A stretch of 64,000 nucleotides of DNA, taken from assembly GCF_005860795.2 (NCBI RefSeq), contig NZ_CP058350.1, forward strand, positions 2,014,501 through 2,078,500, read 5' to 3'. The notes beneath the pieces are model-generated. The model was given only the letters and a program-made list of their open reading frames with translations. It had not been told where the DNA came from and did not search any database. This DNA comes from Peteryoungia desertarenae. Its GTDB lineage: Bacteria; Pseudomonadota; Alphaproteobacteria; Rhizobiales; Rhizobiaceae. Positions 1 through 64,000 of this stretch are shown piece after piece. Every line of letters starts with the position of its first letter. Within the stretch, counting starts at the first letter, position 1. Position numbers and translations under genes: made by a program.

Positions 1-547
1 CCTGATAGCCGAACACCGGCGACCATAAGAGCCTGGCGCCCTCGCGGTCGGCCAGTCCCTTGCTGGAAATCGAAACCGTCGAGATTGCCTCTGGCCGAAG
101 CCGGGAGCGCGCAATCAGCCGTTCGAGAGCCGAGCGGAAACCGGCCAGAAAGCGCATCGGCGTTTCTGGTCCCTGTTCGCGCGCCTCTTCGAATCGGTCG
201 ATCATCGTCCCGCGAAAGTCGGCCAGCGAATACTGCACCGCATGGGAGGAAATGCGCACGGCAATGACATGGGCCGCATCGCGACGGCGCGAAAACAGGA
301 CGCGCGGCCGCCCGCGATGACCGGGATTGGACACTTCCCGCCGCTCCAGGAGCCCGCTCTTTTCGAGCCCTGCGGTGATGGCGGAAACCGTGGCGGAGGA
401 AAGCCCCGTTGCCGCCGAAAGATCCGTATGGGCGAGCGGCCCGTCGCGACGCAGGACTTTCAGCACCAGTCCGCTGTTCTGATGGCGCAAGGTTTCGCTG
501 CTGGCCCGCGTCAGCATCGGTCGTCCATGAGATGTTCCCTGATCCAC
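1..547 (-). CDS. xylR: ROK-family transcriptional repressor, XylR-like (3' part outside window)
   Basis: This is the N-terminal 182 codons of a ROK-type repressor; the gene runs off the left edge. The start is GTG at 547, preceded by GGGAGGAG at good spacing. Residues about 20-75 form a winged helix-turn-helix with the ROK-repressor pattern '[19 protein letters not shown]' and '[19 protein letters not shown]', followed by 'GRPRV'. The sugar-kinase-like ROK domain begins after that and is cut off. It diverges from xylF, with a perfect palindrome between them, so it most likely represses the xylose transporter and is relieved by xylose. The ligand is inferred from context. Function as a ROK repressor is sure; the name xylR is probable. 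Confidence 0.85.
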
Positions 548-605
548 CGCCTGCTCCTCCCAAAGCATTTGGTTTACCGTCGCGACACAGGCTGGAAGCA
601 CCGTG

Positions 606-655
606 TTGACAGCGTGAGAATCTTCTGCCAGTTATTTTCTCGACTGTCGAGAAAA
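606..655 (+). promoter_or_regulatory. xylF promoter with ROK-repressor operator palindrome
   Basis: Positions 635-655 are a perfect 21-bp palindrome: arm TTTTCTCGAC, central T at 645, arm GTCGAGAAAA. A consensus -35 box TTGACA lies at 606-611, so the palindrome covers the expected -10 and start region. It lies between the divergent ROK repressor and xylF, as expected for repression by occlusion. The palindrome is seen directly; its use by the repressor is inferred. Confidence 0.8.
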
Positions 656-751
656 ACCATTGGAGAGGGTTCCATCGGTAAAGACAGTTTCGTGGCGGGC
701 AACGGGTCGGGAGGTCGATCGGGCGTCCGCTTTAACTTTGGGAGGTTCCTG

Positions 752-1792
752 ATGAAGACCGTTTACAAGTTGATGGCGTGCGCCGCCGTCATCACCAGCC
801 TGCACTCTGTCGCCCATGCCGAAGGCCTGACCATCGGCGTTTCCTGGTCGAATTTCCAGGAAGAGCGTTGGAAGACGGACGAGGCTGCAATCAAGGCTGC
901 ACTCGAAGCCGCTGGCAACACCTATATTTCCGCTGACGCCCAGACGTCCGCTGCCAAGCAGCTGACCGACGTTGAAAGCCTCATCGCCCAGGGCGCAGAT
1001 GCCCTGATCATTCTCGCCCAGGACTCCGAAGCAATCGGCCCGGCCATCGAAAAGGCTGTTGCCGAAGGTATCCCGGTCGTCGGCTATGACCGTCTGATCG
1101 AAAACCCGGCTGCCTACTACATCACCTTCGACAACAAGGAAGTCGGCCGCATGCAGGCCCGCGAAGTGTTCAAGGTGAAGCCGGAAGGCAACTATGTCTT
1201 CATCAAGGGCGCATCCACCGACCCGAACTCCGACTTCCTTTATTCCGGCCAGATCGAAGTGCTCAAGGAAGCGCTTGACTCGGGCAAGATCAAGAATGTC
1301 GGCGAAGCCTATACCGACGGCTGGAAGCCGGAAGCGGCCCAGAAGAACATGGAACAGTTCCTGACCGCCAACAACAACGAAGTTGACGCTGTCGTCTCCT
1401 CCAACGACGGCATGGCCGGCGGTGTTGTTGCTGCTCTCGAAGCCCAGGGTCTTGCAGGTTCCGTACCGGTGTCCGGTCAGGACGGCGACAAGGCCGCTCT
1501 GAACCGTGTTGCTCTTGGCACGCAGACCGTGTCTGTCTGGAAGGACAGCCGCGAGCTTGGCAAGCGCGCCGCCGAAATCGCCAACGAGCTTGCTGCCGGC
1601 AAGTCGATGGAAGAGATCGAAGGCACCGTGAAGTTCGCCGGCGGCCCGAAGGGCGTCGAAATGAACTCCTTCTTCATTGCTCCGCTGCCGATCACCCGTG
1701 ACAACCTCAACGTTGTCATCGAGGCTGGCTGGATTTCCAAGGAAGAAGCCTGCCAGGGCGTTGCTGCTGGCACCGTCGCAGCTTGCAACTAA
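752..1792 (+). CDS. xylF: D-xylose ABC transporter substrate-binding protein
   Basis: This 346-residue periplasmic sugar-binding protein delivers D-xylose to the XylHG transporter. The start at 752 is chosen because GGGAGG precedes it and it gives a clean signal peptide: '[16 protein letters not shown]' followed by an AHA-A cleavage site near residue 23. The mature part begins '[17 protein letters not shown]', the typical XylF opening, and continues as a type I periplasmic binding fold ('[18 protein letters not shown]', '[16 protein letters not shown]'). It is the first gene of xylFHG, behind the palindromic operator. A hairpin follows the stop, which would make this gene more abundant than the membrane genes. 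Confidence 0.93.
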
Positions 1793-1831
1793 TCGCTTGC
1801 TAGCAATAGCGAACGACAGAGCTTGAGCCGC

Positions 1832-1861
1832 AAACGCCGCAGCCACTGCGCTGCGGCGTTT
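1832..1861 (+). terminator. Intercistronic hairpin between xylF and xylH
   Basis: AAACGCCGCAG (1832-1842) pairs perfectly with CTGCGGCGTTT (1851-1861) around an 8-nt loop. There is no long T tail. It sits 40 bp after the xylF stop in a 299-bp gap before xylH. It probably acts as an attenuator or 3'-stabilising stem that lets the binding protein be made in excess, as known for other ABC sugar operons. Confidence 0.6.
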
Positions 1862-2091
1862 CGACTGGTCAGGAAACCTGCGAGACGGACTGGGCCCGAA
1901 AAGAGAAGGGGCTCCATGGCCTGCTGTTCGGCAAGGGCAATAAGTCTGCCGCAGATTGCGTTTTCTGATCCGTAGCATCGGCCCGGGGGGCCGCCGTCTG
2001 CTCTGAAACCGAGCGTATCGAGAGAGCTTGTCCTTCGATCCGGTGCAGAGCGCGCATCGCAAGCCGACAAACGACTGGGGAGACAGTTTCA

Positions 2092-3405
2092 ATGGCTGAC
2101 AATAGCCTGGCCACACCGTCGCTCGGAGCCCGAGCATCCAATCTTTCACCGATCAAGCGCTTCTTTCAGGCCACCGAGATCGACACCCGCCTTCTCGGCA
2201 TGGTGCTGGCCCTCGGCCTGATCTGGATCGCCTTTCACATTCTGTCCAACGGGCTCTTTCTGACGCCGCGAAACCTCTGGAACCTCTCGGTCCAGGCCGC
2301 GTCTGTATCGGTCATGGCCACCGGCATGGTGCTGGTCATCGTCACCCGCAACATCGACCTTTCGGTCGGCTCGATCCTCGGCTTTGTCGGGATGATCATG
2401 GCGGTGCTGCAGGCGCGCATCCTGCCGCCGATCATCGGCTTCGAACATCCGATGATGTGGGTCATCGCGCTGTCAGCCGGTATCATCGTCGGCGCCGCCA
2501 TCGGTGCCTTCCAGGGGGCCATCATCGCCTTCCTCGGCGTTCCGGCCTTCATCGTCACGCTTGGTGGCCTGCTGGTCTGGCGCGGTGCGGCCTGGTGGGT
2601 CACGAGCGGCGCCACGGTCGCGCCGATGGATACCACCTTCCGCCTGATGGGTGGCGGTGCGGATGGCTCGATCGGCGCCACGGCGTCCTGGGTTGTCGGC
2701 ATCCTGGCCTGCATCCTGATCGTGCTGTCCATCATCAATTCGCGTCGCCAGCGTCGTCGCTTCGGCTTCCCGCTGCGTCCGATGTGGGCCGAATATTTCC
2801 TGTCGCTCAGCGGCTGCGCTGCCGTCCTCGGAGCGGTCTGGGTCGCCAACAGCTATTACATGCCGGCAAACCTGGCCCGCCGCTATGCCGAAGCCAATGG
2901 CATCGAATGGCCCGAAGGTGGCCTGCAGATCGCGCTTGGCATCGCCATTCCGGTCCTGATCGCCATCGGTATTGCCATGGTCATGTCCTTCCTGACCAAC
3001 CGCACGCGCTTTGGCCGCTACGTCTTTGCCCTCGGCGGCAATCCGGAAGCAGCCGAACTCGCCGGCATCAAGGTCAAGTGGGTCACCGTCAAGATCTTCG
3101 CGCTGATGGGTGCACTCTGCGCCATCGCGGCCGCCATCTCGACCGCCCGCCTCAACGCCGCCACCAATGCCCAGGGCACGCTCGACGAGCTCTACACCAT
3201 CGCGGCAGCCGTTATCGGCGGCACCTCGCTGGCCGGTGGCGTCGGCACCATTGCCGGGGCCGTTCTCGGCGCCGTCGTCATGCAATCCTTGAATTCGGGC
3301 ATGGTTCTGCTCGGTCTCGACACACCACTGCAGAGCATCGTCATCGGTATCGTGCTCGTGATTGCAGTCTGGCTCGACACCGTATACCGCGCCCGCGCCA
3401 AGTAA
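2092..3405 (+). CDS. xylH: Xylose ABC transporter permease
   Basis: This 437-residue inner-membrane permease of the BPD_transp_2 (ribose/xylose) family forms the xylose channel. A GGGGAGAC ribosome site precedes ATG 2092. About ten hydrophobic segments are visible, with the family signatures '[18 protein letters not shown]' and '[14 protein letters not shown]'. The last helices contain '[20 protein letters not shown]'. It lies between xylF and xylG and is 15 bp from xylG. The length matches XylH rather than the shorter RbsC. Confidence 0.92.
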
Positions 3406-3419
3406 GGGGAGTTGAACCT

Positions 3420-4205
3420 ATGTCAGAAAATCGCACCCCACTCGTGGAAATGCGCAACATTTCCATCTCCTTCGGCGGTATCCACGCCGTCGACAATGCC
3501 TCGGTCGATCTCTATCCGGGAGAAGTCGTGGCGCTGCTCGGTCACAATGGTGCCGGCAAGTCGACCCTGATCAAGATCCTGTCCGGCGCCTACAAGCGTG
3601 ACAACGGCGACATCCTGATCAATGGCGAATTCGCCGACATCAACAATCCGCGTGACGCCAAGGGCTATGGCATCGAGACGATCTACCAGACGCTTGCCGT
3701 CGCCGATAACGTCGATGCCGCCGCAAACCTCTATCTCGGTCGCGAGCTGCGCACCGCCTGGGGCACGCTGGATGACGTGGCGATGGAAGCCAAGGCGCGC
3801 GAAGTCATGGGGCGGTTGAACCCCAACTTCCAGCGCTTCAAGGAGCCGGTCAAGGCGCTCTCCGGCGGTCAGCGCCAGTCGGTCGCCATCGCCCGAGCCA
3901 TCCTGTTCAACGCCCGCATCCTGATCATGGATGAGCCGACGGCAGCCCTTGGCCCCCAGGAAACCGCCCAGGTCGGCGAACTGATCCTGCAGCTGAAGCG
4001 CGAAGGCATCGGCATCTTCCTGATCAGCCATGACATCCACGATGTCTTCGATCTGGCAGACCGCGTCTCGGTGATGAAGAACGGCCGCGTCGTCGGCCAT
4101 GCCCGCACTGAGGACGTCACCAAGGACGAAGTGCTCGGCATGATCATCCTCGGCAAATGCCCCCCCGGCGCCATCCCAGGCCCCGGCGCCATGCAGCCGG
4201 CCTAA
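3420..4205 (+). CDS. xylG: Xylose ABC transporter ATPase (single nucleotide-binding domain)
   Basis: This 261-residue ATPase energises xylose import. The start at ATG 3420 follows AAGGGGAG 14 bp after the xylH stop; upstream codons in the same frame lie inside xylH and are discarded. Walker A is 'GHNGAGKS', the signature is '[14 protein letters not shown]', Walker B is '[13 protein letters not shown]', and the switch histidine is in '[10 protein letters not shown]'. It has one ATPase domain. Enterobacterial XylG has two in one chain, so this protein must act as a homodimer, as in other alphaproteobacterial xylose systems. The C-terminus ends in a Pro/Gly-rich tail. Confidence 0.92.
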
Positions 4206-4230
4206 GCGGCTGCAACGTTTCGGATATCAC

Positions 4231-4253
4231 AAAGGGGGCCTCGGCCCCCTTTT
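4231..4253 (+). terminator. Rho-independent terminator of xylFHG
   Basis: AAAGGGGGCC faces GGCCCCCTTT around a very short loop, followed by further T residues, 26 bp after the xylG stop. The rest of the 405-bp gap up to the next gene (4254-4610) shows no supported gene. Confidence 0.8.
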
Positions 4254-4610
4254 CCATTGGGGCAGGGATTGTCTGTGAGGTTGGGGAAGGGGGCTGCGGA
4301 GTGCGTCATATGGCCTGTGAGCCAAAGGCGGTCATTCGCTTCGATCAACGCAGTGTCGGGAAAGGGGCCGGAAGGAGCCCAGCCGGTATAGGTTTCCTGA
4401 TTGTACTAAGCTGACCTTCGTCGGCCTTCGATACGTGGGCAATTCCTGCCCGTAGCTGCCGCTAGTGCATTACGATTTCAAGGTTGAGTTGATCTTCGAG
4501 TGGAGGCGTATCGCGTCCAATCAAGTAGTTTTTTGTCCATGTTTCAAAGTATTGGAAGACCCGACACATCCGTGTAGGTTGTGCGGAAAATGGTTCATGG
4601 CGAGGGCGGG

Positions 4611-6428
4611 ATGAGGCTCAGCAAATTCAAGATCACGAACTACCGGAATATTTTGGATTCGGGTTGGATTACCACGACCAACATCACCGCGTTCGTCGGT
4701 CAGAATGAAGCAGGCAAGAGCAACTTGTTTGAAGCATTGTACTGCCTCAACCCGTACGTCAACGGCGCAACCTACGATGATGCTGAGGACTGGCCAGTCG
4801 ATGACTGGAAGGGCCGCAAAGATGCGAAAGGTAAGCGCGTCTGTGAGGCATACTTCGCCTTGAGCGAAGAGGACATTATGTCCCTGTTCAGTTTTGCCCG
4901 AATTCGAGATGAAGTTTCTGAAGGCGATGGAGCCGTTGTAGATGAAGAGGCTGACACCCCCGAACTCCCTCATACTCTAAGCATCTTTGCGTGGAAGAGC
5001 TATGGGTTCAAAACTGAATTCTCGATCAAAGATGCCCATGATCTTGGGCTGGACGTCCAAAAAGTCTCTGATTGGGCTCAGTCTAACCTACCTAAATTCG
5101 TCTTGATCCAAGACTACAATTTTTCTGGTGCCCAGGTTGAACTGGATCAACTCAAGAGCCGTTGGGACAAAGTTGGCAGGGACAACCGGCACCTTCTATC
5201 GACGGAAGACCAGACGATTTTGATCGTCCTCGACCTCGCTCAAATTGATATCGACGATTTCGTTGAGAAGGGCACGACCGCCGATGGACGGACCATCCGT
5301 CAGTTCGACAAGCGCGCCGCATCAGCATATCTGACCCAGCAGTTCCAACGCCTCTGGACACAGAAGAAAGTCAAGTTCGACATCGACATAGACGGACCCA
5401 CCCTAAATATCTTCGCAGAAGACGAGGCTATTGGTTTCCCCGTTCGCCTTTACCGTCGGTCAACCGGTTTCCGTTGGTACGTTTCATTCGCGTGGAAGTT
5501 TACGCACGCCAGCGACGGAGAATTCGAGAACTGTATCTTGCTTCTTGAAGAACCCGGGGTCCATCTTCACTATAGTGGTCAGCGTGATCTTCTCAGGGTG
5601 TTCGAAGGATTGTCCGAAAACAACACAATTCTCTACACGACCCACTTGGCATCAATGGTTGACCAGGCCAATCCAGAACGCGTCCGGATAGTCGAAAGCC
5701 GCGACAACCACCTTGCAATAAACCATGGTGTGGTAAGCACACAGGCCGCCCCTATGGCGGTTATTGAAGCCTCGTTGGGTCTGACATCAGATTTGTCGGG
5801 GATGCTCGGGAACAGAAAGGTCCTAATCGTCGAAGGCGGTACTGATGCGCTGATTTTGAACAAGCTTTCAGGCATCCTACGCGATGGTAGCAAGACGGGC
5901 CTTTCCGATCAGGTCTATCTTTGGCCCGCCGCCACATCAACTAAGGCACCGATGTATGCAGCATTTGCAATCGGTCAGAGATGGGATGCAGGCGTACTAT
6001 TGGACAGCGACGAGGCTGGCCTCGCCGCGAAGAAGAAGATCTCCGAAATGAATCTGAAGGAGCTTGCCGCAGGCGAAGGCTACGAATTCCGGGTCTTAAT
6101 GTTGGGCACAGCATCGGGCATCAAGAAAACCGACGTTGCCATTGAAGACCTGTTCCCAGATGACTTCTTCCGCGAATGCGTGAACCGTGCCTATGGAATT
6201 GCAATTAGAAATGAGGACCTTCCGATTGATGGTTCGACTTTGATCTCTAAACGGGTCGAGACGGTCCTCAAGGAGCGTCATGGGAAGGATCTCGATAAGA
6301 AGCGAGTTTTATCGGAAATGCTGAAAGAATTCGATGGCTGGGCCAAGCTCTCAGATCTACCGAAGGGAACGGCGGCTTCCGCAGAAAAGCTATTCCAAGC
6401 GATCAACGCCGCGTTCATGCTCAATTAG
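4611..6428 (+). CDS. OLD-family AAA ATPase with TOPRIM nuclease domain
   Basis: This 605-residue protein belongs to the overcoming-lysogenization-defect family of ATP-dependent nucleases, which mostly act in phage defence or DNA processing. ATG 4611 is chosen because GAGG lies 5 nt upstream and it gives the usual opening 'MRLSKFKITNYRNI'; in-frame ATGs at 4581 and 4590 lack this. Walker A is 'GQNEAGKS' (residues 30-37) and Walker B is 'LLLEEPGVHLH' (about 309), followed by 'TTHLASMV' (about 342). The TOPRIM part has the acidic residue in 'LIVEGGTDALIL' (about 407) and 'LLDSDEAG' (about 462). No GajB-type helicase follows, so it resembles a stand-alone class 1 OLD protein. Codon use is AT-richer than in its neighbours, which suggests transfer. 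Confidence 0.85.
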   Translation: MRLSKFKITNYRNILDSGWITTTNITAFVGQNEAGKSNLFEALYCLNPYVNGATYDDAEDWPVDDWKGRKDAKGKRVCEAYFALSEEDIMSLFSFARIRDEVSEGDGAVVDEEADTPELPHTLSIFAWKSYGFKTEFSIKDAHDLGLDVQKVSDWAQSNLPKFVLIQDYNFSGAQVELDQLKSRWDKVGRDNRHLLSTEDQTILIVLDLAQIDIDDFVEKGTTADGRTIRQFDKRAASAYLTQQFQRLWTQKKVKFDIDIDGPTLNIFAEDEAIGFPVRLYRRSTGFRWYVSFAWKFTHASDGEFENCILLLEEPGVHLHYSGQRDLLRVFEGLSENNTILYTTHLASMVDQANPERVRIVESRDNHLAINHGVVSTQAAPMAVIEASLGLTSDLSGMLGNRKVLIVEGGTDALILNKLSGILRDGSKTGLSDQVYLWPAATSTKAPMYAAFAIGQRWDAGVLLDSDEAGLAAKKKISEMNLKELAAGEGYEFRVLMLGTASGIKKTDVAIEDLFPDDFFRECVNRAYGIAIRNEDLPIDGSTLISKRVETVLKERHGKDLDKKRVLSEMLKEFDGWAKLSDLPKGTAASAEKLFQAINAAFMLN

Positions 6429-6752
6429 AGGTGCGGGAGTTCGGATAGCGGCCAAGATCAGCCTTTCGCGCCCTCCATAGACCTTTGATCGCCCCCAGAA
6501 TAACGGCAGCTTTACAGTTTGGGGGGAAATCCTGCGAACGTCCGGCATGGAGGCGCATAGCCGACGAGATGCCGTCCTGGAACTGGGTCCGGTCTCAGGC
6601 ATGAGCAGAGAATGATCTCTACGTCAGGCACAATGGCGCAAGGCAGCGCCCACCCCAATCCCCATCACCCAAAACCGCCCGCTCAGCCAATCCATCTTCC
6701 CCCAGCCGTCTTGCGCTGGCGCCCGCGCTGTTATACCTCTGTGAAGCCTGAT

Positions 6753-6768
6753 TGAGGTACGTACCTCA
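6753..6768 (+). promoter_or_regulatory. 16-bp perfect palindrome upstream of PPOX-like gene
   Basis: TGAGGTACGTACCTCA is perfectly self-complementary and lies 69 bp before the start of the downstream flavin-binding protein gene, a typical operator position. No regulator gene is adjacent. The rest of the 408-bp gap after the OLD gene (6429-6836) shows no supported gene. Confidence 0.5.
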
Positions 6769-6836
6769 GAACTTCTTGGAGGAGTAAGACGGGCTTGTTG
6801 CGGTGGCCTTCGAAAAGGCGATCAAGGGAGGATGAG

Positions 6837-7481
6837 ATGATGCAGATTGACCCGGACTATACGATCCAGGATGAGCAGGCGCTTCGGGCGCTGTTTGAGC
6901 CGACCCATGGGCTCGCGCTGGCAAAGTGTCAGGAAAGGCTGGGTGTCCATGCGCGGGAGTTCATCAGGCGTTCGCCCTTTCTCTGTATCGGCACACAGAA
7001 CAGCGAGGGAAGGGCAGACGTCAGTCCCCGGGGAGATCCGCCCGGCTTTGTGCAGGTTCTGGATGATCGCACACTCGCGATCCCGGATCGTCCGGGCAAC
7101 AATCGGCTCGATACCTTGGCCAATATCATCGCCAATCCGAATGTCGGGCTGTTGTTCATCGTTCCGGGCTTCGACGATACGCTGCGCGTCAATGGACGCG
7201 CCATGATCACGCGTGATCCCGGGGTCCTGAGCCGGATGAAGGTTGCCGACCGCCTGCCGCGCCTTGCCATCATCGTCAGTATCAACGAGGTCTTCCTGCA
7301 TTGTGCCAAGGCGTTCAGGCGCTCCCGTCTGTGGAGCCTGGAGGCGCATCAGGACCGCAGTGAAATGCCGTCCCTCGTCAAGATGATCCTCGACGAAACC
7401 ACAGGAGCGCCAAAGGACAAGGACGAAATGCAGAAACTCGACGACGGACTGGAAGAGGCTTACCGCACAACCCTTTACTAG
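6837..7481 (+). CDS. Pyridoxamine 5'-phosphate oxidase-family FMN-binding protein
   Basis: This 214-residue cytoplasmic protein has a split-barrel flavin-binding fold of the MSMEG_1061/PPOX-like group. The start at 6837 (or 6840, since two ATGs are adjacent) follows AGGGAGG. Recognisable stretches are 'RSPFLCIGTQNSEGRADVSPRGD', 'LAIPDRPGNNRLDTLANI' and 'VGLLFIVPGFDDTLRVNGRA'; the last two correspond to the conserved RxGNxR...N...G strand pattern of this family. The substrate is unknown. Relatives bind FMN or F420 and act as reductases or as B6 oxidases, but the classical PdxH residues cannot be assigned here. It stands alone behind a 16-bp palindrome. Confidence 0.8.
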   Translation: MMQIDPDYTIQDEQALRALFEPTHGLALAKCQERLGVHAREFIRRSPFLCIGTQNSEGRADVSPRGDPPGFVQVLDDRTLAIPDRPGNNRLDTLANIIANPNVGLLFIVPGFDDTLRVNGRAMITRDPGVLSRMKVADRLPRLAIIVSINEVFLHCAKAFRRSRLWSLEAHQDRSEMPSLVKMILDETTGAPKDKDEMQKLDDGLEEAYRTTLY

Positions 7482-7660
7482 AGATACAGCAGGGGCGCCG
7501 CCGGCCGGGTTTTGGCCCACATAATGGCCTGGCGCCAACTGCGGCTGGGCAATGAGCCTCGCCACGACCATCCCCCGCCGCCATTGGAACAATCCCCGCG
7601 CCCTGGGATTTGGCCCTTGTCCCTTCCGTTCAAGTCCCTGCCGCCGGAGAAGGAAAGCCG

Positions 7661-8164
7661 ATGTCCTATGGCCGTTTTGCCGCGATGATTGCCACCTCGA
7701 CGGTGGTGATGTTCGGTCTGATGTATCTCAATACCTATGCGCTGGATCACGTCACCTACAGCCAGACCCGAACCTGGATGGCGCTTTTGATGGGTGCCGT
7801 CATGGCGGTGATCATGATGAGCTACATGTGGTCCATGTATCATCGGTCTGTCGTCAATATCTCGATCATCGCCGGGAGTGTCGTCATCGCGGCCCTCTCG
7901 CTCTGGCTGGTGCGCAGCCAGGAAACGGTGGGCGATGTGAGTTATATGAAGGCGATGATCCCGCATCATTCCATTGCGATCCTGACCAGCGAGCGGGCGC
8001 AGATCAGCGATCCGCGCGTGCGGCAGCTGGCCGACCAGATCATCGAGACCCAGGTGCGCGAGATCCGCGAGATGAAAGACCTGATTGCCGAAATCGAGGC
8101 CGGCCCCCTGGCAAGCGATTCCGCCCGGCTCAGAGCCTATCGCGGCCAGGTCGTCCAGCCATGA
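7661..8164 (+). CDS. DUF305-domain membrane protein
   Basis: This 167-residue protein has three predicted N-terminal membrane helices (about residues 6-24, 38-58 and 66-86), then a C-terminal DUF305 helical bundle. Its hallmark 'YMKAMIPHHSIAILTSERA' contains the paired histidines typical of the family and is followed by 'DQIIETQVREIREMKDLI'. DUF305 proteins often accompany copper or heavy-metal genes and are thought to bind metal, but no such gene is adjacent here. The start at 7661 follows AGAAGGAAAG; the in-frame codon at 7610 adds a poorly conserved stretch. Confidence 0.85.
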   Translation: MSYGRFAAMIATSTVVMFGLMYLNTYALDHVTYSQTRTWMALLMGAVMAVIMMSYMWSMYHRSVVNISIIAGSVVIAALSLWLVRSQETVGDVSYMKAMIPHHSIAILTSERAQISDPRVRQLADQIIETQVREIREMKDLIAEIEAGPLASDSARLRAYRGQVVQP

Positions 8165-8403
8165 GCCTTGCATCCTTCATCGCGGAGGGTGCAAAAGCGG
8201 TGTCCGTTCGCCCAGCCCAAACTTTATCAGCCATCCCGGTCTTGTGACGGGCTTCCGGTAATAATTCTCGTCTAGAGTGATGAAACGTCACAGCAGCGGG
8301 AGCAGGGGCCTGCCGGATTTTTCCCTCCGACGGCCTGGTCCCGTCTTGTTCATGCCAAGGAAATCGTTCATCATTCAACAAATTTCGCACCGCAAGATCC
8401 GCC

Positions 8404-9093
8404 ATGACAGAAGAGACGATGCAAGACCAGCCGGCCATCACGGAGCAGTTCAAGTTTGGACGCGCCTATGACTTTCACGAACTGGTGGCCGATGGCATCG
8501 TGCATGGTGTTGGCGTGGTCTTTGCGCTGATCGGGGCAACGGCCTTGATCTTCTACGCCACGGTCTTTTCCGATTACGCCGATATCGCCGCCGCCTGGAT
8601 CTATGGCCTTGGCCTCGTGATCGGCCTCGGTGTTTCCTTCACCTATAACATGTGGCCCCATTCGCCGATGAAATGGATGCTGCGCAGGCTCGATCACTCG
8701 GCGATTTTTGTTCTGATTGCAGCCACTTACACGCCCTTCCTCGTGCAGGGTATTGATCAGCCGATGATCCTTGGCCTGCTGATCGGCATCTGGCTGACGG
8801 CCATTATCGGCATTGCGCTCAAATTCCGCTTTCCCGGTCGCTATGACCGGTTGGCCATCCTGCTTTACCTCGGCATGGGCTGGAGCGGCTGGCTGGCCAT
8901 GGACCCGCTGTCGCAAATCATCCCCGGCATCACGCTGACCCTGATCATCATCGGCGGCTGCATCTATTCCGCCGGCGTGATCTTCCATGTCTGGGAAAAG
9001 CTGCGCTTCCAGAATGCCATCTGGCATGGCTTCGTGGTCACCGCCGCTGCCGTCCATTACTCGGCAGTGTTCACGGCCATCAGCCTCGGTTGA
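8404..9093 (+). CDS. Hemolysin III / YqfA family membrane protein
   Basis: This 229-residue integral membrane protein of the HlyIII/PAQR-like family has seven hydrophobic segments. Family marks are 'DGIVHGVGVVFALIG' near the N-terminus, 'RLDHSAIFVLIAATYTP' in the middle, and 'VWEKLRFQNAIWHGFVVTAA' near the C-terminus, whose serine, aspartate and histidine residues form the presumed zinc-hydrolase site of the CREST superfamily. The physiological role is unclear, and haemolytic activity is shown for only one member. An alternative ATG lies five codons downstream. A dispersed repeat follows the stop. Confidence 0.85.
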   Translation: MTEETMQDQPAITEQFKFGRAYDFHELVADGIVHGVGVVFALIGATALIFYATVFSDYADIAAAWIYGLGLVIGLGVSFTYNMWPHSPMKWMLRRLDHSAIFVLIAATYTPFLVQGIDQPMILGLLIGIWLTAIIGIALKFRFPGRYDRLAILLYLGMGWSGWLAMDPLSQIIPGITLTLIIIGGCIYSAGVIFHVWEKLRFQNAIWHGFVVTAAAVHYSAVFTAISLG

Positions 9094-9098
9094 GCTCG

Positions 9099-9198
9099 AG
9101 CACATCCAGCAAAACTGCGTCAGCGGTTTTGCGTCCGGACTGCGCAAAAACAAACAGATAGAGCGTTTCGGGTGAACCCGTTTTCACCGGAATCGCTT
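9099..9198 (+). repeat. Dispersed 100-bp intergenic repeat, copy 1
   Basis: This stretch is close to 90% identical to 41145-41245 in the same orientation. Shared blocks include AGCAC.TCCAGCAAAA, GTCAGCGGTTTTGCGTCCGG and ACAAACAGATAG.GCGTTTC. It lies directly after the hlyIII stop. Read on the minus strand, both copies encode the same peptide core, 'YLFVFAQSGRKTADA'. Two copies in 64 kb suggest a high-copy genomic repeat. Confidence 0.8.
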
Positions 9199-9222
9199 TA
9201 GTAGCCTTTGAAGGCCAGAGGT

Positions 9223-9690
9223 TTACTCCTCTTTCTGCGGATATTTGTTCAACACCTTGATCAGCGAACTGGCGCCAGTGCGGACGGCAATCACATTGAT
9301 GATGAAGGGCAGCACGATGACCTGCGCCAGAGCCATCAGCAGGACCTCCGTGAGGCTCGCCCCGATCTGATCCACCGCGATGCGGATCGTTGCCATGCCC
9401 AGGATGCTGATCACGCCAAAAAGCACCAGGCTGTAAAGCACATAGATGGCGACCAGAACGCAAGACAGCGTGACGCTTTCGCCCCAGTCGGGAACACGCC
9501 GCTTTTCCTGTGCAAAATAGAGCCCTGCATAGGCAGCGCTGGCAAAGGACACCGCGACATTGGCCCCGATCCATTCCACATAGGCGTCTTCACCGACATT
9601 AAGCCCCAGCATGATCAGCCACATGGCCGCTTCGCAAAGCAGGAAGACAAGGGCATAGCGCAGGACAAGTCTGTTCAGAAATGGGGGCAT
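9223..9690 (-). CDS. ABZJ_00895-type four-helix membrane protein
   Basis: This 155-residue protein has four predicted transmembrane helices (about 7-30, 37-58, 75-97 and 112-135). ATG 9690 is chosen because the open frame upstream lacks membrane character or conservation. It opens 'MPPFLNRLVLRYALVFLLC', and the short helices and KY-rich tail resemble small membrane proteins annotated as ABZJ_00895 family. The function is unknown. The gene stands alone, converging on hlyIII and the repeat. Confidence 0.65.
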   Translation of the reverse strand: MPPFLNRLVLRYALVFLLCEAAMWLIMLGLNVGEDAYVEWIGANVAVSFASAAYAGLYFAQEKRRVPDWGESVTLSCVLVAIYVLYSLVLFGVISILGMATIRIAVDQIGASLTEVLLMALAQVIVLPFIINVIAVRTGASSLIKVLNKYPQKEE

Positions 9691-9823
9691 GACGGTAAAT
9701 CTCGATTGCAATTTCTCCCTTGATGACGGAAATCTCCCATCGTTTCTGTGGCCCCTGTCACAGGCGATCCCTGCGCGGGTTTCCTGCCCGTCCTCACTTC
9801 CATGCCCTCCCTGAGCACGATTG

Positions 9824-10324
9824 ATGTCCCATAGTCCGATTATCCGCGATGCCACCGAAGCCGATCTGCCGGCATTGCTTGCCATCTACAATCATGCCGT
9901 GGCGGAAACCACGGCCATCTGGAACGAGGTTCTGGTCGATCTCGACAATCGTCGCGCCTGGCTGGAGATGCGCCGCAGCCGCAATTTCCCGGTGCTGGTT
10001 GCCGAGGTGGATGGCGTGGTGGCCGGCTATGCCTCCTATGGCGATTGGCGTGCCTTTGATGGCTTTCGCCAGTCGGTCGAGCATTCCGTCTATGTGGAGA
10101 AGAACCATCAGGGGCAGGGGATCGGCAAGCGGTTGATGACAAGCCTGATCGAGCGCGCAAGGGCCGGCGGCATCCATGTCATGGTCGCAGCCATCGAGGC
10201 CGGCAATGCAGGATCGATTGCGCTGCACAGCCGGCTCGGCTTCCGCCTCGTCGGCACCCATCAGGAAGTCGGCAAGAAGTTCGGCCGCTGGCTGGACCTG
10301 ACGATGATGGAATTGAAGCTCTAG
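9824..10324 (+). CDS. GNAT acetyltransferase, phosphinothricin acetyltransferase-like
   Basis: This 166-residue cytoplasmic acyltransferase uses acetyl-CoA. 'IRDATEADLPALLAIYNHAV' opens the fold. The acetyl-CoA loop is 'YVEKNHQGQGIGKRLM' (Q/R-x-x-G-x-G), and the C-terminal 'GFRLVGTHQEVGKKFGRWLD' is typical of the PAT/Bar/YncA branch, which acetylates phosphinothricin, methionine sulfoximine or related amino acids. The real substrate cannot be read from sequence. A TTG three bases upstream is less likely than ATG 9824. Confidence 0.85.
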   Translation: MSHSPIIRDATEADLPALLAIYNHAVAETTAIWNEVLVDLDNRRAWLEMRRSRNFPVLVAEVDGVVAGYASYGDWRAFDGFRQSVEHSVYVEKNHQGQGIGKRLMTSLIERARAGGIHVMVAAIEAGNAGSIALHSRLGFRLVGTHQEVGKKFGRWLDLTMMELKL

Positions 10325-10354
10325 AACACTGCGCGCGCCAGGGCGAGGTCGGCC

Positions 10355-11680
10355 TCAATCGCTGTCCCGCCAGCGGATCTGGTTGATCCGGAAGCCGTCC
10401 CGCGGCCCGGCGGGAATATGGCGGAGCGATACGGTCAGCGTCTGGATCGGCACCTCGTAGTCAATGCTGCGGCACAGAATATCGACCGCCTCCATCATCA
10501 GCCTGACCGTGGCCTGCTCGCCGGGGCAGCGATGCCCCGTGGCATAGGCGCCTGCACCCTGCGGAATGAAGCTGTAATCACAGGGTTCGTGACGAAGCCG
10601 TCGCTCCGGCTCGAATTGGCCCGGTCTCTCGAACCTGAGCGGATCATGGCAGGAGCCATAGAGATCGAGCAGCAGCCACTGCCCCTTGGCGAGACTGTAG
10701 CCGTTCCATTCGAAAGCAGATTGCGCGCGCGCCCCGACAAAGGGGAAGAAGGGCGAGATCCGCCGCACCTCTTCGACAAAATCGGTGAGCCGTTCGCTAT
10801 CCTTCTCCCGTAGCCTCTCGCGCCAGTCGGGATGCTGGTGCAGATAAAGCGCGGCAAAGACGATGAAGCGAGCAACGGCGACGATCGGCCTGAGCAGATT
10901 GATCAGTTCCACAGTTGCCACTTCCGGCGACAGCAAGTGTCCATGCTTGTCCCGGTGATTGGCAATCACTGCCATGGGCGAACCGGGCATAAGCGCAATG
11001 CGGCCGCTGCGGATGTCGCTGAAGACACGGCGGAGGCGTTTTTCCAGGTGGGAGCGCCGCAGAAGCGTCGTGAACGTGCGTGGCCCGAAGTGACCGGCGC
11101 GGCTCACCATATCGGCCATCAGCGCGGCATCGTCGCCCACGCTGTCCGGATCGATCGGTGTCTGCGTCCAGTCGAGCGCTGTCTGAAACAGCACGATCTC
11201 CATTTCGCTGGCAAGCGACACCTCCTTGCGCCAGGTCCATGACGGGATACGGTCAAGAAAGCGTCGGCGAAAGATGGCCGCCATCCGGTCCATGCTTGTC
11301 GTATCGTCGACCAGCATGCGAATGAACATGGCCTTGCGATGACGATGGGCGCTGGCATCCATCTGCTGTACGCTGCCCTCGTCCTGCAGAAGCCAGAGCA
11401 CGGTGGAGGGCAGCGCCCCGACGCGCGTGAGGCGCGGATCCTCATAGATGAAGCGCGCCGCCTCCGGCCCCTTCATGCAGATCACATTCTTGAGCATCAG
11501 CCTTGTGCGAAAGATCGGGCTGTCCAGCGCCTCGAAACGACGCGGCAGGAAACGATAACCCTCATTGAGCAGCGCCAGCGTGGAATCAAACCCCTTCGCC
11601 CTTGGAATGGTCTTTGGCCACTTCGAATGCGGCTCGCGCCATTGGTCCGCCTGCCGCTGCTGCGCCTTGCGTGTCTCCAT
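10355..11680 (-). CDS. Cytochrome P450 of CYP152 type, H2O2-dependent fatty-acid peroxygenase
   Basis: This 441-residue soluble P450 probably hydroxylates fatty acids at the alpha or beta position using hydrogen peroxide. ATG 11680 follows AGGGGGAC at 5 nt. The haem-binding loop is 'FIPQGAGAYATGHRCPGE', with axial Cys about 385. In place of the usual acid-alcohol pair of the I helix it has 'NLLRPIVAVARF' (Arg-Pro near 264-265). In CYP152 enzymes such as P450-BSbeta and SPalpha, this pair binds the substrate carboxylate. 'EEVRRISPFFPFVGARA' is the ExxR helix. No ferredoxin or reductase gene is adjacent, in line with a peroxygenase. Decarboxylation to alkenes (OleT-like) is an alternative. Confidence 0.88.
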   Translation of the reverse strand: METRKAQQRQADQWREPHSKWPKTIPRAKGFDSTLALLNEGYRFLPRRFEALDSPIFRTRLMLKNVICMKGPEAARFIYEDPRLTRVGALPSTVLWLLQDEGSVQQMDASAHRHRKAMFIRMLVDDTTSMDRMAAIFRRRFLDRIPSWTWRKEVSLASEMEIVLFQTALDWTQTPIDPDSVGDDAALMADMVSRAGHFGPRTFTTLLRRSHLEKRLRRVFSDIRSGRIALMPGSPMAVIANHRDKHGHLLSPEVATVELINLLRPIVAVARFIVFAALYLHQHPDWRERLREKDSERLTDFVEEVRRISPFFPFVGARAQSAFEWNGYSLAKGQWLLLDLYGSCHDPLRFERPGQFEPERRLRHEPCDYSFIPQGAGAYATGHRCPGEQATVRLMMEAVDILCRSIDYEVPIQTLTVSLRHIPAGPRDGFRINQIRWRDSD

Positions 11681-11971
11681 GATGTCCCCCTGACGCATCA
11701 CATGCCGGATCATGTCCCTCAGTACGCCCGCTTATCAGCGCGACGTACAATCCGACCTGTAGAAACCGACAGGGCCCGCAAAGGTTCCCCGCCCGAGCGC
11801 GATTTTCTGAGTTTTCTGCCGATGAAAATGGCGCCGCCCATAGATCGGAACCGGGCCGCAGGGACGTGGGTTTTTCTTGGAGAGCATGCAGCGCAGATCA
11901 GCGCCGCCATACTCCGGACGGTCGGACCCCGTCTTGCCGTGTAAAACCAGTTCAAAACGAGGAGATCAATC

Positions 11972-12190
11972 ATGGCCGATGCAGACGGAAAGCACATGGG
12001 ACGCGGCTCCCAGGGCAAGGGCGATGGCTCCGGCGCCATGACCGATATCCAGAAGGACATGCTGCCGGAAAACGAGGTTCTGTCCAATCGCGACAAGTCC
12101 CAGCACCCGAAATCGCGCGGGCTGGACAGCAAGCATGTCCAGAACGAACAGTACCAGGACAATGTGGACAACCGGTTGGAGAGGGAGTGA
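11972..12190 (+). CDS. Small hydrophilic protein of unknown function
   Basis: This protein has 72 residues, is strongly charged and has no membrane segment. It starts at ATG 11972, six bases after a GAGGAG ribosome site. The sequence is rich in Gly, Lys, Asp, Asn and Gln ('GSQGKGDGSGAMTDIQKDML'), which suggests a disordered, possibly stress-related protein. It stands alone between the divergent P450 gene and a palindromic repeat. I do not recognise a named family. Confidence 0.6.
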   Translation: MADADGKHMGRGSQGKGDGSGAMTDIQKDMLPENEVLSNRDKSQHPKSRGLDSKHVQNEQYQDNVDNRLERE

Positions 12191-12231
12191 GGGGTTGATG
12201 CCGTAGGCAGGCCTCAACTTCAAAGCGGGCT

Positions 12232-12362
12232 CCCTCTTCTCCCCAGCGGGGAGAAGGTGGCCCGCAGGGCCGGATGAGGGGGTCGCGAAGCGCCAAATCT
12301 GTGCCAAGTAGCCCCCTCATCGCCTCGCCTATGCTCGGCACTTCTCCCCGAGGGGGAGAAGA
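12232..12362. repeat. RIME-like palindromic intergenic element
   Basis: Three nested inverted repeats are visible: CTTCTCCCC/GGGGAGAAG (236-256 of this kilobase), GATGAGGGGG/CCCCCTCATC (12273-12282 with 12312-12321), and CTTCTCCCC/GGGGGAGAAG (12341-12361). The overall order and the CTTCTCCCC ends match the Rhizobium intergenic mosaic (RIME-type) repeats scattered through rhizobial genomes. It fills the gap between a small gene and the convergent gene beyond it. Confidence 0.75.
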
Positions 12363-12434
12363 GACAGCCCGGAACCGCCACCCGTGTCCCCCATGCAATA
12401 CCCTGACTTGAAGGAGAGCATGGAATTTCAGCGA

Positions 12435-13172
12435 TCACTCGATCCGCACCCGTGCCATTTCGCCCCTGATCAGGATTTCGGGTTTCGCTCCCGGCGTGTT
12501 GGGCAGCGCACTGTCGACATAAGAGGCAACGGCCTCGACGGCATAACTGACCGGGGTCGGCACCAGGAATGTCACGGTCGCATCCAGCATCTTGCCCGAA
12601 ATCGCAATGGCCTCCGACTGCCTGACCTTGTCATAGACAAGCCGTGCCCGGAGCGCCGCCCCCGACAGCGACAGATGTTCTGCATGACCCGTAAAGCGCA
12701 CATCGCCGGCATCGCTGCGGATCTGCAGCACAGAGAAATCGCCCCGTATCTCGCTGCGCGAGGCCTGCTGGTCGATCATCACCGCCGCGTCAGACCTCAG
12801 GTTCGCCGAAAGCGTCATTTCGCAATCGCTCCAGTCGAAGAAACGGCTGCCCTCTCCGACATCGACCAGCAGTGTGTCACCGTCGATGCGCATCGAGCCT
12901 TCGCTCGGGCAGCCATCGGCAAACCAGCCGGAATGCCAGATCGCGCCCCAGCCGCGCCGCTCGCCGAAAAGCTCGGCCGTATAGGGAGCCTCCTGATTAG
13001 CGGAGATTTCGATATTGCTCGCCATGCCGGTGACGCGGATCTTGCTGACCATGGAAAGGTCCAAAGGTCCGCTTGAGCGGTCTGAAGCGCGGTAAAGCGA
13101 AACGGCACCATCGAGCACAATGATCGCGACGATCAGGCCGGCGGCGGAGTAAAGCATCTGTTTTCGGGTCAT
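12435..13172 (-). CDS. Membrane-anchored protein with DUF4097-like beta-solenoid region
   Basis: This protein has 245 residues. ATG 13172 follows GGAG. One N-terminal membrane helix ('MLYSAAGLIVAIIVLDGAV') anchors a periplasmic domain of short repeating beta strands, such as 'SEIRGDFSVLQIRSDAGDVRF' and 'HLSLSGAALRARLVYDK'. This looks like the putative adhesin/auto-transporter-like fold annotated DUF4097, but the match is by eye. The gene diverges from a membrane-bound AraC regulator with a dyad between them, so the two are probably functionally linked. Confidence 0.6.
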   Translation of the reverse strand: MTRKQMLYSAAGLIVAIIVLDGAVSLYRASDRSSGPLDLSMVSKIRVTGMASNIEISANQEAPYTAELFGERRGWGAIWHSGWFADGCPSEGSMRIDGDTLLVDVGEGSRFFDWSDCEMTLSANLRSDAAVMIDQQASRSEIRGDFSVLQIRSDAGDVRFTGHAEHLSLSGAALRARLVYDKVRQSEAIAISGKMLDATVTFLVPTPVSYAVEAVASYVDSALPNTPGAKPEILIRGEMARVRIE

Positions 13173-13248
13173 GGGGGTCTCCTTCAAGGATGTGATCGGT
13201 TGATATGACCGCCTCACCCTCGGGCACTCCCCGGATAAAGAAGACCCG

Positions 13249-13280
13249 GATCGCGTTTCAGGTCGATCTTGAACGCGATC
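13249..13280 (+). promoter_or_regulatory. Inverted repeat between divergent AraC and DUF4097-like genes
   Basis: GATCGCGTT (13249-13257) is repeated inverted as AACGCGATC (13272-13280) with a 14-bp spacer. It lies in the 170-bp divergent promoter region and is a plausible binding site for the adjacent AraC-type regulator. Confidence 0.5.
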
Positions 13281-13342
13281 AAGGTCTAGATTGGCATATC
13301 GATACTGATCCCATCACCTGACGAAACGCCTGCCGGAAAACG

Positions 13343-14416
13343 ATGATCTCCCTGCCGCTCTCCTTCCTTGTCTCCCTGGTGCTGGCCGCCATCATCCTGC
13401 GCCTTCTGATGCAGCCGCGCGAGGAGGTCCGGGCAAATCGCATGTTCATCGCGCTGCTGGCCGTCTACATGCTGCAGACCGTTCTGGTCGGGCTGCGCTG
13501 GGGCTATGGCGTAACCGCCATCCTGCCGCTTCTGACCCTGGTCGCCAGCATCATCCCGCCGCTCTCCTATCTGACCTTTCGCGATCTCGTCGCCGCGCGT
13601 CCCGGTCTTCGCCTGAGCGATTGGCCCCATGCCCTGCCGCCCCTCATCCTGCTGCTTCTGCTGCGCTTCTTCCGCGATCCGATCGACCTCCTGCTGATGG
13701 CCGAGTTCTTCGGCTATGGCTTCATGCTGCTTTTTCTCACCCGCCACGGGCCGGACGGTCTGATCGCGTCGAGGCTCGATGGCTCGCTGCGCTCCTATCG
13801 CTCCTTGCAGATTGCCGGCTACGCGCTGATTGCCTCGGCCCTGACCGACATGGCCGTCAGCCTCGATCTGGCCTTCGGCTTTGGCCAGGCGCCGCTTGTC
13901 GTCTCGCTTGCCACGACGCTGACCCTCCTGCTCCTCGGTTTTGCCGCCACCATGGCCGGCAGTGAAGGGAAGGGGAGCGAAGACGAGGATACCGCAACGG
14001 AGGCGGGCTCTCCGGTCTTGCTGCCAGAGGCGGAAAAGCGCGACATCACCCCGGACCATACGGAAACGGCAAGACGCCTCGATCAGCTGATGGAGGAGAA
14101 AGCCCCTTGGCGCGACGCCGACCTCAATCTCGCCCGCCTTGCCCGCAAGCTCGGAATTCCTGCCCGCCAGGTCTCGGAAGCCGTCAACCGCGTGCACCGG
14201 CTCAGCGTCTCGCAATATGTCAACAACTGCCGCGTGGGCGAAGCCTGCCGCCTGCTCGACGAAACGGACGAACCCGTCACCCGCATCATGTTCGAGGCCG
14301 GCTTCATCACCAAGTCCAACTTCAACCGCGAATTCACCCGCGCCACCGGCATGAGCCCCAGCGACTGGCGCAGGCGGGAAGGTCATCCAAAAGCCGATCG
14401 TTTTTCCGGTCGATGA
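13343..14416 (+). CDS. Membrane-bound AraC-family transcriptional regulator
   Basis: This protein has 357 residues. The first 205 residues hold about seven hydrophobic helices, followed by an acidic linker (about 210-240). The last 100 residues form an AraC/XylS DNA-binding domain with two helix-turn-helix units: 'LNLARLARKLGIPARQVSEA' and 'VTRIMFEAGFITKSNFNREF', ending 'TGMSPSDWRR'. It therefore probably senses a signal in or across the inner membrane while attached to DNA. It faces a periplasmic beta-rich protein gene across a dyad repeat. The signal is unknown. Confidence 0.85.
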   Translation: MISLPLSFLVSLVLAAIILRLLMQPREEVRANRMFIALLAVYMLQTVLVGLRWGYGVTAILPLLTLVASIIPPLSYLTFRDLVAARPGLRLSDWPHALPPLILLLLLRFFRDPIDLLLMAEFFGYGFMLLFLTRHGPDGLIASRLDGSLRSYRSLQIAGYALIASALTDMAVSLDLAFGFGQAPLVVSLATTLTLLLLGFAATMAGSEGKGSEDEDTATEAGSPVLLPEAEKRDITPDHTETARRLDQLMEEKAPWRDADLNLARLARKLGIPARQVSEAVNRVHRLSVSQYVNNCRVGEACRLLDETDEPVTRIMFEAGFITKSNFNREFTRATGMSPSDWRRREGHPKADRFSGR

Positions 14417-14478
14417 CCAGCTGTTGACGCTAGGCGGTAGAATCAGACCAATGTTCTTCTGCGCAAGGGAGAGATTGG

Positions 14479-15519
14479 TTGCGAGAAGAGCGGTTTCACA
14501 TTGCTGAATGGTATGGCCAACCATTTCTGTCGCTGACTGACGAGCAGCGTGTTGAGCTGGCCAATCATCAGGTTGGCGGAGCCGCGATGAGTAAAGATGA
14601 ACTTGCTCGCATGGCTGAATTGAATCTGCTGTCGAACCAACGTCGTTTGAGATCTGCTGAAGCTAAACGACTTGAGCAGTTGCATGAGAAATTGCTGAGG
14701 CAGAAGGCCCTAGAACGGCCATGCCCTTTCAAGATAAGTAGCGCGCATCCGACCTGCACAAAACCGGGTGGTGTGTGTTCGATCCGGCTCTATCAGCAGG
14801 AAGGGGACGGAATTGCCCCTGTTGCAGGCAATAAGGGTCGCATTCGTGCGCTCTGTCCTGCCCGATTTCACCAGAACGGCGTGGCCTTCGATAGAGTTGG
14901 AGAACTGTTGCTGGAGGATTCTGAGCCAAAGCGTATCGGCGAAGTGGGATTTCTGAAATCCACCGGCAACTTGGACAGCGCACCGGGCGAGGATGTTGGC
15001 CGGATCGATATGATCCTCGTCAAGAATGAAGAAGAGGATACGAGCGCCATTGAGTGGGTGGCTGTCGAAGTCCAGGCCGTCTATTTTTCCGGCAAGAACA
15101 TGCAAATCGAGTTCGATCACATCAAGCGCACCGATGGCAAACTCTCGATGGCCCGCGAAAAACGCAGGCCCGATTATCGCAGCAGCGGCGTGAAGCGCCT
15201 GATGCCGCAACTCCTGACCAAAGTACCGACCTTGAGACGATGGGGAAAGAAAATGGCGGTTGTCGTGGATGCGCCCTTTTTTCAGTCCATGGGCAGAATG
15301 GACACTGTTTCGGACGTTTCGAACGCTGACATTGTCTGGTTTCTGGTCGATTTTCTCGACAATGGGGACGACGCCTTGTTCCACCTCGCGGTGGTGGAAG
15401 AGGTCTACACGACGCTTGATGCTGCAACACTTGGTCTGACAGGTGGTCTGCCTGTGACCAAGTCTGAATTTGAGCAGCGGATAAAGTCCAAGTCGAACCT
15501 CAAGCATATTGCTCGGTGA
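14479..15519 (+). CDS. NotI-family type II restriction endonuclease
   Basis: This protein has 346 residues from a TTG start at 14479, supported by AAGGGAGAG six bases upstream. It begins 'FHIAEWYGQPF', like NotI. Four cysteines (Cys82 in 'CPFKIS', Cys93 and Cys100 in 'TCTKPGGVC', Cys126 in 'RALCPARF') match the iron-binding Cys4 site of NotI, including the six-residue spacing between the middle pair. The PD-(D/E)XK site appears as Asp177 ('GRIDMILV') and Glu197-x-Gln199 ('VAVEVQAVYFSG'), the same unusual E-x-Q seen in NotI. The cytosine methyltransferase gene 55 bp downstream completes a restriction-modification system. The site is not predictable from sequence but is probably GC-rich. Confidence 0.85.
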   Translation: MREERFHIAEWYGQPFLSLTDEQRVELANHQVGGAAMSKDELARMAELNLLSNQRRLRSAEAKRLEQLHEKLLRQKALERPCPFKISSAHPTCTKPGGVCSIRLYQQEGDGIAPVAGNKGRIRALCPARFHQNGVAFDRVGELLLEDSEPKRIGEVGFLKSTGNLDSAPGEDVGRIDMILVKNEEEDTSAIEWVAVEVQAVYFSGKNMQIEFDHIKRTDGKLSMAREKRRPDYRSSGVKRLMPQLLTKVPTLRRWGKKMAVVVDAPFFQSMGRMDTVSDVSNADIVWFLVDFLDNGDDALFHLAVVEEVYTTLDAATLGLTGGLPVTKSEFEQRIKSKSNLKHIAR

Positions 15520-15574
15520 AATCGATGTTGTTATAACCAGTACAAAATGAGAACAAAGAGGTGCGGTCGGGACA

Positions 15575-16696
15575 ATGGAACATACGGCAATCGATCTGTT
15601 TTGCGGTGCCGGCGGACTCTCAGCCGGCTTGGAAATGGCCGGTTTCAAGGTGCTGGCTGGCAATGACATCTTCGCCGCAGCGGGTGAGACATTCTGCCGG
15701 ACCCATCCAAACGCGAAGTTCATTCTGGGACCAATTGAGGATCTTTCTGTCACGGAACTGATGAGTTTAACTGGTCTAAAGCCGGGCGAACTGACAGTGC
15801 TTGCAGGTGGGCCGCCGTGCCAGGCTTATTCGGTTTACAATCATCAACGCGGTATGCACGACGCGCGCGCAACTTTGTTCAAGGAATATCTTCGGATCGT
15901 TGATGGGCTGCGCCCGCAGTGGATCGTGATGGAAAATGTCACTGGCATTTATTCCATCGGCGGAGGAGAAGCGGTCAGGGCCATAAAATCCGAACTGGGT
16001 GCGCTTGGATATGCAGTACAAGAACAGGTGCTGCGATCAGAAGACTTCGGTGTGCCGCAGGAGCGGCGGCGTGTGGTTTTTATCGGTAACCGGATCGGCG
16101 TGCCCATTTCGCACCCTCTCCCGACACATGGTCCTGAACAGGGACAGCCATTCACCACGATAAGGGATGCGATCGGCGATCTTCCGACACTGGAGAACGG
16201 TGAAGACAAGGGACGCGTGGCCTACAGGGATGATATCCCCAGCCGCTTTCAGCGCTTGATGCGCGGGAATCAGACAATGGTAGAGGGGCACGTGGCGCCG
16301 ACCCTGGGAAAGGTCAACATGCAGCGTCTTCCCTTTATTCCGCCCGGGGGAAGCTGGCGCGACATTCCTCATGAACTTCTCCCGGAAGGCATGAAAAGAG
16401 CAAAGCGATCTGATCATACGAAGAGATACGGGCGCATGACATGGGACGGTCTGTCTTGTACGGTCTTGACCAAGTGCGATATCCATTGGGGTGCCTATAT
16501 CCACCCCGAGCAGGACAGGGCAATAACCGTGCGCGAGGCTGCGCGCTTGCAGGCCTTCCCCGACTGGTTCGAGTTTGCCGGTTCAAGAACCGAGCAATAT
16601 GTGCAGATTGGAAATGCTGTGCCACCGCTGCTCGGAAAAGCCATTGGCGACCACCTGATGCAATTGATTTCGCCCGCCGCCAAGGCTGCGGCCTAG
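15575..16696 (+). CDS. DNA (cytosine-5) methyltransferase of the NotI-type R-M system
   Basis: This 373-residue C5 methyltransferase presumably protects the recognition site of the upstream nuclease. Motifs in order are I 'DLFCGAGGLSAGLEMAG', IV 'GGPPCQAYSVYNHQRG' with the catalytic Cys, VI 'VMENV', VIII 'GVPQERRRVVFIGNR', a variable target-recognition region (about 195-310), IX near 'LTVREAARLQAFPDWF' and X 'QIGNAVPPLLGKAIGDH'. An 8-bp palindrome GTTATAAC (15530-15537) sits in the short gap to the nuclease gene, so the methylase may have its own promoter. It is complete and looks active. Confidence 0.93.
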   Translation: MEHTAIDLFCGAGGLSAGLEMAGFKVLAGNDIFAAAGETFCRTHPNAKFILGPIEDLSVTELMSLTGLKPGELTVLAGGPPCQAYSVYNHQRGMHDARATLFKEYLRIVDGLRPQWIVMENVTGIYSIGGGEAVRAIKSELGALGYAVQEQVLRSEDFGVPQERRRVVFIGNRIGVPISHPLPTHGPEQGQPFTTIRDAIGDLPTLENGEDKGRVAYRDDIPSRFQRLMRGNQTMVEGHVAPTLGKVNMQRLPFIPPGGSWRDIPHELLPEGMKRAKRSDHTKRYGRMTWDGLSCTVLTKCDIHWGAYIHPEQDRAITVREAARLQAFPDWFEFAGSRTEQYVQIGNAVPPLLGKAIGDHLMQLISPAAKAAA

Positions 16697-16788
16697 GCAA
16701 AACCTCACTGGCACCCCCCAAAGAAACTCTCGAACTTGGGAAGTTGCAGAGGATTTCTTCCCAGGGTCCCGCCAGCAAACAAACCCCG

Positions 16789-17199
16789 TCACCCCAGTGG
16801 TTCAAACACCATCGAATGGCCGTTGATGCAGTAGCGCAGGCCTGTCGGCTTCGGCCCGTCGGGAAAGACATGGCCGAGATGCCCGCCGCAATTGGCGCAG
16901 CGCACTTCCGTGCGCACCATGCCGAAGGAGGTGTCGCGGTGCTCGGTCACCACATCGGGCTTCACCGGCTCGAAATAGCTCGGCCAGCCGCAGCCGGCGT
17001 CAAACTTGGTGTCGGATATGAAAAGAGGCTCGTCACAGGCCGCGCAGCGATAGAGGCCCTTGTCGAAATTGTCCCAGTACGGTCCTGTAAAGGCGCGCTC
17101 CGTGCCATGTTCGCGCAGGATCCTGTATTGCTCGGGCGTCAATTGTTCACGCCATTCTGCATCGGTCTTGACGATTTTCGGAACCTTGGTATCGCTCAT
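16789..17199 (-). CDS. msrB: Peptide-methionine (R)-S-oxide reductase
   Basis: This 136-residue enzyme reduces the R epimer of methionine sulfoxide in proteins. ATG 17199 follows AAGGAGAT. Structural zinc cysteines are in '[11 protein letters not shown]' and '[14 protein letters not shown]', and the catalytic Cys is in '[15 protein letters not shown]'. '[14 protein letters not shown]' holds the resolving-region cysteine. It is the usual single-domain length with no MsrA fusion, and is convergent with the methylase gene. Confidence 0.95.
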
Positions 17200-17460
17200 G
17201 CAAAGATCTCCTTGTTGAGCCTTTAGATAGGGCGCGAACATGTCTTTGGCAATTTGCGCCCGAAGGTCGTTGGAGGGGTTCATCCTGCCTTTTATTTTCG
17301 CAAGTTTGCATCCACATGGCGCAATACGTGGCAAAAATCCCATCCTCCCCCGATGGATTGTTGATCCCGCCGATTCTGCTTGAGACGAAGGTCCCATTGC
17401 CATAACTAGAGGCCGCGTTTCTAAGTCCACAGCATGAATGCTAGCCCAAACCGGAGGTGA

Positions 17461-19914
17461 ATGCTCGTGATGCCTGGCGATCTGACCCTGATCGCAATGC
17501 TGCTGCCCTTTGCCGGCGCAGTGCTTGCCCCCTGGTTGACGGCCCGCATGGGACATAATGCGGCCTGGCCGCTCGCCCTGATTCCGGTTTTCGCTTTCGT
17601 TCATTTTGCCGGTTTCCTGCCGGAGATTGCAGCCGGCGAGGTTATCACCGGCGGCTATGTCTGGGTTCCGAGCCTGGCGCTCAGCTTCTCCTGGTTCATC
17701 GATGGCCTGTCGCTCACCTTCGCGCTCCTGATTACCGGCATCGGCACGCTGATCGTGCTCTATGCCGGCGGTTACATGAAGGGCCATCCGCAGCAGGGCC
17801 GCTTCACCGCCTACATCCTGCTCTTCATGGGCGCGATGCTCGGTCTCGTCATCTCCGACAGCTTCCTGATGCTCTTCATCTTCTGGGAGCTGACCTCGAT
17901 CACCTCCTTCCTGCTGATCGGCTTTGATCATCGCCGCGAAGCCTCGCGCCGCTCGGCGCTGCAGGCCCTGGTCGTCACCGGTGGCGGCGGTCTGGCGCTG
18001 CTTGCGGGCCTCATCTTCCTGTGGAACATGACCGGCGTCACCCAGCTCTCGCTGCTGGTCAATGCCGGCGATGTGGTGCGCGCCAGCCCCTTTTATCTGG
18101 CAGCGCTGTTCCTGGTTCTTGGCGGCGCCTTTACCAAGTCGGCCCAGTTCCCCTTCCATTTCTGGCTGCCCAACGCCATGGAAGCGCCAACGCCCGTCTC
18201 GGCCTTCCTGCACTCGGCCACCATGGTCAAGGCCGGCGTCTATCTCCTGATGCGGCTCAACCCGGCCATGGGCGGCACGCTCGCCTGGGAAATCCTTCTG
18301 CCCTTCTTCGGTGGCGTCACGCTGCTGGTCGGCGGCATTCTGGCCATCCGCCAGACCGATCTGAAACTGATGCTCGCCTATACGACGGTTGCCTCGCTTG
18401 GCCTCCTGGTCATGCTGACTGGCTTCGACACGCCCCATGCGGTGGAAGCGGCGGTGCTTTATCTCGTCGCCCATTCGCTGTTCAAGGGCGCGCTCTTCAT
18501 GGTCGCCGGCCTCATCGACCATGAAGCCGGAACGCGCGATGTCACAAGGCTCGGCGGACTGCGCAAGGCCATGCCCGTCACCTTCATTGCCGCAATTTTT
18601 GCCGCCATATCCATGGCCGGCCTGCCGCCCTTCTTCGGCTTCCTCGCCAAGGAAGAGATCTATTACGCGCTGGCTGGCGCAAGCCCGCGTGCCGTCTTCT
18701 TCACCGCAGTGGCCATCATCGGCAATGCGCTGATGTTTGCCATCGCCTTTGCGGTTGCGCTGAAGCCCTTCCTCGGGGCCGAAGTCAAGACACCGAAACA
18801 TGCCCATGAAGGTCCGGTGCTGCTCTGGCTCGGCCCGCTGACGCTCGCGGCACTCGGGCTTCTGGCCGCAGTCTTCTCGCCGCTCGCCCATCAGTTTGTC
18901 TCGACGCCGATGGCGACCGCCGTGGCAGGGGAGGCGACGCCGATCACCATCAGCCTCATCCCCCATATCGGCGTTCCGCTGGCACTTTCGCTTCTGACGA
19001 TCCTTGTCGGCATCGGCGTCTATCGCAGTCTCGACCGCCTGCGTGGCATGGTCGATGAACTGCTGCTCGGCATCGGGACTGGCCCGGATCGCTGGTTCGA
19101 TGGCTTCATCAGCGGCCTTGTCCATGTCTCCTATGGGCTCACCCGCGTCGTCCAGAGTGGCCGCCTGCAATTCTACATCACCGCCACCTTCGTCATTCTT
19201 GCTGTCACCCTGCTGGTGCCGCTCTTTGCCTATGACGAACTTCCCGCCCTGCCGGGCTGGCCGGCCGAGATCAGCTTCTACGAGCTTGCCTTCTTTGCCA
19301 TCGCCGTGATCGGCATTGTCACCGTCGTCATGGCCAAGGACCGGCTGACCGCCATTGTCTCGCTCGGCATCCAGGGCTTTGCGGTCGCCGTGCTCTTTCT
19401 GCTCTTCGGCGCGCCGGATCTGTCCTTCACCCAGTTCATGGTCGAAACCCTGTCGGTGGTCATTCTCGCACTGGTCATGACCCGGTTGAAGCTCTCAGTC
19501 ACCGATCATCGCCCGTTCGTGCCGACCATCCTGCATGGCGCGCTGGCGCTGGCCTGCGGCCTCGGCTTCATGCTGCTGCTCATGCGGGCAACCCAGGGTG
19601 CCTTTGATCCGGCCCTGTCGATCTTCTTCAACACCTATTCCAAGATCATCGCCCACGGCGCCAATGTGGTGAATGTCATCATCGTCGACTATCGCGGCGT
19701 CGATACCATGGGTGAGATCGCGGTTGTCATGATCACCGGCCTTGCCATCCTTGCGCTGATCCGCATCCGGGTGGCGCCACGCCTGCAGCCGGAGGCGCCT
19801 CTTGTGCCCGCCGGTCCGCCGGTGGCGCGCGAAGGCGTCGACCAGCCGGCGCTCGCCGAGGCCGCCATGGCCAGCCCTGCCAAATCCAAGTCGGGAGCCC
19901 GCAAGAGCAAATGA
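17461..19914 (+). CDS. mrpA: Mrp/Pha Na+(K+)/H+ antiporter subunit A
   Basis: This 817-residue integral membrane subunit is related to respiratory complex I NuoL and to Mrp subunit B-like extensions. It has a Proton_antipo core ('[20 protein letters not shown]', '[20 protein letters not shown]', '[20 protein letters not shown]'), then DUF4040 and MrpB-like segments ('[19 protein letters not shown]'). The C-terminus carries a Lys/Ser/Ala-rich cytoplasmic tail. GGAGG lies only 3 nt before ATG 17461, so GTG 17467 or ATG 17470 may be the real start. The stop overlaps mrpB by ATGA. It is the first of seven antiporter genes for pH and cation homeostasis. Confidence 0.93.
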
Positions 19915-20330
19915 ACACGCTGATCTTCCGCACCGCAGCCCCGTTCCTCACGGCCCTGATGCTGCTCTTTTCCATCTTCGTCCTGCTGCGCGGTCACAAC
20001 GAGCCGGGCGGCGGCTTCATCGGCGGGCTGATTGCGGCTTCCGCCTTCGCCATCTATGCCATTGCCTTTGGCGTGCAGCATGTCCGCCGCGCCATGGTCT
20101 TCCATCCGATGTCGATTGCCGGTGCCGGCCTTCAGCTGTCGGTCCTGTCCGGCTTTGTCTCCGCGCCGCTCGGCTATCCCTTCATGACCGGCGTCTGGGT
20201 CTATCCGACGCTCTTCGGTGTCGAGGTGCCGCTCGCCACCGTCATCTCTTTCGATATCGGTGTCTATCTCGTGGTCGTCGGCACCTTCACCTCGATTGCG
20301 CTGGCGCTTGAAGAAAGGGATGATGGCTGA
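19911..20330 (+). CDS. mrpB: Antiporter subunit B
   Basis: This 139-residue subunit has four membrane helices. Family marks are '[20 protein letters not shown]' and '[20 protein letters not shown]'. The gene overlaps mrpA by ATGA and shares TGATG with mrpC, indicating translational coupling. It is required for assembly of the Mrp complex in the inner membrane. Confidence 0.93.
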
Positions 20331-20707
20331 TGGAAGCCCTGTTTGCCGTCCTGGTTGGCATCTTCTTTGCCGCTGCCATTTATCTGATGCTGTCGAAGCA
20401 TATCATCCGCGTGCTGCTTGGCATTGTTCTGCTCGGCAACGGCGTCAATCTGGTGATCTTCACCGCCGGTCGCCTGACCCAGGCCGTGCCGCCGATCATC
20501 CCCGGTGATGCCGATGCACTGGCCGCCACCGCCGCCAATCCCTTGCCCCAGGCTCTGATCCTGACGGCCATCGTCATCTCCTTTTCCTTCTTCTGCTTCC
20601 TGCTGGTGCTGACCTACCGCGCCTATCAGGATCTGGGAACGGACGATACCGACGAGATGCGGATTGCCGAGCCGGAAGGCGACGTGATGCCGCCACGCGG
20701 CTACTGA
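20330..20707 (+). CDS. mrpC: Antiporter subunit C
   Basis: This 125-residue subunit is a NuoK homologue with three membrane helices. 'LLGIVLLGNGVNLVIFTAG' and 'LPQALILTAIVISFSFFCFL' are the conserved segments; the latter corresponds to the NuoK glutamine/threonine-rich helix. Its start overlaps the mrpB stop. It is followed after 23 bp by mrpD. Confidence 0.93.
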   Translation: MEALFAVLVGIFFAAAIYLMLSKHIIRVLLGIVLLGNGVNLVIFTAGRLTQAVPPIIPGDADALAATAANPLPQALILTAIVISFSFFCFLLVLTYRAYQDLGTDDTDEMRIAEPEGDVMPPRGY

Positions 20708-20730
20708 GGCAGAGAAAGACTGAAAGACAC

Positions 20731-22317
20731 ATGGCTGCACCTTCCGACAAGATTGTTGATTATGCCTCTGCCCTGGTGATGGAGCCTGCCAGCTTCGCGC
20801 AATGGCTGACCATCCTGCCCATTGGCCTCTGCCTGAGCTTCGGCGCGCTTTTGATGATGGTGCGCCATCGCACCGATCTTCATCCACCCATTGCCCTTGT
20901 CGCCCTGGGCCTGGTGGTGGGCGCGGAAGTCATGCTGCTGGCCGAAGTCATGGCAAACGGTCCGATCACCATGATGATGGGTCGCTGGCTGCCGCCCTTC
21001 GGCATTGCGATCACGGTCGACCTCACGGGCGCGCTGCTGACGCTGTCTGCCGGTATCGTCGCCTTTGCCAGCGTCCTCTATTCGATCACCGATGTGGACA
21101 AGAGCGGTCGCCGCTACGGCTTCTATCCCTTCCTGCTGGTGCTGGTGGCCGGTGTGTCCGGCGCTTTCCTGACCGGCGATATCTTCAACCTCTATGTCTG
21201 GTTCGAAGTCCTGCTGATTTCCTCCTTCGGCCTCTTGATCCTCGGCTCGGAGCGCGAGCAGATCGACGGTGCCTTGAAATATGCGGTGCTGAACCTGATC
21301 GCGACCACGCTGTTCCTGATCACGGTCGCCTATGTCTATGCCGTCTTCGGCACCCTCAACATGGCCGATATCGCCATCAAGGCGCAGACCATGACGGAAA
21401 GCGCGCCGCTGGTCACGATCGCAGCGCTCTTCATCTTTGCTTTCTCGATGAAGGCCGCAGCCTTTCCGGTCAATTTCTGGCTGCCCGCCTCCTATCACAC
21501 GCCGCGCGTGGTCGTCTCGGCGCTCTTTGCCGGTCTCCTGACCAAGGTCGGCGTCTATGCGCTGCTGCGCATCATGGTCATGCTCTTCCCGGTCCAGCTC
21601 GAAACGCTGAGCCTGACGGTCGGCGTGCTGGCCGTGCTGACCATGATCATGGGCGCATTCGGCGCGCTCGCCCAGACCGATACCCGCCGCTTCCTCGGCT
21701 TCGTGGTCATTGTCGGCATCGGCAACATGCTGGCGGGTCTTGCCATCGGTGGACCGGCGGCCATTGCCGCAACCATCTTCTATGCGCTCCACTCCATCGT
21801 GCTGATGACCGCGCTCTACATGATCGCGGGCGAGGCCGCCCGGATTGGCGGTTCCTTCCGCCTGCAGGGATTGTCGGGCCTGTGGATCACGGCGCCCGCC
21901 TTTGGTGGCCTGTCGCTCGCGCTCTTCTTTGCCGCCAGCGGCCTGCCGCCCTTCTCCGGCTTCTGGCCCAAGGCCATGCTGGTCAAGGCCTCGCTCGACA
22001 TCGGAGCCTGGTGGCTTGCCGCCTCGGTCCTCGTGTCGGGTTTCCTCGTCACCATTGCCTTCGGCCGTGTCTTCCTCCTTGCCTATTGGCGCCCGCCGGT
22101 CGAGGCGCCCCGTGACGCAGAGCTTGGCCCGGCCATTGCCTTGAAGCCCGCCCATCTGTGGCTCCGCCATGGGCCGATTACGCTGCTTGCAGCCTTCGTC
22201 ATCTGGTTCGGCCTCTTCCCCGAGCCGCTGATTGCGCTCAGCCAGCAGGCGGCTGTGGGTCTGCTCGATCCGTCATCCTATATCCAGTCCGTCTTCCCGA
22301 CCCGAGGTGCACCATGA
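20731..22317 (+). CDS. mrpD: Antiporter subunit D
   Basis: This 528-residue subunit is a NuoM/NuoN-like proton-channel protein with about 14 helices. 'LYVWFEVLLISSFGLLILGS' contains the conserved helix-5 glutamate, and 'AAFPVNFWLPASYHTPRVVV' the TM7 motif with 'FSMKA' lysine just before it. The C-terminal 'AASGLPPFSGFWPKAMLVKA' matches the family. Its stop overlaps the start of mrpE. The protein is full length. Confidence 0.93.
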   Translation: MAAPSDKIVDYASALVMEPASFAQWLTILPIGLCLSFGALLMMVRHRTDLHPPIALVALGLVVGAEVMLLAEVMANGPITMMMGRWLPPFGIAITVDLTGALLTLSAGIVAFASVLYSITDVDKSGRRYGFYPFLLVLVAGVSGAFLTGDIFNLYVWFEVLLISSFGLLILGSEREQIDGALKYAVLNLIATTLFLITVAYVYAVFGTLNMADIAIKAQTMTESAPLVTIAALFIFAFSMKAAAFPVNFWLPASYHTPRVVVSALFAGLLTKVGVYALLRIMVMLFPVQLETLSLTVGVLAVLTMIMGAFGALAQTDTRRFLGFVVIVGIGNMLAGLAIGGPAAIAATIFYALHSIVLMTALYMIAGEAARIGGSFRLQGLSGLWITAPAFGGLSLALFFAASGLPPFSGFWPKAMLVKASLDIGAWWLAASVLVSGFLVTIAFGRVFLLAYWRPPVEAPRDAELGPAIALKPAHLWLRHGPITLLAAFVIWFGLFPEPLIALSQQAAVGLLDPSSYIQSVFPTRGAP

Positions 22318-22787
22318 TCGTCCTCGCCACCGGCATTGTCATGGCCGTGATCTGGGGCGCTGTCACAGGCAGCGGCTCCGTTCACAATCTGCTTTTCGGC
22401 TTCGTCCTGTCGCTGCTGACGCTCAGCCTCTTCCGCGAACAGCTCGCCGGTGGAGCCTCGTCGAGCCGCACACTGCGCATCCTCTCGCTCGTCATCCTGT
22501 TCCTGGTGGAACTGGCAAAATCGGCCTGGCGGGTCGCCATCCTCGTCATCCGTCCGAAGCTGGATGTGGCGCCCGGCATTTTCGCCTTTCCGCTCACCGT
22601 CACCCGCGACTTCGAGATCACGCTTCTGGCAAACCTGATCACGCTGACGCCCGGCACGCTTTCGGTCGATGTCTCGGAAGACCGCAAGTTCCTCTATGTG
22701 CATGCGCTCGATTGCTCCGATCCGGAGGCGCAGAAGAAGGACATCGCAGAGGGTTTTGAGCGCAAGATACTGGAGGCCTTCGGCTGA
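22314..22787 (+). CDS. mrpE: Antiporter subunit E
   Basis: This 157-residue subunit starts at ATG 22314, overlapping mrpD by ATGA. N-terminal helices include '[16 protein letters not shown]', followed by the family's cytoplasmic domain '[19 protein letters not shown]' and 'LYVHALD'. The end overlaps mrpF at one base (TGATG). MrpE is needed for normal activity but is not complex I-related. Confidence 0.92.
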
Positions 22788-23236
22788 TGACTGCGGACAC
22801 GATCGTTCACGCTTCCACGACATTCGCGCTGGTGGTCCTCGGGATCGCCCTTCTGGTCACCGTCTATCGCGTGGTCATTGGCCCGACGCTCCCCGATCGG
22901 GTGATCGCGCTCGACATGCTGGTCGGCATCGCCATCGGCTTCATTGCCGTGATTGCGCTGCGCACCGGCTACACGGTCTATATCGACATCGCGATTGCGC
23001 TCGGCCTTGTCGGCTTCCTCGCGACCGTTGCCTTCGCCCGCTTCATCCTGGCGCGCGGCAAGGTCGGGGAAGGGGAGGGGCAGGCGCAAGCCTCCGCAGC
23101 CCGGGGCAAATCGGATGGTCCGGCAAAGCCGGCAGGTGCCAGGAAGGTTGCGGGCAAGCCGTCAGGTGCCACCACGCGTAAGAGCGCCGCTGCGAAGGCC
23201 GCTAAGACGCCCACCACGCCCAAGGGAGCTAAGTGA
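22787..23236 (+). CDS. mrpF: Antiporter subunit F with extended basic tail
   Basis: This protein has 149 residues, longer than the usual 90-120. Three membrane helices fill residues 12-90 with the family motif '[20 protein letters not shown]' and '[20 protein letters not shown]'. The remaining 55 residues are a hydrophilic Ala/Lys/Gly/Pro-rich tail ('[18 protein letters not shown]') that is not part of the core family and resembles the basic tail of MrpA in the same operon. Its stop shares TGATG with mrpG. Confidence 0.9.
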
Positions 23237-23565
23237 TGGATCTCGTTGTCGCAATCCTGACAGCCGCGATTGTCGTGGTCGGAGCCCTGTTCTCGCTCCT
23301 CGCTGCGATCGGCATCATCCGTCTGCCGGACCTCTACACCCGCATGCATGCCGCCTCCAAGGCCGGTACCGTCGGCTCCGGTCTGCTCCTGCTCGCCGTT
23401 GGCATTCATTCCGGTGAGTATTCGGTTTTTTTCCGCGCCCTGGCCGGCATCATCTTCTTCATCCTGACCGCACCGATCGCCGCCCATCTTCTGGCCAAGG
23501 CGGCCCATTCCGTGGGCTATCCCATGTCGAAAGAGTCGGTTCGGGATGAATTGAAGTCTCTATGA
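23236..23565 (+). CDS. mrpG: Antiporter subunit G
   Basis: This 109-residue subunit starts at ATG 23236, which follows AAGGGAG and overlaps the mrpF stop. Three helices are visible with the family signature '[20 protein letters not shown]'. It is the last gene of the antiporter operon; 388 bp of AT-rich DNA follows. Confidence 0.92.
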
Positions 23566-23953
23566 ATATAGTAAGTTAGGCAAACCGTAGTATTGTGCTC
23601 CTCCTCTGCCGATTTTGTCTGTGATTTACGTTTGTTACATGTCACATGGCGTTCTATTGAAGACTACCCACCCAAAAATTGGGTAAAAGGTTGCTATAGA
23701 CTTTTCTTGCAATAGTGATATTCGATTCAAGCATACGCAGGTGTTTTGATACGCTCTGACTCGTAACGGGAATGATTTTTCTAATATTGTCGTGCGTCAT
23801 ATTGAAACCCATTCCGTTTAGACACGTTAGAGCTTAATGATAAAATATGGGTACACCGGCGGTAGTGTCTGACGTAAATTCGGTACTGACCAGAAACGAG
23901 CTTCATCGGGGTTACGGCGGGTAACGCCGGTGAGGAAATTGGAGAATTAGAAA
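23566..23953 (+). promoter_or_regulatory. AT-rich control region upstream of mucR
   Basis: This 388-bp gene-free stretch is clearly AT-richer than its surroundings. It holds a 15-bp inverted repeat ACCCAA-AAA-TTGGGT at 23670-23684 and a second dyad GTTAC-GGCGG-GTAAC just before the mucR ribosome site. MucR/Ros proteins bind AT-rich DNA with degenerate sites and repress their own genes, so this is a likely autoregulatory region. No gene is visible. Confidence 0.5.
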
Positions 23954-24382
23954 ATGTCTGAGACATCCCACAATTCCGACGACCATCTCTTTGTCGAACT
24001 GACTGCCGATATTGTTGCTGCCTATGTCAGCAATCATGTGGTTCCGGTCAGCGAATTGAGCCACCTCATTGCTGATGTTCACGCTGCTTTGAGCAATACC
24101 ACGTCACCCGCACCCGTTGCTTCAGTCGTCGAAAAGCCGAAGCCGGCGGTATCGGTTCGCAAATCCGTTCAGGATGATCATCTGGTCTGTCTGGAATGCG
24201 GTGGTTCCTTCAAGTCGCTGAAGCGCCACCTGATGACCCATCACGGTCTTGGCCCGGAAGAATACCGCGAAAAATGGGATCTGCCGGCCGATTATCCGAT
24301 GGTTGCCCCCGCTTATGCGGAAGCCCGTTCGCGCCTTGCCAAGGAAATGGGTCTTGGCCAGCGCCGCAAGCGCGGCAGGTAA
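23954..24382 (+). CDS. mucR: Ros/MucR-family zinc-finger transcriptional regulator
   Basis: This 142-residue regulator controls exopolysaccharide, motility and cell-cycle genes in rhizobia and relatives. The N-terminal half ('[20 protein letters not shown]') is the oligomerisation region. The C-terminal prokaryotic C2H2 finger is '[20 protein letters not shown]', with Cys-x2-Cys and His-x3/4-His ligands, followed by '[20 protein letters not shown]'. The basic tail 'GQRRKRGR' completes it. GGAG precedes the start, and a good terminator follows. The exact orthologue (MucR, RosR or Ros) cannot be chosen from this alone. Confidence 0.93.
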
Positions 24383-24441
24383 GAGCAGCGAGGGTGCCGG
24401 GGGTCAGGGACGGCTCCGGCCTCGCGCAATATACAGTTCAG

Positions 24442-24468
24442 AAGCCGGGCGTCGTGTCCGGCTTTTTT
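24442..24468 (+). terminator. Rho-independent terminator of mucR
   Basis: AAGCCGG (24442-24448) pairs with CCGGCTT (24458-24464) and is followed by a run of T residues to 24468. It lies 60 bp after the mucR stop. Confidence 0.85.
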
Positions 24469-24572
24469 GTTTGCGGCTCGGGTCCGTTTGACAAATCCCC
24501 TAAAATCCTGAGGGTTGCCTTTTTGCGGCTTCTGGCCCCATCATAGGAAAATAAACCTATATGGAGCCTGTG

Positions 24573-25001
24573 ATGTCATCCAACCCCGAAAGCCGAGAAC
24601 CGTCACCGACCGATCAGGCAGCAAATCTGGCTATGGCCAGTGCAGTAGCCGACTTCGTTGACATCGACCCCGCCCATCTCTCGCACCAGCGCCTGCTGGG
24701 CATGGTGGTGCGCCAGTTGACGCTGGAGGTGCTGAGCCTCACCGGGCAAGATCCCGAGGCCGGCAGCGCCAGCCGCCGGCTGATGTCCCATGTCCGCCAG
24801 ATCGCCATGTATGTCTGCCATGTCGCCTATTCCATGCCCCAGGCCGAGATAGCACTGGTCTTCGGGCGTGATCGCAGCACCGTGCGCCATGCCTGCCACA
24901 TCGTCGAGGATCGGCGTGATGATCCGGCCTTCGATACGCTTGTCTCGATCATCGAGCGCATGGCCTGCACTGTGCATCTGGTTGCGGGAGCGCGCCGATG
25001 A
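24573..25001 (+). CDS. DnaA domain IV-like helix-turn-helix protein
   Basis: This 142-residue protein starts at ATG 24573, six bases after GGAG; ATG 24561 is the alternative. Residues about 75-120 contain 'RQIAMYVCHVAYSMPQAEIA' and 'FGRDRSTVRHACHIVEDRRD', closely following the DnaA domain IV signature, including the GRDxxTVxHA DnaA-box-binding loop. The AAA+ part of DnaA is absent. It probably binds DnaA-box-like DNA and may compete with DnaA or act as a regulator. It overlaps the next gene by ATGA, a pairing I recognise from other rhizobia. Confidence 0.75.
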   Translation: MSSNPESREPSPTDQAANLAMASAVADFVDIDPAHLSHQRLLGMVVRQLTLEVLSLTGQDPEAGSASRRLMSHVRQIAMYVCHVAYSMPQAEIALVFGRDRSTVRHACHIVEDRRDDPAFDTLVSIIERMACTVHLVAGARR

Positions 25002-25834
25002 CAGGCGCTGTGAAAAAGAAGCAGGCGCTCGCAGCGCCAACGGGTCGCCGTCGCATGGTGAAGCTCCTGCGCTTCCTGATCGCCGGGGAAAGGCGGATCG
25101 ACCGGCAGGCTGACGCCTGCCGCCTGGCGGGACATGGAGGCGAAAGCCTCTCGGTCGAGGAGGAGGAGTTGCGTGCGCTGGCACAATCCGGTCTTGTGAC
25201 GCTCAGCGAAAATGCAATTGCCTCAACGCCTGCCGCGCGCGCCCATCTGAAGCGCCTGCTGAGCGAAGAGGGCGGCGAGGCCTTTGCCGCCCAGCATCGC
25301 GACCTGGAAACGGTCCATCTGCCGGAACCAGGCGAAAGCGGCAGTCGCAAACGCGCCGTCCTGCGCAACCGTGCCGAATCGCCGCTTTATCCGCTGCGTC
25401 ACCTTAAGGACCGCAGCGGGGAGCCCTTTCTCTCGGAGGACGCCATGAATGCCGGCGAGCGGCTGGCCGCCGATTTCGAGCGGGCCGGGCTTCAGCCGCG
25501 CATCACCGCATCCTGGGAGCCGCGTCTTTCAAGCCGCATCAGGGGGCAGGCCCCGCGCGACGACGTGATGACCGACACGGCCGTCGGTGCCCACCGTCGC
25601 CTGTCTGCCGCAATCGACGCCATGGGGCCCGATCTCTCCGGCGTGGCGCTGGATGTCTGCTGCTTCGGCAAGGGGCTGGAACTGGTGGAGCGCGAACGGC
25701 AATGGCCGGCCCGGTCTGCCAAGCTGATGCTGCGGGTGGCGCTTCTGGCGCTTGCCCGCCATTACCAGCCGCCCCCAACGCGCAAAGGCACGCGCCATTG
25801 GGGGGAGAGGGATTATCGCCCGCCGCTGTCCTGA
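24998..25834 (+). CDS. DUF6456-domain protein
   Basis: This 278-residue cytoplasmic protein is translationally coupled to the DnaA-like gene. The N-terminal half is charged and helical ('RRMVKLLRFLIAGERRIDR'). The C-terminal half is the conserved DUF6456 region: 'SPLYPLRHLKDRSGEPFLS', 'AGERLAADFERAGLQPRITA', and 'DVCCFGKGLELVERERQWPA', ending in 'ALARHYQP'. The function is unknown; the link to a DnaA-box-type DNA-binding protein suggests a role in DNA regulation. No membrane segment or signal is present. Confidence 0.75.
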   Translation: MTGAVKKKQALAAPTGRRRMVKLLRFLIAGERRIDRQADACRLAGHGGESLSVEEEELRALAQSGLVTLSENAIASTPAARAHLKRLLSEEGGEAFAAQHRDLETVHLPEPGESGSRKRAVLRNRAESPLYPLRHLKDRSGEPFLSEDAMNAGERLAADFERAGLQPRITASWEPRLSSRIRGQAPRDDVMTDTAVGAHRRLSAAIDAMGPDLSGVALDVCCFGKGLELVERERQWPARSAKLMLRVALLALARHYQPPPTRKGTRHWGERDYRPPLS

Positions 25835-25897
25835 CGCTTGCCCATGCACGATAAGTGACAAGCGGGGGCTTGGCGTCCCCGTCATCTGTCTGCCCCG

Positions 25898-26314
25898 TCA
25901 GACCAGCCGCTTTGCCGCTTCTTCGCGGATCCGCTGGATCATCGAGCGCAGGCCATTGGCGCGCTGCGCCGACAGATGCTCGATCAGGCCGATCTTTCCG
26001 AAGAGATCCAGCGCGTCGAGCTCGACCACTTGCGATGCCTTCTTGCCGGAATAGGCGGCCAGCACGATGGCCACCAGCCCGCGCACGATATGCGCGTCGC
26101 TGTCGCCTTGATACTCCATCACCGGATCGGAACCCGGCCCCGCCGACGTCGAGAGCCAGACCTGGCTGGCGCAGCCCTGCACCTTGTTCTCGGCATTCTT
26201 CTCCGCATCCGGCAGATCCGGCAGCGCCTTGCCCAGTTCGATCACATAGCGATAGCGATCCTCCCAATCCTCAAGATAGGCAAAATCGTCAATCATCTGG
26301 TCAATCGTGGTCAT
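25898..26314 (-). CDS. sufE: SufE family cysteine desulfurase activator
   Basis: This 138-residue protein accepts persulfide sulfur from SufS for Fe-S cluster assembly. The acceptor cysteine lies in the exposed loop 'NKVQGCASQVWLSTSA' (Cys about 48), and the fold is completed by 'DSDAHIVRGLVAIVLAAYSG' and 'LSAQRANGLRSMIQRIREEA'. The length is typical. It stands alone, away from a suf operon, as is common in rhizobia. Confidence 0.93.
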   Translation of the reverse strand: MTTIDQMIDDFAYLEDWEDRYRYVIELGKALPDLPDAEKNAENKVQGCASQVWLSTSAGPGSDPVMEYQGDSDAHIVRGLVAIVLAAYSGKKASQVVELDALDLFGKIGLIEHLSAQRANGLRSMIQRIREEAAKRLV

Positions 26315-26439
26315 GGCGCCCCGCAGTCATTCGTCGGTGCATGCGATATAGGCCACAAGCGCCAGCATTTGAACTGTGTGCCGGTCAAGAAAACGCTGCG
26401 CCACGCGGAAAAGCGGTGATGAGCCTGAAGGGGCCGGCA

Positions 26440-26715
26440 TCATGACCGGGCACGACCTCGGGGTCGCTTTGCCACATCCGGCAGTTCGTCCCCGGCCTCC
26501 GGTTCGACATCGGGCACGCGATCGAGAATGGCAAGCGCTGCTGCCACATCACCTCGCTCCGCCTGCCGTTTCAGGGCCATGATCGCCCTTCTGTGGCCGA
26601 TCCCGTCGGCAATGAAGGCAGACAGCAACTGGTTCAGGGAGACATTATCCTCCGCTGCAGCCTGTCTGGCCTCCTCCATCACATGATCAGCCAATCGAAG
26701 GGGATAGGTACTCAT
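26440..26715 (-). CDS. Antitoxin of PIN-type toxin-antitoxin pair
   Basis: This 91-residue protein has a ribbon-helix-helix-like N-terminus: 'MSTYPLRLADHVMEEARQAA' followed by 'NVSLNQLLSAFIADGI', like HicB/CopG antitoxins. The C-terminal tail is acidic ('RVPDVEPEAGDELPDVAKRP') and disordered, as expected for toxin neutralisation. It is the second gene, overlapping the toxin stop by ATGA, so the order is toxin first. Confidence 0.75.
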   Translation of the reverse strand: MSTYPLRLADHVMEEARQAAAEDNVSLNQLLSAFIADGIGHRRAIMALKRQAERGDVAAALAILDRVPDVEPEAGDELPDVAKRPRGRARS

Positions 26716-27146
26716 GATGATCTTCCTTTCATAAGTTCCGCGACGAATTGCCCTGCGGATTGCACGCTGAGGCCGAAGCCCTCGACTGCGGGAATTCTGA
26801 AATGCCGGTCAAGGCTGACGATCAGCCTCGCTCCCGCCGCCAGGGCATATTCCATATAGAGATCGTCCTTTGGGTCCTCGAGAAAGGGCCGGAACCGGAA
26901 CCACGGGGATACCAGATGAGCCTGTTTCACGACAGCATCGAGGACAATGTCAACTTCATCCTGACCGATCCAGGACTGCGGTCCAAGCAGTCCGTCGCGC
27001 TTCAGAACCGCCTCATATTCAAGCGCCACGGCCGGCGATACGGCAAATTCCACATCTCCGGCCAGCATCTCCCGCAATAAAAAGTGAGAGGCGCCCCTCG
27101 TGGATCGCAGTGCTGACAGGATGACATTCGCATCGACGACGATCAT
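26712..27146 (-). CDS. PIN-domain toxin (putative ribonuclease)
   Basis: This 144-residue PIN_3-type nuclease is probably an RNA-cleaving toxin. Catalytic acidic residues are visible in 'MIVVDANVILSAL' (Asp5), 'VALEYEAVLKRD' (Glu about 45), and 'PKDDLYMEYALAAGA' (Asp about 95), with the last in 'LIVSLDRHF'. All four acidic positions are kept, so it looks active. It is the first gene of its operon, behind a repeated GATATCAT motif. Confidence 0.85.
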   Translation of the reverse strand: MIVVDANVILSALRSTRGASHFLLREMLAGDVEFAVSPAVALEYEAVLKRDGLLGPQSWIGQDEVDIVLDAVVKQAHLVSPWFRFRPFLEDPKDDLYMEYALAAGARLIVSLDRHFRIPAVEGFGLSVQSAGQFVAELMKGRSS

Positions 27147-27154
27147 ACGTTATG

Positions 27155-27176
27155 ATGATATCATATGCGATATCAT
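27155..27176 (-). promoter_or_regulatory. Putative operator of PIN toxin-antitoxin operon
   Basis: ATGATATCAT (27155-27164) is a perfect palindrome. GATATCAT recurs at 27169-27176, 12 bp further on, close to one helical turn. The repeats start 8 bp upstream of the PIN gene start and suit binding by a ribbon-helix-helix antitoxin. The role is inferred. Confidence 0.6.
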
Positions 27177-27196
27177 GTCAAGTTTTGCAGAGCGTC

Positions 27197-27471
27197 TAGA
27201 GCCGTTCATTTCTAAATGGAATCAGTTCTGTTGACTGAAACGGAGTCGGATGGTCGCCCGGCTGGCGCGCGTCGTAGTCATCGCATACGGCCAAGCCAGC
27301 CGGGCGATCAGGCGGCCCGTTCCAGCCAACCCGAAGGGCCGGGCATCTTTCCGCCGGGATCAGCGGCGATCGTCTCGCCCATACCCTGGGGTATGGTCTT
27401 CGGCAATCGTCGCTGCCCCGACAAAAACCTGCTCCGGCAGAACTGCTTCTATTTAAGAATGAACGGCTCTA
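27197..27471. mobile_element. 275-bp MITE-like element with 34-bp terminal inverted repeats
   Basis: The left end (27197-27230) and the reverse complement of the right end (27438-27471) agree at 30 of 34 positions; both start TAGAGCCGTTCATT and end CAGTTCTG. Inside, a 13-bp stem TCGCCCGGCTGGC/GCCAGCCGGGCGA (27254-27307) and an 8-bp stem CCATACCC/GGGTATGG (27379-27396) form two large hairpins. No gene is encoded, so it would be non-autonomous. It lies just upstream of the PIN toxin promoter, in the gap 27147-27680. The remainder of that gap shows no supported gene. Confidence 0.7.
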
Positions 27472-27680
27472 ACTCTTCGCACCCCCGAAAAGAAAAAAGC
27501 CGTGCGACTGGGACCAATCGCACGGCCGGCAAAAAAGGTGCCGAAGTTTGTCCTCGGGACAGGCAGACAGGCATCGAGACGGTCCGCAGATGCGGGGTAA
27601 ACCTCGATGCAAGAGGAAAGGGGGCCAATGTCGGGCTCGGCATGCACCCCCGGTATTCAGATGGATAAGGCCTTGGCCGG

Positions 27681-28196
27681 TCAGAGCTTGGGCGGCTGAT
27701 AGGGCCTTGGCAGATTGCGATTGGGCATGTCGGGTCGCGGCTCCGGCACGACGGTGCCGGTGACAATGCCGGCATCATGCCGGGCAACAGCCGGTTCGGC
27801 TACGGCTGCTTCACGCATGATCTGCTCGACCTTCGGCTTGACGATCTCGACGGAGCCGCGTGCCAGAGCGCCGACGCTTTCGCTCACGGCCGGATTGATC
27901 GCCGGCGTGTCGCTTGCCTCGCCCAGCTGGTCGCCGAGAAGCTGATAGGCAACGAGTGCGCCTTCGCGCGCCTTGTGGCCGATCACCGTCAGCGTTTCCC
28001 GGCCCTTCTCGCAGACCTCGGGCTTTTCGATGCAAAGCGCGCCGATATACTGGACGGCACCCGTTGCCGCAGCAATTGCGTCGCCCATTTCAAGCCGAGG
28101 GCCTTCAGCGGTGTCATCCGATGACTGGGCGCTGAAAAAGGACAGCACCACAAGCGTCATCGTGCACCAGAAAGTTCCCTTGATCAGAAACCACAT
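27681..28196 (-). CDS. DUF5330-domain protein
   Basis: This 171-residue protein starts at ATG 28196. One N-terminal hydrophobic helix ('MWFLIKGTFWCTMTLVVLSF') precedes a soluble helical domain with two cysteines ('ALCIEKPEVCEKG') that may form a disulfide, so the domain is probably periplasmic. 'VIGHKAREGALVAYQLLGDQ' is conserved in this rhizobial family. The tail is rich in Pro, Asn and Arg. The function is unknown. Confidence 0.75.
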   Translation of the reverse strand: MWFLIKGTFWCTMTLVVLSFFSAQSSDDTAEGPRLEMGDAIAAATGAVQYIGALCIEKPEVCEKGRETLTVIGHKAREGALVAYQLLGDQLGEASDTPAINPAVSESVGALARGSVEIVKPKVEQIMREAAVAEPAVARHDAGIVTGTVVPEPRPDMPNRNLPRPYQPPKL

Positions 28197-28652
28197 GTCT
28201 TCACCAGTCCCTGTTGTCCGGTCGTTGCCGGCCTGCCGGGTTGCTCCCGACTTGTGCAATCACCTTTAGACGCGGTCTGCGAAGAACGATTTGCAAAAAC
28301 CGCTGGGGTTTTCGTCAAATTCATTTAAAATGCGATGCAATACCCCGTTCCGGACCATTTGCCTCAAATCTTATCCTTTGCTGTTAAGCATAATTGCGGC
28401 GCAATCCCGCTTATCCACCGGCAATTGCGGGCCTGTCGCTGCCGCAAGTGTTAACGGAAACGCGAAAACTGTTCAAATTCCGCCGCTTACCCCGCGTTAA
28501 CCATAAAAAACAAAGAGCCGGATGCCTGTCTCGTTTATGGTCATTTCGGGCTTTTCGCGCCGCCAAACGGGTGGCGCCTTATCTATTCCTTAAGCGCGCG
28601 CGCCCTAGGATCGGGCCTCGATAGAAGATGATTCTGGCGCGGATTCAAAAGC
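28197..28652 (+). promoter_or_regulatory. 456-bp divergent regulatory region upstream of histidine kinase
   Basis: No gene is visible. The right half is AT-richer and carries a CtrA-type half-site TTAACCAT (28497-28504) about 150 bp upstream of the kinase start, with other TTAA motifs nearby (28396, 28451). CtrA control is a guess based on the motif and on the PleC/DivJ-like kinase downstream. Confidence 0.35.
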
Positions 28653-30206
28653 GTGTCTGTATTGCGTAAAATGGCTGATGGAATGACCGCGATGGTGGAT
28701 CGGCTGGCCCAGCATGGCCTGCCGCGGGACCACCATGACGGCGCATGCTCAGCCCGTGTTACGATCCTGCTGCGCCATCTTGCCCGCGTCTTCGCCATCG
28801 CCCTGATTGCCGTTCCGGCAGGCCTCGCCTTTGTCTGGAACCCGGCCATAGCACTGCCCATCGGCTTTGCGCTGGTCGCCGTCCTTTACATGCTGAGCGC
28901 CCTTGCCATCGTCGCAGTCCACCGCGTCGGCCTCTCGACGGCAGGCGAAAGCGCCGATAGGCATCAGCCTGCCCCCATGCAGGATCTTCTGGATTTCTGC
29001 CCGGGCCTCTTCCTGCAGCTCGATGCCATGGGCGCCGTCCGCCAGACCGGCGGTCGCGATCGGGATATGTTCCTTTCCTTCCTGCGCGAACCCTTCGAGC
29101 GTCCCTTTGTCGAGCAGGTCCATGTCTCGGATCGCATCCGCTTCATCCAGGCACTCGACCAGCTCCGCCAGGGTGTCGACGCCGTCCTGATCGACCTCAG
29201 GCTGGACCGTCCGATTCTCGGCCTCGACCACACCCAGTTCATGAATATCCGCCTCGACATGACCGCGCGTCGCGACGCAGACGGTATGCTGGAAGGCGTG
29301 CTGGCCCAGATGCTCGACATCGAAGGCGAAATGGAGATCCGCGCGGCCGTCAGCGCCAAGGAATCGGAAGCCGCCGAAGCCCATGAGGCGAAGAGCCGCT
29401 TCCTTGCCGCCGTCAGCCACGAGCTGCGCACACCGCTCAACGCCATCCTCGGCTTTTCCGACATTCTCGCGGGCGAATATTTCGGCAAGCTCGAAAACGA
29501 CCGCCAGCGCGAATATGTCCAGCTGATCCGCCAGTCGGGCGCCCATCTCCTGTCGGTGGTCAACACCATGCTCGACATGTCGAAGATCGAGGCAGGCCGC
29601 TACGAGCTGATGTTGGAAACCTTTCCCGTGGCCGAAACCATTGTCGGATGCGAGCAGATGCTCTCGCTTCAGGCCACCTCCAAGGGGGTGAAGCTGACGA
29701 GCCGCCTGCCGCGCGCTCTGGGTGACATCACCGCCGATCCGCGCGCGCTTCGCCAGATCATCATCAATCTCGTCAGCAATGCGGTGAAATTCACCGATGC
29801 CGGCGGCGCGGTCACGATCGACGCCAGCCTTCGCGATAACCGGCTTGCGATTTCCGTCAGCGATACCGGTATTGGCATTGCCGCGGACAAGATCGAAGCG
29901 CTCGGTCGCCCCTTCATGCAGATCCACAATGACCTGAACCGCAACTATGAGGGTTCCGGCCTCGGCCTTTCGCTGGTAAAGGGACTGACGGCGCTGCATG
30001 GTGGCAGCTTCGCCATCGAAAGCCGTCCTGGCGAGGGGACCGTGGTCACCGTCAGCCTGCCGGTCGACGGCTCCGGTGCTGCCGCCCAGGCCGCCATGAG
30101 TGACAACATGGTCGAGTTTCCGCCACGACTGCTGGCGGTCGAGCCGGCCTCAAGGGAAAGCGGAAAAGAGACCGTCAATGGCAAAGCCAAAGCGAAAATC
30201 GCCTGA
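28653..30206 (+). CDS. PleC/DivJ-type sensor histidine kinase
   Basis: This 517-residue inner-membrane kinase has two N-terminal helices (about 45-63 and 67-90), then a PAS-like region (about 110-240). The HisKA domain is 'KSRFLAAVSHELRTPLNAIL', with the phospho-accepting His, followed by 'GFSDILAGEYFGKLENDRQR'. The latter resembles the DivJ/PleC/PdhS group that acts on DivK. The ATPase domain has the N box 'QIIINLVSNAVKFTD', G1 'VSDTGIGIAADKI' and G2 'GSGLGLSLVKGLTALHGG'. GTG 28653 has no clear ribosome site, and ATG 28674 is an alternative start. It overlaps the peptidoglycan-binding gene by 29 bp. Confidence 0.85.
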   Translation: MSVLRKMADGMTAMVDRLAQHGLPRDHHDGACSARVTILLRHLARVFAIALIAVPAGLAFVWNPAIALPIGFALVAVLYMLSALAIVAVHRVGLSTAGESADRHQPAPMQDLLDFCPGLFLQLDAMGAVRQTGGRDRDMFLSFLREPFERPFVEQVHVSDRIRFIQALDQLRQGVDAVLIDLRLDRPILGLDHTQFMNIRLDMTARRDADGMLEGVLAQMLDIEGEMEIRAAVSAKESEAAEAHEAKSRFLAAVSHELRTPLNAILGFSDILAGEYFGKLENDRQREYVQLIRQSGAHLLSVVNTMLDMSKIEAGRYELMLETFPVAETIVGCEQMLSLQATSKGVKLTSRLPRALGDITADPRALRQIIINLVSNAVKFTDAGGAVTIDASLRDNRLAISVSDTGIGIAADKIEALGRPFMQIHNDLNRNYEGSGLGLSLVKGLTALHGGSFAIESRPGEGTVVTVSLPVDGSGAAAQAAMSDNMVEFPPRLLAVEPASRESGKETVNGKAKAKIA

Positions 30207-31203
30207 CAGGAGAAAGCCAGCGCCAGCTGAGCCGGGTCTCCTGATGAGGGGCGGCCAGGCTTTGCTCGGTCTGATTGGTCGCCATCCGCGTTTCTTTGTG
30301 GGTGTGTCCATTTTCGGCGTGGCCTTCGGCTCCGTCGCCGCCAATGCGCTCTGGTACCAGCCCGGCCAGCATCCGTCGCCATTGATGCGCACGCGCAGCG
30401 CCGAGGATTTCACCGCCCTTGGCGGCGTGAACCGCAACAGAGACGCCGCCGAAGAAGGCGAAGTCACCACCTTCCGTATTACCCGCGAGGGTGATCCCGC
30501 TCTGCAAGAGGCCGCCACGGCCGATGAGATTGCGGCCCGTGTGCATGAAATCCAGACCCTGCTTGCCCGGCGCGGCTTTTATCAGGGCGAGGCCGATGGT
30601 GTCATCGGGCCGCGCACGGAAGCGGCAATCATCAATTACCAGAAAACCATCTCGATGGAGCCCGACGGCCTCGTCTCCGACGAATTGCTGGTGGCGCTGC
30701 GTCTCGACACAAGCGTCACGGCGGCTGTCCCGGCCCAGCGACCCGCTCCCGATGCCCGCGATCCCGCCGCCATTGATCCGGTCGCTGCCGCCATCCGCAA
30801 GGCCGAAACCCAGCTCCGCCCCTCGGCCGCAGCAAATGCGCAGCGTCCACCGGCTCTTGAACAGCCCAAGCCGCAGTTGCAGCCGCAGGCGCAGGCAGAC
30901 ACAAAGCCCGCACCCTATCGTCCCGCAGTGGCCGCGCCACCCGTGCCAGCTGTCGATGTCGCCGCCAGGCCGCAGCAGCCGGCCGCCCTTGAGCAGCCGA
31001 AACCGGTCGCCGATCCGGGGCTGGTCATGGATATCCAGCGCGGCTTGACCAACATGGCCTTCAGCAATGTCGCAATCGACGGCATCGCCGGGGACGCCAC
31101 CCGCGACGCCATCCGTCGCTTCGAGCGCCATTACCAGCTTCCCGTCACGGGCGAGCCAAGCCTCGCCGTTCTGAAGAAGCTTCGGGCTATCGGCGCGCTC
31201 TGA
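30178..31203 (+). CDS. Membrane-anchored protein with two peptidoglycan-binding domains
   Basis: This protein has 341 residues. ATG 30178, preceded by GGAAAAGAG, overlaps the kinase gene. A basic N-terminus precedes a membrane helix ('RFFVGVSIFGVAFGSVAANA'). The first PG_binding_1 domain is 'IQTLLARRGFYQGEADGVIG' plus 'GPRTEAAIINYQKTISMEPD'. A Pro/Ala/Gln linker of about 110 residues follows, then a second domain 'IQRGLTNMAFSNVAIDGIAG' plus 'ATRDAIRRFERHYQLPVTGE'. It probably binds the cell wall from the inner membrane. Overlap with a kinase gene suggests a shared envelope or cell-cycle role. Confidence 0.85.
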   Translation: MAKPKRKSPDRRKPAPAEPGLLMRGGQALLGLIGRHPRFFVGVSIFGVAFGSVAANALWYQPGQHPSPLMRTRSAEDFTALGGVNRNRDAAEEGEVTTFRITREGDPALQEAATADEIAARVHEIQTLLARRGFYQGEADGVIGPRTEAAIINYQKTISMEPDGLVSDELLVALRLDTSVTAAVPAQRPAPDARDPAAIDPVAAAIRKAETQLRPSAAANAQRPPALEQPKPQLQPQAQADTKPAPYRPAVAAPPVPAVDVAARPQQPAALEQPKPVADPGLVMDIQRGLTNMAFSNVAIDGIAGDATRDAIRRFERHYQLPVTGEPSLAVLKKLRAIGAL

Positions 31204-31289
31204 GGCGATGGAAAGCCCGTTTTTCAAGGCTTTGCATTGCCTTGAAACCCATCGACAATGTCTTGCGGTTTTCTTGAACGTCCGCTCCG

Positions 31290-32273
31290 TCAGTCCTGCC
31301 AGGGCAGCAAACCGGCGTCACGGGCCACCTTGCCCATGAAGGCGTCAGGATGCAGGCTCTCCCCCGCCTCAATCCGTTGGTAGAGCTCAAGGTAGCGTTT
31401 CGCCATTTGCTCTGCCGTGAAATGCGCTTGAAAATGCGCATGGATTGCGCGCCGGTCATAGTCTTCGATCCGGCGGATCGCCGCCGCCAGTTCGTCCCCC
31501 TCGGCAGAGAGCCTGCCGGCAAACTCAGGCACCAGTTCCGGCAGCGAGCCATAGGGCGTCGCAAAGATCGGCAGGCCGAAATACATCGCCTCGATGACCG
31601 CCACGCCAAAGGGCTCATGCCAGCGCACGGGAAACAGCAATCCGCTGGAGGGGCGCAGGTAACGGGCCTTTTCAATGTCATCCACCATGCCCTTGAACCG
31701 GGCATTGGGATCAAGCGTCAGTCGGAAGCCCATCTTCAGGTTGAGGCGATGGCCGCCGAGAATGTCGATGGGAAGTCCGGCCTTGCGGGCGACGCGGATC
31801 GCGCCCGTGACATTCTTCACCTTCCAGGCAGCCTTTGCGAGAAAGGTCAAGGACCCGCCATGCGCCAAAAGATCCGGTTCCGGATAGGCGCGCGGGTCGA
31901 CGCCATTATAGACAAAGACTTTGCCCCCATGCGCTTGCGCGTGATGGGCAGACAGGAAGATCGAATTGGCATGGAAGCGGTGAACCTCCTTCGAATTGCC
32001 ATGGATCGTCACGCAGGCCTTGCCGTCATAATCCGGATCGAGGCCGGTGTGACTGTGCACGACGTCAATCCCTGGCGGGATCTGTGCTTCCAGGGGACGG
32101 CCGCTGTCGAAGGGGTAGAGCTTGCCATAGGCCCAGGAAGAGCCGTCGGGAGCCATGAGGCTCGCCTGATGGCCCATCTCCGTCAGCGCCCGCCCGAGCC
32201 ACAGGATGATCCGCTCCGCCCCGCCATAGCGGATGGCCGGGATGGGGGCTGATGAGACGAGGAGGATTTGCAT
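31290..32273 (-). CDS. Glycosyltransferase family 4
   Basis: This 327-residue GT-B enzyme starts at ATG 32273. The opening 'MQILLVSSAPIPAIRYGGAE' is the glycine-rich N-domain loop of GT4 enzymes. The donor-binding domain has 'GLLFPVRWHEPFGVAVIEAM' with the E-x7-E pattern, followed by 'GLPIFATPYGSLPELV'. It transfers a sugar from a nucleotide donor; donor and acceptor are unknown. It stands alone, not in a polysaccharide cluster. Confidence 0.85.
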   Translation of the reverse strand: MQILLVSSAPIPAIRYGGAERIILWLGRALTEMGHQASLMAPDGSSWAYGKLYPFDSGRPLEAQIPPGIDVVHSHTGLDPDYDGKACVTIHGNSKEVHRFHANSIFLSAHHAQAHGGKVFVYNGVDPRAYPEPDLLAHGGSLTFLAKAAWKVKNVTGAIRVARKAGLPIDILGGHRLNLKMGFRLTLDPNARFKGMVDDIEKARYLRPSSGLLFPVRWHEPFGVAVIEAMYFGLPIFATPYGSLPELVPEFAGRLSAEGDELAAAIRRIEDYDRRAIHAHFQAHFTAEQMAKRYLELYQRIEAGESLHPDAFMGKVARDAGLLPWQD

Positions 32274-32466
32274 GAGGCACTCGGGCAGGACATAGAAAGG
32301 ACATGCGTAACATGCCCGCGCACCATCCGGCAATCTCCGGGGTCTCCGCTCGTTCCTCCCGCCGCCCTGTCGGCGAATCTTGGGTTTATCCCGGTTTCAG
32401 ACCCCCTGAATATAGAGGTTTCTTAACCAAAGGCTGGCAGAATCTGGAGAATCGAGGAGGGTCAAG

Positions 32467-33930
32467 ATGAGCATGGCAATGGAGAAGGCCGATTATGAGC
32501 TGCCGGGCGCGCCACGCCCGGAGCCAGTGGAGAATGCGACCGAACAGGCTGACAAGCTGCGCCTGATCATCACCAGGCTTGCCGAGGAGGCGTCAAGTCT
32601 TGGGGTGGATCTGGTCGACATCGCCGGTGCCATCCAGGATGTCGCCGCTACATCGAAGCGCCATGCTCAGACCTTTGACCAGGTCACCCGCCAGGCCCTG
32701 AACATCGCTGAAGTCAACAAGAGCATCGCCGAAACCCTGCGCGACAATGACCAGACTGCGGTCGAAGCGCGCAAGATGCTGACCGAAAGCGCGTCGCGTC
32801 TGAGCGGTGCGGTTGGCAAGATCGACCACATGGTGACTGCGTCCGAGCAGATCGGCACCGAGATCGGCTCCTTCTCCACGTCACTGTCGGATGTCGACCG
32901 CGTCGCCGAGGAAATCGGCACGATTGCCCGCCAGACCAACCTGCTGGCGCTGAATGCCGCAATCGAGGCCGCACGTGCGGGCGAGGCCGGCAAGGGTTTT
33001 GCCGTTGTCGCCTCCGAAATTCGCGCCCTTGCGCTCCAGACATCACAGGCGACGGGCTCGATCCAGACCACACTCAACGAAATTCGCACCAAGATCACCA
33101 ATCTCTCGGAGGCCGGTCGCAGCGCGACAACCAGCGCCCGTGATGTGCGCGAGACCTCGCAGGCCATGAACAATTCCTTCGGAACCATGGAAGGCGTCAT
33201 TACCCGCATTCTGGATGGCTCCTCCATCATGGTGCAGACCACCGACCAGGTCGACCGGCAATGCGCCGAATTCGTCCACGCCCTCGGCGATATGGCCGGC
33301 GAAGTGCGCGGTTCCGATGCCGCCCTGCAAAATGCCGCGGGACGCGTCGATAAGGTGGTTGCGCTATCCGAGACCCTGATCCAGCTGACAGCCAGCGCCG
33401 GTATTCGCACCACGGACAGCGAGTGGATCGACACTGCCACAGGTGTTGCCGCCCAGATCTCCGACGCGTTCCAGCGCGCCGTCGACAGTGGCCGCATCAG
33501 CCTGCAACAGCTTTTCGACCGCAATTACCGCCAGATCCCCGGCACTGATCCGGTCCAGATGATGACCGGCTTCACCGAGTTCACTGATCAGGTTCTGCCC
33601 GGAATCCAGGAGCCGATCCTGTCGATTTCCGACCGCATCGGCTTCTGTGCCGCAGTGGATGAAAACGGCTACCTGCCGACCCACAACAAGAAATTCTCCG
33701 CCCCGCAGCGGCCGGGCGACAGCGTCTGGAACACGGCAAACTGCCGCAACCGCCGCATCTTCAACGACCGCGTCGGTCTCGCCGCCGGTCGCTCCACGGC
33801 ACCCTTCCTCGTCCAGACCTATCGCCGCGACATGGGCGGCGGCAATTTCGTGCTGATGAAAGACATCTCCGCCCCCATCTTCGTCTCCGGTCGTCACTGG
33901 GGTGGACTGAGACTGGCGGTCAAGGTCTGA
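32467..33930 (+). CDS. Soluble methyl-accepting chemotaxis protein with C-terminal sensor region
   Basis: This 487-residue protein has no membrane helix and no periplasmic domain. ATG 32467 follows GAGGAGGG. The signalling domain is N-terminal: '[20 protein letters not shown]' and '[20 protein letters not shown]' form the conserved hairpin tip that contacts CheA and CheW. The C-terminal 150 residues ('[20 protein letters not shown]', '[17 protein letters not shown]', '[20 protein letters not shown]') look like a cytoplasmic Cache/PAS-like sensor. The order is therefore the reverse of the usual receptor. The ligand is unknown. Confidence 0.85.
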
Positions 33931-34023
33931 GCAAGGGCTGAAATCGAGGCAATGAAACCGAAAGGGGACGGCACCAGCCATCCCCTTTGCAATTTGTCCA
34001 TCGAAAGCCGCTTGTCGGCCCGC

Positions 34024-35274
34024 TCACTGCGTCAGCCTGACGCCTCCAGCGGATGACGAGCTGGCCGTCGCTTCATAGGGTTCCACCTGCCAGTTGGCCG
34101 AGTTCATGATGATCGTGTTGACCACCAGCGAGATCTGGCTCTTCTGGTTGGTGGTGGAATTGTAGGTCACGTCGCGGTTCGGCAGGTGAATGATGCCCTT
34201 GAGGATCTCGCCGCGCGAGCCGTTGAAGATATACTGCCGCTTGTTGCGGTTGTTGTTGGGGTCGGATGTCTTTTCAAACATCAGAATGCCTGCATAAGGT
34301 CCCGTTGTCGGCGCCGTGGCGGTAAAGGTCAGCCCGCCATTGGCGCGCAGTTCGCTGTCGACGTCCGGGAAGTAGAAGGTCACGCCCTCTGCAATCACGG
34401 TCGCGCCGGAATTGATGATCATCCGTCCACGAATGATGTGCAGGCCCGGTTCAAAGGTCACCGTCGGGCTGCCATTGAAGGTCGTGCCGCAATGCAGGCC
34501 GGGTTTCATCGTAATGCGCTGCCCGTCTTTTGTCCCCTGCGTCGTGCAGGTGGAGGGCACCACCGGTTCGGGAAGCTTGCCGGCATAGGGGTCGGCCTCG
34601 GCCGCGCAGCCCGTTTCCAGATTGGTCAGCGTGCCGCCATTGCGGATGTTCTGCGTGCCTTTCACGCAGAAGCGGCGCGTTTCGATCCGTGCACCGGCAT
34701 TCATGATGAAGGCCGGCGAGGAGGTCGAATGCACATGCACCTCGCAGTTCTCGCTTTTCAGATTGGCGCCGGAATTGATCAGCACGGCCTGGTTCTGATT
34801 GCCGAGCGCATAGATGCAGGCGCCGCCAGTCTTTTCCCCGGAGGTCATGGCCGTGGCGGTCAGGCCGAGCGGGATCTCGTCCATGCCGATCAGGCCGAGG
34901 AAATAGGTGCGGTGCGGTTTGGAGAAATTCGCAGTCAGGCTGCCGTCCGGGTTCTGGACGAGCGCAAGCGACGTTCCATTCACGGCGAGTTCGGCCAGTT
35001 CCTTCGAAGACTCGGGCAGATCCGACATGTAGCCTCTGGCGCGGTCCAGTTGCCCTTGCGCGTCGGTATCGCGGGCAGCAGCCAGAACCGCAGCATCCAG
35101 TTCACCCTGTAGCCGTGCTTTTTCTGCCATGGCAAGCGTCACATCCAGCGCGCCCCCGGCTGTCACCAGGAGTACCGGAATCAGCAATGCTGTAAGCATG
35201 CCGAAATTGCCGCCGCGATCACGCAGCAGTCTGGCTGCCGATCCCTGGAGTTTTCGTGAATGGCGTTCCGTCAT
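34024..35274 (-). CDS. TadE/TadG-like pilus assembly protein
   Basis: This protein has 416 residues. The N-terminal 'RLLRDRGGNFGMLTALLIPV' is the TadE/G membrane segment, followed by 'KARLQGELDAAVLAAARD' as in Flp-pilus minor pseudopilins. The rest is a beta-rich exported domain with many Gly/Asn turns ('FEPGLHIIRGRMIINSGATV'). No other tad or cpa gene is near, so it is probably one of the scattered TadG-like proteins of rhizobia. The role in pili is inferred from the N-terminus only. Confidence 0.75.
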   Translation of the reverse strand: MTERHSRKLQGSAARLLRDRGGNFGMLTALLIPVLLVTAGGALDVTLAMAEKARLQGELDAAVLAAARDTDAQGQLDRARGYMSDLPESSKELAELAVNGTSLALVQNPDGSLTANFSKPHRTYFLGLIGMDEIPLGLTATAMTSGEKTGGACIYALGNQNQAVLINSGANLKSENCEVHVHSTSSPAFIMNAGARIETRRFCVKGTQNIRNGGTLTNLETGCAAEADPYAGKLPEPVVPSTCTTQGTKDGQRITMKPGLHCGTTFNGSPTVTFEPGLHIIRGRMIINSGATVIAEGVTFYFPDVDSELRANGGLTFTATAPTTGPYAGILMFEKTSDPNNNRNKRQYIFNGSRGEILKGIIHLPNRDVTYNSTTNQKSQISLVVNTIIMNSANWQVEPYEATASSSSAGGVRLTQ

Positions 35275-35393
35275 CGATCTTACCTTTCGTCGTCCGTCCG
35301 CTTTTGTTTGTTTTAATCACGAAAGCCTATTAATCAGATAAATGGGATTGGTAAAATTTGATCGATGCGTCAGAATATGGCGTTGGTAACGCG

Positions 35394-37307
35394 TCAGGCG
35401 CGCGCACCGACCGGCTCGTCCACGCTTCCGGCGGCTGCCTCGAGCCTGGCCGCAGCATCGCGAGCCTCGATGGCGCCCATCGGTTTTCCGAAGAGATAGC
35501 CCTGGATCAGGTCCGGCTGCAGCGGCGACAGGATCATCATCTCGTCATCCGTCTCGACACCTTCCAGGACGCAGCGCAGATCGAGCTTGCGGCAGAGGTC
35601 GATCAGCCCCGCCACGATCTCGCGGGAGGTCACGTTATGAGCCACCTTGCGCACGAAACTCTTGTCGACCTTCACCTTGTCCAGAGGCAGCGCATCGAGA
35701 TATTCGAAGCTCGAATAGCCTGAACCGAAATCGTCGAGCGCGATCTTGCAGCCGGCAAGCCTGAGTTCGGCCAGAAGGGCGCAGGCCGTGTCGACATCGG
35801 CCATGACGGCCGTTTCCGTGATTTCAAACTCCACGCGCTTGGGCGAAATTCCGTTCTGGTGGATCATGTCCAGGAGCGACAGCATGAAACTGCGATCGGA
35901 TATGTCCTGGGCCGACAGGTTGAAAGACAGCGTCAGCGGCTCGGGCCATGTCCGCAGTGCTTCCAGCCCCTTGCTAAACAGGATCGAGGTCACCTTCCGG
36001 ATATGGCCGGATCGCTCCGCCGAACGGATGAACTTGTCGGGTCGGACCGGGCCAAGCGAAGGGCTCTGCCAGCGGGCCAGCGCCTCGAAGCCGACAAAGC
36101 GATGCTCCGACGGCGAATATTGCGGCTGGAACTGCAGGAAGAGTTCACGCTCCAGATCGCCTTCACGCAAGGCTCTCTCCAGCGCAACCGTCTCCTTCAT
36201 CTCGCGATCTTCCGTGCTGTCGAAGACGATCGTAACACCGCGACGACCGCTCTTAGCCTTGAACAGCGCGTAATCTGCCTTTTCGTAAAGCTGCCCGGTT
36301 GAGTTGCCCATGGACGGAAAATGCGCCATTCCCGCAGAAGCACCGATCGTCAGATGCAGAAGATCGATGTCGTAGGGCAGGCTGATCTGCTTGATCACGC
36401 GATTTCCGAGCTTTTCAACATCGGCGGATGGCATGGAGCCCGGCAGAATCACGATGAATTCATCGCCGCCGATCCGTCCGAAAACGGAACCGGGATATTC
36501 CAGCCGGTTCGCCCGCTCGACCGCCGCACAGAGCAGGCGGTCTCCGATGATGTGGCCGTAGACATCGTTGATCGCCTTGAAACCATCGAGATCGAAGATC
36601 CCCAGCCAGAAGGGGTCGCGTTTGGCCACAAGCTGGTCGATCAGGTCGAACATGGCGCGTCGGTTCGGCACGCCGGTCAGACTGTCGGTTCGGGCAAGCA
36701 ACTGCGCTTTCGCCGTCATCTCATCGGCCAGAAGCCGCGCATCGATCTGCTTGAAGACCACCTTGCGAACCTGCGTTGCCAGGGCGAAGGCCCCGAGCGA
36801 CGCGCTCACACCGATATAGACATATTGCTCGACCAGGTCGGGTGCGAGCCGAAAGCTGAACCAGACCAGCGTCGAAACCGCAAGCGTGATAAACAGCAAG
36901 GTGCTGCGCAGCGTTACGCCTGTCGCGGAGAAGACGACAGCCATCAGCGCGAAATAGACCAGCCGCGAATGCTCTTCCCGGGTCAGCATGAAGCCGACGA
37001 GATTGGCATACATCAGCAGATTGACCGCGACCCCGTAAAGCTCGAGGCGCAACAGCGACACCGTCTCCCGTGTCGCGAGGCTTTGCCGGATGAAGAGATA
37101 GACAATTGCCGACAGGATACTCATGACCACCATGGGCCAGGCAACGGCAACGCCATACTCGCTGATGTAGCGCCATGCGATGAAAGCGAAGTAGATGCAG
37201 CCCGCAATCAGGACGCCCCTCAGCAAGGGTCTGTAGCCATCGGCAAAGGCCTGCTGCCTGGAGGAGTTCCGCCACGTATCGTAAAGGCTGCTGGAAGATT
37301 GTGCCAC
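35394..37307 (-). CDS. Membrane GGDEF-EAL cyclic-di-GMP enzyme
   Basis: This protein has 637 residues. About six hydrophobic helices (residues 25-185) precede a GGDEF domain with an intact active site 'FGRIGGDEFIVILPG' and its start 'RTDSLTGVPNRRAMFDLID'. An EAL domain follows with 'FVGFEALARWQSPSLGP', 'EITETAVM' and 'LDDFGSGYSSFEYLDALPLD', ending 'KVDKSFVRKV'. Both catalytic motifs are preserved, so it could make or break c-di-GMP; such proteins often do mainly one. It probably controls motility or attachment. The gene stands alone. Confidence 0.92.
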   Translation of the reverse strand: MAQSSSSLYDTWRNSSRQQAFADGYRPLLRGVLIAGCIYFAFIAWRYISEYGVAVAWPMVVMSILSAIVYLFIRQSLATRETVSLLRLELYGVAVNLLMYANLVGFMLTREEHSRLVYFALMAVVFSATGVTLRSTLLFITLAVSTLVWFSFRLAPDLVEQYVYIGVSASLGAFALATQVRKVVFKQIDARLLADEMTAKAQLLARTDSLTGVPNRRAMFDLIDQLVAKRDPFWLGIFDLDGFKAINDVYGHIIGDRLLCAAVERANRLEYPGSVFGRIGGDEFIVILPGSMPSADVEKLGNRVIKQISLPYDIDLLHLTIGASAGMAHFPSMGNSTGQLYEKADYALFKAKSGRRGVTIVFDSTEDREMKETVALERALREGDLERELFLQFQPQYSPSEHRFVGFEALARWQSPSLGPVRPDKFIRSAERSGHIRKVTSILFSKGLEALRTWPEPLTLSFNLSAQDISDRSFMLSLLDMIHQNGISPKRVEFEITETAVMADVDTACALLAELRLAGCKIALDDFGSGYSSFEYLDALPLDKVKVDKSFVRKVAHNVTSREIVAGLIDLCRKLDLRCVLEGVETDDEMMILSPLQPDLIQGYLFGKPMGAIEARDAAARLEAAAGSVDEPVGARA

Positions 37308-37576
37308 GCTATCGGCTCCCTCCGCTACCGCTTCTTGCCGGGCCCATCCTCATGGCCCTGTTTTCGGAAGATCATCTCCCGGACCGCTGGCCGCGGCTCA
37401 CTCGATAACTGTATATGTCACATAACATCGATTCATTTACATAGTATAAATTAGAAGTATTTATGGGACTCCCCGTTCCGCCAGCTTTGGGGGCAATCAT
37501 GTGCAGTAAAGCTTGTGACTGAAACTGATCCCGGAAGCTGATTTGCGCGCGCGACTTGTTCCTGTAGGAAGAAGGC

Positions 37577-37933
37577 ATGCGAATACGTTCGGATATCTTT
37601 GTGGCCGCGTTGATACGTCGGGTCTTCGGGGAAGGGGGCTTTGCTGCCGTCCTGCTCAAGGGTGCTGACGCCTCCGGCGCGATCTTCATCCGCCAGCGCT
37701 TCCGCGACGGGCTCGAAACCCTTTACGGTCCGGCACCCCAGTCCATGATTGAGCAGGACGAGCGGGATGACCGCCTGTTCGAAATCCGGCTGGAGCGCGT
37801 CGAGGCACAGGCTCTCGACGACCTGATCGAACGCGAACGTCGCTTTGACGGCGACCTCTGGCTCATCGAGATCGAAGCGGATGAAACGCGACCGCTTTCG
37901 GAGCCGCTGATCCCGTTGGCAGAGAGGGATTGA
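37577..37933 (+). CDS. DUF1491-family protein
   Basis: This 118-residue cytoplasmic protein is found throughout Hyphomicrobiales. 'VFGEGGFAAVLLKGADASGA' and 'GDLWLIEIEAD' are the family marks. The start at 37577 follows GGAAGAAGG. No catalytic residues are known. It converges with the DUF2336 gene. Confidence 0.85.
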   Translation: MRIRSDIFVAALIRRVFGEGGFAAVLLKGADASGAIFIRQRFRDGLETLYGPAPQSMIEQDERDDRLFEIRLERVEAQALDDLIERERRFDGDLWLIEIEADETRPLSEPLIPLAERD

Positions 37934-37953
37934 TCGCGACCGACCCGGTGGCT

Positions 37954-39096
37954 TCAGCCGGCGGCGCGCCGGTTCTGCCTGGCAGCCTCCAATGCAACCC
38001 GGTTTGCCAGTGCATCGCGGTCTGCCTGTGCGTCGCGGCCGGTCGCTGCATCGCCTGCGATGTCATGGCGATCATCGCCAAACGTGTAGCGATCGGCCCG
38101 ATGCCAGCTTTCGATCCGGTCCTCGCATTCCCGGACATCGAGATGTGCCACCAGGCTTTCTGCACGGCTGATGCCGGCGTTCTCTTCCGTCAGATGCGGA
38201 TAGAGCCGGTGCAGGATGAAGACATTGTCGAGAGGGTTCATGGCGACACCGACAAGCGTCGTCGCCAGCTGCCGCCCTGAAATATCGAGCAGGATGCGCT
38301 CGGCCAGCCAGCGGCTGGACGACAGGACGTCCGACAGGGCAGAGGCGAAATTGCTGGCATCGCGGGCTCTGGCAAAGCGTACCAGCAGGGCTTCCTGCAC
38401 CGGCGTGATCGTCCGCTTGCCGAGCCTGTCGCCGGTTCGCGGTCCGAAATGATGTGCGAGTGCCTTGAGCTTCTGGCGAAGCAGTTCTTCCCGCTTCAGC
38501 CTTTGCTCTTCCGCATGATCGGGCAGGCTGGCATTGATCACCGGTCCGCCCTTCAGCGCGATACGGCCTGTCGCGACGGGAGCCGCGCCCTCGCCAGTCC
38601 GCTTCGGCATCGGCTTCACCACATGTTCGGCCACAGGCCGCGCGGCTGAGGCAGACACTGGCTTTGCCCATCCCGCCTGCTCCTTCTGATCGCCCTTGTG
38701 ATCGCCCTTCTCATCGCCTGTGGCGGCGGCGGTCGCATTGGCTGCTGTGCTGTGGCGAAGCGCAACCAGCGCATCGACAACCATGGGCGACAGATGCTCG
38801 CGCTTGACGATCGCCTTGGCATGGTCGGCGCCTTGCGTGCGGGCAATCATGATCAAAACTTCGTCAGTCAGGGCGGGGGAGGAGGCGAGGAACGGGGCCG
38901 AAATCGAGATCGGCTGCGAAGCAATGAAAAGCGAGACGGCACTTGGCAGGTTCGCGCTTTGCGAAAGGGCTGCCACGGCGTCGCGTCGCGCCTCGGCAGA
39001 GGATGCCTGGAAAAGCGGTTGGAAAAGCTCGGCAAATTGCTTCAGTTCCATCTTGCCGGGGTGCGAGAGGGCCTGGAAACTGGTGACGGTTGCCAT
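37954..39096 (-). CDS. DUF2336-domain protein
   Basis: This 380-residue cytoplasmic alpha-helical protein belongs to a family specific to alphaproteobacteria. ATG 39096 is chosen, with GGAGGAAGGAC about 10 nt upstream; a GTG at 39159 is an alternative. The N-terminal 'LFQPLFQASSAEARRDAVAA' and 'DEVLIMIARTQGADHAKAIV' are HEAT-like helices of DUF2336. A charged linker with Asp/His/Lys repeats follows, then 'NPLDNVFILHRLYPHLTEEN'. The function is unknown. A CtrA-like box lies about 120 bp upstream. Confidence 0.75.
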   Translation of the reverse strand: MATVTSFQALSHPGKMELKQFAELFQPLFQASSAEARRDAVAALSQSANLPSAVSLFIASQPISISAPFLASSPALTDEVLIMIARTQGADHAKAIVKREHLSPMVVDALVALRHSTAANATAAATGDEKGDHKGDQKEQAGWAKPVSASAARPVAEHVVKPMPKRTGEGAAPVATGRIALKGGPVINASLPDHAEEQRLKREELLRQKLKALAHHFGPRTGDRLGKRTITPVQEALLVRFARARDASNFASALSDVLSSSRWLAERILLDISGRQLATTLVGVAMNPLDNVFILHRLYPHLTEENAGISRAESLVAHLDVRECEDRIESWHRADRYTFGDDRHDIAGDAATGRDAQADRDALANRVALEAARQNRRAAG

Positions 39097-39548
39097 CAGA
39101 ACGACGTCCTTCCTCCTCGCGCCGACAGGCTTTTCCAGCTCCCTGAATTGTTCGCTCACGGCAAAACCCACTCCAACGCAATACACATGTGTCTCACAAT
39201 AGACCGAATTTGTTAGCAAGCTGTTAACTAAGGCTTGGCAAACATCCGGCTTGCGAATGGCAGATATTTGTGATTCGTCTAATGTTGTGATGTCCGGTCT
39301 GATTTGCCGGGCGAGACATCGGGTGGCCGGCAGGGGCTCCCGGTAAAGATGTGGAAGGTGTGCCCCGCGTTGAGGGCAATTCATGCGCTGGGGCGCGCCG
39401 AGTGGGTCGAAAGACCCGTTTGAGAATGGCGCAGATGATCCGGTTGCGTGAAATTTTATCCGATCATGAACCGGTTGCGCCAGCCCTTCGTTAAAAAGGG
39501 CAGGGTGAAATCTGAGCTTCATCCGTCTCAATCAGCAAGGAGACGAGC
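39097..39548. promoter_or_regulatory. Divergent intergenic region with CtrA-like box
   Basis: TTAG-N7-TTAA at 39213-39227 is one base from the CtrA consensus TTAA-N7-TTAA and lies upstream of the DUF2336 gene. A hairpin GGGTC-GAAA-GACCC lies at 39404-39417. No gene is visible in these 452 bp. Confidence 0.35.
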
Positions 39549-39794
39549 ATGGCAGACATCATCAGGATCATCGATCGGATCGCACGCTCTGCCGGTCGGT
39601 CGGCCAGACAGGAAGCAGAGCAACCGGACCAGGGCAGGGCGAAGCGCAGATTGCGCAAGGCCAAGGTGCTGTTTTTCACCGGCGTTCGCTACGAGCGGCT
39701 GGAGCCTGCAGGCCCGGCTTCGCAGCGCCCCTCATTGCCGGCGCCCACACGCTTCCTGCAGATCCCGGCGCTGACAGATCTGCGCCAGCCGTAA
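39549..39794 (+). CDS. Small arginine-rich protein of unknown function
   Basis: This protein has 81 residues. AAGGAGA precedes ATG 39549. The N-terminal half is basic and helical ('MADIIRIIDRIARSAGRSAR'), followed by 'KAKVLFFTGVRYERLEP', a stretch I recall from small rhizobial hypothetical proteins, and a Pro-rich tail. It has no signal peptide. After it, 39795-40196 holds no supported gene, only an AT-rich promoter with a possible -10 TATATT near 40107. Confidence 0.6.
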   Translation: MADIIRIIDRIARSAGRSARQEAEQPDQGRAKRRLRKAKVLFFTGVRYERLEPAGPASQRPSLPAPTRFLQIPALTDLRQP

Positions 39795-40196
39795 GGCTTG
39801 ACCGCAGCTGATGGCGCCGGAATGCCGCGAGCAGGTCCTGGCACCACTGCAAACAGCCCGTTTGGAATGCCGATCTGTGTCGGCGACGGATCCCTTCTGG
39901 CCCCCCCTTGGGCAATGCTCTTCGTCAACGGCCCGGAAACGCAGGAAACCCGATGCGCAAACAGATGTCTCATTGCATTTATTGCGTGTATTGAACGCTT
40001 TTTGCCCTCCGCATTGCGAGTATTCCCTGCTGCGTGAACAAAAATTTTCCAAATATGTTTGTGTGACGTAGTATTGCATTAATCTATTCGAATTAAAGGA
40101 TAGGGTATATTAAGACGTGGGATGACGAGGGCCGTGTTGCGCGCGCAATTAACCTCCCGATCCATCCGCGCCCATGCTCCAACCTTTCGGCCCCCC

Positions 40197-41138
40197 ATGC
40201 TCATCAGCATCCCCAAGAACCGTATCCGCAAAGGCATGTACATCGAGAGTGTTGCCTGCCCCAGCCGGGAATTCAGCAAGCGTCGTTTTCTCCTGAGCAA
40301 CGAGGATGACCTGCGGGCCATCGCGCTCAGTTCGGCAGATGTGGTTCTGATCAATGTGTCCCGTGGCGTTGATCAGGATGGTCGTACCGTCAGGATTGAG
40401 CCCCAAAAGCTGGGGCTGGACATGTCCTTCGAGGCCAAGGCGCGCCAGATCCGCGACAGTATCGGCGCGCAGACGGTTGCCGCCAAGGCAAGCCTGGAGG
40501 AGATCGCCGGCGGCACAACGCCCGACATGACGAGCCTTGAACCCATGGCCGACGTCGTCGACCGCGCCTGGAGCGACGAGCCCCTGGTTGCGCTGGAACT
40601 CACGCGCCTGAAAACCAAGGATGAGACCACCTACGAGCATTCGCTGGCGGTCAGCGGCCTCATGGCACTGATGGGCCGGGCTCTCCGGTTGGACGAAAAG
40701 ACCGTCCGCGAAATGGGCATTGCCGGCATCCTGCATGATATCGGCAAGCTTCACATTCCCGATGACATCCTGACCAAGCCGGCCAATCTGACCAGCAGGG
40801 AGCGCGAGATCATCCGCAACCATCCGGAAGCGGGCTACCAGATCCTGAAGGCCTATCCGAACATGTCGCCGATCATCCTCGACATCTGCAGGCTGCATCA
40901 CGAGGCGCTGGACGGTTCCGGCTACCCGCTCGGCCTGAAGGCCCCGAAACTGCCTCTGCATGTGCGCATCGCCACGGTCTGCGATGTCTTTGAGGCCCTG
41001 ACATCCATTCGCCCCTACAAGCGTCCCTGGTCAACCGAACAGGCCATCAAATGGATGTTCGAGCGCCCGCAATTCTTTGACGCAAAACTTGTCATCCGCC
41101 TTGGCAGCATCCTGACGCCCGGCGGGCGGATCAGCTGA
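40197..41138 (+). CDS. HD-GYP domain cyclic-di-GMP phosphodiesterase
   Basis: This protein has about 313 residues. The N-terminal 'ISIPKNRIRKGMYIESVACP' is the DUF3391 opening. The HD-GYP domain has 'GILHDIGKLHIPDDILTKPA' (HD pair), 'HPEAGYQIL', and 'HHEALDGSGYPLGLKAP' (GYP motif), so the metal-binding residues are intact and c-di-GMP hydrolysis is likely. The start is uncertain: ATG 40197 gives the family N-terminus but has no ribosome site, while ATG 40122 in frame adds 25 unconserved residues. A dispersed repeat follows. Confidence 0.88.
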   Translation: MLISIPKNRIRKGMYIESVACPSREFSKRRFLLSNEDDLRAIALSSADVVLINVSRGVDQDGRTVRIEPQKLGLDMSFEAKARQIRDSIGAQTVAAKASLEEIAGGTTPDMTSLEPMADVVDRAWSDEPLVALELTRLKTKDETTYEHSLAVSGLMALMGRALRLDEKTVREMGIAGILHDIGKLHIPDDILTKPANLTSREREIIRNHPEAGYQILKAYPNMSPIILDICRLHHEALDGSGYPLGLKAPKLPLHVRIATVCDVFEALTSIRPYKRPWSTEQAIKWMFERPQFFDAKLVIRLGSILTPGGRIS

Positions 41139-41144
41139 CGCTGT

Positions 41145-41245
41145 AGCACGTCCAGCAAAAGTGCGTCAGCGGTTTTGCGTCCGGACTGCGCGAAAACAAA
41201 CAGATAGGGCGTTTCATGTGATCCTGTTTTCAACGGAAACGCTCT
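41145..41245 (+). repeat. Dispersed 100-bp intergenic repeat, copy 2
   Basis: This is the second copy of the element at 9099-9198, in the same orientation and likewise directly after a stop codon. The copies differ mainly by single substitutions and a few small changes near the GTTTC block. On the minus strand it encodes 'YLFVFAQSGRKTADA', as copy 1 does. Confidence 0.8.
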
Positions 41246-41281
41246 GGAACGCGTCGGACCGGTCCGGACGCATGCGCGCCG

Positions 41282-41836
41282 TCAACCCGGCGAAGATGGC
41301 AGCGGCAGGCATTCCGCCGCGCTGAGGAACTGTATCGCCTCCGGCTCGAAACTCGGCAGCGGCACCATGGTGCGCAGCACCGCATAGCCCCGCGTGCCGC
41401 GATGCTCGACAACGATCGTTTCCGTCAGGGCGGCAATCGGGCTGCGGCGCAGCTGTGCCACCTGGACCGGCGTTGCCAGAAGCACATCCAGGTCGCCCGC
41501 AACCGAAGTGCGGTCATTCATCGAAAAGACCTCGTTCGAGGCCGCATCGAAAATGCCGACCGACCAGAAGGTCCGGCCCGCGACCGCGACCAGCCGGAGC
41601 GGCTGGCTGGTGATGTCGAAATGACAGACGGCAACTCGCATGTAAGGGTCACGGCTCAGCAACCCTGTCGTATCCGGCGCATTCGACAAGCGGTGGAATT
41701 CAAAGGCCGTGCCTTCGGCCAATACCCGCGTATAGGCATCCTTGCCGGTGAAATGCGGCAGCGCCAGAATGATGATGATATGCAAGACGATGGCGCCGAA
41801 AATGCCAGTGGCCACCGCATAGAGAAGCTTAAGCAT
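41282..41836 (-). CDS. DUF1254-type membrane protein
   Basis: This 184-residue protein has an N-terminal membrane helix ('LYAVATGIFGAIVLHIIIIL') and then 'ALPHFTGKDAYTRVLAEGTA', as in rhizobial DUF1254 proteins. Its gene overlaps the end of the upstream DUF1214 gene by 8 bp, so the two are co-translated. In many bacteria DUF1254 and DUF1214 are fused in one protein; here they are split. The periplasmic domain is beta-rich. The function is unknown. Confidence 0.7.
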   Translation of the reverse strand: MLKLLYAVATGIFGAIVLHIIIILALPHFTGKDAYTRVLAEGTAFEFHRLSNAPDTTGLLSRDPYMRVAVCHFDITSQPLRLVAVAGRTFWSVGIFDAASNEVFSMNDRTSVAGDLDVLLATPVQVAQLRRSPIAALTETIVVEHRGTRGYAVLRTMVPLPSFEPEAIQFLSAAECLPLPSSPG

Positions 41837-42416
41837 TGCCGCAGCCCTCCAGCACGATCTCGGGCATTTCCAGGCCAGACACCCCGGTCGACGCCGCCGC
41901 TGGCGTATCGAGCAGCGTCAGCACCAGCTGGAACGGTCCGATATCGGGCAGCGACAGCCAGTTGCCGGGCTTGGCGGTCGGCGAGATCGAGATGTCGAAA
42001 GAGCCGTCCGGCTTGCGCAGCACAGTCTGCGAATTATAGCCGAAGGGCAGTCCCTCCCGGCGTGGCAAGGGCAGGCCGTCGGGTGTTGCCGCGTAAAGCG
42101 TCCAGTAGCGTGCAGCCGGCGTTCGCCCGCTCAGCCGATAGGAACAGGTGCCGGTGAGTTGCAGCCCCGTCTCGTCAGTGCGGGCCGAAAAGACAAGCCC
42201 CTCCGCCGACCCGTAAAGAAGCCGCCCGGCAGTCGCCCGATGCGCCTTTGCATAGGGATCGGCCTCCACCGTCTGCGCATCCGGGAACGCACTCCAGGCC
42301 CCGATCCGGATGGCACCGAGCCCCTCCGATGCGTTGAGCGCCGACTGCGTCGACAAGATCCCGCCGCCATAGGCGATGACAAGCGCAATCGCGATAAAGA
42401 AGGGAACCCGAAACAC
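41829..42416 (-). CDS. DUF1214-domain protein
   Basis: This 195-residue protein has an N-terminal membrane helix ('MFRVPFFIAIALVIAYGGGI') followed by a periplasmic domain. The DUF1214 core is visible in 'GTCSYRLSGRTPAARYWTLY', 'PFGYNSQTVLRKPDGSFDIS' and 'GPFQLVLTLLDTP'. It is the first gene of the pair with the DUF1254 protein. The family has a beta-sandwich fold and no known reaction. Confidence 0.78.
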   Translation of the reverse strand: MFRVPFFIAIALVIAYGGGILSTQSALNASEGLGAIRIGAWSAFPDAQTVEADPYAKAHRATAGRLLYGSAEGLVFSARTDETGLQLTGTCSYRLSGRTPAARYWTLYAATPDGLPLPRREGLPFGYNSQTVLRKPDGSFDISISPTAKPGNWLSLPDIGPFQLVLTLLDTPAAASTGVSGLEMPEIVLEGCGNA

Positions 42417-42595
42417 GTCTGCTGCTGACCCCGAAGGTAAGAAATCCCGGGCCCTGCGACCCCCGTTCCAGCGGTATCACTGATTCGGGGGGCGAGGGAA
42501 GTTTTTGGGGTGTGGGGGGGAGGGGGAGGGAGTCAGCAGATCGTTCATTCCATGCGGAAATTCCCTATAGTTGATAAGGGTAACAGGGCGCGCTG

Positions 42596-42871
42596 TTGAC
42601 AGAAGAGAGGTTTGGCCCAGCGAAGCACGCAACCAACCGGGTAAAGCATGGTTGACCTCTCGTCTTTGGGCGTAGCATCTTTTCTCATGAGGATCATTTG
42701 ATCATCCCGTCGATCCGGGAAGTGGATTGCGAAGAACGGTTCAAAGTGGTCGGCCTCGTTGGGGGGAAGCTTTACACTGATGTTTTTGTTTGGCGAAATC
42801 GCCTGCCTCGTTTCATATCGGTCAGAAGGAGCAACACAGGTGAAGAACGCGCCGTCAGGCCTGCCGGCTGA
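42596..42871 (+). pseudogene. brnT-like toxin gene interrupted by in-frame TGA
   Basis: The frame from TTG 42596 reads 'ERFGPAKHATNRVKHG', then TGA at 42653-42655 (codon 20), then continues 'PLVFGRSIFSHEDHLIIPS', 'REVDCEERFKVVGLVGGKLY', 'VWRNRLPRFISVRRSNTGEE' and stops at 42869. This is the BrnT toxin pattern, with FDPAK...KHG at the N-terminus and R.ISVRR...E at the C-terminus, split only by the stop. No usable start follows the stop before the conserved core. The 3' end overlaps the start of an antitoxin gene, the normal operon arrangement. The toxin is presumed dead. Confidence 0.8.
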
Positions 42872-43118
42872 TGCCTCCGACATCAAGGATTCCGAAGCCA
42901 CGGAGGAGGCTCTTGATCGCGCACAGCGCGCCCGCATTATCCGCCGGACGCGCAACAGCCTTGGCCTTTCACAGAGCGAATTCGCCACACGCTTTCGCGT
43001 GCCCGTCGGCACGCTGCGCGACTGGGAGCAGGCCTGCGTCACCGCCCCCGATTTCGCCGTCGCCTATGTCAAGGTGATTGCTCAACACCCGGATCTGGTC
43101 GCAGAGGCTTTGGGGTAG
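42840..43118 (+). CDS. Helix-turn-helix antitoxin, partner of BrnT-like toxin
   Basis: This 92-residue protein starts at GTG 42840, 8 bases after AAGGAG, and overlaps the toxin remnant by 32 bp. The helix-turn-helix is 'RNSLGLSQSEFATRFRVPVG' followed by 'TLRDWEQACVTAPDFAVAYV', the typical HTH antitoxin of BrnT/HigB-like pairs. It is intact even though the toxin is broken, so it is now an orphan repressor or a neutraliser of related toxins. Confidence 0.8.
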   Translation: MKNAPSGLPADASDIKDSEATEEALDRAQRARIIRRTRNSLGLSQSEFATRFRVPVGTLRDWEQACVTAPDFAVAYVKVIAQHPDLVAEALG

Positions 43119-43147
43119 GGGCATCTCGCCAGATACGTGATGTTGCC

Positions 43148-43438
43148 TCATGCAGCCGCGGGCTCGATCAGAGGCCGCACCGGCGGCTGTTCATGCTGCA
43201 ACGCCCGCCACAGGTCATGATTGGCCTGCATAGCCATCCAGGCCCGCGCGGTGCCAGCACCTGCCTGTTCGAGACGTACGGCCAGATCCGGGCTGATTCC
43301 GGCCTTGCCGTTCAGCACACGGGAAAAGGCAACGCGCGACATGGCCAGGCGTTCGGCGGCTTCGGTGACAGAAAGCCCAAGCGGAGCAATCACGTCCTCC
43401 TTCAGAATTTCGCCCGGATGAGGCGGATTATGCATCAT
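43148..43438 (-). CDS. higA: HigA-type antitoxin
   Basis: This 96-residue antitoxin starts '[20 protein letters not shown]', the classic HigA N-terminus. The helix-turn-helix is '[20 protein letters not shown]' plus '[20 protein letters not shown]'. It is 13 bp downstream of the toxin gene and probably represses the operon through the palindrome at 43739-43755. Both genes are intact. Confidence 0.92.
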
Positions 43439-43451
43439 CGCTCTATTCCCT

Positions 43452-43730
43452 CTAATGATAGTCCTGATAATCGACCAGCTCGACCCCGCTATCGGTAAAG
43501 CGGAAGGTCACGCGCCAGTTGCCATTGACCCAGACAGACCAATGCCCGGCAAGCTCTCCCTTCAGCGGGTGGAGTCTGAATGATGGGATCGACATGGCTT
43601 GGGGTCCATCAGCGACATCGAGCAAACCTAGTATGCGCCGAAGCTTGTTGGCGTGGGCCGTCTGAATGCCGCGAGTCGAGCCGGTGAGATAAAAAATCTC
43701 TAGGCCTTTGTGCCGAAAGCTAACGATCAT
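43452..43730 (-). CDS. higB: HigB/RelE-type toxin
   Basis: This 92-residue ribosome-dependent mRNA interferase is of the HigB family. '[20 protein letters not shown]' opens it, and the family marks '[20 protein letters not shown]', 'NWRVTFRF' and '[10 protein letters not shown]' close it; the last contains the C-terminal acid and histidine. The toxin precedes the antitoxin, the usual higBA order. No lesion is visible. Confidence 0.92.
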
Positions 43731-43738
43731 GCTAATTT

Positions 43739-43755
43739 GTATCGCGTAGCGATAC
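43739..43755 (-). promoter_or_regulatory. HigA operator palindrome
   Basis: GTATCGC-GTA-GCGATAC is a perfect inverted repeat 8 bp upstream of the higB start, overlapping the expected promoter. It matches the usual form of HigA operators. Binding is inferred. Confidence 0.75.
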
Positions 43756-43821
43756 GGGTGTCAATGTCTTCCGTTGCGGCAAACGCATAAACGCCAGTTG
43801 CTCGGCCGCTCGCTCCTCGCC

Positions 43822-44199
43822 CTACCTCAACACCCCCGTCGCCAGCGCCCGCTGTATCCCGCGCACATCCGTGCCCTTCTTCAGCGTCTTCGTCACCGGC
43901 TGTTCGGCGCCGGAAACCCAGATCTTCAATTCGCTGTCGAGATCGAAGGTGCCGGCGGTCTCGACGGAAAAGCGGGTGATCGCGCGGTAGGGGATGGACA
44001 TATAGTCCACCTTCGAGCCGGTAATGCCCTGCACATCGATCAGGATCAGCCGCTTGTCGGTAAAGGCAAAGACGTCGCGGATGACGCGGAAGGCCAGCGA
44101 CACCCGCTCCCCCTCGATCAGCACACCGTCCAGCCGCTTCGCTAGATCTTGCGGATCGACACTTGATCCATGCCCCAGCAATCCGTCCAGCAATCCCAT
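43822..44199 (-). CDS. PH-domain protein (bPH_1 family)
   Basis: This 125-residue cytoplasmic protein has a bacterial pleckstrin-homology fold similar to YvbH/PF08000. 'LIEGERVSLAFRVIRDVFAF' and 'TDKRLILIDVQGITGSKVDY' are followed by 'SIPYRAITRFSVETAGTFDL' and 'KIWVSG', the strand order of the family. The function is unknown. It diverges from an epimerase gene. Confidence 0.85.
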   Translation of the reverse strand: MGLLDGLLGHGSSVDPQDLAKRLDGVLIEGERVSLAFRVIRDVFAFTDKRLILIDVQGITGSKVDYMSIPYRAITRFSVETAGTFDLDSELKIWVSGAEQPVTKTLKKGTDVRGIQRALATGVLR

Positions 44200-44349
44200 C
44201 TCAGTCCTCCTGTTGTCTCGGAACGGAGATGGGAAGCGGGCGCGCGGCGGTCAAGACGGGGCCGTGCCGGAAACCTACTGAAGCCTCTTACTCTTTCCGG
44301 GCATCTGCGCTATCTGGTCATCAGACAAGTTGAAGCAGGAGGAAAATTC

Positions 44350-45243
44350 ATGGGCAAGCGGATCGTGTTTACCGGCGGCAGCGGCAAGGCGGGGCGCCAT
44401 GTCGTGCCCTATCTTCTTGACCAGGGCCACAAGGTGCTGAATGTCGACCGCACGGTGCTGGATCATCCGGGCGTGCATACGCTGTTGACCGATGTGACCG
44501 ACGCCGGCGAGGTGTTCAATGCGCTCTCCTGTCATTTCGGCTATGACGGCTTTGAGGCGGGCGCAGTCGCCGGCATTCCCGATGCGGTGGTGCATTTCGC
44601 CGCCGTCCCGCGCATCCTGATGAACCCCGACAACAGGACCTTCGTCGAAAACACCACCTCGACCTATAATGTCATCGAGGCCGCCGCCAAGCTCGGCGTG
44701 AAGAAGATCGTGATTGCCTCCTCGGAAACCACCTATGGCGTCTGCTTTGCCGAAGGCGACAAGGATTACAAGGAGTTCCCGCTGACCGAGGATTATGATG
44801 TCGATCCGATGGACAGTTACGGTCTCTCCAAGGTCGTGAATGAAAAGACGGCGCGAGCCTTTGCCATGCGCTTCGGCATCGATATCTATGCGCTGAGAAT
44901 CGGCAATGTCATCTCGCCGGAGGACTATGCCAATTTCCCCGGCTATCTCGCCGATCCGCCATGCCGCAAACGCAATGCCTGGTCTTATATCGACGCCCGC
45001 GATCTCGGCCAGATCGTCGATCTCTGTGTGAAGACGGACGGCCTCGGCTTCCAGGTCTTCAACGCCGTCAACGACACGATCACCGCCACCATCCCGACCC
45101 GCGAATTCCTGGCGAAATATGCGCCGAACACGCCGATCACCGGGGAGATCGAAGGCTTTGCCGCGCCGCTGTCCAACCGCAAGATCCGTCAAGTCCTGGG
45201 CTTCAGGGAGAAGCATGACTGGCGCAACTATGTGAAGGTGTGA
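44350..45243 (+). CDS. NAD(P)-dependent sugar epimerase/dehydratase (extended SDR)
   Basis: This 297-residue enzyme starts at ATG 44350 after AGGAGG. The Rossmann motif is 'VFTGGSGKAGRHVVPYLLDQ' (GxxGxxG), the active site 'YGLSKVVNEK' (YxxxK) with 'ASSETTYG' supplying the serine, and 'ARDLGQIVDLCVKTDGLGFQ' is typical of extended SDRs. The substrate is probably a nucleotide sugar or uronate; uronate dehydrogenase is one alternative. It stands alone. Confidence 0.85.
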   Translation: MGKRIVFTGGSGKAGRHVVPYLLDQGHKVLNVDRTVLDHPGVHTLLTDVTDAGEVFNALSCHFGYDGFEAGAVAGIPDAVVHFAAVPRILMNPDNRTFVENTTSTYNVIEAAAKLGVKKIVIASSETTYGVCFAEGDKDYKEFPLTEDYDVDPMDSYGLSKVVNEKTARAFAMRFGIDIYALRIGNVISPEDYANFPGYLADPPCRKRNAWSYIDARDLGQIVDLCVKTDGLGFQVFNAVNDTITATIPTREFLAKYAPNTPITGEIEGFAAPLSNRKIRQVLGFREKHDWRNYVKV

Positions 45244-45345
45244 GGGCGGACCTTTCTCGTTGCAAGAGCCGGGAGCGGTCATGTGCGACCGCCCCGGTCA
45301 TGGATGGTCCCGCACACCCGGTCCGGGTCCTTCACCGCTCCCCTC

Positions 45346-46047
45346 CTACATGCCCTCGCTCGAAAACGTGCCGTCGCTGTTGTAGGTGACGGTGAAGGTC
45401 GTTGCCCCCGCGCGAAAATCGCATTCTGCCGCATGCGAGATGTCATAGGTAAGTGCGCCACCCCCCGGCTGATAGCCGAGCCTGACATAATAGACAGGCT
45501 CGGCGTGACAGGTGAGGATGCGGTTGGGAGCGGGGGTGACGGCGCTTGAAAGAAGCATGCTGCCGTCGCTTGCCATCACGCCCACTCCGCACAAGAGCTG
45601 CGGGCCAGGCATGGGCGTAAAGCGCGGCACGGCGATGGCGAACATGCCCTCTTCGAGCCCCTCGATGTGTGAGGGCGGACCAAAGGCCAGGGGATCGAGT
45701 GACAGAGGCAACAGGTTCTTTGGCGGATTGGCAGCCAGCATCAGCGGACGGCTGGCGGTCGACAGGCTCGGAATGCTGCGGGACAGAGGCGGCGCGACGG
45801 CTTCGCTGCCATAGAGTGGCGCAGGCACGGGCAGGCTGGAAAGCGCACCGGCATGGACACGCGGGTCCAGCAGGAAGGCGATTTCGCCGCCGCCATGGTT
45901 GTAATTGCCGATCTGGCGACAGCCGAGGCAATTGGAGCGAATGGCGGCGCCATGCAGGGAAGGAAACCGCGCCTGTTTCTGGAAGACGTGGAAATATTGC
46001 GGACTGGCCGAGAGGTTGCGCACGAGGATCTGCAGGACGGTCACCAT
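45346..46047 (-). CDS. Beta-rich protein of unknown family, paralogue of next gene
   Basis: This 233-residue protein has no signal peptide. Its N-terminus 'LVRNLSASPQYFHVFQKQAR' and C-terminus 'CDFRAGATTFTVTYNSDGTF' can be aligned with those of the neighbouring upstream gene product ('NVRSQAALTQDFFFFQEPAV' and 'CDFTGGYTTCNVTLNANGSW'). The middle has 'SIPSLSTASRPLMLAANPPK' and Cys-rich 'SNCLGCRQIGNYNHGGGEIA'. I do not recognise a function. It is 96 bp from its paralogue and probably in the same transcript. Confidence 0.6.
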   Translation of the reverse strand: MVTVLQILVRNLSASPQYFHVFQKQARFPSLHGAAIRSNCLGCRQIGNYNHGGGEIAFLLDPRVHAGALSSLPVPAPLYGSEAVAPPLSRSIPSLSTASRPLMLAANPPKNLLPLSLDPLAFGPPSHIEGLEEGMFAIAVPRFTPMPGPQLLCGVGVMASDGSMLLSSAVTPAPNRILTCHAEPVYYVRLGYQPGGGALTYDISHAAECDFRAGATTFTVTYNSDGTFSSEGM

Positions 46048-46143
46048 GAAAAACCCTCGGTCTGGAAGGCCCGATCTGACGCCATGCGGACAGGGGGTTG
46101 GGCTCTGGTCCGCATGGCGCTGCGTCGGGGTCGGGCAGTCCCC

Positions 46144-46809
46144 TTACAGAAGCTTGGTGCTCCAGCTGCCATTGGCGTTCAGGGTTACGTTGCAGGTGGT
46201 ATAGCCGCCGGTAAAGTCGCAGATGGCCGCATTGACGCTCGACTGGGTGAAGTTCATCACCGTGCCCGGCGTATACTGTCCTGTCTGCACGTAAAACTTC
46301 AGGATCGGCTGGCAATCCGTATGGGAAGCCGGGTTCACCTGGACGAAGTTCGACAGGATGATGCTGCCATTGGCGTTCACCGCCGAGCCGACATTGTAAT
46401 AGGGCGGCGAGGAGAAGGTCGGCGTCGTGATGCGGAATGCGCCGGCCTGCACGCCGGAGCCATTGACCGGGACGGAAAGCCCGAGCGCCGGCGAAATGGT
46501 CGCCGTCGTCCAGTCATTCCCGGACCCGTCGACCGAGGCAAGGTCGATGGGCTGGGCGGCGGAGGCAAAGCCCGTGCTGGCGCCGACGCGCGGCAGGCTG
46601 TTGCTCTGCTGGATGCCGGCATAGTACTGAAGGTTCACCTTGAAGGTCAGCACGGACCCCGTCTCGGTGAAGTTCGACAGAAAGCCGGAAAACAGGCTGT
46701 TGGAATAGACCTGGCTGCCGCCGGTATAGACGGCAGGCTCCTGGAAGAAGAAGAAGTCCTGCGTCAGGGCCGCCTGGCTCCGGACGTTGATGGTCAGCAA
46801 TGTCGACAT
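46144..46809 (-). CDS. Beta-rich protein of unknown family
   Basis: This 221-residue protein starts at ATG 46809 after AGGAAAGG. It is rich in Ser, Thr, Asn, Gly and aromatic residues, with no signal peptide. Notable parts are 'DFFFFQEPAVYTGGSQVYSN', 'TFKVNLQYYAGIQQSNSLPR', 'CQPILKFYVQTGQYTPGTVM' and the C-terminal 'CDFTGGYTTCNVTLNANGSW'. The pattern suggests a beta-sandwich, perhaps a secreted, self-assembling or lectin-like protein, but this is only inference. An XRE regulator gene lies just upstream on the same strand. Confidence 0.65.
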   Translation of the reverse strand: MSTLLTINVRSQAALTQDFFFFQEPAVYTGGSQVYSNSLFSGFLSNFTETGSVLTFKVNLQYYAGIQQSNSLPRVGASTGFASAAQPIDLASVDGSGNDWTTATISPALGLSVPVNGSGVQAGAFRITTPTFSSPPYYNVGSAVNANGSIILSNFVQVNPASHTDCQPILKFYVQTGQYTPGTVMNFTQSSVNAAICDFTGGYTTCNVTLNANGSWSTKLL

Positions 46810-46984
46810 GAAAGAAACCTTTCCTCTGGGTGTTGAACGCAGGGCCTTGCAACCGCCTTTCAGGAGGGGATGCCCCACCCACTCATCCGCGTCGCAATCC
46901 CTGACAGCAATCTTTAGGTGTATAGTGCCGTCAAGAAAAGCATAACGTGTATATCTGGGCGCAAAACATCCCCCGGCTTCTCGT

Positions 46985-47335
46985 CTAGCGCGATGTGTTC
47001 TCCGGTTTGATCACCTCCACCAGTTCAACGACCAGCTTGCGGATTTTGGCCGGTCGTTCCCTGAGCGCCAGAATCCATTCCAGTTCCCGGGGATTGATGA
47101 GATTGTCCCGGTGCCAGTCCAGCGTGCCGCGCCCCAGAAGCAGCCAGTCCAGCGAGATGTCGAGCGTCTCGGCCAGGGCGCAGGCATTGTCGAGCGACAG
47201 GTCTCCGCCGTTCTGCCAGCGCGAGACGGCTGCCACCGAAACATGCAGTTCTGCGGCAAGGGCATGCGCCTTGCCGATCTTGCGCTTGGCCATGGCCTGG
47301 CGAATGCGCTGCCCGCGAGCCTTGTTTTCCGTCAT
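46985..47335 (-). CDS. XRE-family transcriptional regulator
   Basis: This 116-residue regulator starts at ATG 47335 after AAGGAG. The Cro/CI helix-turn-helix is 'IGKAHALAAELHVSVAAVSR' plus 'WQNGGDLSLDNACALAETLD', followed by 'ISLDWLLLGRG'. It lies 175 bp upstream of the two paralogous beta-rich protein genes, in the same direction, and may control them. A dyad repeat lies 120 bp upstream of its start. Confidence 0.85.
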   Translation of the reverse strand: MTENKARGQRIRQAMAKRKIGKAHALAAELHVSVAAVSRWQNGGDLSLDNACALAETLDISLDWLLLGRGTLDWHRDNLINPRELEWILALRERPAKIRKLVVELVEVIKPENTSR

Positions 47336-47456
47336 GGTAAACTCCTTATGGTTGAAGGTTCCAAACAAACAACCATTAGGTGTTTTGAATTGCAAGACAT
47401 TCGTAAAGTTGAAATAAAGGGCCGGTTAAGCCTTTCCCCCTGTCCTGGCCCAAAAT

Positions 47457-47479
47457 ATACCCCTTAATTTAGAGGGTAT
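47457..47479 (-). promoter_or_regulatory. Inverted repeat upstream of XRE regulator gene
   Basis: ATACCC (47457-47462) and GGGTAT (47474-47479) flank an AT-rich 11-bp spacer. It lies between the XRE gene and a divergent small gene. A similar arrangement, CCCCA-N7-TGGGG, occurs at 50585-50601 upstream of another beta-rich protein gene, so both could be sites of one regulator. Confidence 0.4.
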
Positions 47480-47664
47480 TTATGTTAGCGTTGCCAAAAG
47501 CTCGAAGCTCTCCAGCGCGAGGACCGGTGCTGGGACTGGTTCCGGTGACGGGGACGGGATGGGGCGAGGCGGGCGGCAGCAGACGGGTGATGATGGAAGC
47601 ATCGGCAGGAGAGGGCGGTTCCTGTCACGGTATATCGGCACAGACCGGGATATGGGGAGGAAAC

Positions 47665-47937
47665 ATGGGCAGACAGATTGATTTTCCGCAAGACCCCTTT
47701 GATCTGCCGGCTCCTGCGGCGGCTTTGGGCGTGGCCCATGTCAGCCGCACCCATGTTCGAGACCGCGTCTTCATCTATTTCGAGGTGACCGCCAACGGCC
47801 ACCAGATCGCGGCGGTGGAAGCCCCCTATGACGGCGGCATTCCCGGCTGGTCGCATGCTGCCATTTCCGGCTTCTCCGATTTCACCGAGGCCGACCGCGC
47901 CCGTCTCGCCGAAGCCCTGCGCATCTATCTCGCCTGA
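47665..47937 (+). CDS. Conserved-looking small protein of unknown function
   Basis: This 90-residue protein starts at ATG 47665, chosen because GGGGAGGAAAC precedes it; the frame continues upstream without conservation. 'QDPFDLPAPAAALGVAHVSR' and 'RVFIYFEVTANGHQIAAVEA' suggest a small alpha/beta fold, with no signal or membrane helix. I do not recognise the family. After it, 47938-48223 shows no supported gene. Confidence 0.55.
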   Translation: MGRQIDFPQDPFDLPAPAAALGVAHVSRTHVRDRVFIYFEVTANGHQIAAVEAPYDGGIPGWSHAAISGFSDFTEADRARLAEALRIYLA

Positions 47938-48223
47938 TCGCCTGTCCCCCTGTCTTTCGCGGGAAAGCTGGAAGCAAGGGGGCGGATGAGGGGGCAAGCC
48001 TCTGCAGACCACCCGCCGATCGCGCCCGCCATCTTGTTTATGAGCGAATTCGACAGTATCCTCTTCACAGGATTCGCCATTTGCAATCCCACACGCGAGG
48101 CCCGGACGAAGCGCGGATGACGGCGCTCTGCCCCGGCTGACGAGTAGAAAAGCACCCGCGGGCCCTGTCTTCGACATCATGTCGCCGGCCACCTGATCGG
48201 GGCATGTCCCGGCAGGAAAATCC

Positions 48224-48523
48224 GTGGTCGATCTTTTCAAACGCATGCTCCGCAAGGAAACCGCCCCGAACGCCGATGCGAGCCCCGCAGCGGCTGCCGA
48301 AAGCGCCCCGCCGGACGTCCAGCATGCCGCCCGCCGCGCCCAGCTCGCCAATGATCTCGCCCGCGACCTGCTCGAACTGCAGGAGATCGCCATGGCGGAA
48401 CTGGCGCTGCGCAAGCAACAGGACGCCGCCAAAGCCGAAAACGCCTGCGCTGCCCATCCCCCCGCCGAAACCGAAGATCTCGACAGCAACACCCCCTTCG
48501 GAAAGCGCGTCCTGATCCTCTGA
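48224..48523 (+). CDS. Small charged helical protein of unknown function
   Basis: This 99-residue protein starts at GTG 48224 with GGCAGG upstream. An Ala-rich N-terminal half is followed by a long amphipathic helix ('ARRAQLANDLARDLLELQEI' continuing 'AMAELALRKQQD'), likely a coiled coil. No signal peptide is present. I do not recognise the family; coding bias supports it only moderately. Confidence 0.5.
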   Translation: MVDLFKRMLRKETAPNADASPAAAAESAPPDVQHAARRAQLANDLARDLLELQEIAMAELALRKQQDAAKAENACAAHPPAETEDLDSNTPFGKRVLIL

Positions 48524-48630
48524 CCGACAGACGCACGGCATCGGTCTGCGCTCTCACCCCTTGCGGAGGAGATGCCCGGCAGTGACAGCGGGGGGTAAAT
48601 GCTGGCGCGCAACAAAAAGACCCTTCCCAA

Positions 48631-48651
48631 CCCTCCCCACAAGGGGGAGGG
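48631..48651. repeat. Hairpin element CCCTCCCC/GGGGGAGGG
   Basis: CCCTCCCC (48631-48638) pairs with GGGGGAGGG (48643-48651) around ACAA. Flanking sequence resembles the ends of rhizobial palindromic intergenic repeats. It lies in the 251-bp gap before the EF-hand genes. Confidence 0.5.
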
Positions 48652-48774
48652 CTTGAGCCCACCCCAAATCCCCCCAATCACGAAACAATCCTCTGCTTTC
48701 CCCGTTCGGATGAGAGCGGCGCCGCAGGTTGGCGTCTGAAGTCCATGGGAGAACAATCAAGAGAGGATTTGATC

Positions 48775-49254
48775 ATGTTCAAGACAATGACGGGCGCGCT
48801 TGCCGCCTCCACCTTTGCGCTGACGCTGATCGCCGGCCCCGGCTATGCGCTGGATGAGGCCGCCGAAACGGCCAAGGCTGCGGGCCGCGCGCAGATGGCG
48901 GATTATTCGGCCTTTGACAGTGATGGCACGCCGGGCATTTCCAGTGCCGAATTCCGTGCCGCCTTCCAGCGCAACCAGGCCTTCGCCACCTGGGACGACG
49001 ACGATGACGGCAATCTCACCAAGGCCGAATTCGAGGCCGGGCTTGGCAATCGTCAGGAGCGGTTCGAACAGCGCTTCGGCGAGAACTGGTTCGAAACCTG
49101 GGATGAAGATGGCAGCGGCGCCGTGAGCGAAACGGAATACTACGAAGGCCTGCACGGCAGCTATGACGCCAACCGCGACGGCATGATCGACGAGCCGGAA
49201 TACAGCAGCTTCGGCCAGGACATGGGCGAGGACGGCTGGTTCGAGATCGAGTGA
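48775..49254 (+). CDS. Exported EF-hand calcium-binding protein
   Basis: This 159-residue protein starts at ATG 48775 after GAGAGG. A signal peptide 'MTGALAASTFALTLIAGPGY' is cleaved near residue 25. EF-hand-like loops are 'FDSDGTPGISSAEF', 'WDDDDDGNLTKAEF', 'WDEDGSGAVSETEY' and 'YDANRDGMIDEPEY', several with canonical Asp/Asn and a closing Glu. The first has an odd Thr-Pro insertion. The C-terminus 'DMGEDGWFEIE' is shared with the next gene. It is probably a periplasmic or extracellular calcium binder. Confidence 0.85.
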   Translation: MFKTMTGALAASTFALTLIAGPGYALDEAAETAKAAGRAQMADYSAFDSDGTPGISSAEFRAAFQRNQAFATWDDDDDGNLTKAEFEAGLGNRQERFEQRFGENWFETWDEDGSGAVSETEYYEGLHGSYDANRDGMIDEPEYSSFGQDMGEDGWFEIE

Positions 49255-49437
49255 TGTCCCAGGCCTTTTTCCCTTAGCCCCCAGGCTTTCGACGAGGATC
49301 GGAAGGACCGGCGGAAACAAACCCGCCGCTTCTCTGTTGGGTGGGCCAGGGCGCTGCAAAAGGCGCCCGCTGAACAAGATGAGGCGCCCGTCGCGGGTGC
49401 CCGCAACTTGCGAGAAAAATCAGGAAAGGAATTGATG

Positions 49438-49878
49438 ATGTTGAAGAAAATGACGAGCGCGCTGGCCGCGTCCACCTTTGCCCTGTCGCTCATTGCCGCC
49501 CCGGCAATGGCCCAGACGATGAACAATGACTATCAGAGCTGGGATACCGATGGCACACCGGGCATCAGTGACCAGGAATTCCGCACCGGCTTTGGAAACA
49601 ACGAAGCCTTCAACACCTGGGATGCCGATGACGACGGCAATCTGACCGAGGACGAGTTCAACACCGGCCTTGGCGACAATCGCGAACGCTTCGACGCCCG
49701 CTATGGCGACAGCTGGTTTGATGACTGGGATGCCGACGGCAATGATATGGTCAACGAGGACGAATATTATGGCGGCCTCTATGACACCTATGACGCCGAC
49801 GACAACAACCTGATCGAGGAACCCGAATTCGGCGATGTCGGCGACGACATGGGCGACGAAGGCTGGTTCGACGTCTGA
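49438..49878 (+). CDS. Exported EF-hand calcium-binding protein (tandem paralogue)
   Basis: This 146-residue protein starts at ATG 49438 (or 49435) after AGGAAAGG. The signal peptide 'MTSALAASTFALSLIAAPAM' ends in AMA-Q. EF-hand loops 'WDTDGTPGISDQEF', 'WDADDDGNLTEDEF', 'WDADGNDMVNEDEY' and 'YDADDNNLIEEPEF' follow in the same order as in its neighbour, and it ends 'DMGDEGWFDV'. It clearly arose by tandem duplication; the copy is shorter near the N-terminus and more acidic. Confidence 0.85.
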   Translation: MLKKMTSALAASTFALSLIAAPAMAQTMNNDYQSWDTDGTPGISDQEFRTGFGNNEAFNTWDADDDGNLTEDEFNTGLGDNRERFDARYGDSWFDDWDADGNDMVNEDEYYGGLYDTYDADDNNLIEEPEFGDVGDDMGDEGWFDV

Positions 49879-50126
49879 TCGGTCGCAACGACCACCGCAT
49901 CCTGGAATGGATGCGGATGAATGGCCTCGCCCCGCATGCGCCGGGGTGGGGCCTTTTTTGCAAAAGCCCGGCCTCGAGCGGTTTCACGACCTGCCACGCC
50001 CGCGGGGGCGGCAAGGGCCAGCCTCGGCGGCCTGTCTTCAAAAACGAGATCAGCCGCGGGGTGGCTCCCCACGGCTGATCATGCGTGGCGCATCGCGGGC
50101 GGGCGTGCGCCACTTGGGGACTCTTG

Positions 50127-50459
50127 TCAGCTCAGGGCAAACGCCGCCTCATGGGTGGTGTCCAGCGTCTCCGTCGAAGTGACCTTGCTCATTTTGAAGG
50201 TGAACAGCGTGCCGTTATACATGGGCGAGACGATGCCGGTGCCTGCACCATTGGCGTGGTTGCCGGTCCATACCGTGTAATAGCTTCCGAAGCTTGGATA
50301 GAAGTTCAACTCATTGATGAAATTGCCCTTGCCATCTTCGACCCAGGTGCCGAGCTTGATGCCATTGGCATACGAGAAACCGTTGGAGTTGAAGGTCCAG
50401 GTGGCCTTGGAGCCGTTGTCGACGTTGAAAATCCAGGTTGTATTGCTGAGCGAAGACAT
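50127..50459 (-). CDS. Small beta-rich protein of unknown function
   Basis: This 110-residue protein starts at ATG 50459 after GGGAAGGA, with no signal peptide. It consists almost wholly of alternating Trp/Phe/Tyr and Gly/Asn strands: 'TTWIFNVDNGSKATWTFNSN', 'GFSYANGIKLGTWVEDGKGN', 'YYTVWTGNHANGAGTGIVSP'. This suggests a small beta barrel of lipocalin or avidin type, but no family is recognised. The composition resembles the paralogous pair at 45-47 kb. Confidence 0.6.
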   Translation of the reverse strand: MSSLSNTTWIFNVDNGSKATWTFNSNGFSYANGIKLGTWVEDGKGNFINELNFYPSFGSYYTVWTGNHANGAGTGIVSPMYNGTLFTFKMSKVTSTETLDTTHEAAFALS

Positions 50460-50916
50460 GAGTGTTCCTTCCCGGCGCGCCGCACCAGTTTTGTGGGGTT
50501 TTGTGTGTGAAAGCCTGATCACCTCGTCACGCCGTTCTGCGGCGCGCGATCAATTTCTAGGAGAGTTAGTTATCTCGAACAAGCCCCATTTATATTGGGG
50601 TTTTGCGGTATATTCGATAGAAAATTTCGGCCAAAGCCGCAATTGTCATATCACTTAAAGGTTGAGAGAAACACCGTTCTTCATGCGCGTCGATGCGCAA
50701 GGTCAAAGAGCGACTCATCCGCACGCAAAAGAAGAGTGCGTCGCCTCGCGCCCTGAAGGGGAAGGCTGGTCTCGTGGCAGCGAAAAGGCGGCTCTGCGCC
50801 GCCCCTTCGTCATGCAAGTCCGGTTGCTCGGCCCGTGCCCCCGTCGTGCAGAAGGCTTTGCCAGCCCTTGGCCGGCGTGAGCCCTCATCGCGGGTGTGGA
50901 GCCTGTGGTCTGTGCC
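50460..50916. promoter_or_regulatory. 457-bp gene-free region with AT-rich promoter and dyad
   Basis: Around 50570-50640 the DNA is AT-rich and carries CCCCA-TTTATAT-TGGGG (50585-50601) and TATATT-like boxes, about 125 bp upstream of the beta-rich protein gene on the minus strand. The part next to cheW (50660-50916) shows no supported gene. Confidence 0.4.
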
Positions 50917-51429
50917 TCAGAATTCTTCCCAGCCGGCCTCTCCGCCGCCACCGCCACGGCTGCCGCCGCCGCTATAGCTCGGGCCGCCCTTGGCAAACAG
51001 CTCTTCCAGATTGAGGAAGCAGATCATCTGGTCCTGATGGGTCAGGATGCCATCGACAAACTGCGTCGCCTGTCCGGCATTGTGCGGCACCGGCTGCAGG
51101 CTGTCGACCGGAACGGTGAGGATGTCCGAAACGCCCTCGACCAGAAGCCCCATGGTCATGTCGTTGACATCGGTGACGATGATGGCACTGCGCTCGGAGG
51201 CCTCCGTGCTGCCCATGCCAAGTTTGACCGCCAGATCGATGATCGGGATCACCATGCCGCGCAGGTTGATCACCCCCAGCACCTCATAGGGCGCATGCGG
51301 CATCGGCGTCACCGGCACCCAGCCGCGGATCTCGCGGATCGAGCGGGTCTTCACGCAAAACGACTGGTCATTCAGCTTGAAGGCAATGATTTCCAGAAAT
51401 TCAGTGCTGCTGCTGGCATGGATATTCAC
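50917..51429 (-). CDS. cheW: CheW chemotaxis coupling protein
   Basis: This 170-residue adaptor links chemoreceptors to CheA. 'EIIAFKLNDQSFCVKTRSIR' and 'EIRGWVPVTPMPHAPYEVLG' are followed by the diagnostic 'VINLRGMVIPIIDLAVKLGM' and 'GLLVEGVSDILTVPVDSLQP'. The C-terminus has an unusual Gly/Ser-rich tail ('GGGSRGGGGGEAGWEEF') ending in 'WEEF', which resembles a receptor C-terminal pentapeptide-like tether. It is not in a che operon. Confidence 0.93.
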   Translation of the reverse strand: MNIHASSSTEFLEIIAFKLNDQSFCVKTRSIREIRGWVPVTPMPHAPYEVLGVINLRGMVIPIIDLAVKLGMGSTEASERSAIIVTDVNDMTMGLLVEGVSDILTVPVDSLQPVPHNAGQATQFVDGILTHQDQMICFLNLEELFAKGGPSYSGGGSRGGGGGEAGWEEF

Positions 51430-51623
51430 GCAAGAACCCTCGCGGCGTTGGAAGATGAGGGCTTCCTTATAGGCGATGAAGCTGGCGCAAGGCTTGATGG
51501 GACGGGGGGGAGGGAGGTGTTCCGAGATACACTAAAAACGGGAGCTAATCAGCAAGCCGCAATTCTGTATTCTTCACTGGTTCTCTTGCAAGAATGCACC
51601 GCATAAGGTACAAGGAGTGCCGG

Positions 51624-52034
51624 ATGAAACGCATTGTCGCGACATTCTTTGTTACGGAAGAAGGGGCGGAGCCGGTGAGAGCGTGGCTCATGTCCTTGTC
51701 GAAAGAGGATCGCCACATCATTGGCGCCGATATTGCCTCTGTCGAATTCGGCTGGCCGATCGGCATGCCTGTTTGTCGTCCAATCCGGGATGGCGTGCGC
51801 GAAGTGCGGTCGAGCATCAGGGCCGGAACGGTGGAAGTGCGGACCTATTTCGGCATTGATGGCGCCACCATGCTTCTCCTTCATGGAGAAGAAGGCAAGG
51901 ACGGTCAGCAGGATGCGATAAAGCTTGCGGTAAGCGCTGGAAAGAGCACCAGGTGCGATCCCGGCGGGCAAGGAAGGCAGACAAGAGGACACGAAAATGA
52001 TCGAATCAAACACCTCGTCCGGTGGTACGCTTGA
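51624..52034 (+). pseudogene. HigB/Gp49-like toxin with frame-scrambled C-terminus
   Basis: The start at ATG 51624 follows AAGGAG. The first 90 residues are a normal phage-derived Gp49/HigB toxin: 'DGVREVRSSIRAGTVEVRTY' and 'GIDGATMLLLHG'. The family then expects F-x-K-K..., which is found in the +1 frame ('FMEKKARTVSR'). 'DAIKLAVS' follows in the original frame, then 'RWKEHQVRSRRARKADKRTR' in the +2 frame. The +2 frame stops at TGA 51998, overlapping the antitoxin ATG as ATGA. The present frame instead ends at 52034 with an unrelated tail. Accumulated small indels are the simplest explanation. Confidence 0.7.
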
Positions 52035-52290
52035 GGACTTTCTCGATGAACTGGGCGAGAAGGAAGAAGTTTATGGGGAGGCGCTGAAGCGCGTGCTCTC
52101 CTGGCAGATCGAACAGGCGCGCAAGCAACAGTCGATCAGCAAGTCCGATATGGCGAGGACAATGGGCACCAGTCGTACCCAGGTGGACCGGGTCCTTGAT
52201 CCCAGCAACATTGCCGTCTCCCTCGATACGCTGGAGCGGGCGGCCCGTTCCGTGGGTAAAAGGCTGAAGGTTGAACTGATCGACAGATAA
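51997..52290 (+). CDS. HigA/XRE-type antitoxin
   Basis: This 97-residue protein has an N-terminal region that ends in 'LKRVLSWQIEQARKQQSISK', followed by the helix-turn-helix 'SKSDMARTMGTSRTQVDRVL' and 'SLDTLERAARSVGKRLKVEL', typical of HigA2-like antitoxins paired with Gp49-like toxins. It is intact and starts within the toxin reading region. Confidence 0.85.
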   Translation: MIESNTSSGGTLEDFLDELGEKEEVYGEALKRVLSWQIEQARKQQSISKSDMARTMGTSRTQVDRVLDPSNIAVSLDTLERAARSVGKRLKVELIDR

Positions 52291-52396
52291 GGCCCTGTCG
52301 ATCAGTCTGAACAAGACATTTCCGATCGCTCTCCCACCCTTGAGTTTCGCTGCGTCCCCTGCCAGTGTCTGCGCCCGTTCAGTCACCGGAGCCGTC

Positions 52397-53203
52397 ATGC
52401 TGTCGCTTGTCCGCAAAACCCCGATCCTTGGCGCATTGATGGCGCAGGTCGTTGCCATGCCGCTGGTGGCGGCGGTAACGGCGCTTCTTTCGGGCATGGT
52501 CGACCAGACCCCGCTGATTGCCTTCGCCCTGTTCCTGCAAGGGGCAATCGCTGCCGTGATCTGCCGGCTCTTCGGCCTTGCCAGCTGGTGGCTGCTGATT
52601 GCCTTTCTCTTTCCGCTCGCCATGGCCGGCACCATGTTTGTCGGCAATCTGCCCGCCTGGCCCTTCGGCATCGCCTTTCTGCTGCTGGCCTTCGTCTTTT
52701 CCAACACCACGCGCGGTCGCGTGCCGCTCTATCTCACCAATGCGGCCACCGAACAGACGCTCGCCGATCTCGTGCGTGAGCGTGGTGCACGGCATTTCAT
52801 CGATCTCGGCTCGGGCCTTGGCGGTGTCGTGCGCAAGGTCGCCGAACGCGTGGAAGGGGTGGAGGCGCTGGGCGTCGAAACCGCACCCGGTCCTTTTCTC
52901 GTCTCCTGGCTGAAATCGCGGCTCTCCGGCCATGGCGAAATCCGCCGGCAGAACCTGTTCCTGACGGATCTGTCGAAGGCCGATGTCGTCTATGCCTTTC
53001 TTTCGCCCACCCCCATGCCCGCCCTTTACGAACGCGCCCGCGCCATGATGAAGCCCGGCAGCCTCTTCGTCTCCAACAGCTTCGCGGTCCCGGACGTTAC
53101 CCCGAGCGAAATCTGGGAACTCGACGACCGCCGCAAGACCCGGCTCTATCTCTATGAAATGGGGGAGGGCAGTTCCCCCACATCTGCGAAATCGGAGGTT
53201 TAG
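52397..53203 (+). CDS. Membrane-anchored class I SAM-dependent methyltransferase
   Basis: This 268-residue protein starts at ATG 52397 with GGAG six bases upstream. Residues about 8-105 hold three to four membrane helices ('ALMAQVVAMPLVAAVTALLS', 'ASWWLLIAFLFPLAMAGTMF'). The methyltransferase fold follows: motif I 'FIDLGSGLGGVVRKVAERVE', motif II 'LGVETAPGPF', and 'ADVVYAFLSPTPMPALYERA'. The arrangement resembles small membrane-bound methyltransferases of the ATPSCKMT type. The substrate is unknown. It overlaps the end of the convergent ParE gene by 4 bp. Confidence 0.8.
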   Translation: MLSLVRKTPILGALMAQVVAMPLVAAVTALLSGMVDQTPLIAFALFLQGAIAAVICRLFGLASWWLLIAFLFPLAMAGTMFVGNLPAWPFGIAFLLLAFVFSNTTRGRVPLYLTNAATEQTLADLVRERGARHFIDLGSGLGGVVRKVAERVEGVEALGVETAPGPFLVSWLKSRLSGHGEIRRQNLFLTDLSKADVVYAFLSPTPMPALYERARAMMKPGSLFVSNSFAVPDVTPSEIWELDDRRKTRLYLYEMGEGSSPTSAKSEV

Positions 53204-53514
53204 CCCTCGAAGTCGTAGTCATCTTCGATGGCCACGGACGGCGGTTTTTCGCGCCCATGCCGGATCGTCAGAATTCGGATCTCCGTGTCCAGGATTTCAT
53301 AGTCCACGAGATAGGCGCCCATCACGAAACACCGAAGGTTGGGAACGGGAAGCTCGTGATCTGCTTTGCCCAGATGGCTGAACCGGGCCAAGTTGCCCCG
53401 CATGGTTTTCAACGAGGCCTGAAAGTCCCGAGCGGCCCCGGCATTGACCGAAACTAGATAGCGGGCCTCGCGCTTGATATAGTCCGCCGCGACAAGCGAA
53501 ACCGTGACCTTCAT
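53200..53514 (-). CDS. parE: ParE/RelE-superfamily toxin
   Basis: This 104-residue toxin has 'VSLVAADYIKREARYLVSVN' as the first helices and 'LRCFVMGAYLVDYEILDTEI' plus 'IRILTIRHGREKPP' as the core, the standard ParE pattern. It overlaps the antitoxin gene by ATGA. No lesion is visible, so this pair looks functional. Confidence 0.88.
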   Translation of the reverse strand: MKVTVSLVAADYIKREARYLVSVNAGAARDFQASLKTMRGNLARFSHLGKADHELPVPNLRCFVMGAYLVDYEILDTEIRILTIRHGREKPPSVAIEDDYDFEG

Positions 53515-53771
53515 GCAGCACTGTCTCGAACGATCAGGTCGACCGCCTTGATCACATCGTCGAGATCTTCACCTTCGCCATTTTCCATGGCCTGCCGGGC
53601 GGCAGCGATTTCCAGGATCTCCTTGCCCTCGGTCGCCAGATAGCTCTTCAGCGCACGGACAAAGACCCAGCTGCGACTGCGATCACAAATGGCGGCAATC
53701 GCCTCGATATCGGAAAGCATATCCTTGGGCAGGCGCATGGTGATCGGATCTGACAGCTGACGATCTGACAC
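53511..53771 (-). CDS. parD: Ribbon-helix-helix antitoxin (ParD/CopG-like)
   Basis: This 86-residue protein has the ribbon strand 'SDPITMRLPKDMLSDIEAIA' and then 'CDRSRSWVFVRALKSYLATE', typical of CopG/ParD antitoxins. The C-terminus is acidic ('ENGEGEDLDDVIKAVDLIVR') and wraps the toxin. It is first in the operon behind a dyad operator. Confidence 0.88.
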   Translation of the reverse strand: MSDRQLSDPITMRLPKDMLSDIEAIAAICDRSRSWVFVRALKSYLATEGKEILEIAAARQAMENGEGEDLDDVIKAVDLIVRDSAA

Positions 53772-53778
53772 GATTTTT

Positions 53779-53802
53779 TCCTCTATTTGTAATACAGAGA
53801 GG
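53779..53802 (-). promoter_or_regulatory. Dyad operator of ParDE operon
   Basis: TCCTCT (53779-53784) and AGAGGA (53797-53802) flank an AT-rich 12-bp centre with a TGTATTAC motif. It lies 8-31 bp upstream of the antitoxin start. Autorepression by the ParD-like protein is inferred. Confidence 0.5.
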
Positions 53803-53861
53803 ATAAATCATGAACCGGGATCGGTCAAACCACCCGAGCCCGGCCACGCCACCACCGCCCC

Positions 53862-56063
53862 TCAGTTCGTCGCACCCGTTACTTTCGGTTCGGTCGGATC
53901 AATCGTCCCGCGCACCACGGTCTCCCCCACGCTGGTCAGCCCCGGCGCCTCGGTCAGCCGGGCGGCAATGTCGCGGATCAGGCGGGTCGATTGCGACGAC
54001 AGCGAGCGCGGTCGGGCGACCTGTGGCGTGCTGCCATCCTCGGCCGGCCGGGCATTGGCCATTTCGCTGAGCGCCTTCGGATCCGGCAGGGGATTGTCGA
54101 CGCCGGGGATCGGCTTCAGGTCGATGCCCTGATGGGCATAGTCCATCAGCTTCTTGAAGGTCATCGCCGGCAGCGAGCCGCCCGTCATGTTGTTGGTCGA
54201 GGTATAGTCGTCATTGCCGAACCAGACGGCGGTCGTGTAATTGCCGGTATAGCCGACGAACCAGGCATCGCGGTAGGCCTGTGTCGTGCCCGTCTTGCCG
54301 GCGGTCAGGATGCCGCCATCAAGGGCCGCGCGCCGCGCCGTGCCCGAATAGGGAATGGTCGACATCATCTGGTTCATCGCGTGCGCGGCCTGCTCGGACA
54401 GGATGCGCGCCGGTTCCGGCTCGTCGCGCTCCACGTCATAGAGAACTTCGCCGGCATAATTGGTGATCTGCGCAATGCCATGGCGACGGCTGGCAAGCCC
54501 GCCGGCCGGCAGCACCGCATAGGCGGTTGCCTGATCCATCACCGTCAGTTCCGCCGTGCCAAGCGGGATCGTCACATCCTTCTTGATCGGCGTTTCAACG
54601 CCCATGGCTTTCGTCATCTGAATGATCGCGTCGATGCCGAGCTTGTCCTTGGCGAGCCGCACCGGGATCGTGTTGATCGATCTTGCCAGCGCCACCGTCA
54701 TCGTCATGCGCCCGGCATAGCTGCGGCCATAATTCTGCGGGCTCCAGTTGCCCCAGGAAACGGGCGCATCGACCACGATCGTATCGGGCGTGTAGCCGTT
54801 TTCCATCGCCAGCGCATAGGTATACATCTTGAAGGACGAACCCGGCTGGCGCAGCGCCCGTGTTGCCCGGTTGAACTGGCTTTCGCCATAGTCGCGACCG
54901 CCGACCATGGCGCGCACGGCCCCACCGTTCTCGATCATCACCAGCGCGCCCTGCCGCACCCGGTAGCTTTCGCCATATTCGCGCAGCGAAGCCGCAACGG
55001 CCTCCTCCGCCACCTGCTGCAGGCCGGGATCGATCGTTGTGCGCACAACCAGCGTATGATCCTTCAGCCGCGCGCCGATCCGCTGAACCTCTTCAAAGGC
55101 CCAGTCGAGGAAATAGTCCGGCGCATCCTTTTCGCCCCGGTCGACGACGGAGGCCGGATTGCGCCGCGCGGCCACCACCTGGCCTTCGGTCATCAACCCG
55201 CTCTGCACCATATTGGTCAGAACGTCATTGGCGCGCGCACGCGCCGCCGGCAGGTTGACATGCGGCGCATATTTCGCCGGCGCCTTGAACAGGCCGGCCA
55301 GCATGGCGGCTTCCGCCAGCGTGACTTCGGTGATGTTCTTGCCGAAATAGAATTGCGAGGCCGCCGCCGCCCCGAAGGTGCCGCCACCCATATAGGCGCG
55401 GTCGAGATAGAGCGACAGGATTTCCTTCTTCGACAGATTGGCCTCGAGCCAGAGCGCCAGGAAGGCTTCCTTGATCTTGCGCTCGATCGAGCGTTCATTG
55501 GTCAGGAAGAGGTTCTTCGCCAGCTGCTGGGTCAGCGTCGAGCCGCCCTGGACCACTTCGCCCGCCTTGGCATTCTCGCTCATGGCGCGCGCAAGGCCGA
55601 TGAAGTCGATGCCGAAATGCTCGAAGAAGCGCCGGTCCTCGGTGGCCAGAACCGCCTTGACCAGATGATCGGGCAGCTCGTCCACCGGCACGGAATTTTC
55701 ATGAATGATGCCGCGATGGCCGATCGGATTGCCGTAGCGGTCGAGAAAGGTCACGGCAAAATTGTCGTGGTTGCGCCAGTCCTTCGCCGTCTCTTCGAGC
55801 GCCGGCTGGGCCAGCATCAACAGAACCACGGCCCCCGCCGTACCCAGCGTTGCCGCCTCGCTGGAGAGCTCGACAAGGAGCTTCTTGAAGCCACGCACGC
55901 GAAACCGCCTGGAAAAGATGGTAATCTCTTCCCACATCTCGACCAGACGATAGCCGGCATTCCAGAGCGAGGAATCGATCCAGCTGTCGATCTGCAGGAA
56001 GATATGGCGCTTCAGCCGGGGCTTCTTTTCGGGTTCTGGCTTTATGTCCTCGGTCACGTTCAT
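53862..56063 (-). CDS. Class A penicillin-binding protein (PBP1A type)
   Basis: This 733-residue bifunctional peptidoglycan synthase has a cytoplasmic N-terminus and one membrane helix ('LGTAGAVVLLMLAQPALE'). The glycosyltransferase domain has 'AVLATEDRRFFEHFGIDFIG', 'GGSTLTQQLAKNLFL' and 'KEILSLYLDRAYMGGGTFGA'. The transpeptidase domain has the active-site serine in 'QPGSSFKMYTYALAME', SxN in 'ARSINTIPVRLA', and KTG in 'GILTAGKTGTTQAYRDAWFV'. The C-terminal tail is Pro/Ser-rich. All catalytic motifs are intact. It is transcribed alone. Confidence 0.93.
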   Translation of the reverse strand: MNVTEDIKPEPEKKPRLKRHIFLQIDSWIDSSLWNAGYRLVEMWEEITIFSRRFRVRGFKKLLVELSSEAATLGTAGAVVLLMLAQPALEETAKDWRNHDNFAVTFLDRYGNPIGHRGIIHENSVPVDELPDHLVKAVLATEDRRFFEHFGIDFIGLARAMSENAKAGEVVQGGSTLTQQLAKNLFLTNERSIERKIKEAFLALWLEANLSKKEILSLYLDRAYMGGGTFGAAAASQFYFGKNITEVTLAEAAMLAGLFKAPAKYAPHVNLPAARARANDVLTNMVQSGLMTEGQVVAARRNPASVVDRGEKDAPDYFLDWAFEEVQRIGARLKDHTLVVRTTIDPGLQQVAEEAVAASLREYGESYRVRQGALVMIENGGAVRAMVGGRDYGESQFNRATRALRQPGSSFKMYTYALAMENGYTPDTIVVDAPVSWGNWSPQNYGRSYAGRMTMTVALARSINTIPVRLAKDKLGIDAIIQMTKAMGVETPIKKDVTIPLGTAELTVMDQATAYAVLPAGGLASRRHGIAQITNYAGEVLYDVERDEPEPARILSEQAAHAMNQMMSTIPYSGTARRAALDGGILTAGKTGTTQAYRDAWFVGYTGNYTTAVWFGNDDYTSTNNMTGGSLPAMTFKKLMDYAHQGIDLKPIPGVDNPLPDPKALSEMANARPAEDGSTPQVARPRSLSSQSTRLIRDIAARLTEAPGLTSVGETVVRGTIDPTEPKVTGATN

Positions 56064-56254
56064 GCTGTCCAGAGATGGAGCTGCGGGAAATGACTTGACG
56101 CGCTGGTCTGAAAGGGCGAGGACCGCGACGCGACAAGGCTATGCAGGCGATGCTGATAAATGATCCATTTGCCGCAAAAGAACAAGAAAAAACCATGCGG
56201 CGGCGAGGCAATGGCGAAGACGAAAATGCAGAAATTCTGTGCCGGAACAGGCTG

Positions 56255-56719
56255 ATGAGCGATTTACCCTATTGGAAGAAAAAGACGTTCGCCGAAATGT
56301 CGCTCACCGAATGGGAAGCGCTCTGCGACGGCTGCGGCCTCTGTTGTCTCAACAAGCTGGAGGACTGGGACACCGGCGAGGTGGTTTTCACTTCCGTTGC
56401 CTGCCGCCTGCTCGACGGACAAACCTGCCGCTGCAGGGATTATGACAACCGCCGGGCCACCGTCCCCGACTGCATCCAGCTGACGCCAGACCAGGTGGAG
56501 CGGATTGCCTGGTTGCCGCCGACCTGCGGCTACCGGCTGATTCATGAAGGCCGCGACCTCTACTGGTGGCATCCGCTCGTCTCCGGTGACCCCGACACGG
56601 TCCACGAGGCCGGCATCTCGGCCAAGGACCGCACGGTCTCGGAAGAAAACGTCGCCGTCGAGGATTTCGAGGACTACGTCGTCGACTGGCCGATCCGGAT
56701 CGAGGGAGAGCGGGGGTAG
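56255..56719 (+). CDS. YcgN-family cysteine-cluster protein
   Basis: This 154-residue protein starts at ATG 56255. Eight cysteines are arranged as in the UPF0260/YcgN family: '[20 protein letters not shown]', '[20 protein letters not shown]', 'VPDCIQLTP' and 'LPPTCGYRL'. They probably bind zinc or an Fe-S cluster. '[20 protein letters not shown]' is also conserved. The function is unknown. An in-frame extension upstream to 56141 is rejected as unconserved. Confidence 0.9.
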
Positions 56720-56739
56720 GGAAAGAAAGGCCCAAAAAC

Positions 56740-57000
56740 TCAGTTATCCCTGCTTTCGCGAATGCTGCGCGCCTGCCTGGCAATGGATCTCAGCTCCAGC
56801 CAAAGGCCAAAGATGGCTACCGGTATGCCCACTCCAAACAGAAGGATCATGACTAAAGTGTCCCTGTCCCTCTCGGTGGGGTTCGTGACTCCATTGAGCA
56901 GGGTCATAGTGGGAAGCAAGAAATACAAGAAAATGCGAAAGGCCGCACCGGCATCAATCGCCCGAATCCAATCCCGAAGTGATGTTTCTCTTCGTTTCAT
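56740..57000 (-). CDS. Small two-helix membrane protein of unknown function
   Basis: This 86-residue protein has two hydrophobic helices ('AAFRIFLYFLLPTMTLLNGV' and 'TLVMILLFGVGIPVAIFGLW') with a basic N-terminus and tail. No clear ribosome site is seen, and base composition is lower in GC than nearby genes. I do not recognise a family. Confidence 0.45.
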   Translation of the reverse strand: MKRRETSLRDWIRAIDAGAAFRIFLYFLLPTMTLLNGVTNPTERDRDTLVMILLFGVGIPVAIFGLWLELRSIARQARSIRESRDN

Positions 57001-57084
57001 AGTCGAAAATCAGGCCTTCCGTGATTGCGAGTGCTGACTGCGAACAGTGGCGTGGCATCTTTGCCCCACGGATCTCGGCCAACC

Positions 57085-57408
57085 TCACCCGATCCCCATG
57101 AATACCGCAAGGCTGCGCGTCACCTGCAGCATGGTCGCCTCGTCCAGTTGGCCGATTAGCCTGCCGACCTTGTCGCGCCTGATCGACATGATCTTGTCCA
57201 CCATGATCTGAGAAGGCAGGGTCAGGCCGTTGAGTGGCGTGGGGGAAACAGAAATCCGCAACAGGCTGGCTTCAATCACCGTGCTGGTCATCAGCAACAC
57301 TGTGACGGTTCCGGTGTCTTGAAAACTGTCGCTCTGGATGATCAGGGCTGGGCGCGGCTTGCCGAAGTCGCCGGATATGGCAACAGTGACGATATCGCCG
57401 CGCTTTAC
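57085..57408 (-). pseudogene. mazF/pemK toxin gene with lost start codon
   Basis: The frame reads 'VKRGDIVTVAISGDFGKPRP', 'ALIIQSDSFQDTGTVTVLLM', 'TSTVIEASLLRISVSP' and 'LPSQIMVDKIMSIRRDKVGR', a complete MazF/PemK ribonuclease of 107 residues. The codon at its expected start (57408-57406) is GTA, not GTG. Family neighbours usually overlap as GTGA with the antitoxin stop; here it is GTAA, so the antitoxin stop became TAA and stayed functional. The next in-frame start lies 36 codons downstream (about 57300), beyond the conserved first strands. The toxin is therefore probably silent or very weakly made. Confidence 0.75.
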
Positions 57409-57632
57409 CCATTATCCTCCGCGAGGTCCAGATCCGCCAGCGCGTCATCGAGAAGTTCGTGAAGTCCCGGGTCCCTCCGGTCAGCCTCGGCTGTCAGCCT
57501 CGCCTGGCGCGCGCATTCCTCGGCAAAGCCGGGACGCCGTGTGTCGGGCAGCCAGATCTGGACAGGGCGCAACCCTTGCGCCCTGAGGCTTTCACGTCTC
57601 TTCTGTACGCGATGTCCCACAGGGGTCGCCAT
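57405..57632 (-). CDS. MazE-family antitoxin (DUF3018)
   Basis: This 75-residue antitoxin has 'RVQKRRESLRAQGLRPVQIW' and 'LPDTRRPGFAEECARQARLT', the diagnostic DUF3018 pattern, and an acidic end 'LLDDALADLDLAEDNG'. It is first in the operon and overlaps the toxin frame by 4 bp. It is intact. Confidence 0.88.
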   Translation of the reverse strand: MATPVGHRVQKRRESLRAQGLRPVQIWLPDTRRPGFAEECARQARLTAEADRRDPGLHELLDDALADLDLAEDNG

Positions 57633-57707
57633 CGCACGCCTCCTTATCGCCTAAGACGTTACATGTAACACATACCGGCCATGTTGCCAACCGGATGCAT
57701 CCAACCC

Positions 57708-58502
57708 TCACTCCACCTTCTGCATCGACCAAAGCGTCCGCACATCGCTCCCCGTCGCGGGGCCGCCGAGCATGGGGCCGGGGACGGTGCCGGGGCCGAA
57801 GCCGGCCGCAGGGGGCGCGTTGGAAAGTGCATTGGCCGCCTCGCGGGCAAAGTCGAAGGCCAGCTTGTTGAGGCGAGGGGAGGCGCCGTATTCGGGCGCC
57901 TTGGGACCGCTCATGGAAACGGTGATCGAGCCGTCGTCGGTCTTGGTGATCGGCGCAATCTCCTGAAGCGGCTGGCCGGTCTGCACGTCATAGATGCGAA
58001 GCCCCGCCACCAGTTGCGGCGTGTCCGGCCGCCGTACCCCGTCGATCGTGACCTCCGCGCCGGTCAGCTGCTGCAGGCTGAGCCGGCTGCGGATGAAGAC
58101 GGAATAGACGACGACCTCGGCCCGTGCCGGCCGCGTGCCCTTGAACAGTGGCGTCAGCTGGTCGCGCAGATGCGGGGTGATGTGGGCATTGATCGCCTGC
58201 TGCATTGCCGCCTGCCGGGCCTGTTGATTGGTCAGGCCGAGCCGTGTTCCAAGCCCATCGATGGCCGAAGACGAAACCGACCGGTTGATGTCGCCCTCAA
58301 GATCGGACACCAGCAGCGGCTGGTTCAGCTGCGAATAATCGACCGTGATCTCGGCGAGCGAATACTGGGCGAGGGAGCTTGAGCCCTGCGGCGCGGATGG
58401 CGCCTGGCAGGCCGCAAGCAGGGATAGCAGGGCGGCGGCAAGGGTGTAGCGGACAGCCTGAAAAAACGGACGATCGCTGAAAAAGCAGGGCATGAAAATC
58501 AT
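57708..58502 (-). CDS. Putative lipoprotein of unknown function
   Basis: This 264-residue protein has an N-terminal signal with a lipobox 'LLSLLAAC', so it is a probable lipoprotein with Cys about 32. The mature part has 'AEITVDYSQLNQPLLVSDLE', 'VEVVVYSVF'-like strands and 'LRIYDVQTGQPLQEIAPITK', and it ends in a Gly/Pro-rich tail. I do not recognise a function. ATG 58493 is an alternative start. Its promoter region faces the MarR operon. Confidence 0.6.
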   Translation of the reverse strand: MIFMPCFFSDRPFFQAVRYTLAAALLSLLAACQAPSAPQGSSSLAQYSLAEITVDYSQLNQPLLVSDLEGDINRSVSSSAIDGLGTRLGLTNQQARQAAMQQAINAHITPHLRDQLTPLFKGTRPARAEVVVYSVFIRSRLSLQQLTGAEVTIDGVRRPDTPQLVAGLRIYDVQTGQPLQEIAPITKTDDGSITVSMSGPKAPEYGASPRLNKLAFDFAREAANALSNAPPAAGFGPGTVPGPMLGGPATGSDVRTLWSMQKVE

Positions 58503-58647
58503 GGAAAACCCTCGCCGGAAAGAATGGGCGAAGAGTGAGGCCTGTCGCTGTCTCGGTCAAGCCGGCAACGAGGGGCGAGGCTGCTGGTCGATGCCTTCGG
58601 TTCCTGTTTTTGAAGCGCTGCCACCTCCCGATACAATCAGATCAAGC

Positions 58648-58676
58648 CCATATTGACAATCTAATTGTCAATATGG
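58648..58676 (+). promoter_or_regulatory. MarR operator: 29-bp perfect palindrome
   Basis: CCATATTGACAAT (58648-58660) and ATTGTCAATATGG (58664-58676) form a perfect inverted repeat around CTA. TATAAT follows at 58681-58686, and the MarR start is at 58690. A TTGACA box is embedded in the left arm. This is a textbook position for autorepression by the downstream MarR protein. Confidence 0.8.
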
Positions 58677-58689
58677 CATCTATAATGTC

Positions 58690-59142
58690 ATGAGAAAAAT
58701 CGAGCAGCTTTATCGACTGATCTGGTTGTCGCGTCCGCTGATGCAGGCGGCGGAGGCCTGTGTCGAGCGGGGGCTGGATGGCACGAGCTTGACGGTGAGA
58801 ATGCGCGCCATCCTCGAAATCCTGTCCGCCCATGGCAGCGCGACCGTTCCGGATCTTGCCATGCGGCTTGAGATCAAGCGGCAATATGTCCAGCTGATGG
58901 TCAACGAAACGCTGGCCGAAGGCCTAACGGTTGCCCGGCCGAACCCGCGCCACAAGCGCTCCACGCTGATTGCCCTGACGCCGAAAGGGCAGGGCCTGAT
59001 CGAAGAGGTCGTCGCCCGCGAGAAGCGGCTGCTCGAACAGATGGGCACTGACATGGACGAGAGAGATATCGTCACCGCGCTCAAACTCGTTGAAACACTG
59101 ATCGGCAAGCTGAAGACCCATTCGGGAGAACAATTCAGATGA
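58690..59142 (+). CDS. MarR-family transcriptional regulator
   Basis: This 150-residue winged-helix regulator has 'MRAILEILSAHGSATVPDLA' and 'MRLEIKRQYVQLMVNETLAE' as the DNA-binding helices, and a wing 'PRHKRSTLIALTPKGQGLIE'. It is followed by, and overlaps by 4 bp, an isochorismatase-like hydrolase gene. The perfect palindrome just upstream is its likely operator. The ligand is unknown. Confidence 0.9.
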   Translation: MRKIEQLYRLIWLSRPLMQAAEACVERGLDGTSLTVRMRAILEILSAHGSATVPDLAMRLEIKRQYVQLMVNETLAEGLTVARPNPRHKRSTLIALTPKGQGLIEEVVAREKRLLEQMGTDMDERDIVTALKLVETLIGKLKTHSGEQFR

Positions 59143-59771
59143 CCGGCACGCTTTTGATCGTGGCAGGCCTTGCCGTCCTTGCCGGGCTCTTCTGGCTCGC
59201 CAATGGTGTGCGCCAGATCGGGGCCGTCAGCAGTGGTGTGCCGATCGGGCAGCGTTCCGGTACGGCCTTGCTCTTGATCGACCTTCAGGCGGTGTTCTGG
59301 GACGAAGGGCCCTATGCCGGCGCGGCCAAGGCCGATGCCAAAGCGGCGATCCTTGCCGAAGTGTCGGCAGCCAGGGCCGAGGCCATGCCCGTCATTGCGC
59401 TGCGCCAGGAGTGGTCCATTCCCTCGACCAGGCTCATCGCGCGCCTCCTGATGAAAGGCCAGGCGTTAAGCGGCACGCCGGGAACCGCGCTTGCGGCCCC
59501 CTTTGCCGGGCTCGCCGATCATGTCCTGGTCAAGAGGGTGCAGGATTCCTTCGAGACCGGCGAACTGGACGCGCTTTTGGAAAAGCTCGACATCGGCAGG
59601 CTCAGGATTGTCGGACTGGACATGAATTATTGCGTGGCCAAGACGGCACTTGCCGCTCGGCTGCGGGGCTATGCCGTGGAGATCGTTACCGCTGCGACCC
59701 TCGCGGCCAATCCGGCCGCCACGGCGCGCACCTGTGCAGCGCTCGCCGAACATGGTGTGGCGCTGCGATAG
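59139..59771 (+). CDS. Membrane-anchored isochorismatase-family cysteine hydrolase
   Basis: This 210-residue protein has an N-terminal membrane helix ('LLIVAGLAVLAGLFWLANGV'), unusual for this family. The catalytic triad is Asp in 'ALLLIDLQAVFWDEGPYA', Lys in 'HVLVKRVQDSFETGELDALL' and Cys in 'RIVGLDMNYCVAKTALAARL'. It probably hydrolyses an amide such as nicotinamide-like or ureido compounds, but the substrate is not predictable. It is co-translated with marR (ATGA overlap). Confidence 0.88.
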   Translation: MTGTLLIVAGLAVLAGLFWLANGVRQIGAVSSGVPIGQRSGTALLLIDLQAVFWDEGPYAGAAKADAKAAILAEVSAARAEAMPVIALRQEWSIPSTRLIARLLMKGQALSGTPGTALAAPFAGLADHVLVKRVQDSFETGELDALLEKLDIGRLRIVGLDMNYCVAKTALAARLRGYAVEIVTAATLAANPAATARTCAALAEHGVALR

Positions 59772-60017
59772 AATAGCCCGGGGTCTTGCTGCGGGTGGCC
59801 CGTTCTTGGTGCCAAACGAAGGCGCCCTCTCCACGAAATCACAGGCGCCCTGTCGCAAGTCCTTGGCGGAAAAGGATTTTCGGTTCGATACTTGTCGTTT
59901 TCCGCACCGGTTATACCACTCTCCCGAAGCGATGCAGGAGATGGTCGCGATGCTGATCTTGAAGACAGCAGCCCATGCGATACGGTCGCTTGAGGTATTG
60001 GCGCAGGAGCATGAGAC

Positions 60018-60455
60018 ATGAAGGCAGAAAAGACCACAAAGCCGAAGAAACCGACCGACTGGCGCAAGCGCTTCAGCGCCGCCAAGGAGCCGCATGTGGT
60101 CATGCTCTCCTCGCCCTTTGCCGGCGTGCCATCAGGCGCGATGATGCTGATTTCCTCGCCGGGCGAGATCGCGCGTTATGTCGCCGCGATCCCCGCAGGC
60201 GAAACCCGGACCATCGCGCGGTTGCGCAGCGACCTTGCCAGACGGGCCAAGGCGGATGCGATGTGCCCGGTCACCACGTCGATCTATCTGCGTGTCGTCG
60301 CCGAAGTGGCGCTCGACGAGCTGGAGGCGGGAAAGCCGATGGACGAGGTCGTGCCCTTCTGGCGCGTCATCGAGCCGAAGGACAAGCTCGCCGCCAAACT
60401 CTCCTGCGGGCCGGAACGCCTCGAACATTTGCGGGCGCTGGAGGCGGGAGGCTGA
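60018..60455 (+). CDS. Rhizobial protein with faint MGMT-like C-terminal region
   Basis: This protein has 145 residues. 'KPTDWRKRFSAAKEPHVVML' opens it, then 'LISSPGEIARYVAAIPAGET', 'DLARRAKADAMCPVTTSIYL' and 'VVPFWRVIEPKDKLAAKLSC'. 'VPFWRV' sits where methylguanine methyltransferases have P-C-H-R-V, and the helix before it resembles the recognition helix of alkyltransferase-like proteins, but this is weak. The Cys is absent there. Lysine-rich N-terminus, no signal. The 246 bp before it hold no gene. Confidence 0.6.
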   Translation: MKAEKTTKPKKPTDWRKRFSAAKEPHVVMLSSPFAGVPSGAMMLISSPGEIARYVAAIPAGETRTIARLRSDLARRAKADAMCPVTTSIYLRVVAEVALDELEAGKPMDEVVPFWRVIEPKDKLAAKLSCGPERLEHLRALEAGG

Positions 60456-60480
60456 TACCGCGCGCGTCCGTGCGCAACCG

Positions 60481-61002
60481 TCACCCCCAGAGCCCCGGCT
60501 GCATCCAGGGGCCGGGCAGAACCAGCTGACCCTGAAGCGGCTCGCTGTCGCCATCGGGTCTCAGCCATTGCCAGGCTTCCGCATAGGCCTCCGGCAGGGG
60601 GTAGGGTGGGGTGATGCGGGCATGGGGGTGAAAACCGGAGCGGCTGTAATAGGCCGGATCACCCAGCACCAGCACCTCGGCCACGCCCGCATCTTTCAGG
60701 CAGGCAAGCCCCTCGGCAATCAGCGCCTTGCCGATGCCATGCCGCTGATGCTCGGGATTGACCGCAAGCGGCCCGAGCAGTGCGACCGTCTCTAAAGCAC
60801 CCTCCAGTGTTCCATGGGTGAAGAGGACATGCCCCACCAGCGCCTCGCCCGAAATCGCCGAAAGCGACAAGACGCCGGCCTTTTCCTCAAGCAGCGCCTC
60901 AACCAGCGGCAAAAGATCTTCGTCAGGAAAGGCCGCGGCATAAAGCGCCGGGATCTGTGCCGTGTCCGTGGGGTCTGTCTTGCGCAGGGTGAAGGCGGCC
61001 AT
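60481..61002 (-). CDS. GNAT N-acetyltransferase
   Basis: This 173-residue acetyltransferase starts at ATG 61002 after GGGGAGGAAAC. 'FTLRKTDPTDTAQIPALYAA' and 'PLAVNPEHQRHGIGKALIAE' (the acetyl-CoA loop) are visible, followed by 'GVAEVLVLGDPAYYSRSGFH', typical of the YhbS/predicted N-acetyltransferase group. The substrate is unknown. An upstream in-frame extension is rejected. Confidence 0.88.
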   Translation of the reverse strand: MAAFTLRKTDPTDTAQIPALYAAAFPDEDLLPLVEALLEEKAGVLSLSAISGEALVGHVLFTHGTLEGALETVALLGPLAVNPEHQRHGIGKALIAEGLACLKDAGVAEVLVLGDPAYYSRSGFHPHARITPPYPLPEAYAEAWQWLRPDGDSEPLQGQLVLPGPWMQPGLWG

Positions 61003-61136
61003 GGTTTCCTCCCCGAAAATGCCATGCATTTGACTAGGACGCGGCCGGCTTTGAGGCAAGTGGTGGGGGGCGGTCCGCAGCGCGTGCTTCTTGTTGTTGT
61101 CATGCAAATGAAGTACAGTTTTGGCAGGAGGCCACG

Positions 61137-61439
61137 ATGACCAACAGCTTAGTCCAGACCCGGATCGATCCTGAAATCCGCGACCGCGCTGCCGAAGTGC
61201 TGGAGCGCATGGGCCTGACCGTATCCGATGCCGTGCGCATCCTTCTGACCCGCACCGCCCGCGAAGGCGCACTTCCGATCGAACTCCTGGCCGATCCTGA
61301 AGTGCACGACGCCTGGTTTCGCCAGAAAGTGCGCGAGGCGCTGGAGGATGACCGGGAAGACCTCGGTGAAGACGAGGTGAAGGCGCTCTTTGCCGAGCGC
61401 AGGGCGAGGGTGCGTTCGAAAACCGGTACAGAGCCTTGA
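61137..61439 (+). CDS. relB: RelB/DinJ-family antitoxin
   Basis: This 100-residue antitoxin starts at ATG 61137 after AGGAGGC. The ribbon-helix-helix is 'TNSLVQTRIDPEIRDRAAEV' plus 'MGLTVSDAVRILLTRTAREG', the DinJ/RelB pattern. The C-terminus is charged ('EDDREDLGEDEVKALFAERR'). Its stop overlaps the TTG start of the toxin frame by TTGA. Confidence 0.9.
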   Translation: MTNSLVQTRIDPEIRDRAAEVLERMGLTVSDAVRILLTRTAREGALPIELLADPEVHDAWFRQKVREALEDDREDLGEDEVKALFAERRARVRSKTGTEP

Positions 61440-61720
61440 AACTCACCTGGTCGGCTTAGGCGGTCAGCGATCGCATGCAGATCTTCGGCTATATTGAAGC
61501 CGATAACCCAAAAGCAGCCTTGCAGATGGATGAGCGGATCGAAGAGGCCGCCGCACAACTGCTGCATTTTCCGGAAAGTGGGCGGTCGGGTCGTGTCCAA
61601 GGAACGCGCGAGCTTGTTGTCAGCGGCACCAGCTACATTATCGCCGATCAGCTTGATGGTGATCGCCTGCGAATCCTGAGGGGTTTGCACTCCTCCCGTC
61701 TCTGGCCAGACGACCTTTGA
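61436..61720 (+). pseudogene. ParE/RelE toxin gene with amber stop at codon 8
   Basis: From TTG 61436, overlapping the antitoxin stop, the frame reads 'KLTWSA', TAG at 61457-61459, then 'AVSDRMQIFGYIEADNPKAA', 'LLHFPESGRSGRVQGTRELV' and 'VSGTSYIIADQLDGDRLRIL', a normal ParE toxin. Only the amber codon breaks the expected opening. An ATG at 61475 could start an 81-residue product lacking the first strand. ParE proteins need that region to fold, so the toxin is probably inactive or attenuated. Confidence 0.8.
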
Positions 61721-61750
61721 AAGAAACCTCCAAAAATCTCACCCCACCCC

Positions 61751-61782
61751 TTGACCCTCCCATGATGGGAAGGTCCATGTAA
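61751..61782 (+). promoter_or_regulatory. CueR-type copper-responsive promoter of copA
   Basis: -35 TTGACC (61751-61756) and a -10-like CATGTA (61776-61781) are separated by 19 bp, the over-long spacing typical of MerR-family promoters. Between and over them lies the dyad GACC.TCCCAT (from 61753) with ATGGGA.GGTC (to 61775), centred at 61764. This closely resembles known CueR sites. The regulator gene itself is outside the window. Confidence 0.82.
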
Positions 61783-61800
61783 GGGGGCAGAGGTGATGAT

Positions 61801-64000
61801 ATGAATATGCAAAACATGAAGAAGACGGCCGGATCAGAGGTCGGTGCCATCCGTCTGCAGATCCCGGTGGAGGGCATGACCTGTGCATCCTGCGTGCGCC
61901 GGGTGGAAAAGGCGGCGGGTGCTGTCGAGGGTGTCTCGGAGAGTGCGGTCAATTTCGCCACCGAGACGCTGTCGGTCACGGTCGGTCCCGGTTTTTCAGG
62001 CGCAAAGCTGAAAAAGGCGATCGAGGATGCCGGCTATGAGCCGCGCCTTGAGACGCTGGTGCTGGAGGTCGAGGACATGACCTGCGCTTCTTGCGTGCTC
62101 AGGGTGGAAAAGGCGCTGAAAAGCGTGCCCGCCGTTGAGGAGGCAAGCGTCAATCTGGCGACCGGCGAGGCGCTGGTGAAACTGCTCGGCGGACAGGACA
62201 TGCTGCCGGAGATCAAGGCTGCGGTGGAGAAGGCCGGCTATGCGGTGCGGCTTGCCGGTGTTGGCGGGGCCGGGGCTGGCGCGGCAAATGCGGCCCACAA
62301 GGCAAGCGACGGCGAGAGCACCAGAGGCGCTGGCGAGACGCAAGTGGAGGACGACAGTCGCGAGGCGCGGCGTGCGCGCGAGATCGACGGGCTGAAGCGC
62401 AATGTGCTGGTGGCCGGGCTGTTGACCCTGCCGCTTTTCGTGATGGAAATGGGCGCGCATCTTTACCCGCCGCTGCACCATGTGCTGATGGGGATCTTTC
62501 CCGGCAATACGCTCTATCTCACCCAATTCGTACTGGCGACACTGGTGCTGGCCGGTCCCGGAAGACGCTTTTATCTCAAGGGCTTCCCGGCACTCTTTCG
62601 CCTGGCACCCGACATGAATTCGCTGGTCGCGATCGGCACGTCTGCGGCCTATCTCTATTCGGTCGTGACCACCTTCCTGCCCGCCATCCTGCCGTCCGAA
62701 GCGCGCTTCGTCTATTATGAGGCGGCAACGGTTATCGTCACGCTGATCCTGATCGGCAGGCTTCTGGAAGCCCGCGCCAAGGGACGCACGGGGGCGGCAA
62801 TCCGCAAGCTCGCCGGTCTTCAGGCGAAGACCGCACGGGTGGAGCGCGATGGCAAGACACTGGATCTGGGCCTGTCGGAGGTGGTGCTGGGCGATGTCGT
62901 CGTGGTCCGTCCGGGCGAGCGCATTCCGGTCGATGGCCGGGTGATCGACGGGGCAAGTGCCGTTGACGAGGCGATGATTTCGGGCGAGCCGATCCCGGTC
63001 GAAAAGGGGCCGGGGGCAACCGTCATCGGCGGCACGGTGAACGGGTCGGGAAGCTTCCGTTTCGAGGCGACCGGCATCGGCGCCGACATGATGCTCTCGC
63101 GCATCATTCGCATGGTGCAGGAGGCGCAAGGGGCAAAGCTGCCGATCCAGAAACTGGTGGATCAGGTGACGGCCTTCTTCGTTCCGGCTGTCATTAGCAT
63201 CGCGGTCCTGACCTTCATCGCCTGGTTCCTGATTGGCCCCGAACCCGCCTATACCTATGGGCTGGTGGCCGCCGTTGCCGTGCTGATCATCGCCTGCCCC
63301 TGCGCCATGGGGCTCGCCACGCCGACCTCGATCATGGTCGGCACGGGTCGCGCTGCCGAACTTGGCGTGCTCTTCCGCAAGGGCGAGGCGCTGCAGACGC
63401 TGTCGACCATCGACACGGTGGTCATGGACAAGACCGGCACGATCACCAAGGGACGGCCGGAAGTGACCGAGATCGTCCTCTCGCAAGGCTTTGAAAGGGC
63501 AGAGCTTCTGGCGCTGACGGCAAGCCTTGAGGCGCGCTCCGAACACCCGCTGGCCGATGCCATCGTCCGCGCGGCGGAGGCCGAAGGGCTCAAGCTTTCA
63601 AAGGTAAGCGAGGTCGAGGCCGTGACCGGCTTTGGCGTGACCGGCATCGTCGATGGCCGGCGCGTGGCAGCAGGGGCCGACCGCTATATGGTGAAGCTCG
63701 GCGTGATGGCGGCAGATGCCACCGACAATGCGCTGAAGGACGCCATGGCAAGGTTCGCCGACGAAGGGGCAAGCCCGCTTTATGTGGCGGTCGATGGCAG
63801 GTTGGCAGCGGCAATTGCGGTCGCCGACCCGCTGAAGGAAACGAGCGTGGCGGCCATCGCAGCACTGAAAGGCCTGGGGTTGAAGGTCGTGATGGTGACC
63901 GGTGACAACCAGCGCACAGCAAAGGCGATTGCTAGAAGGGCGGGCATCGATGATGTCGAGGCCGAGGTATTGCCGGAAGGAAAGGTCAATGTCATCAAGG
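61801..64000 (+). CDS. copA: Copper-exporting P1B-type ATPase (3' part outside window)
   Basis: This is the first 733 codons of a copper pump, truncated by the window edge. ATG 61801 follows GAGGTGAT. Two N-terminal heavy-metal domains each carry '[12 protein letters not shown]' or '[12 protein letters not shown]' with the metal-binding CxxC. Membrane helices follow, then the actuator '[16 protein letters not shown]' (TGE-like SGEP), the CPC channel motif in '[16 protein letters not shown]', the phosphorylation site '[10 protein letters not shown]' and the ATP-binding '[10 protein letters not shown]' with 'GFGVTG'. It exports Cu(I) from the cytoplasm. The linker between the metal domains and the first helix has an unusual Gly/Ala-rich stretch. 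Confidence 0.93.

Follow-up and report, generated by a model that had tools for sequence, protein, structure and literature searches.

Why should one stretch of a bacterial chromosome hold several toxin-antitoxin pairs in which the toxin gene is broken while the antitoxin gene still reads? In a window of 64,000 nt from the chromosome of Peteryoungia desertarenae, four such pairs lie between 42,596 and 61,720, each with an open antitoxin frame and a toxin gene damaged in its own way. An earlier note on this DNA proposed that the strain has repeatedly shed toxin activity while keeping its antitoxins, possibly as protection against related toxins on plasmids. We consider it very likely that the four pairs, all chromosomal type II modules unrelated to one another, are in early neutral decay, with the toxin going first. 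This looks like the usual opening step in the decay of such pairs, a known process that related species show as well.

Four damaged toxin genes in the window

The first pair begins with a BrnT-family toxin gene (42596..42871, + strand; PF04365) that, counting from the TTG at 42596, carries an in-frame TGA at codon 20 (42653-42655). The part downstream of the stop still matches BrnT PF04365 in a profile search (E 5.4e-9), which places the gene among BrnTA toxins, and BrnT is full-length in one frame at 11 of 15 related loci among the matches listed; the window BrnT is very probably dead. Its antitoxin gene (42840..43118, +) starts at a GTG within the toxin frame and has an open frame encoding an HTH-type protein (HTH_3 PF01381, E 4.7e-6). 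In BrnTA systems the antitoxin is a BrnA-type ribbon-helix-helix protein. Profile searches gave no BrnA-type match in the window partner, an HTH_3/MqsA-like HTH protein, and in this respect the pair departs from BrnTA.

The second pair has the HigBA-like (HI1419 type) order, with a HigB-like toxin gene (Gp49 / HI1419-upstream type; 51624..52034, +), recognised from profiles and full-length relatives, 5' of an HTH-type antitoxin gene with an open frame (51997..52290, +), recognised from homologues and HTH families below cut-off. The toxin match to TIGR02683 (E 9.9e-5) is likewise below the curated cut-off, and the first 90 residues share 79% identity with an intact homologue. Comparison with full-length relatives located a frame change at 51920-51944, so that the toxin is not full-length in one frame. 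The earlier note had called the C-terminus scrambled; the lesion is there, but it is a single frame change late in the protein, falling in residues 100-107 of the 125, which makes "scrambled" too strong and loss of activity less certain. With at least 100 of its 125 residues left, the protein may still be partly active, and the gene might act at a low level.

The third pair has the MazEF/PemIK layout, a MazE-like antitoxin gene with an open frame (57405..57632, -; PF11455, E 1.9e-26) followed by a MazF/PemK toxin gene (57085..57408, -; PF02452), the two overlapping at 57405-57408. The toxin frame (57408-57085) is open over 107 codons and matches PemK PF02452 (profile search, E 1.2e-22), with GTA at the start position in place of the usual start codon, which at all 20 related loci among the matches listed is GTG or TTG. 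Translation of MazF is probably slight or nil, although the gene might be active at a low level. A 949-base contig (P0001) encodes a full-length MazF of 107 residues with 93% identity to that of the window.

In the fourth pair a RelB/DinJ antitoxin gene with an open frame (61137..61439, +; PF04221, TIGR02384) precedes a toxin gene of the RelE/ParE superfamily (61436..61720, +; PF05016), the RelB-ParE layout. The toxin frame is interrupted by a single TAG, at codon 8 (61457-61459), and the part beyond it still matches ParE PF05016 (E 8.1e-11); this ParE is very probably dead.

The lesions in BrnT, MazF and ParE, the four unbroken antitoxin frames and the operon overlaps (GTG inside the toxin, TTGA, GTAA, ATGA) are thus all present in the DNA as the earlier note had read them. 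Matches to Pfam families exceed the cut-off for the MazE-like, RelB and BrnT-partner antitoxins and stay below it for the HigA-like antitoxin. The same note's further three lesion-free pairs hold up in their open frames, though the partner of the PIN-domain toxin is not firm: a HigA antitoxin (43148..43438, -; TIGR02607, E 1.2e-28) with its HigB toxin (43452..43730, -; PF05015, E 3.5e-21), a second ParE toxin without a stop (53200..53514, -; PF05016, E 1.9e-9) with a probable RHH antitoxin (53511..53771, -; RHH_1 E 0.0087, below cut-off), and a PIN-domain toxin, also without a stop (26712..27146, -; PIN_3, E 7e-15). Four of seven pairs are therefore damaged in a single 64-kb window.

The four lesions are real. 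Long-read errors are usually indels, and the HigB-like frameshift, one lesion in four, is of the type that such errors produce; the other three are substitutions, two of them nonsense and one in a start codon. Because no break interrupts the four antitoxin frames or large genes nearby, the assembly comprises 3 contigs at 99.99% completeness, and relatives carry toxin lesions of their own, we regard sequencing or assembly error as extremely improbable.

Order and stages of loss in related loci

From the best loci of each antitoxin search (at most 30), we took 54 related loci with antitoxin identity of at least 64%. As the earlier note had anticipated, relatives have intact toxin homologues, at 45 of the 54 loci among the matches listed. 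Eight loci pair an open antitoxin frame with a broken or missing toxin (L030, L048, L057, L059, L079, L108, L109, L112), one has both genes broken (L060), and among these listed matches an intact toxin beside a broken antitoxin was found in 0 of 54. RelB relatives at 51-60% identity (L116-L118, L129, L130) and weaker matches were left unclassified; at L116, ParE appears disturbed.

An antitoxin-anchored search favours readable antitoxins, and for this reason toxin-anchored searches were also run, in which only close matches were classified. They yielded two further MazF remnants, both damaged and lacking MazE: L231 and a split copy in genome G079 that is in the same state as L139, where MazF is spread over three frames and MazE is absent. 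Among the close matches classified, no intact toxin without an antitoxin was found. Antitoxin damage takes several forms: RelB at L112 has ACG instead of ATG at its start and an altered end, and L135 and L147 keep a shard of MazE and of RelB, respectively. At L108 and L109 the N-terminal ~84 residues of RelB survive in a fusion with another open frame. Some slots in the relatives hold no pair that could be detected. The features of a decaying chromosomal type II module are accordingly present, with the toxin lesion preceding the antitoxin lesion and later stages seen in relatives.

A mechanism can be proposed. Losing the antitoxin first while the toxin is active would kill the cell, so surviving lineages would be those in which the toxin was hit first, after which the antitoxin would be free to decay. 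That the window antitoxins have not yet decayed is probably because the lesions are recent relative to the split from the nearest species compared. Two observations touch on recency, the 93% identical full-length MazF and the lack of raised dN/dS on three of four window toxin branches, the ParE fit having failed; because long window branches with saturated third positions weaken the second, MazF carries most of the argument for recency.

Contrary to the suggestion in the earlier note, toxin damage does not appear to be a habit of the strain: of 27 toxin genes surveyed, 4 carry damage, versus 6 of the 51 toxins that can still be detected in relatives, a comparison that mixes toxin families. The 27 comprise 9 ParE, 14 PIN, 2 MazF-like, 1 BrnT-like and 1 HigB-like genes; the 51 combine the two toxin-only remnants with the 49 loci, anchored on the antitoxin, where a toxin can be detected (damaged: L030, L048, L057, L060). 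A purge of toxins by the strain was rejected, as genome-wide an in-frame stop interrupts 1 of 9 ParE-family and 0 of 14 PIN-family genes; what these searches scored were in-frame stops in genes covering nearly the whole profile, and wholly lost toxins are invisible to them. Against decay, the four damaged pairs among seven exceed the 6/51 rate in relatives, though the window was chosen for its damage.

Selection on toxins and antitoxins

Window branches were fitted with two-ratio codon models under approximate optimisation, on sets from which near-identical taxa and loci whose toxin is broken or absent had been removed. On these saturated branches, dN/dS was 0.055 for MazF, 0.131 for the BrnT piece and 0.014 for the HigB piece, and 0.052 for MazE, 0.102 for the BrnT antitoxin, 0.069 for HigA and 0.152 for RelB, none significantly raised; the HigB piece was lower than background (2dlnL 3.7). 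Saturation makes this test uninformative. The ParE fit was discarded because its branch length was unbounded (2dlnL 8.8).

The ratio of changes at positions 1+2 to those at position 3 is slightly higher than in relatives in all four window toxins and mixed in the antitoxins. Sites invariant in the other taxa are changed at 6/40 in ParE (highest of 6 taxa) and 3/38 in MazF (none higher of 13), while BrnT (7/43) and HigB (2/65) are not raised. The antitoxin counts are 0/26 for MazE, 2/63 for HigA, 2/53 for RelB and 12/66 for the BrnT antitoxin, the highest of 3 taxa, which argues against a simple toxin/antitoxin contrast.

Relatives with broken or lost toxins served as foreground in a further test (1 to 3 branches per family; 16/20 related loci for MazE, 11/15 for the BrnT antitoxin, 10/11 for RelB and 8/8 for HigA), in which the window antitoxins stood in the background although their own toxins are broken. 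Beside a broken or missing toxin, dN/dS was 0.06 for the BrnT antitoxin (neutrality rejected, 2dlnL 44.6) and 0.024 for HigA (saturated branch; neutrality rejected, 2dlnL 18.8). Orphan RelB rose to 0.32 against a background of 0.08 (2dlnL 6.7), yet stayed below neutral (2dlnL 5.7), and MazE beside broken MazF reached 0.45 against 0.10 (2dlnL 4.1) with neutrality not rejected; both look relaxed. The low values of the first two antitoxins, and a RelB value still below neutral, count against neutral decay. Broken BrnT pieces in two of the tested lineages have a dN/dS of 0.085, however, so the constraint on the BrnT antitoxin need not postdate the lesion.

Possible roles of the antitoxins, and known systems

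Plasmid homologues of the antitoxins, at about 64-80% identity, make it possible that selection has kept the antitoxins of the lost toxins to neutralise related plasmid-borne toxins, a reading that we judge unlikely and unsupported. Three Rhizobium plasmids match the HigA-like antitoxin at 79-80%, and the annotation places a RelE/ParE-family toxin at the match; plasmids of Agrobacterium and Rhizobium match RelB at up to 72.6% across 95% of its length (of 577 records, 1 falls between 80 and 90%). Among the matches listed, MazE homologues show 70-75% over 73-77% of length (0 of 245 records cover 80%) and those of the BrnT antitoxin 64-69%. The constraint on BrnT antitoxin, HigA and RelB beside lost toxins would fit such protection, but the broken BrnT pieces are likewise constrained, RelB and MazE appear relaxed, and RelB at L112 has lost its ATG. 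With antitoxin shards in relatives as well, the special retention of antitoxins claimed in the earlier note is not shown, low BrnT antitoxin and HigA values notwithstanding. Disarming of toxins with antitoxins kept as protection is not needed as an explanation.

We also consider it extremely improbable that the antitoxins persist as toxin-independent regulators that bind DNA at their own operons or at others. An HTH domain scores above cut-off in the BrnT partner, RelB fits its family, the HigA-like HTH match is below cut-off, and the RelB portion persists in the fusions at L108 and L109; the raised dN/dS of RelB and MazE speaks against it.

Neutral decay has precedents. PMC7167474 and PMC2654758 describe the decay of chromosomal modules and their drift to inactive toxins, and cite chromosomal ccdO157, which decays in E. 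coli (Mine et al. 2009). That module, as presented there, is likewise a chromosomal type II module decaying among related genomes; the present case involves four unrelated modules in one rhizobial chromosome stretch, across species rather than strains. Both papers present the anti-addiction model as demonstrated with the ccd module of Erwinia chrysanthemi (Saavedra De Bast et al. 2008), also a chromosomal antitoxin with relatives on plasmids; neutralisation was shown there and is hypothetical for the window antitoxins.

The relatives provide a natural decay series within one genus, for two of the four modules at a single chromosomal slot, which runs from pairs still intact to slots where none can be detected. 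With it one could measure in what order the genes are lost and whether selection later acts on orphan antitoxins. The slot at 56.7-61.8 kb, between a YkgJ-like gene and a copper ATPase, could conceivably be a place where toxin-antitoxin pairs have repeatedly landed and decayed in this genus, with some disarmed antitoxins there or nearby temporarily kept as immunity to plasmid toxins, but we think this improbable.

Orphan antitoxins are also reported from Klebsiella (PMC7192599). They resemble those described here in having no working toxin, and many lie near an intact pair; that work is a population survey by sequence identity, and here the toxin lesions themselves are located.

Four damaged toxin genes beside open antitoxin frames

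The window lies on the 3.59-Mb contig of a 4.34-Mb genome in three contigs, and its four damaged toxin genes all fall within 42.6–61.7 kb. In the pair of BrnT and an HTH-type antitoxin (42596..43118), the TGA reported in the earlier note at codon 20 is present; this count begins at a TTG one codon upstream of the start position used by relatives, which is a non-start codon here. Likewise, GTA occupies the start position of MazF (with a MazE-like antitoxin, 57085..57632, minus strand) and codon 8 of ParE (with RelB, 61137..61720) is TAG, both as described. The HigB-like gene, paired with a HigA-like antitoxin (51624..52290), does carry a lesion, but its supposedly scrambled C-terminus reflects a single frame change at residue 100–107 of 125. 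All four antitoxins retain the open frames ascribed to them, and the four-lesion observation stands with the HigB-like description corrected. Shortened forms of MazF (P0002, 102 residues), ParE (P0121, 81 residues) and BrnT (P0224, 49 residues) are present in the protein database, each from the window's own contig.

The earlier note had also proposed repeated toxin loss as a property of this strain, a view that our survey does not support. In the window's own genome, stops occur in 1/9 ParE-family matches (the window's own) and in 0/14 PIN-family matches; with MazF-like (2), BrnT-like (1) and HigB-like (1) genes, 4/27 surveyed toxins are damaged, versus 6/51 still-detectable toxins in relatives (4/49 antitoxin-anchored plus two toxin-only remnants). 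These fractions are of the same order of magnitude, with differing family mixes; for the families surveyed, the strain shows no strain-wide toxin purge. That a single window holds all four damaged genes is notable, yet the window was selected for that feature.

Toxin state in relatives and order of loss

Each antitoxin and each toxin piece served as a query against 63 genomes from the genus, the window's own and 62 others (58/63 at least 90% complete). Outside the window, 54 related loci with antitoxin identity of at least 64% were classified (MazE 20, BrnT antitoxin 15, HigA 8, RelB 11), their toxin state being judged by alignment to intact references. A similar neighbourhood occurs in named strains of Rhizobium and Peteryoungia and in other Rhizobiales. 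As anticipated, relatives carry intact toxin homologues: 45/54 loci encode one in a single frame, counting L025, whose frame continues past the normal stop codon, and L113, which diverges over its first few residues. In 8/54 an open antitoxin frame accompanies a toxin that is broken or missing, through frameshifts in MazF (L030) and BrnT (L048, L057) or absence of BrnT (L059), HigB (L079) and ParE (L108, L109, L112). One locus, L060, has frameshifts in both genes, and a damaged antitoxin beside an intact toxin was found in 0/54.

Under equal likelihood of either order, an 8:0 toxin-first split has a chance of 1 in 256. Because L108 and L109 share one common fusion and RelB itself is altered in all three ParE-less loci, the strict count is 5:0 (1 in 32). 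Decay goes on into the antitoxin: in L112 the expected ATG of RelB is replaced by ACG and its end also differs, MazE is present only in part in L135, RelB is reduced to a shard in L147, and in L139 MazF is spread over three frames without MazE. Two more MazF remnants lack MazE (L231 and a split copy in genome G079). The simplest account of the four modules is neutral decay in which the toxin is necessarily lost before the antitoxin.

Selection and plasmid homologues

On the saturated window branches, three toxins and all four antitoxins have dN/dS values well under 1, none significantly raised (the ParE fit failed and was left out); such low values fit lesions that would be young compared with the branch. 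A 949-base contig carries a full-length MazF (P0001) sharing 93% identity with that of the window. Once the window's own fragments are set aside, the closest ParE has 64% identity (among 31 matches listed) and the closest BrnT 79% (best 120 of 791 matches).

An anti-addiction role, with the retained window antitoxins kept by selection as neutralisers of related plasmid toxins, is possible though improbable; all four have plasmid homologues. HigA-like matches reach 79–80% identity on three Rhizobium plasmids, with a toxin annotated at the match; among the matches listed, RelB reaches 72.6% over 95% of its length, MazE 70–75% over about three quarters, and the BrnT antitoxin 64–69%. Where a relative's toxin is broken or gone, dN/dS of the BrnT antitoxin is 0.06 and that of HigA 0.024 (on a saturated branch), neutrality being rejected for both (2ΔlnL 44.6 and 18.8). 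Broken BrnT pieces in two of these relatives' lineages are also low (0.085), and therefore low antitoxin values need not postdate the lesion. RelB rises to 0.32 versus a background of 0.08 (2ΔlnL 6.7), still below neutral (2ΔlnL 5.7), and MazE to 0.45 versus 0.10 (2ΔlnL 4.1), where neutrality is not rejected. In the one close pair examined, L048 (broken BrnT) and L047 (intact), 1/90 antitoxin residues and 6/63 residues of the BrnT piece differ, a hint that the broken toxin changes faster. Both the anti-addiction model and chromosomal module decay are already in print (PMC2654758, PMC7167474, PMC7192599).

Slot content and neighbouring genes

Between the YkgJ-like gene and the copper ATPase (56720–61800) lies a slot whose content varies with species: some have MazEF, alone or together with RelB-ParE, others have remnants, and still others lack all of these. 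Among 19 named loci compared (E 1e-4 or better), seven carry full-frame MazF and MazE (L131, L133, L136, L138, L142, L143, L146), two of them also RelB and ParE (L131, L138); searches with these four proteins gave no match in some other loci that have both flanks, e.g. L132, L134, L140 and L149. About 29 bases ahead of the ATPase gene (61732–61760), 97% identical in two relatives (genomes G009 and G005), resemble a metal-regulator operator.

In two species, about 84 N-terminal RelB residues are in frame with a 219-residue stretch (L109, 1501–2409; L108, opposite strand, RelB match 1504–1755). This stretch has no match in Pfam, NCBIfam or PADLOC, and its plasmid homologues are all distant (4 records, 25–32%); it contains an R-N-R-F-V-H motif, which resembles a HEPN motif. 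With ParE missing from these loci, RelB may have been fused to a new partner.

Elsewhere in the window, two neighbouring small genes (48745–49254 and 49408–49878) resemble each other, and the one scanned (49408–49878) has EF-hand matches. Open frames at 45346–46047, 46144–46878 and 50127–50522 have no Pfam match at E 0.01. A PIN_3 toxin gene is overlapped by a downstream 91-codon frame with a weak YlcI/YnfO match (26440–27146); if that frame encodes its partner, the gene order is toxin-first.
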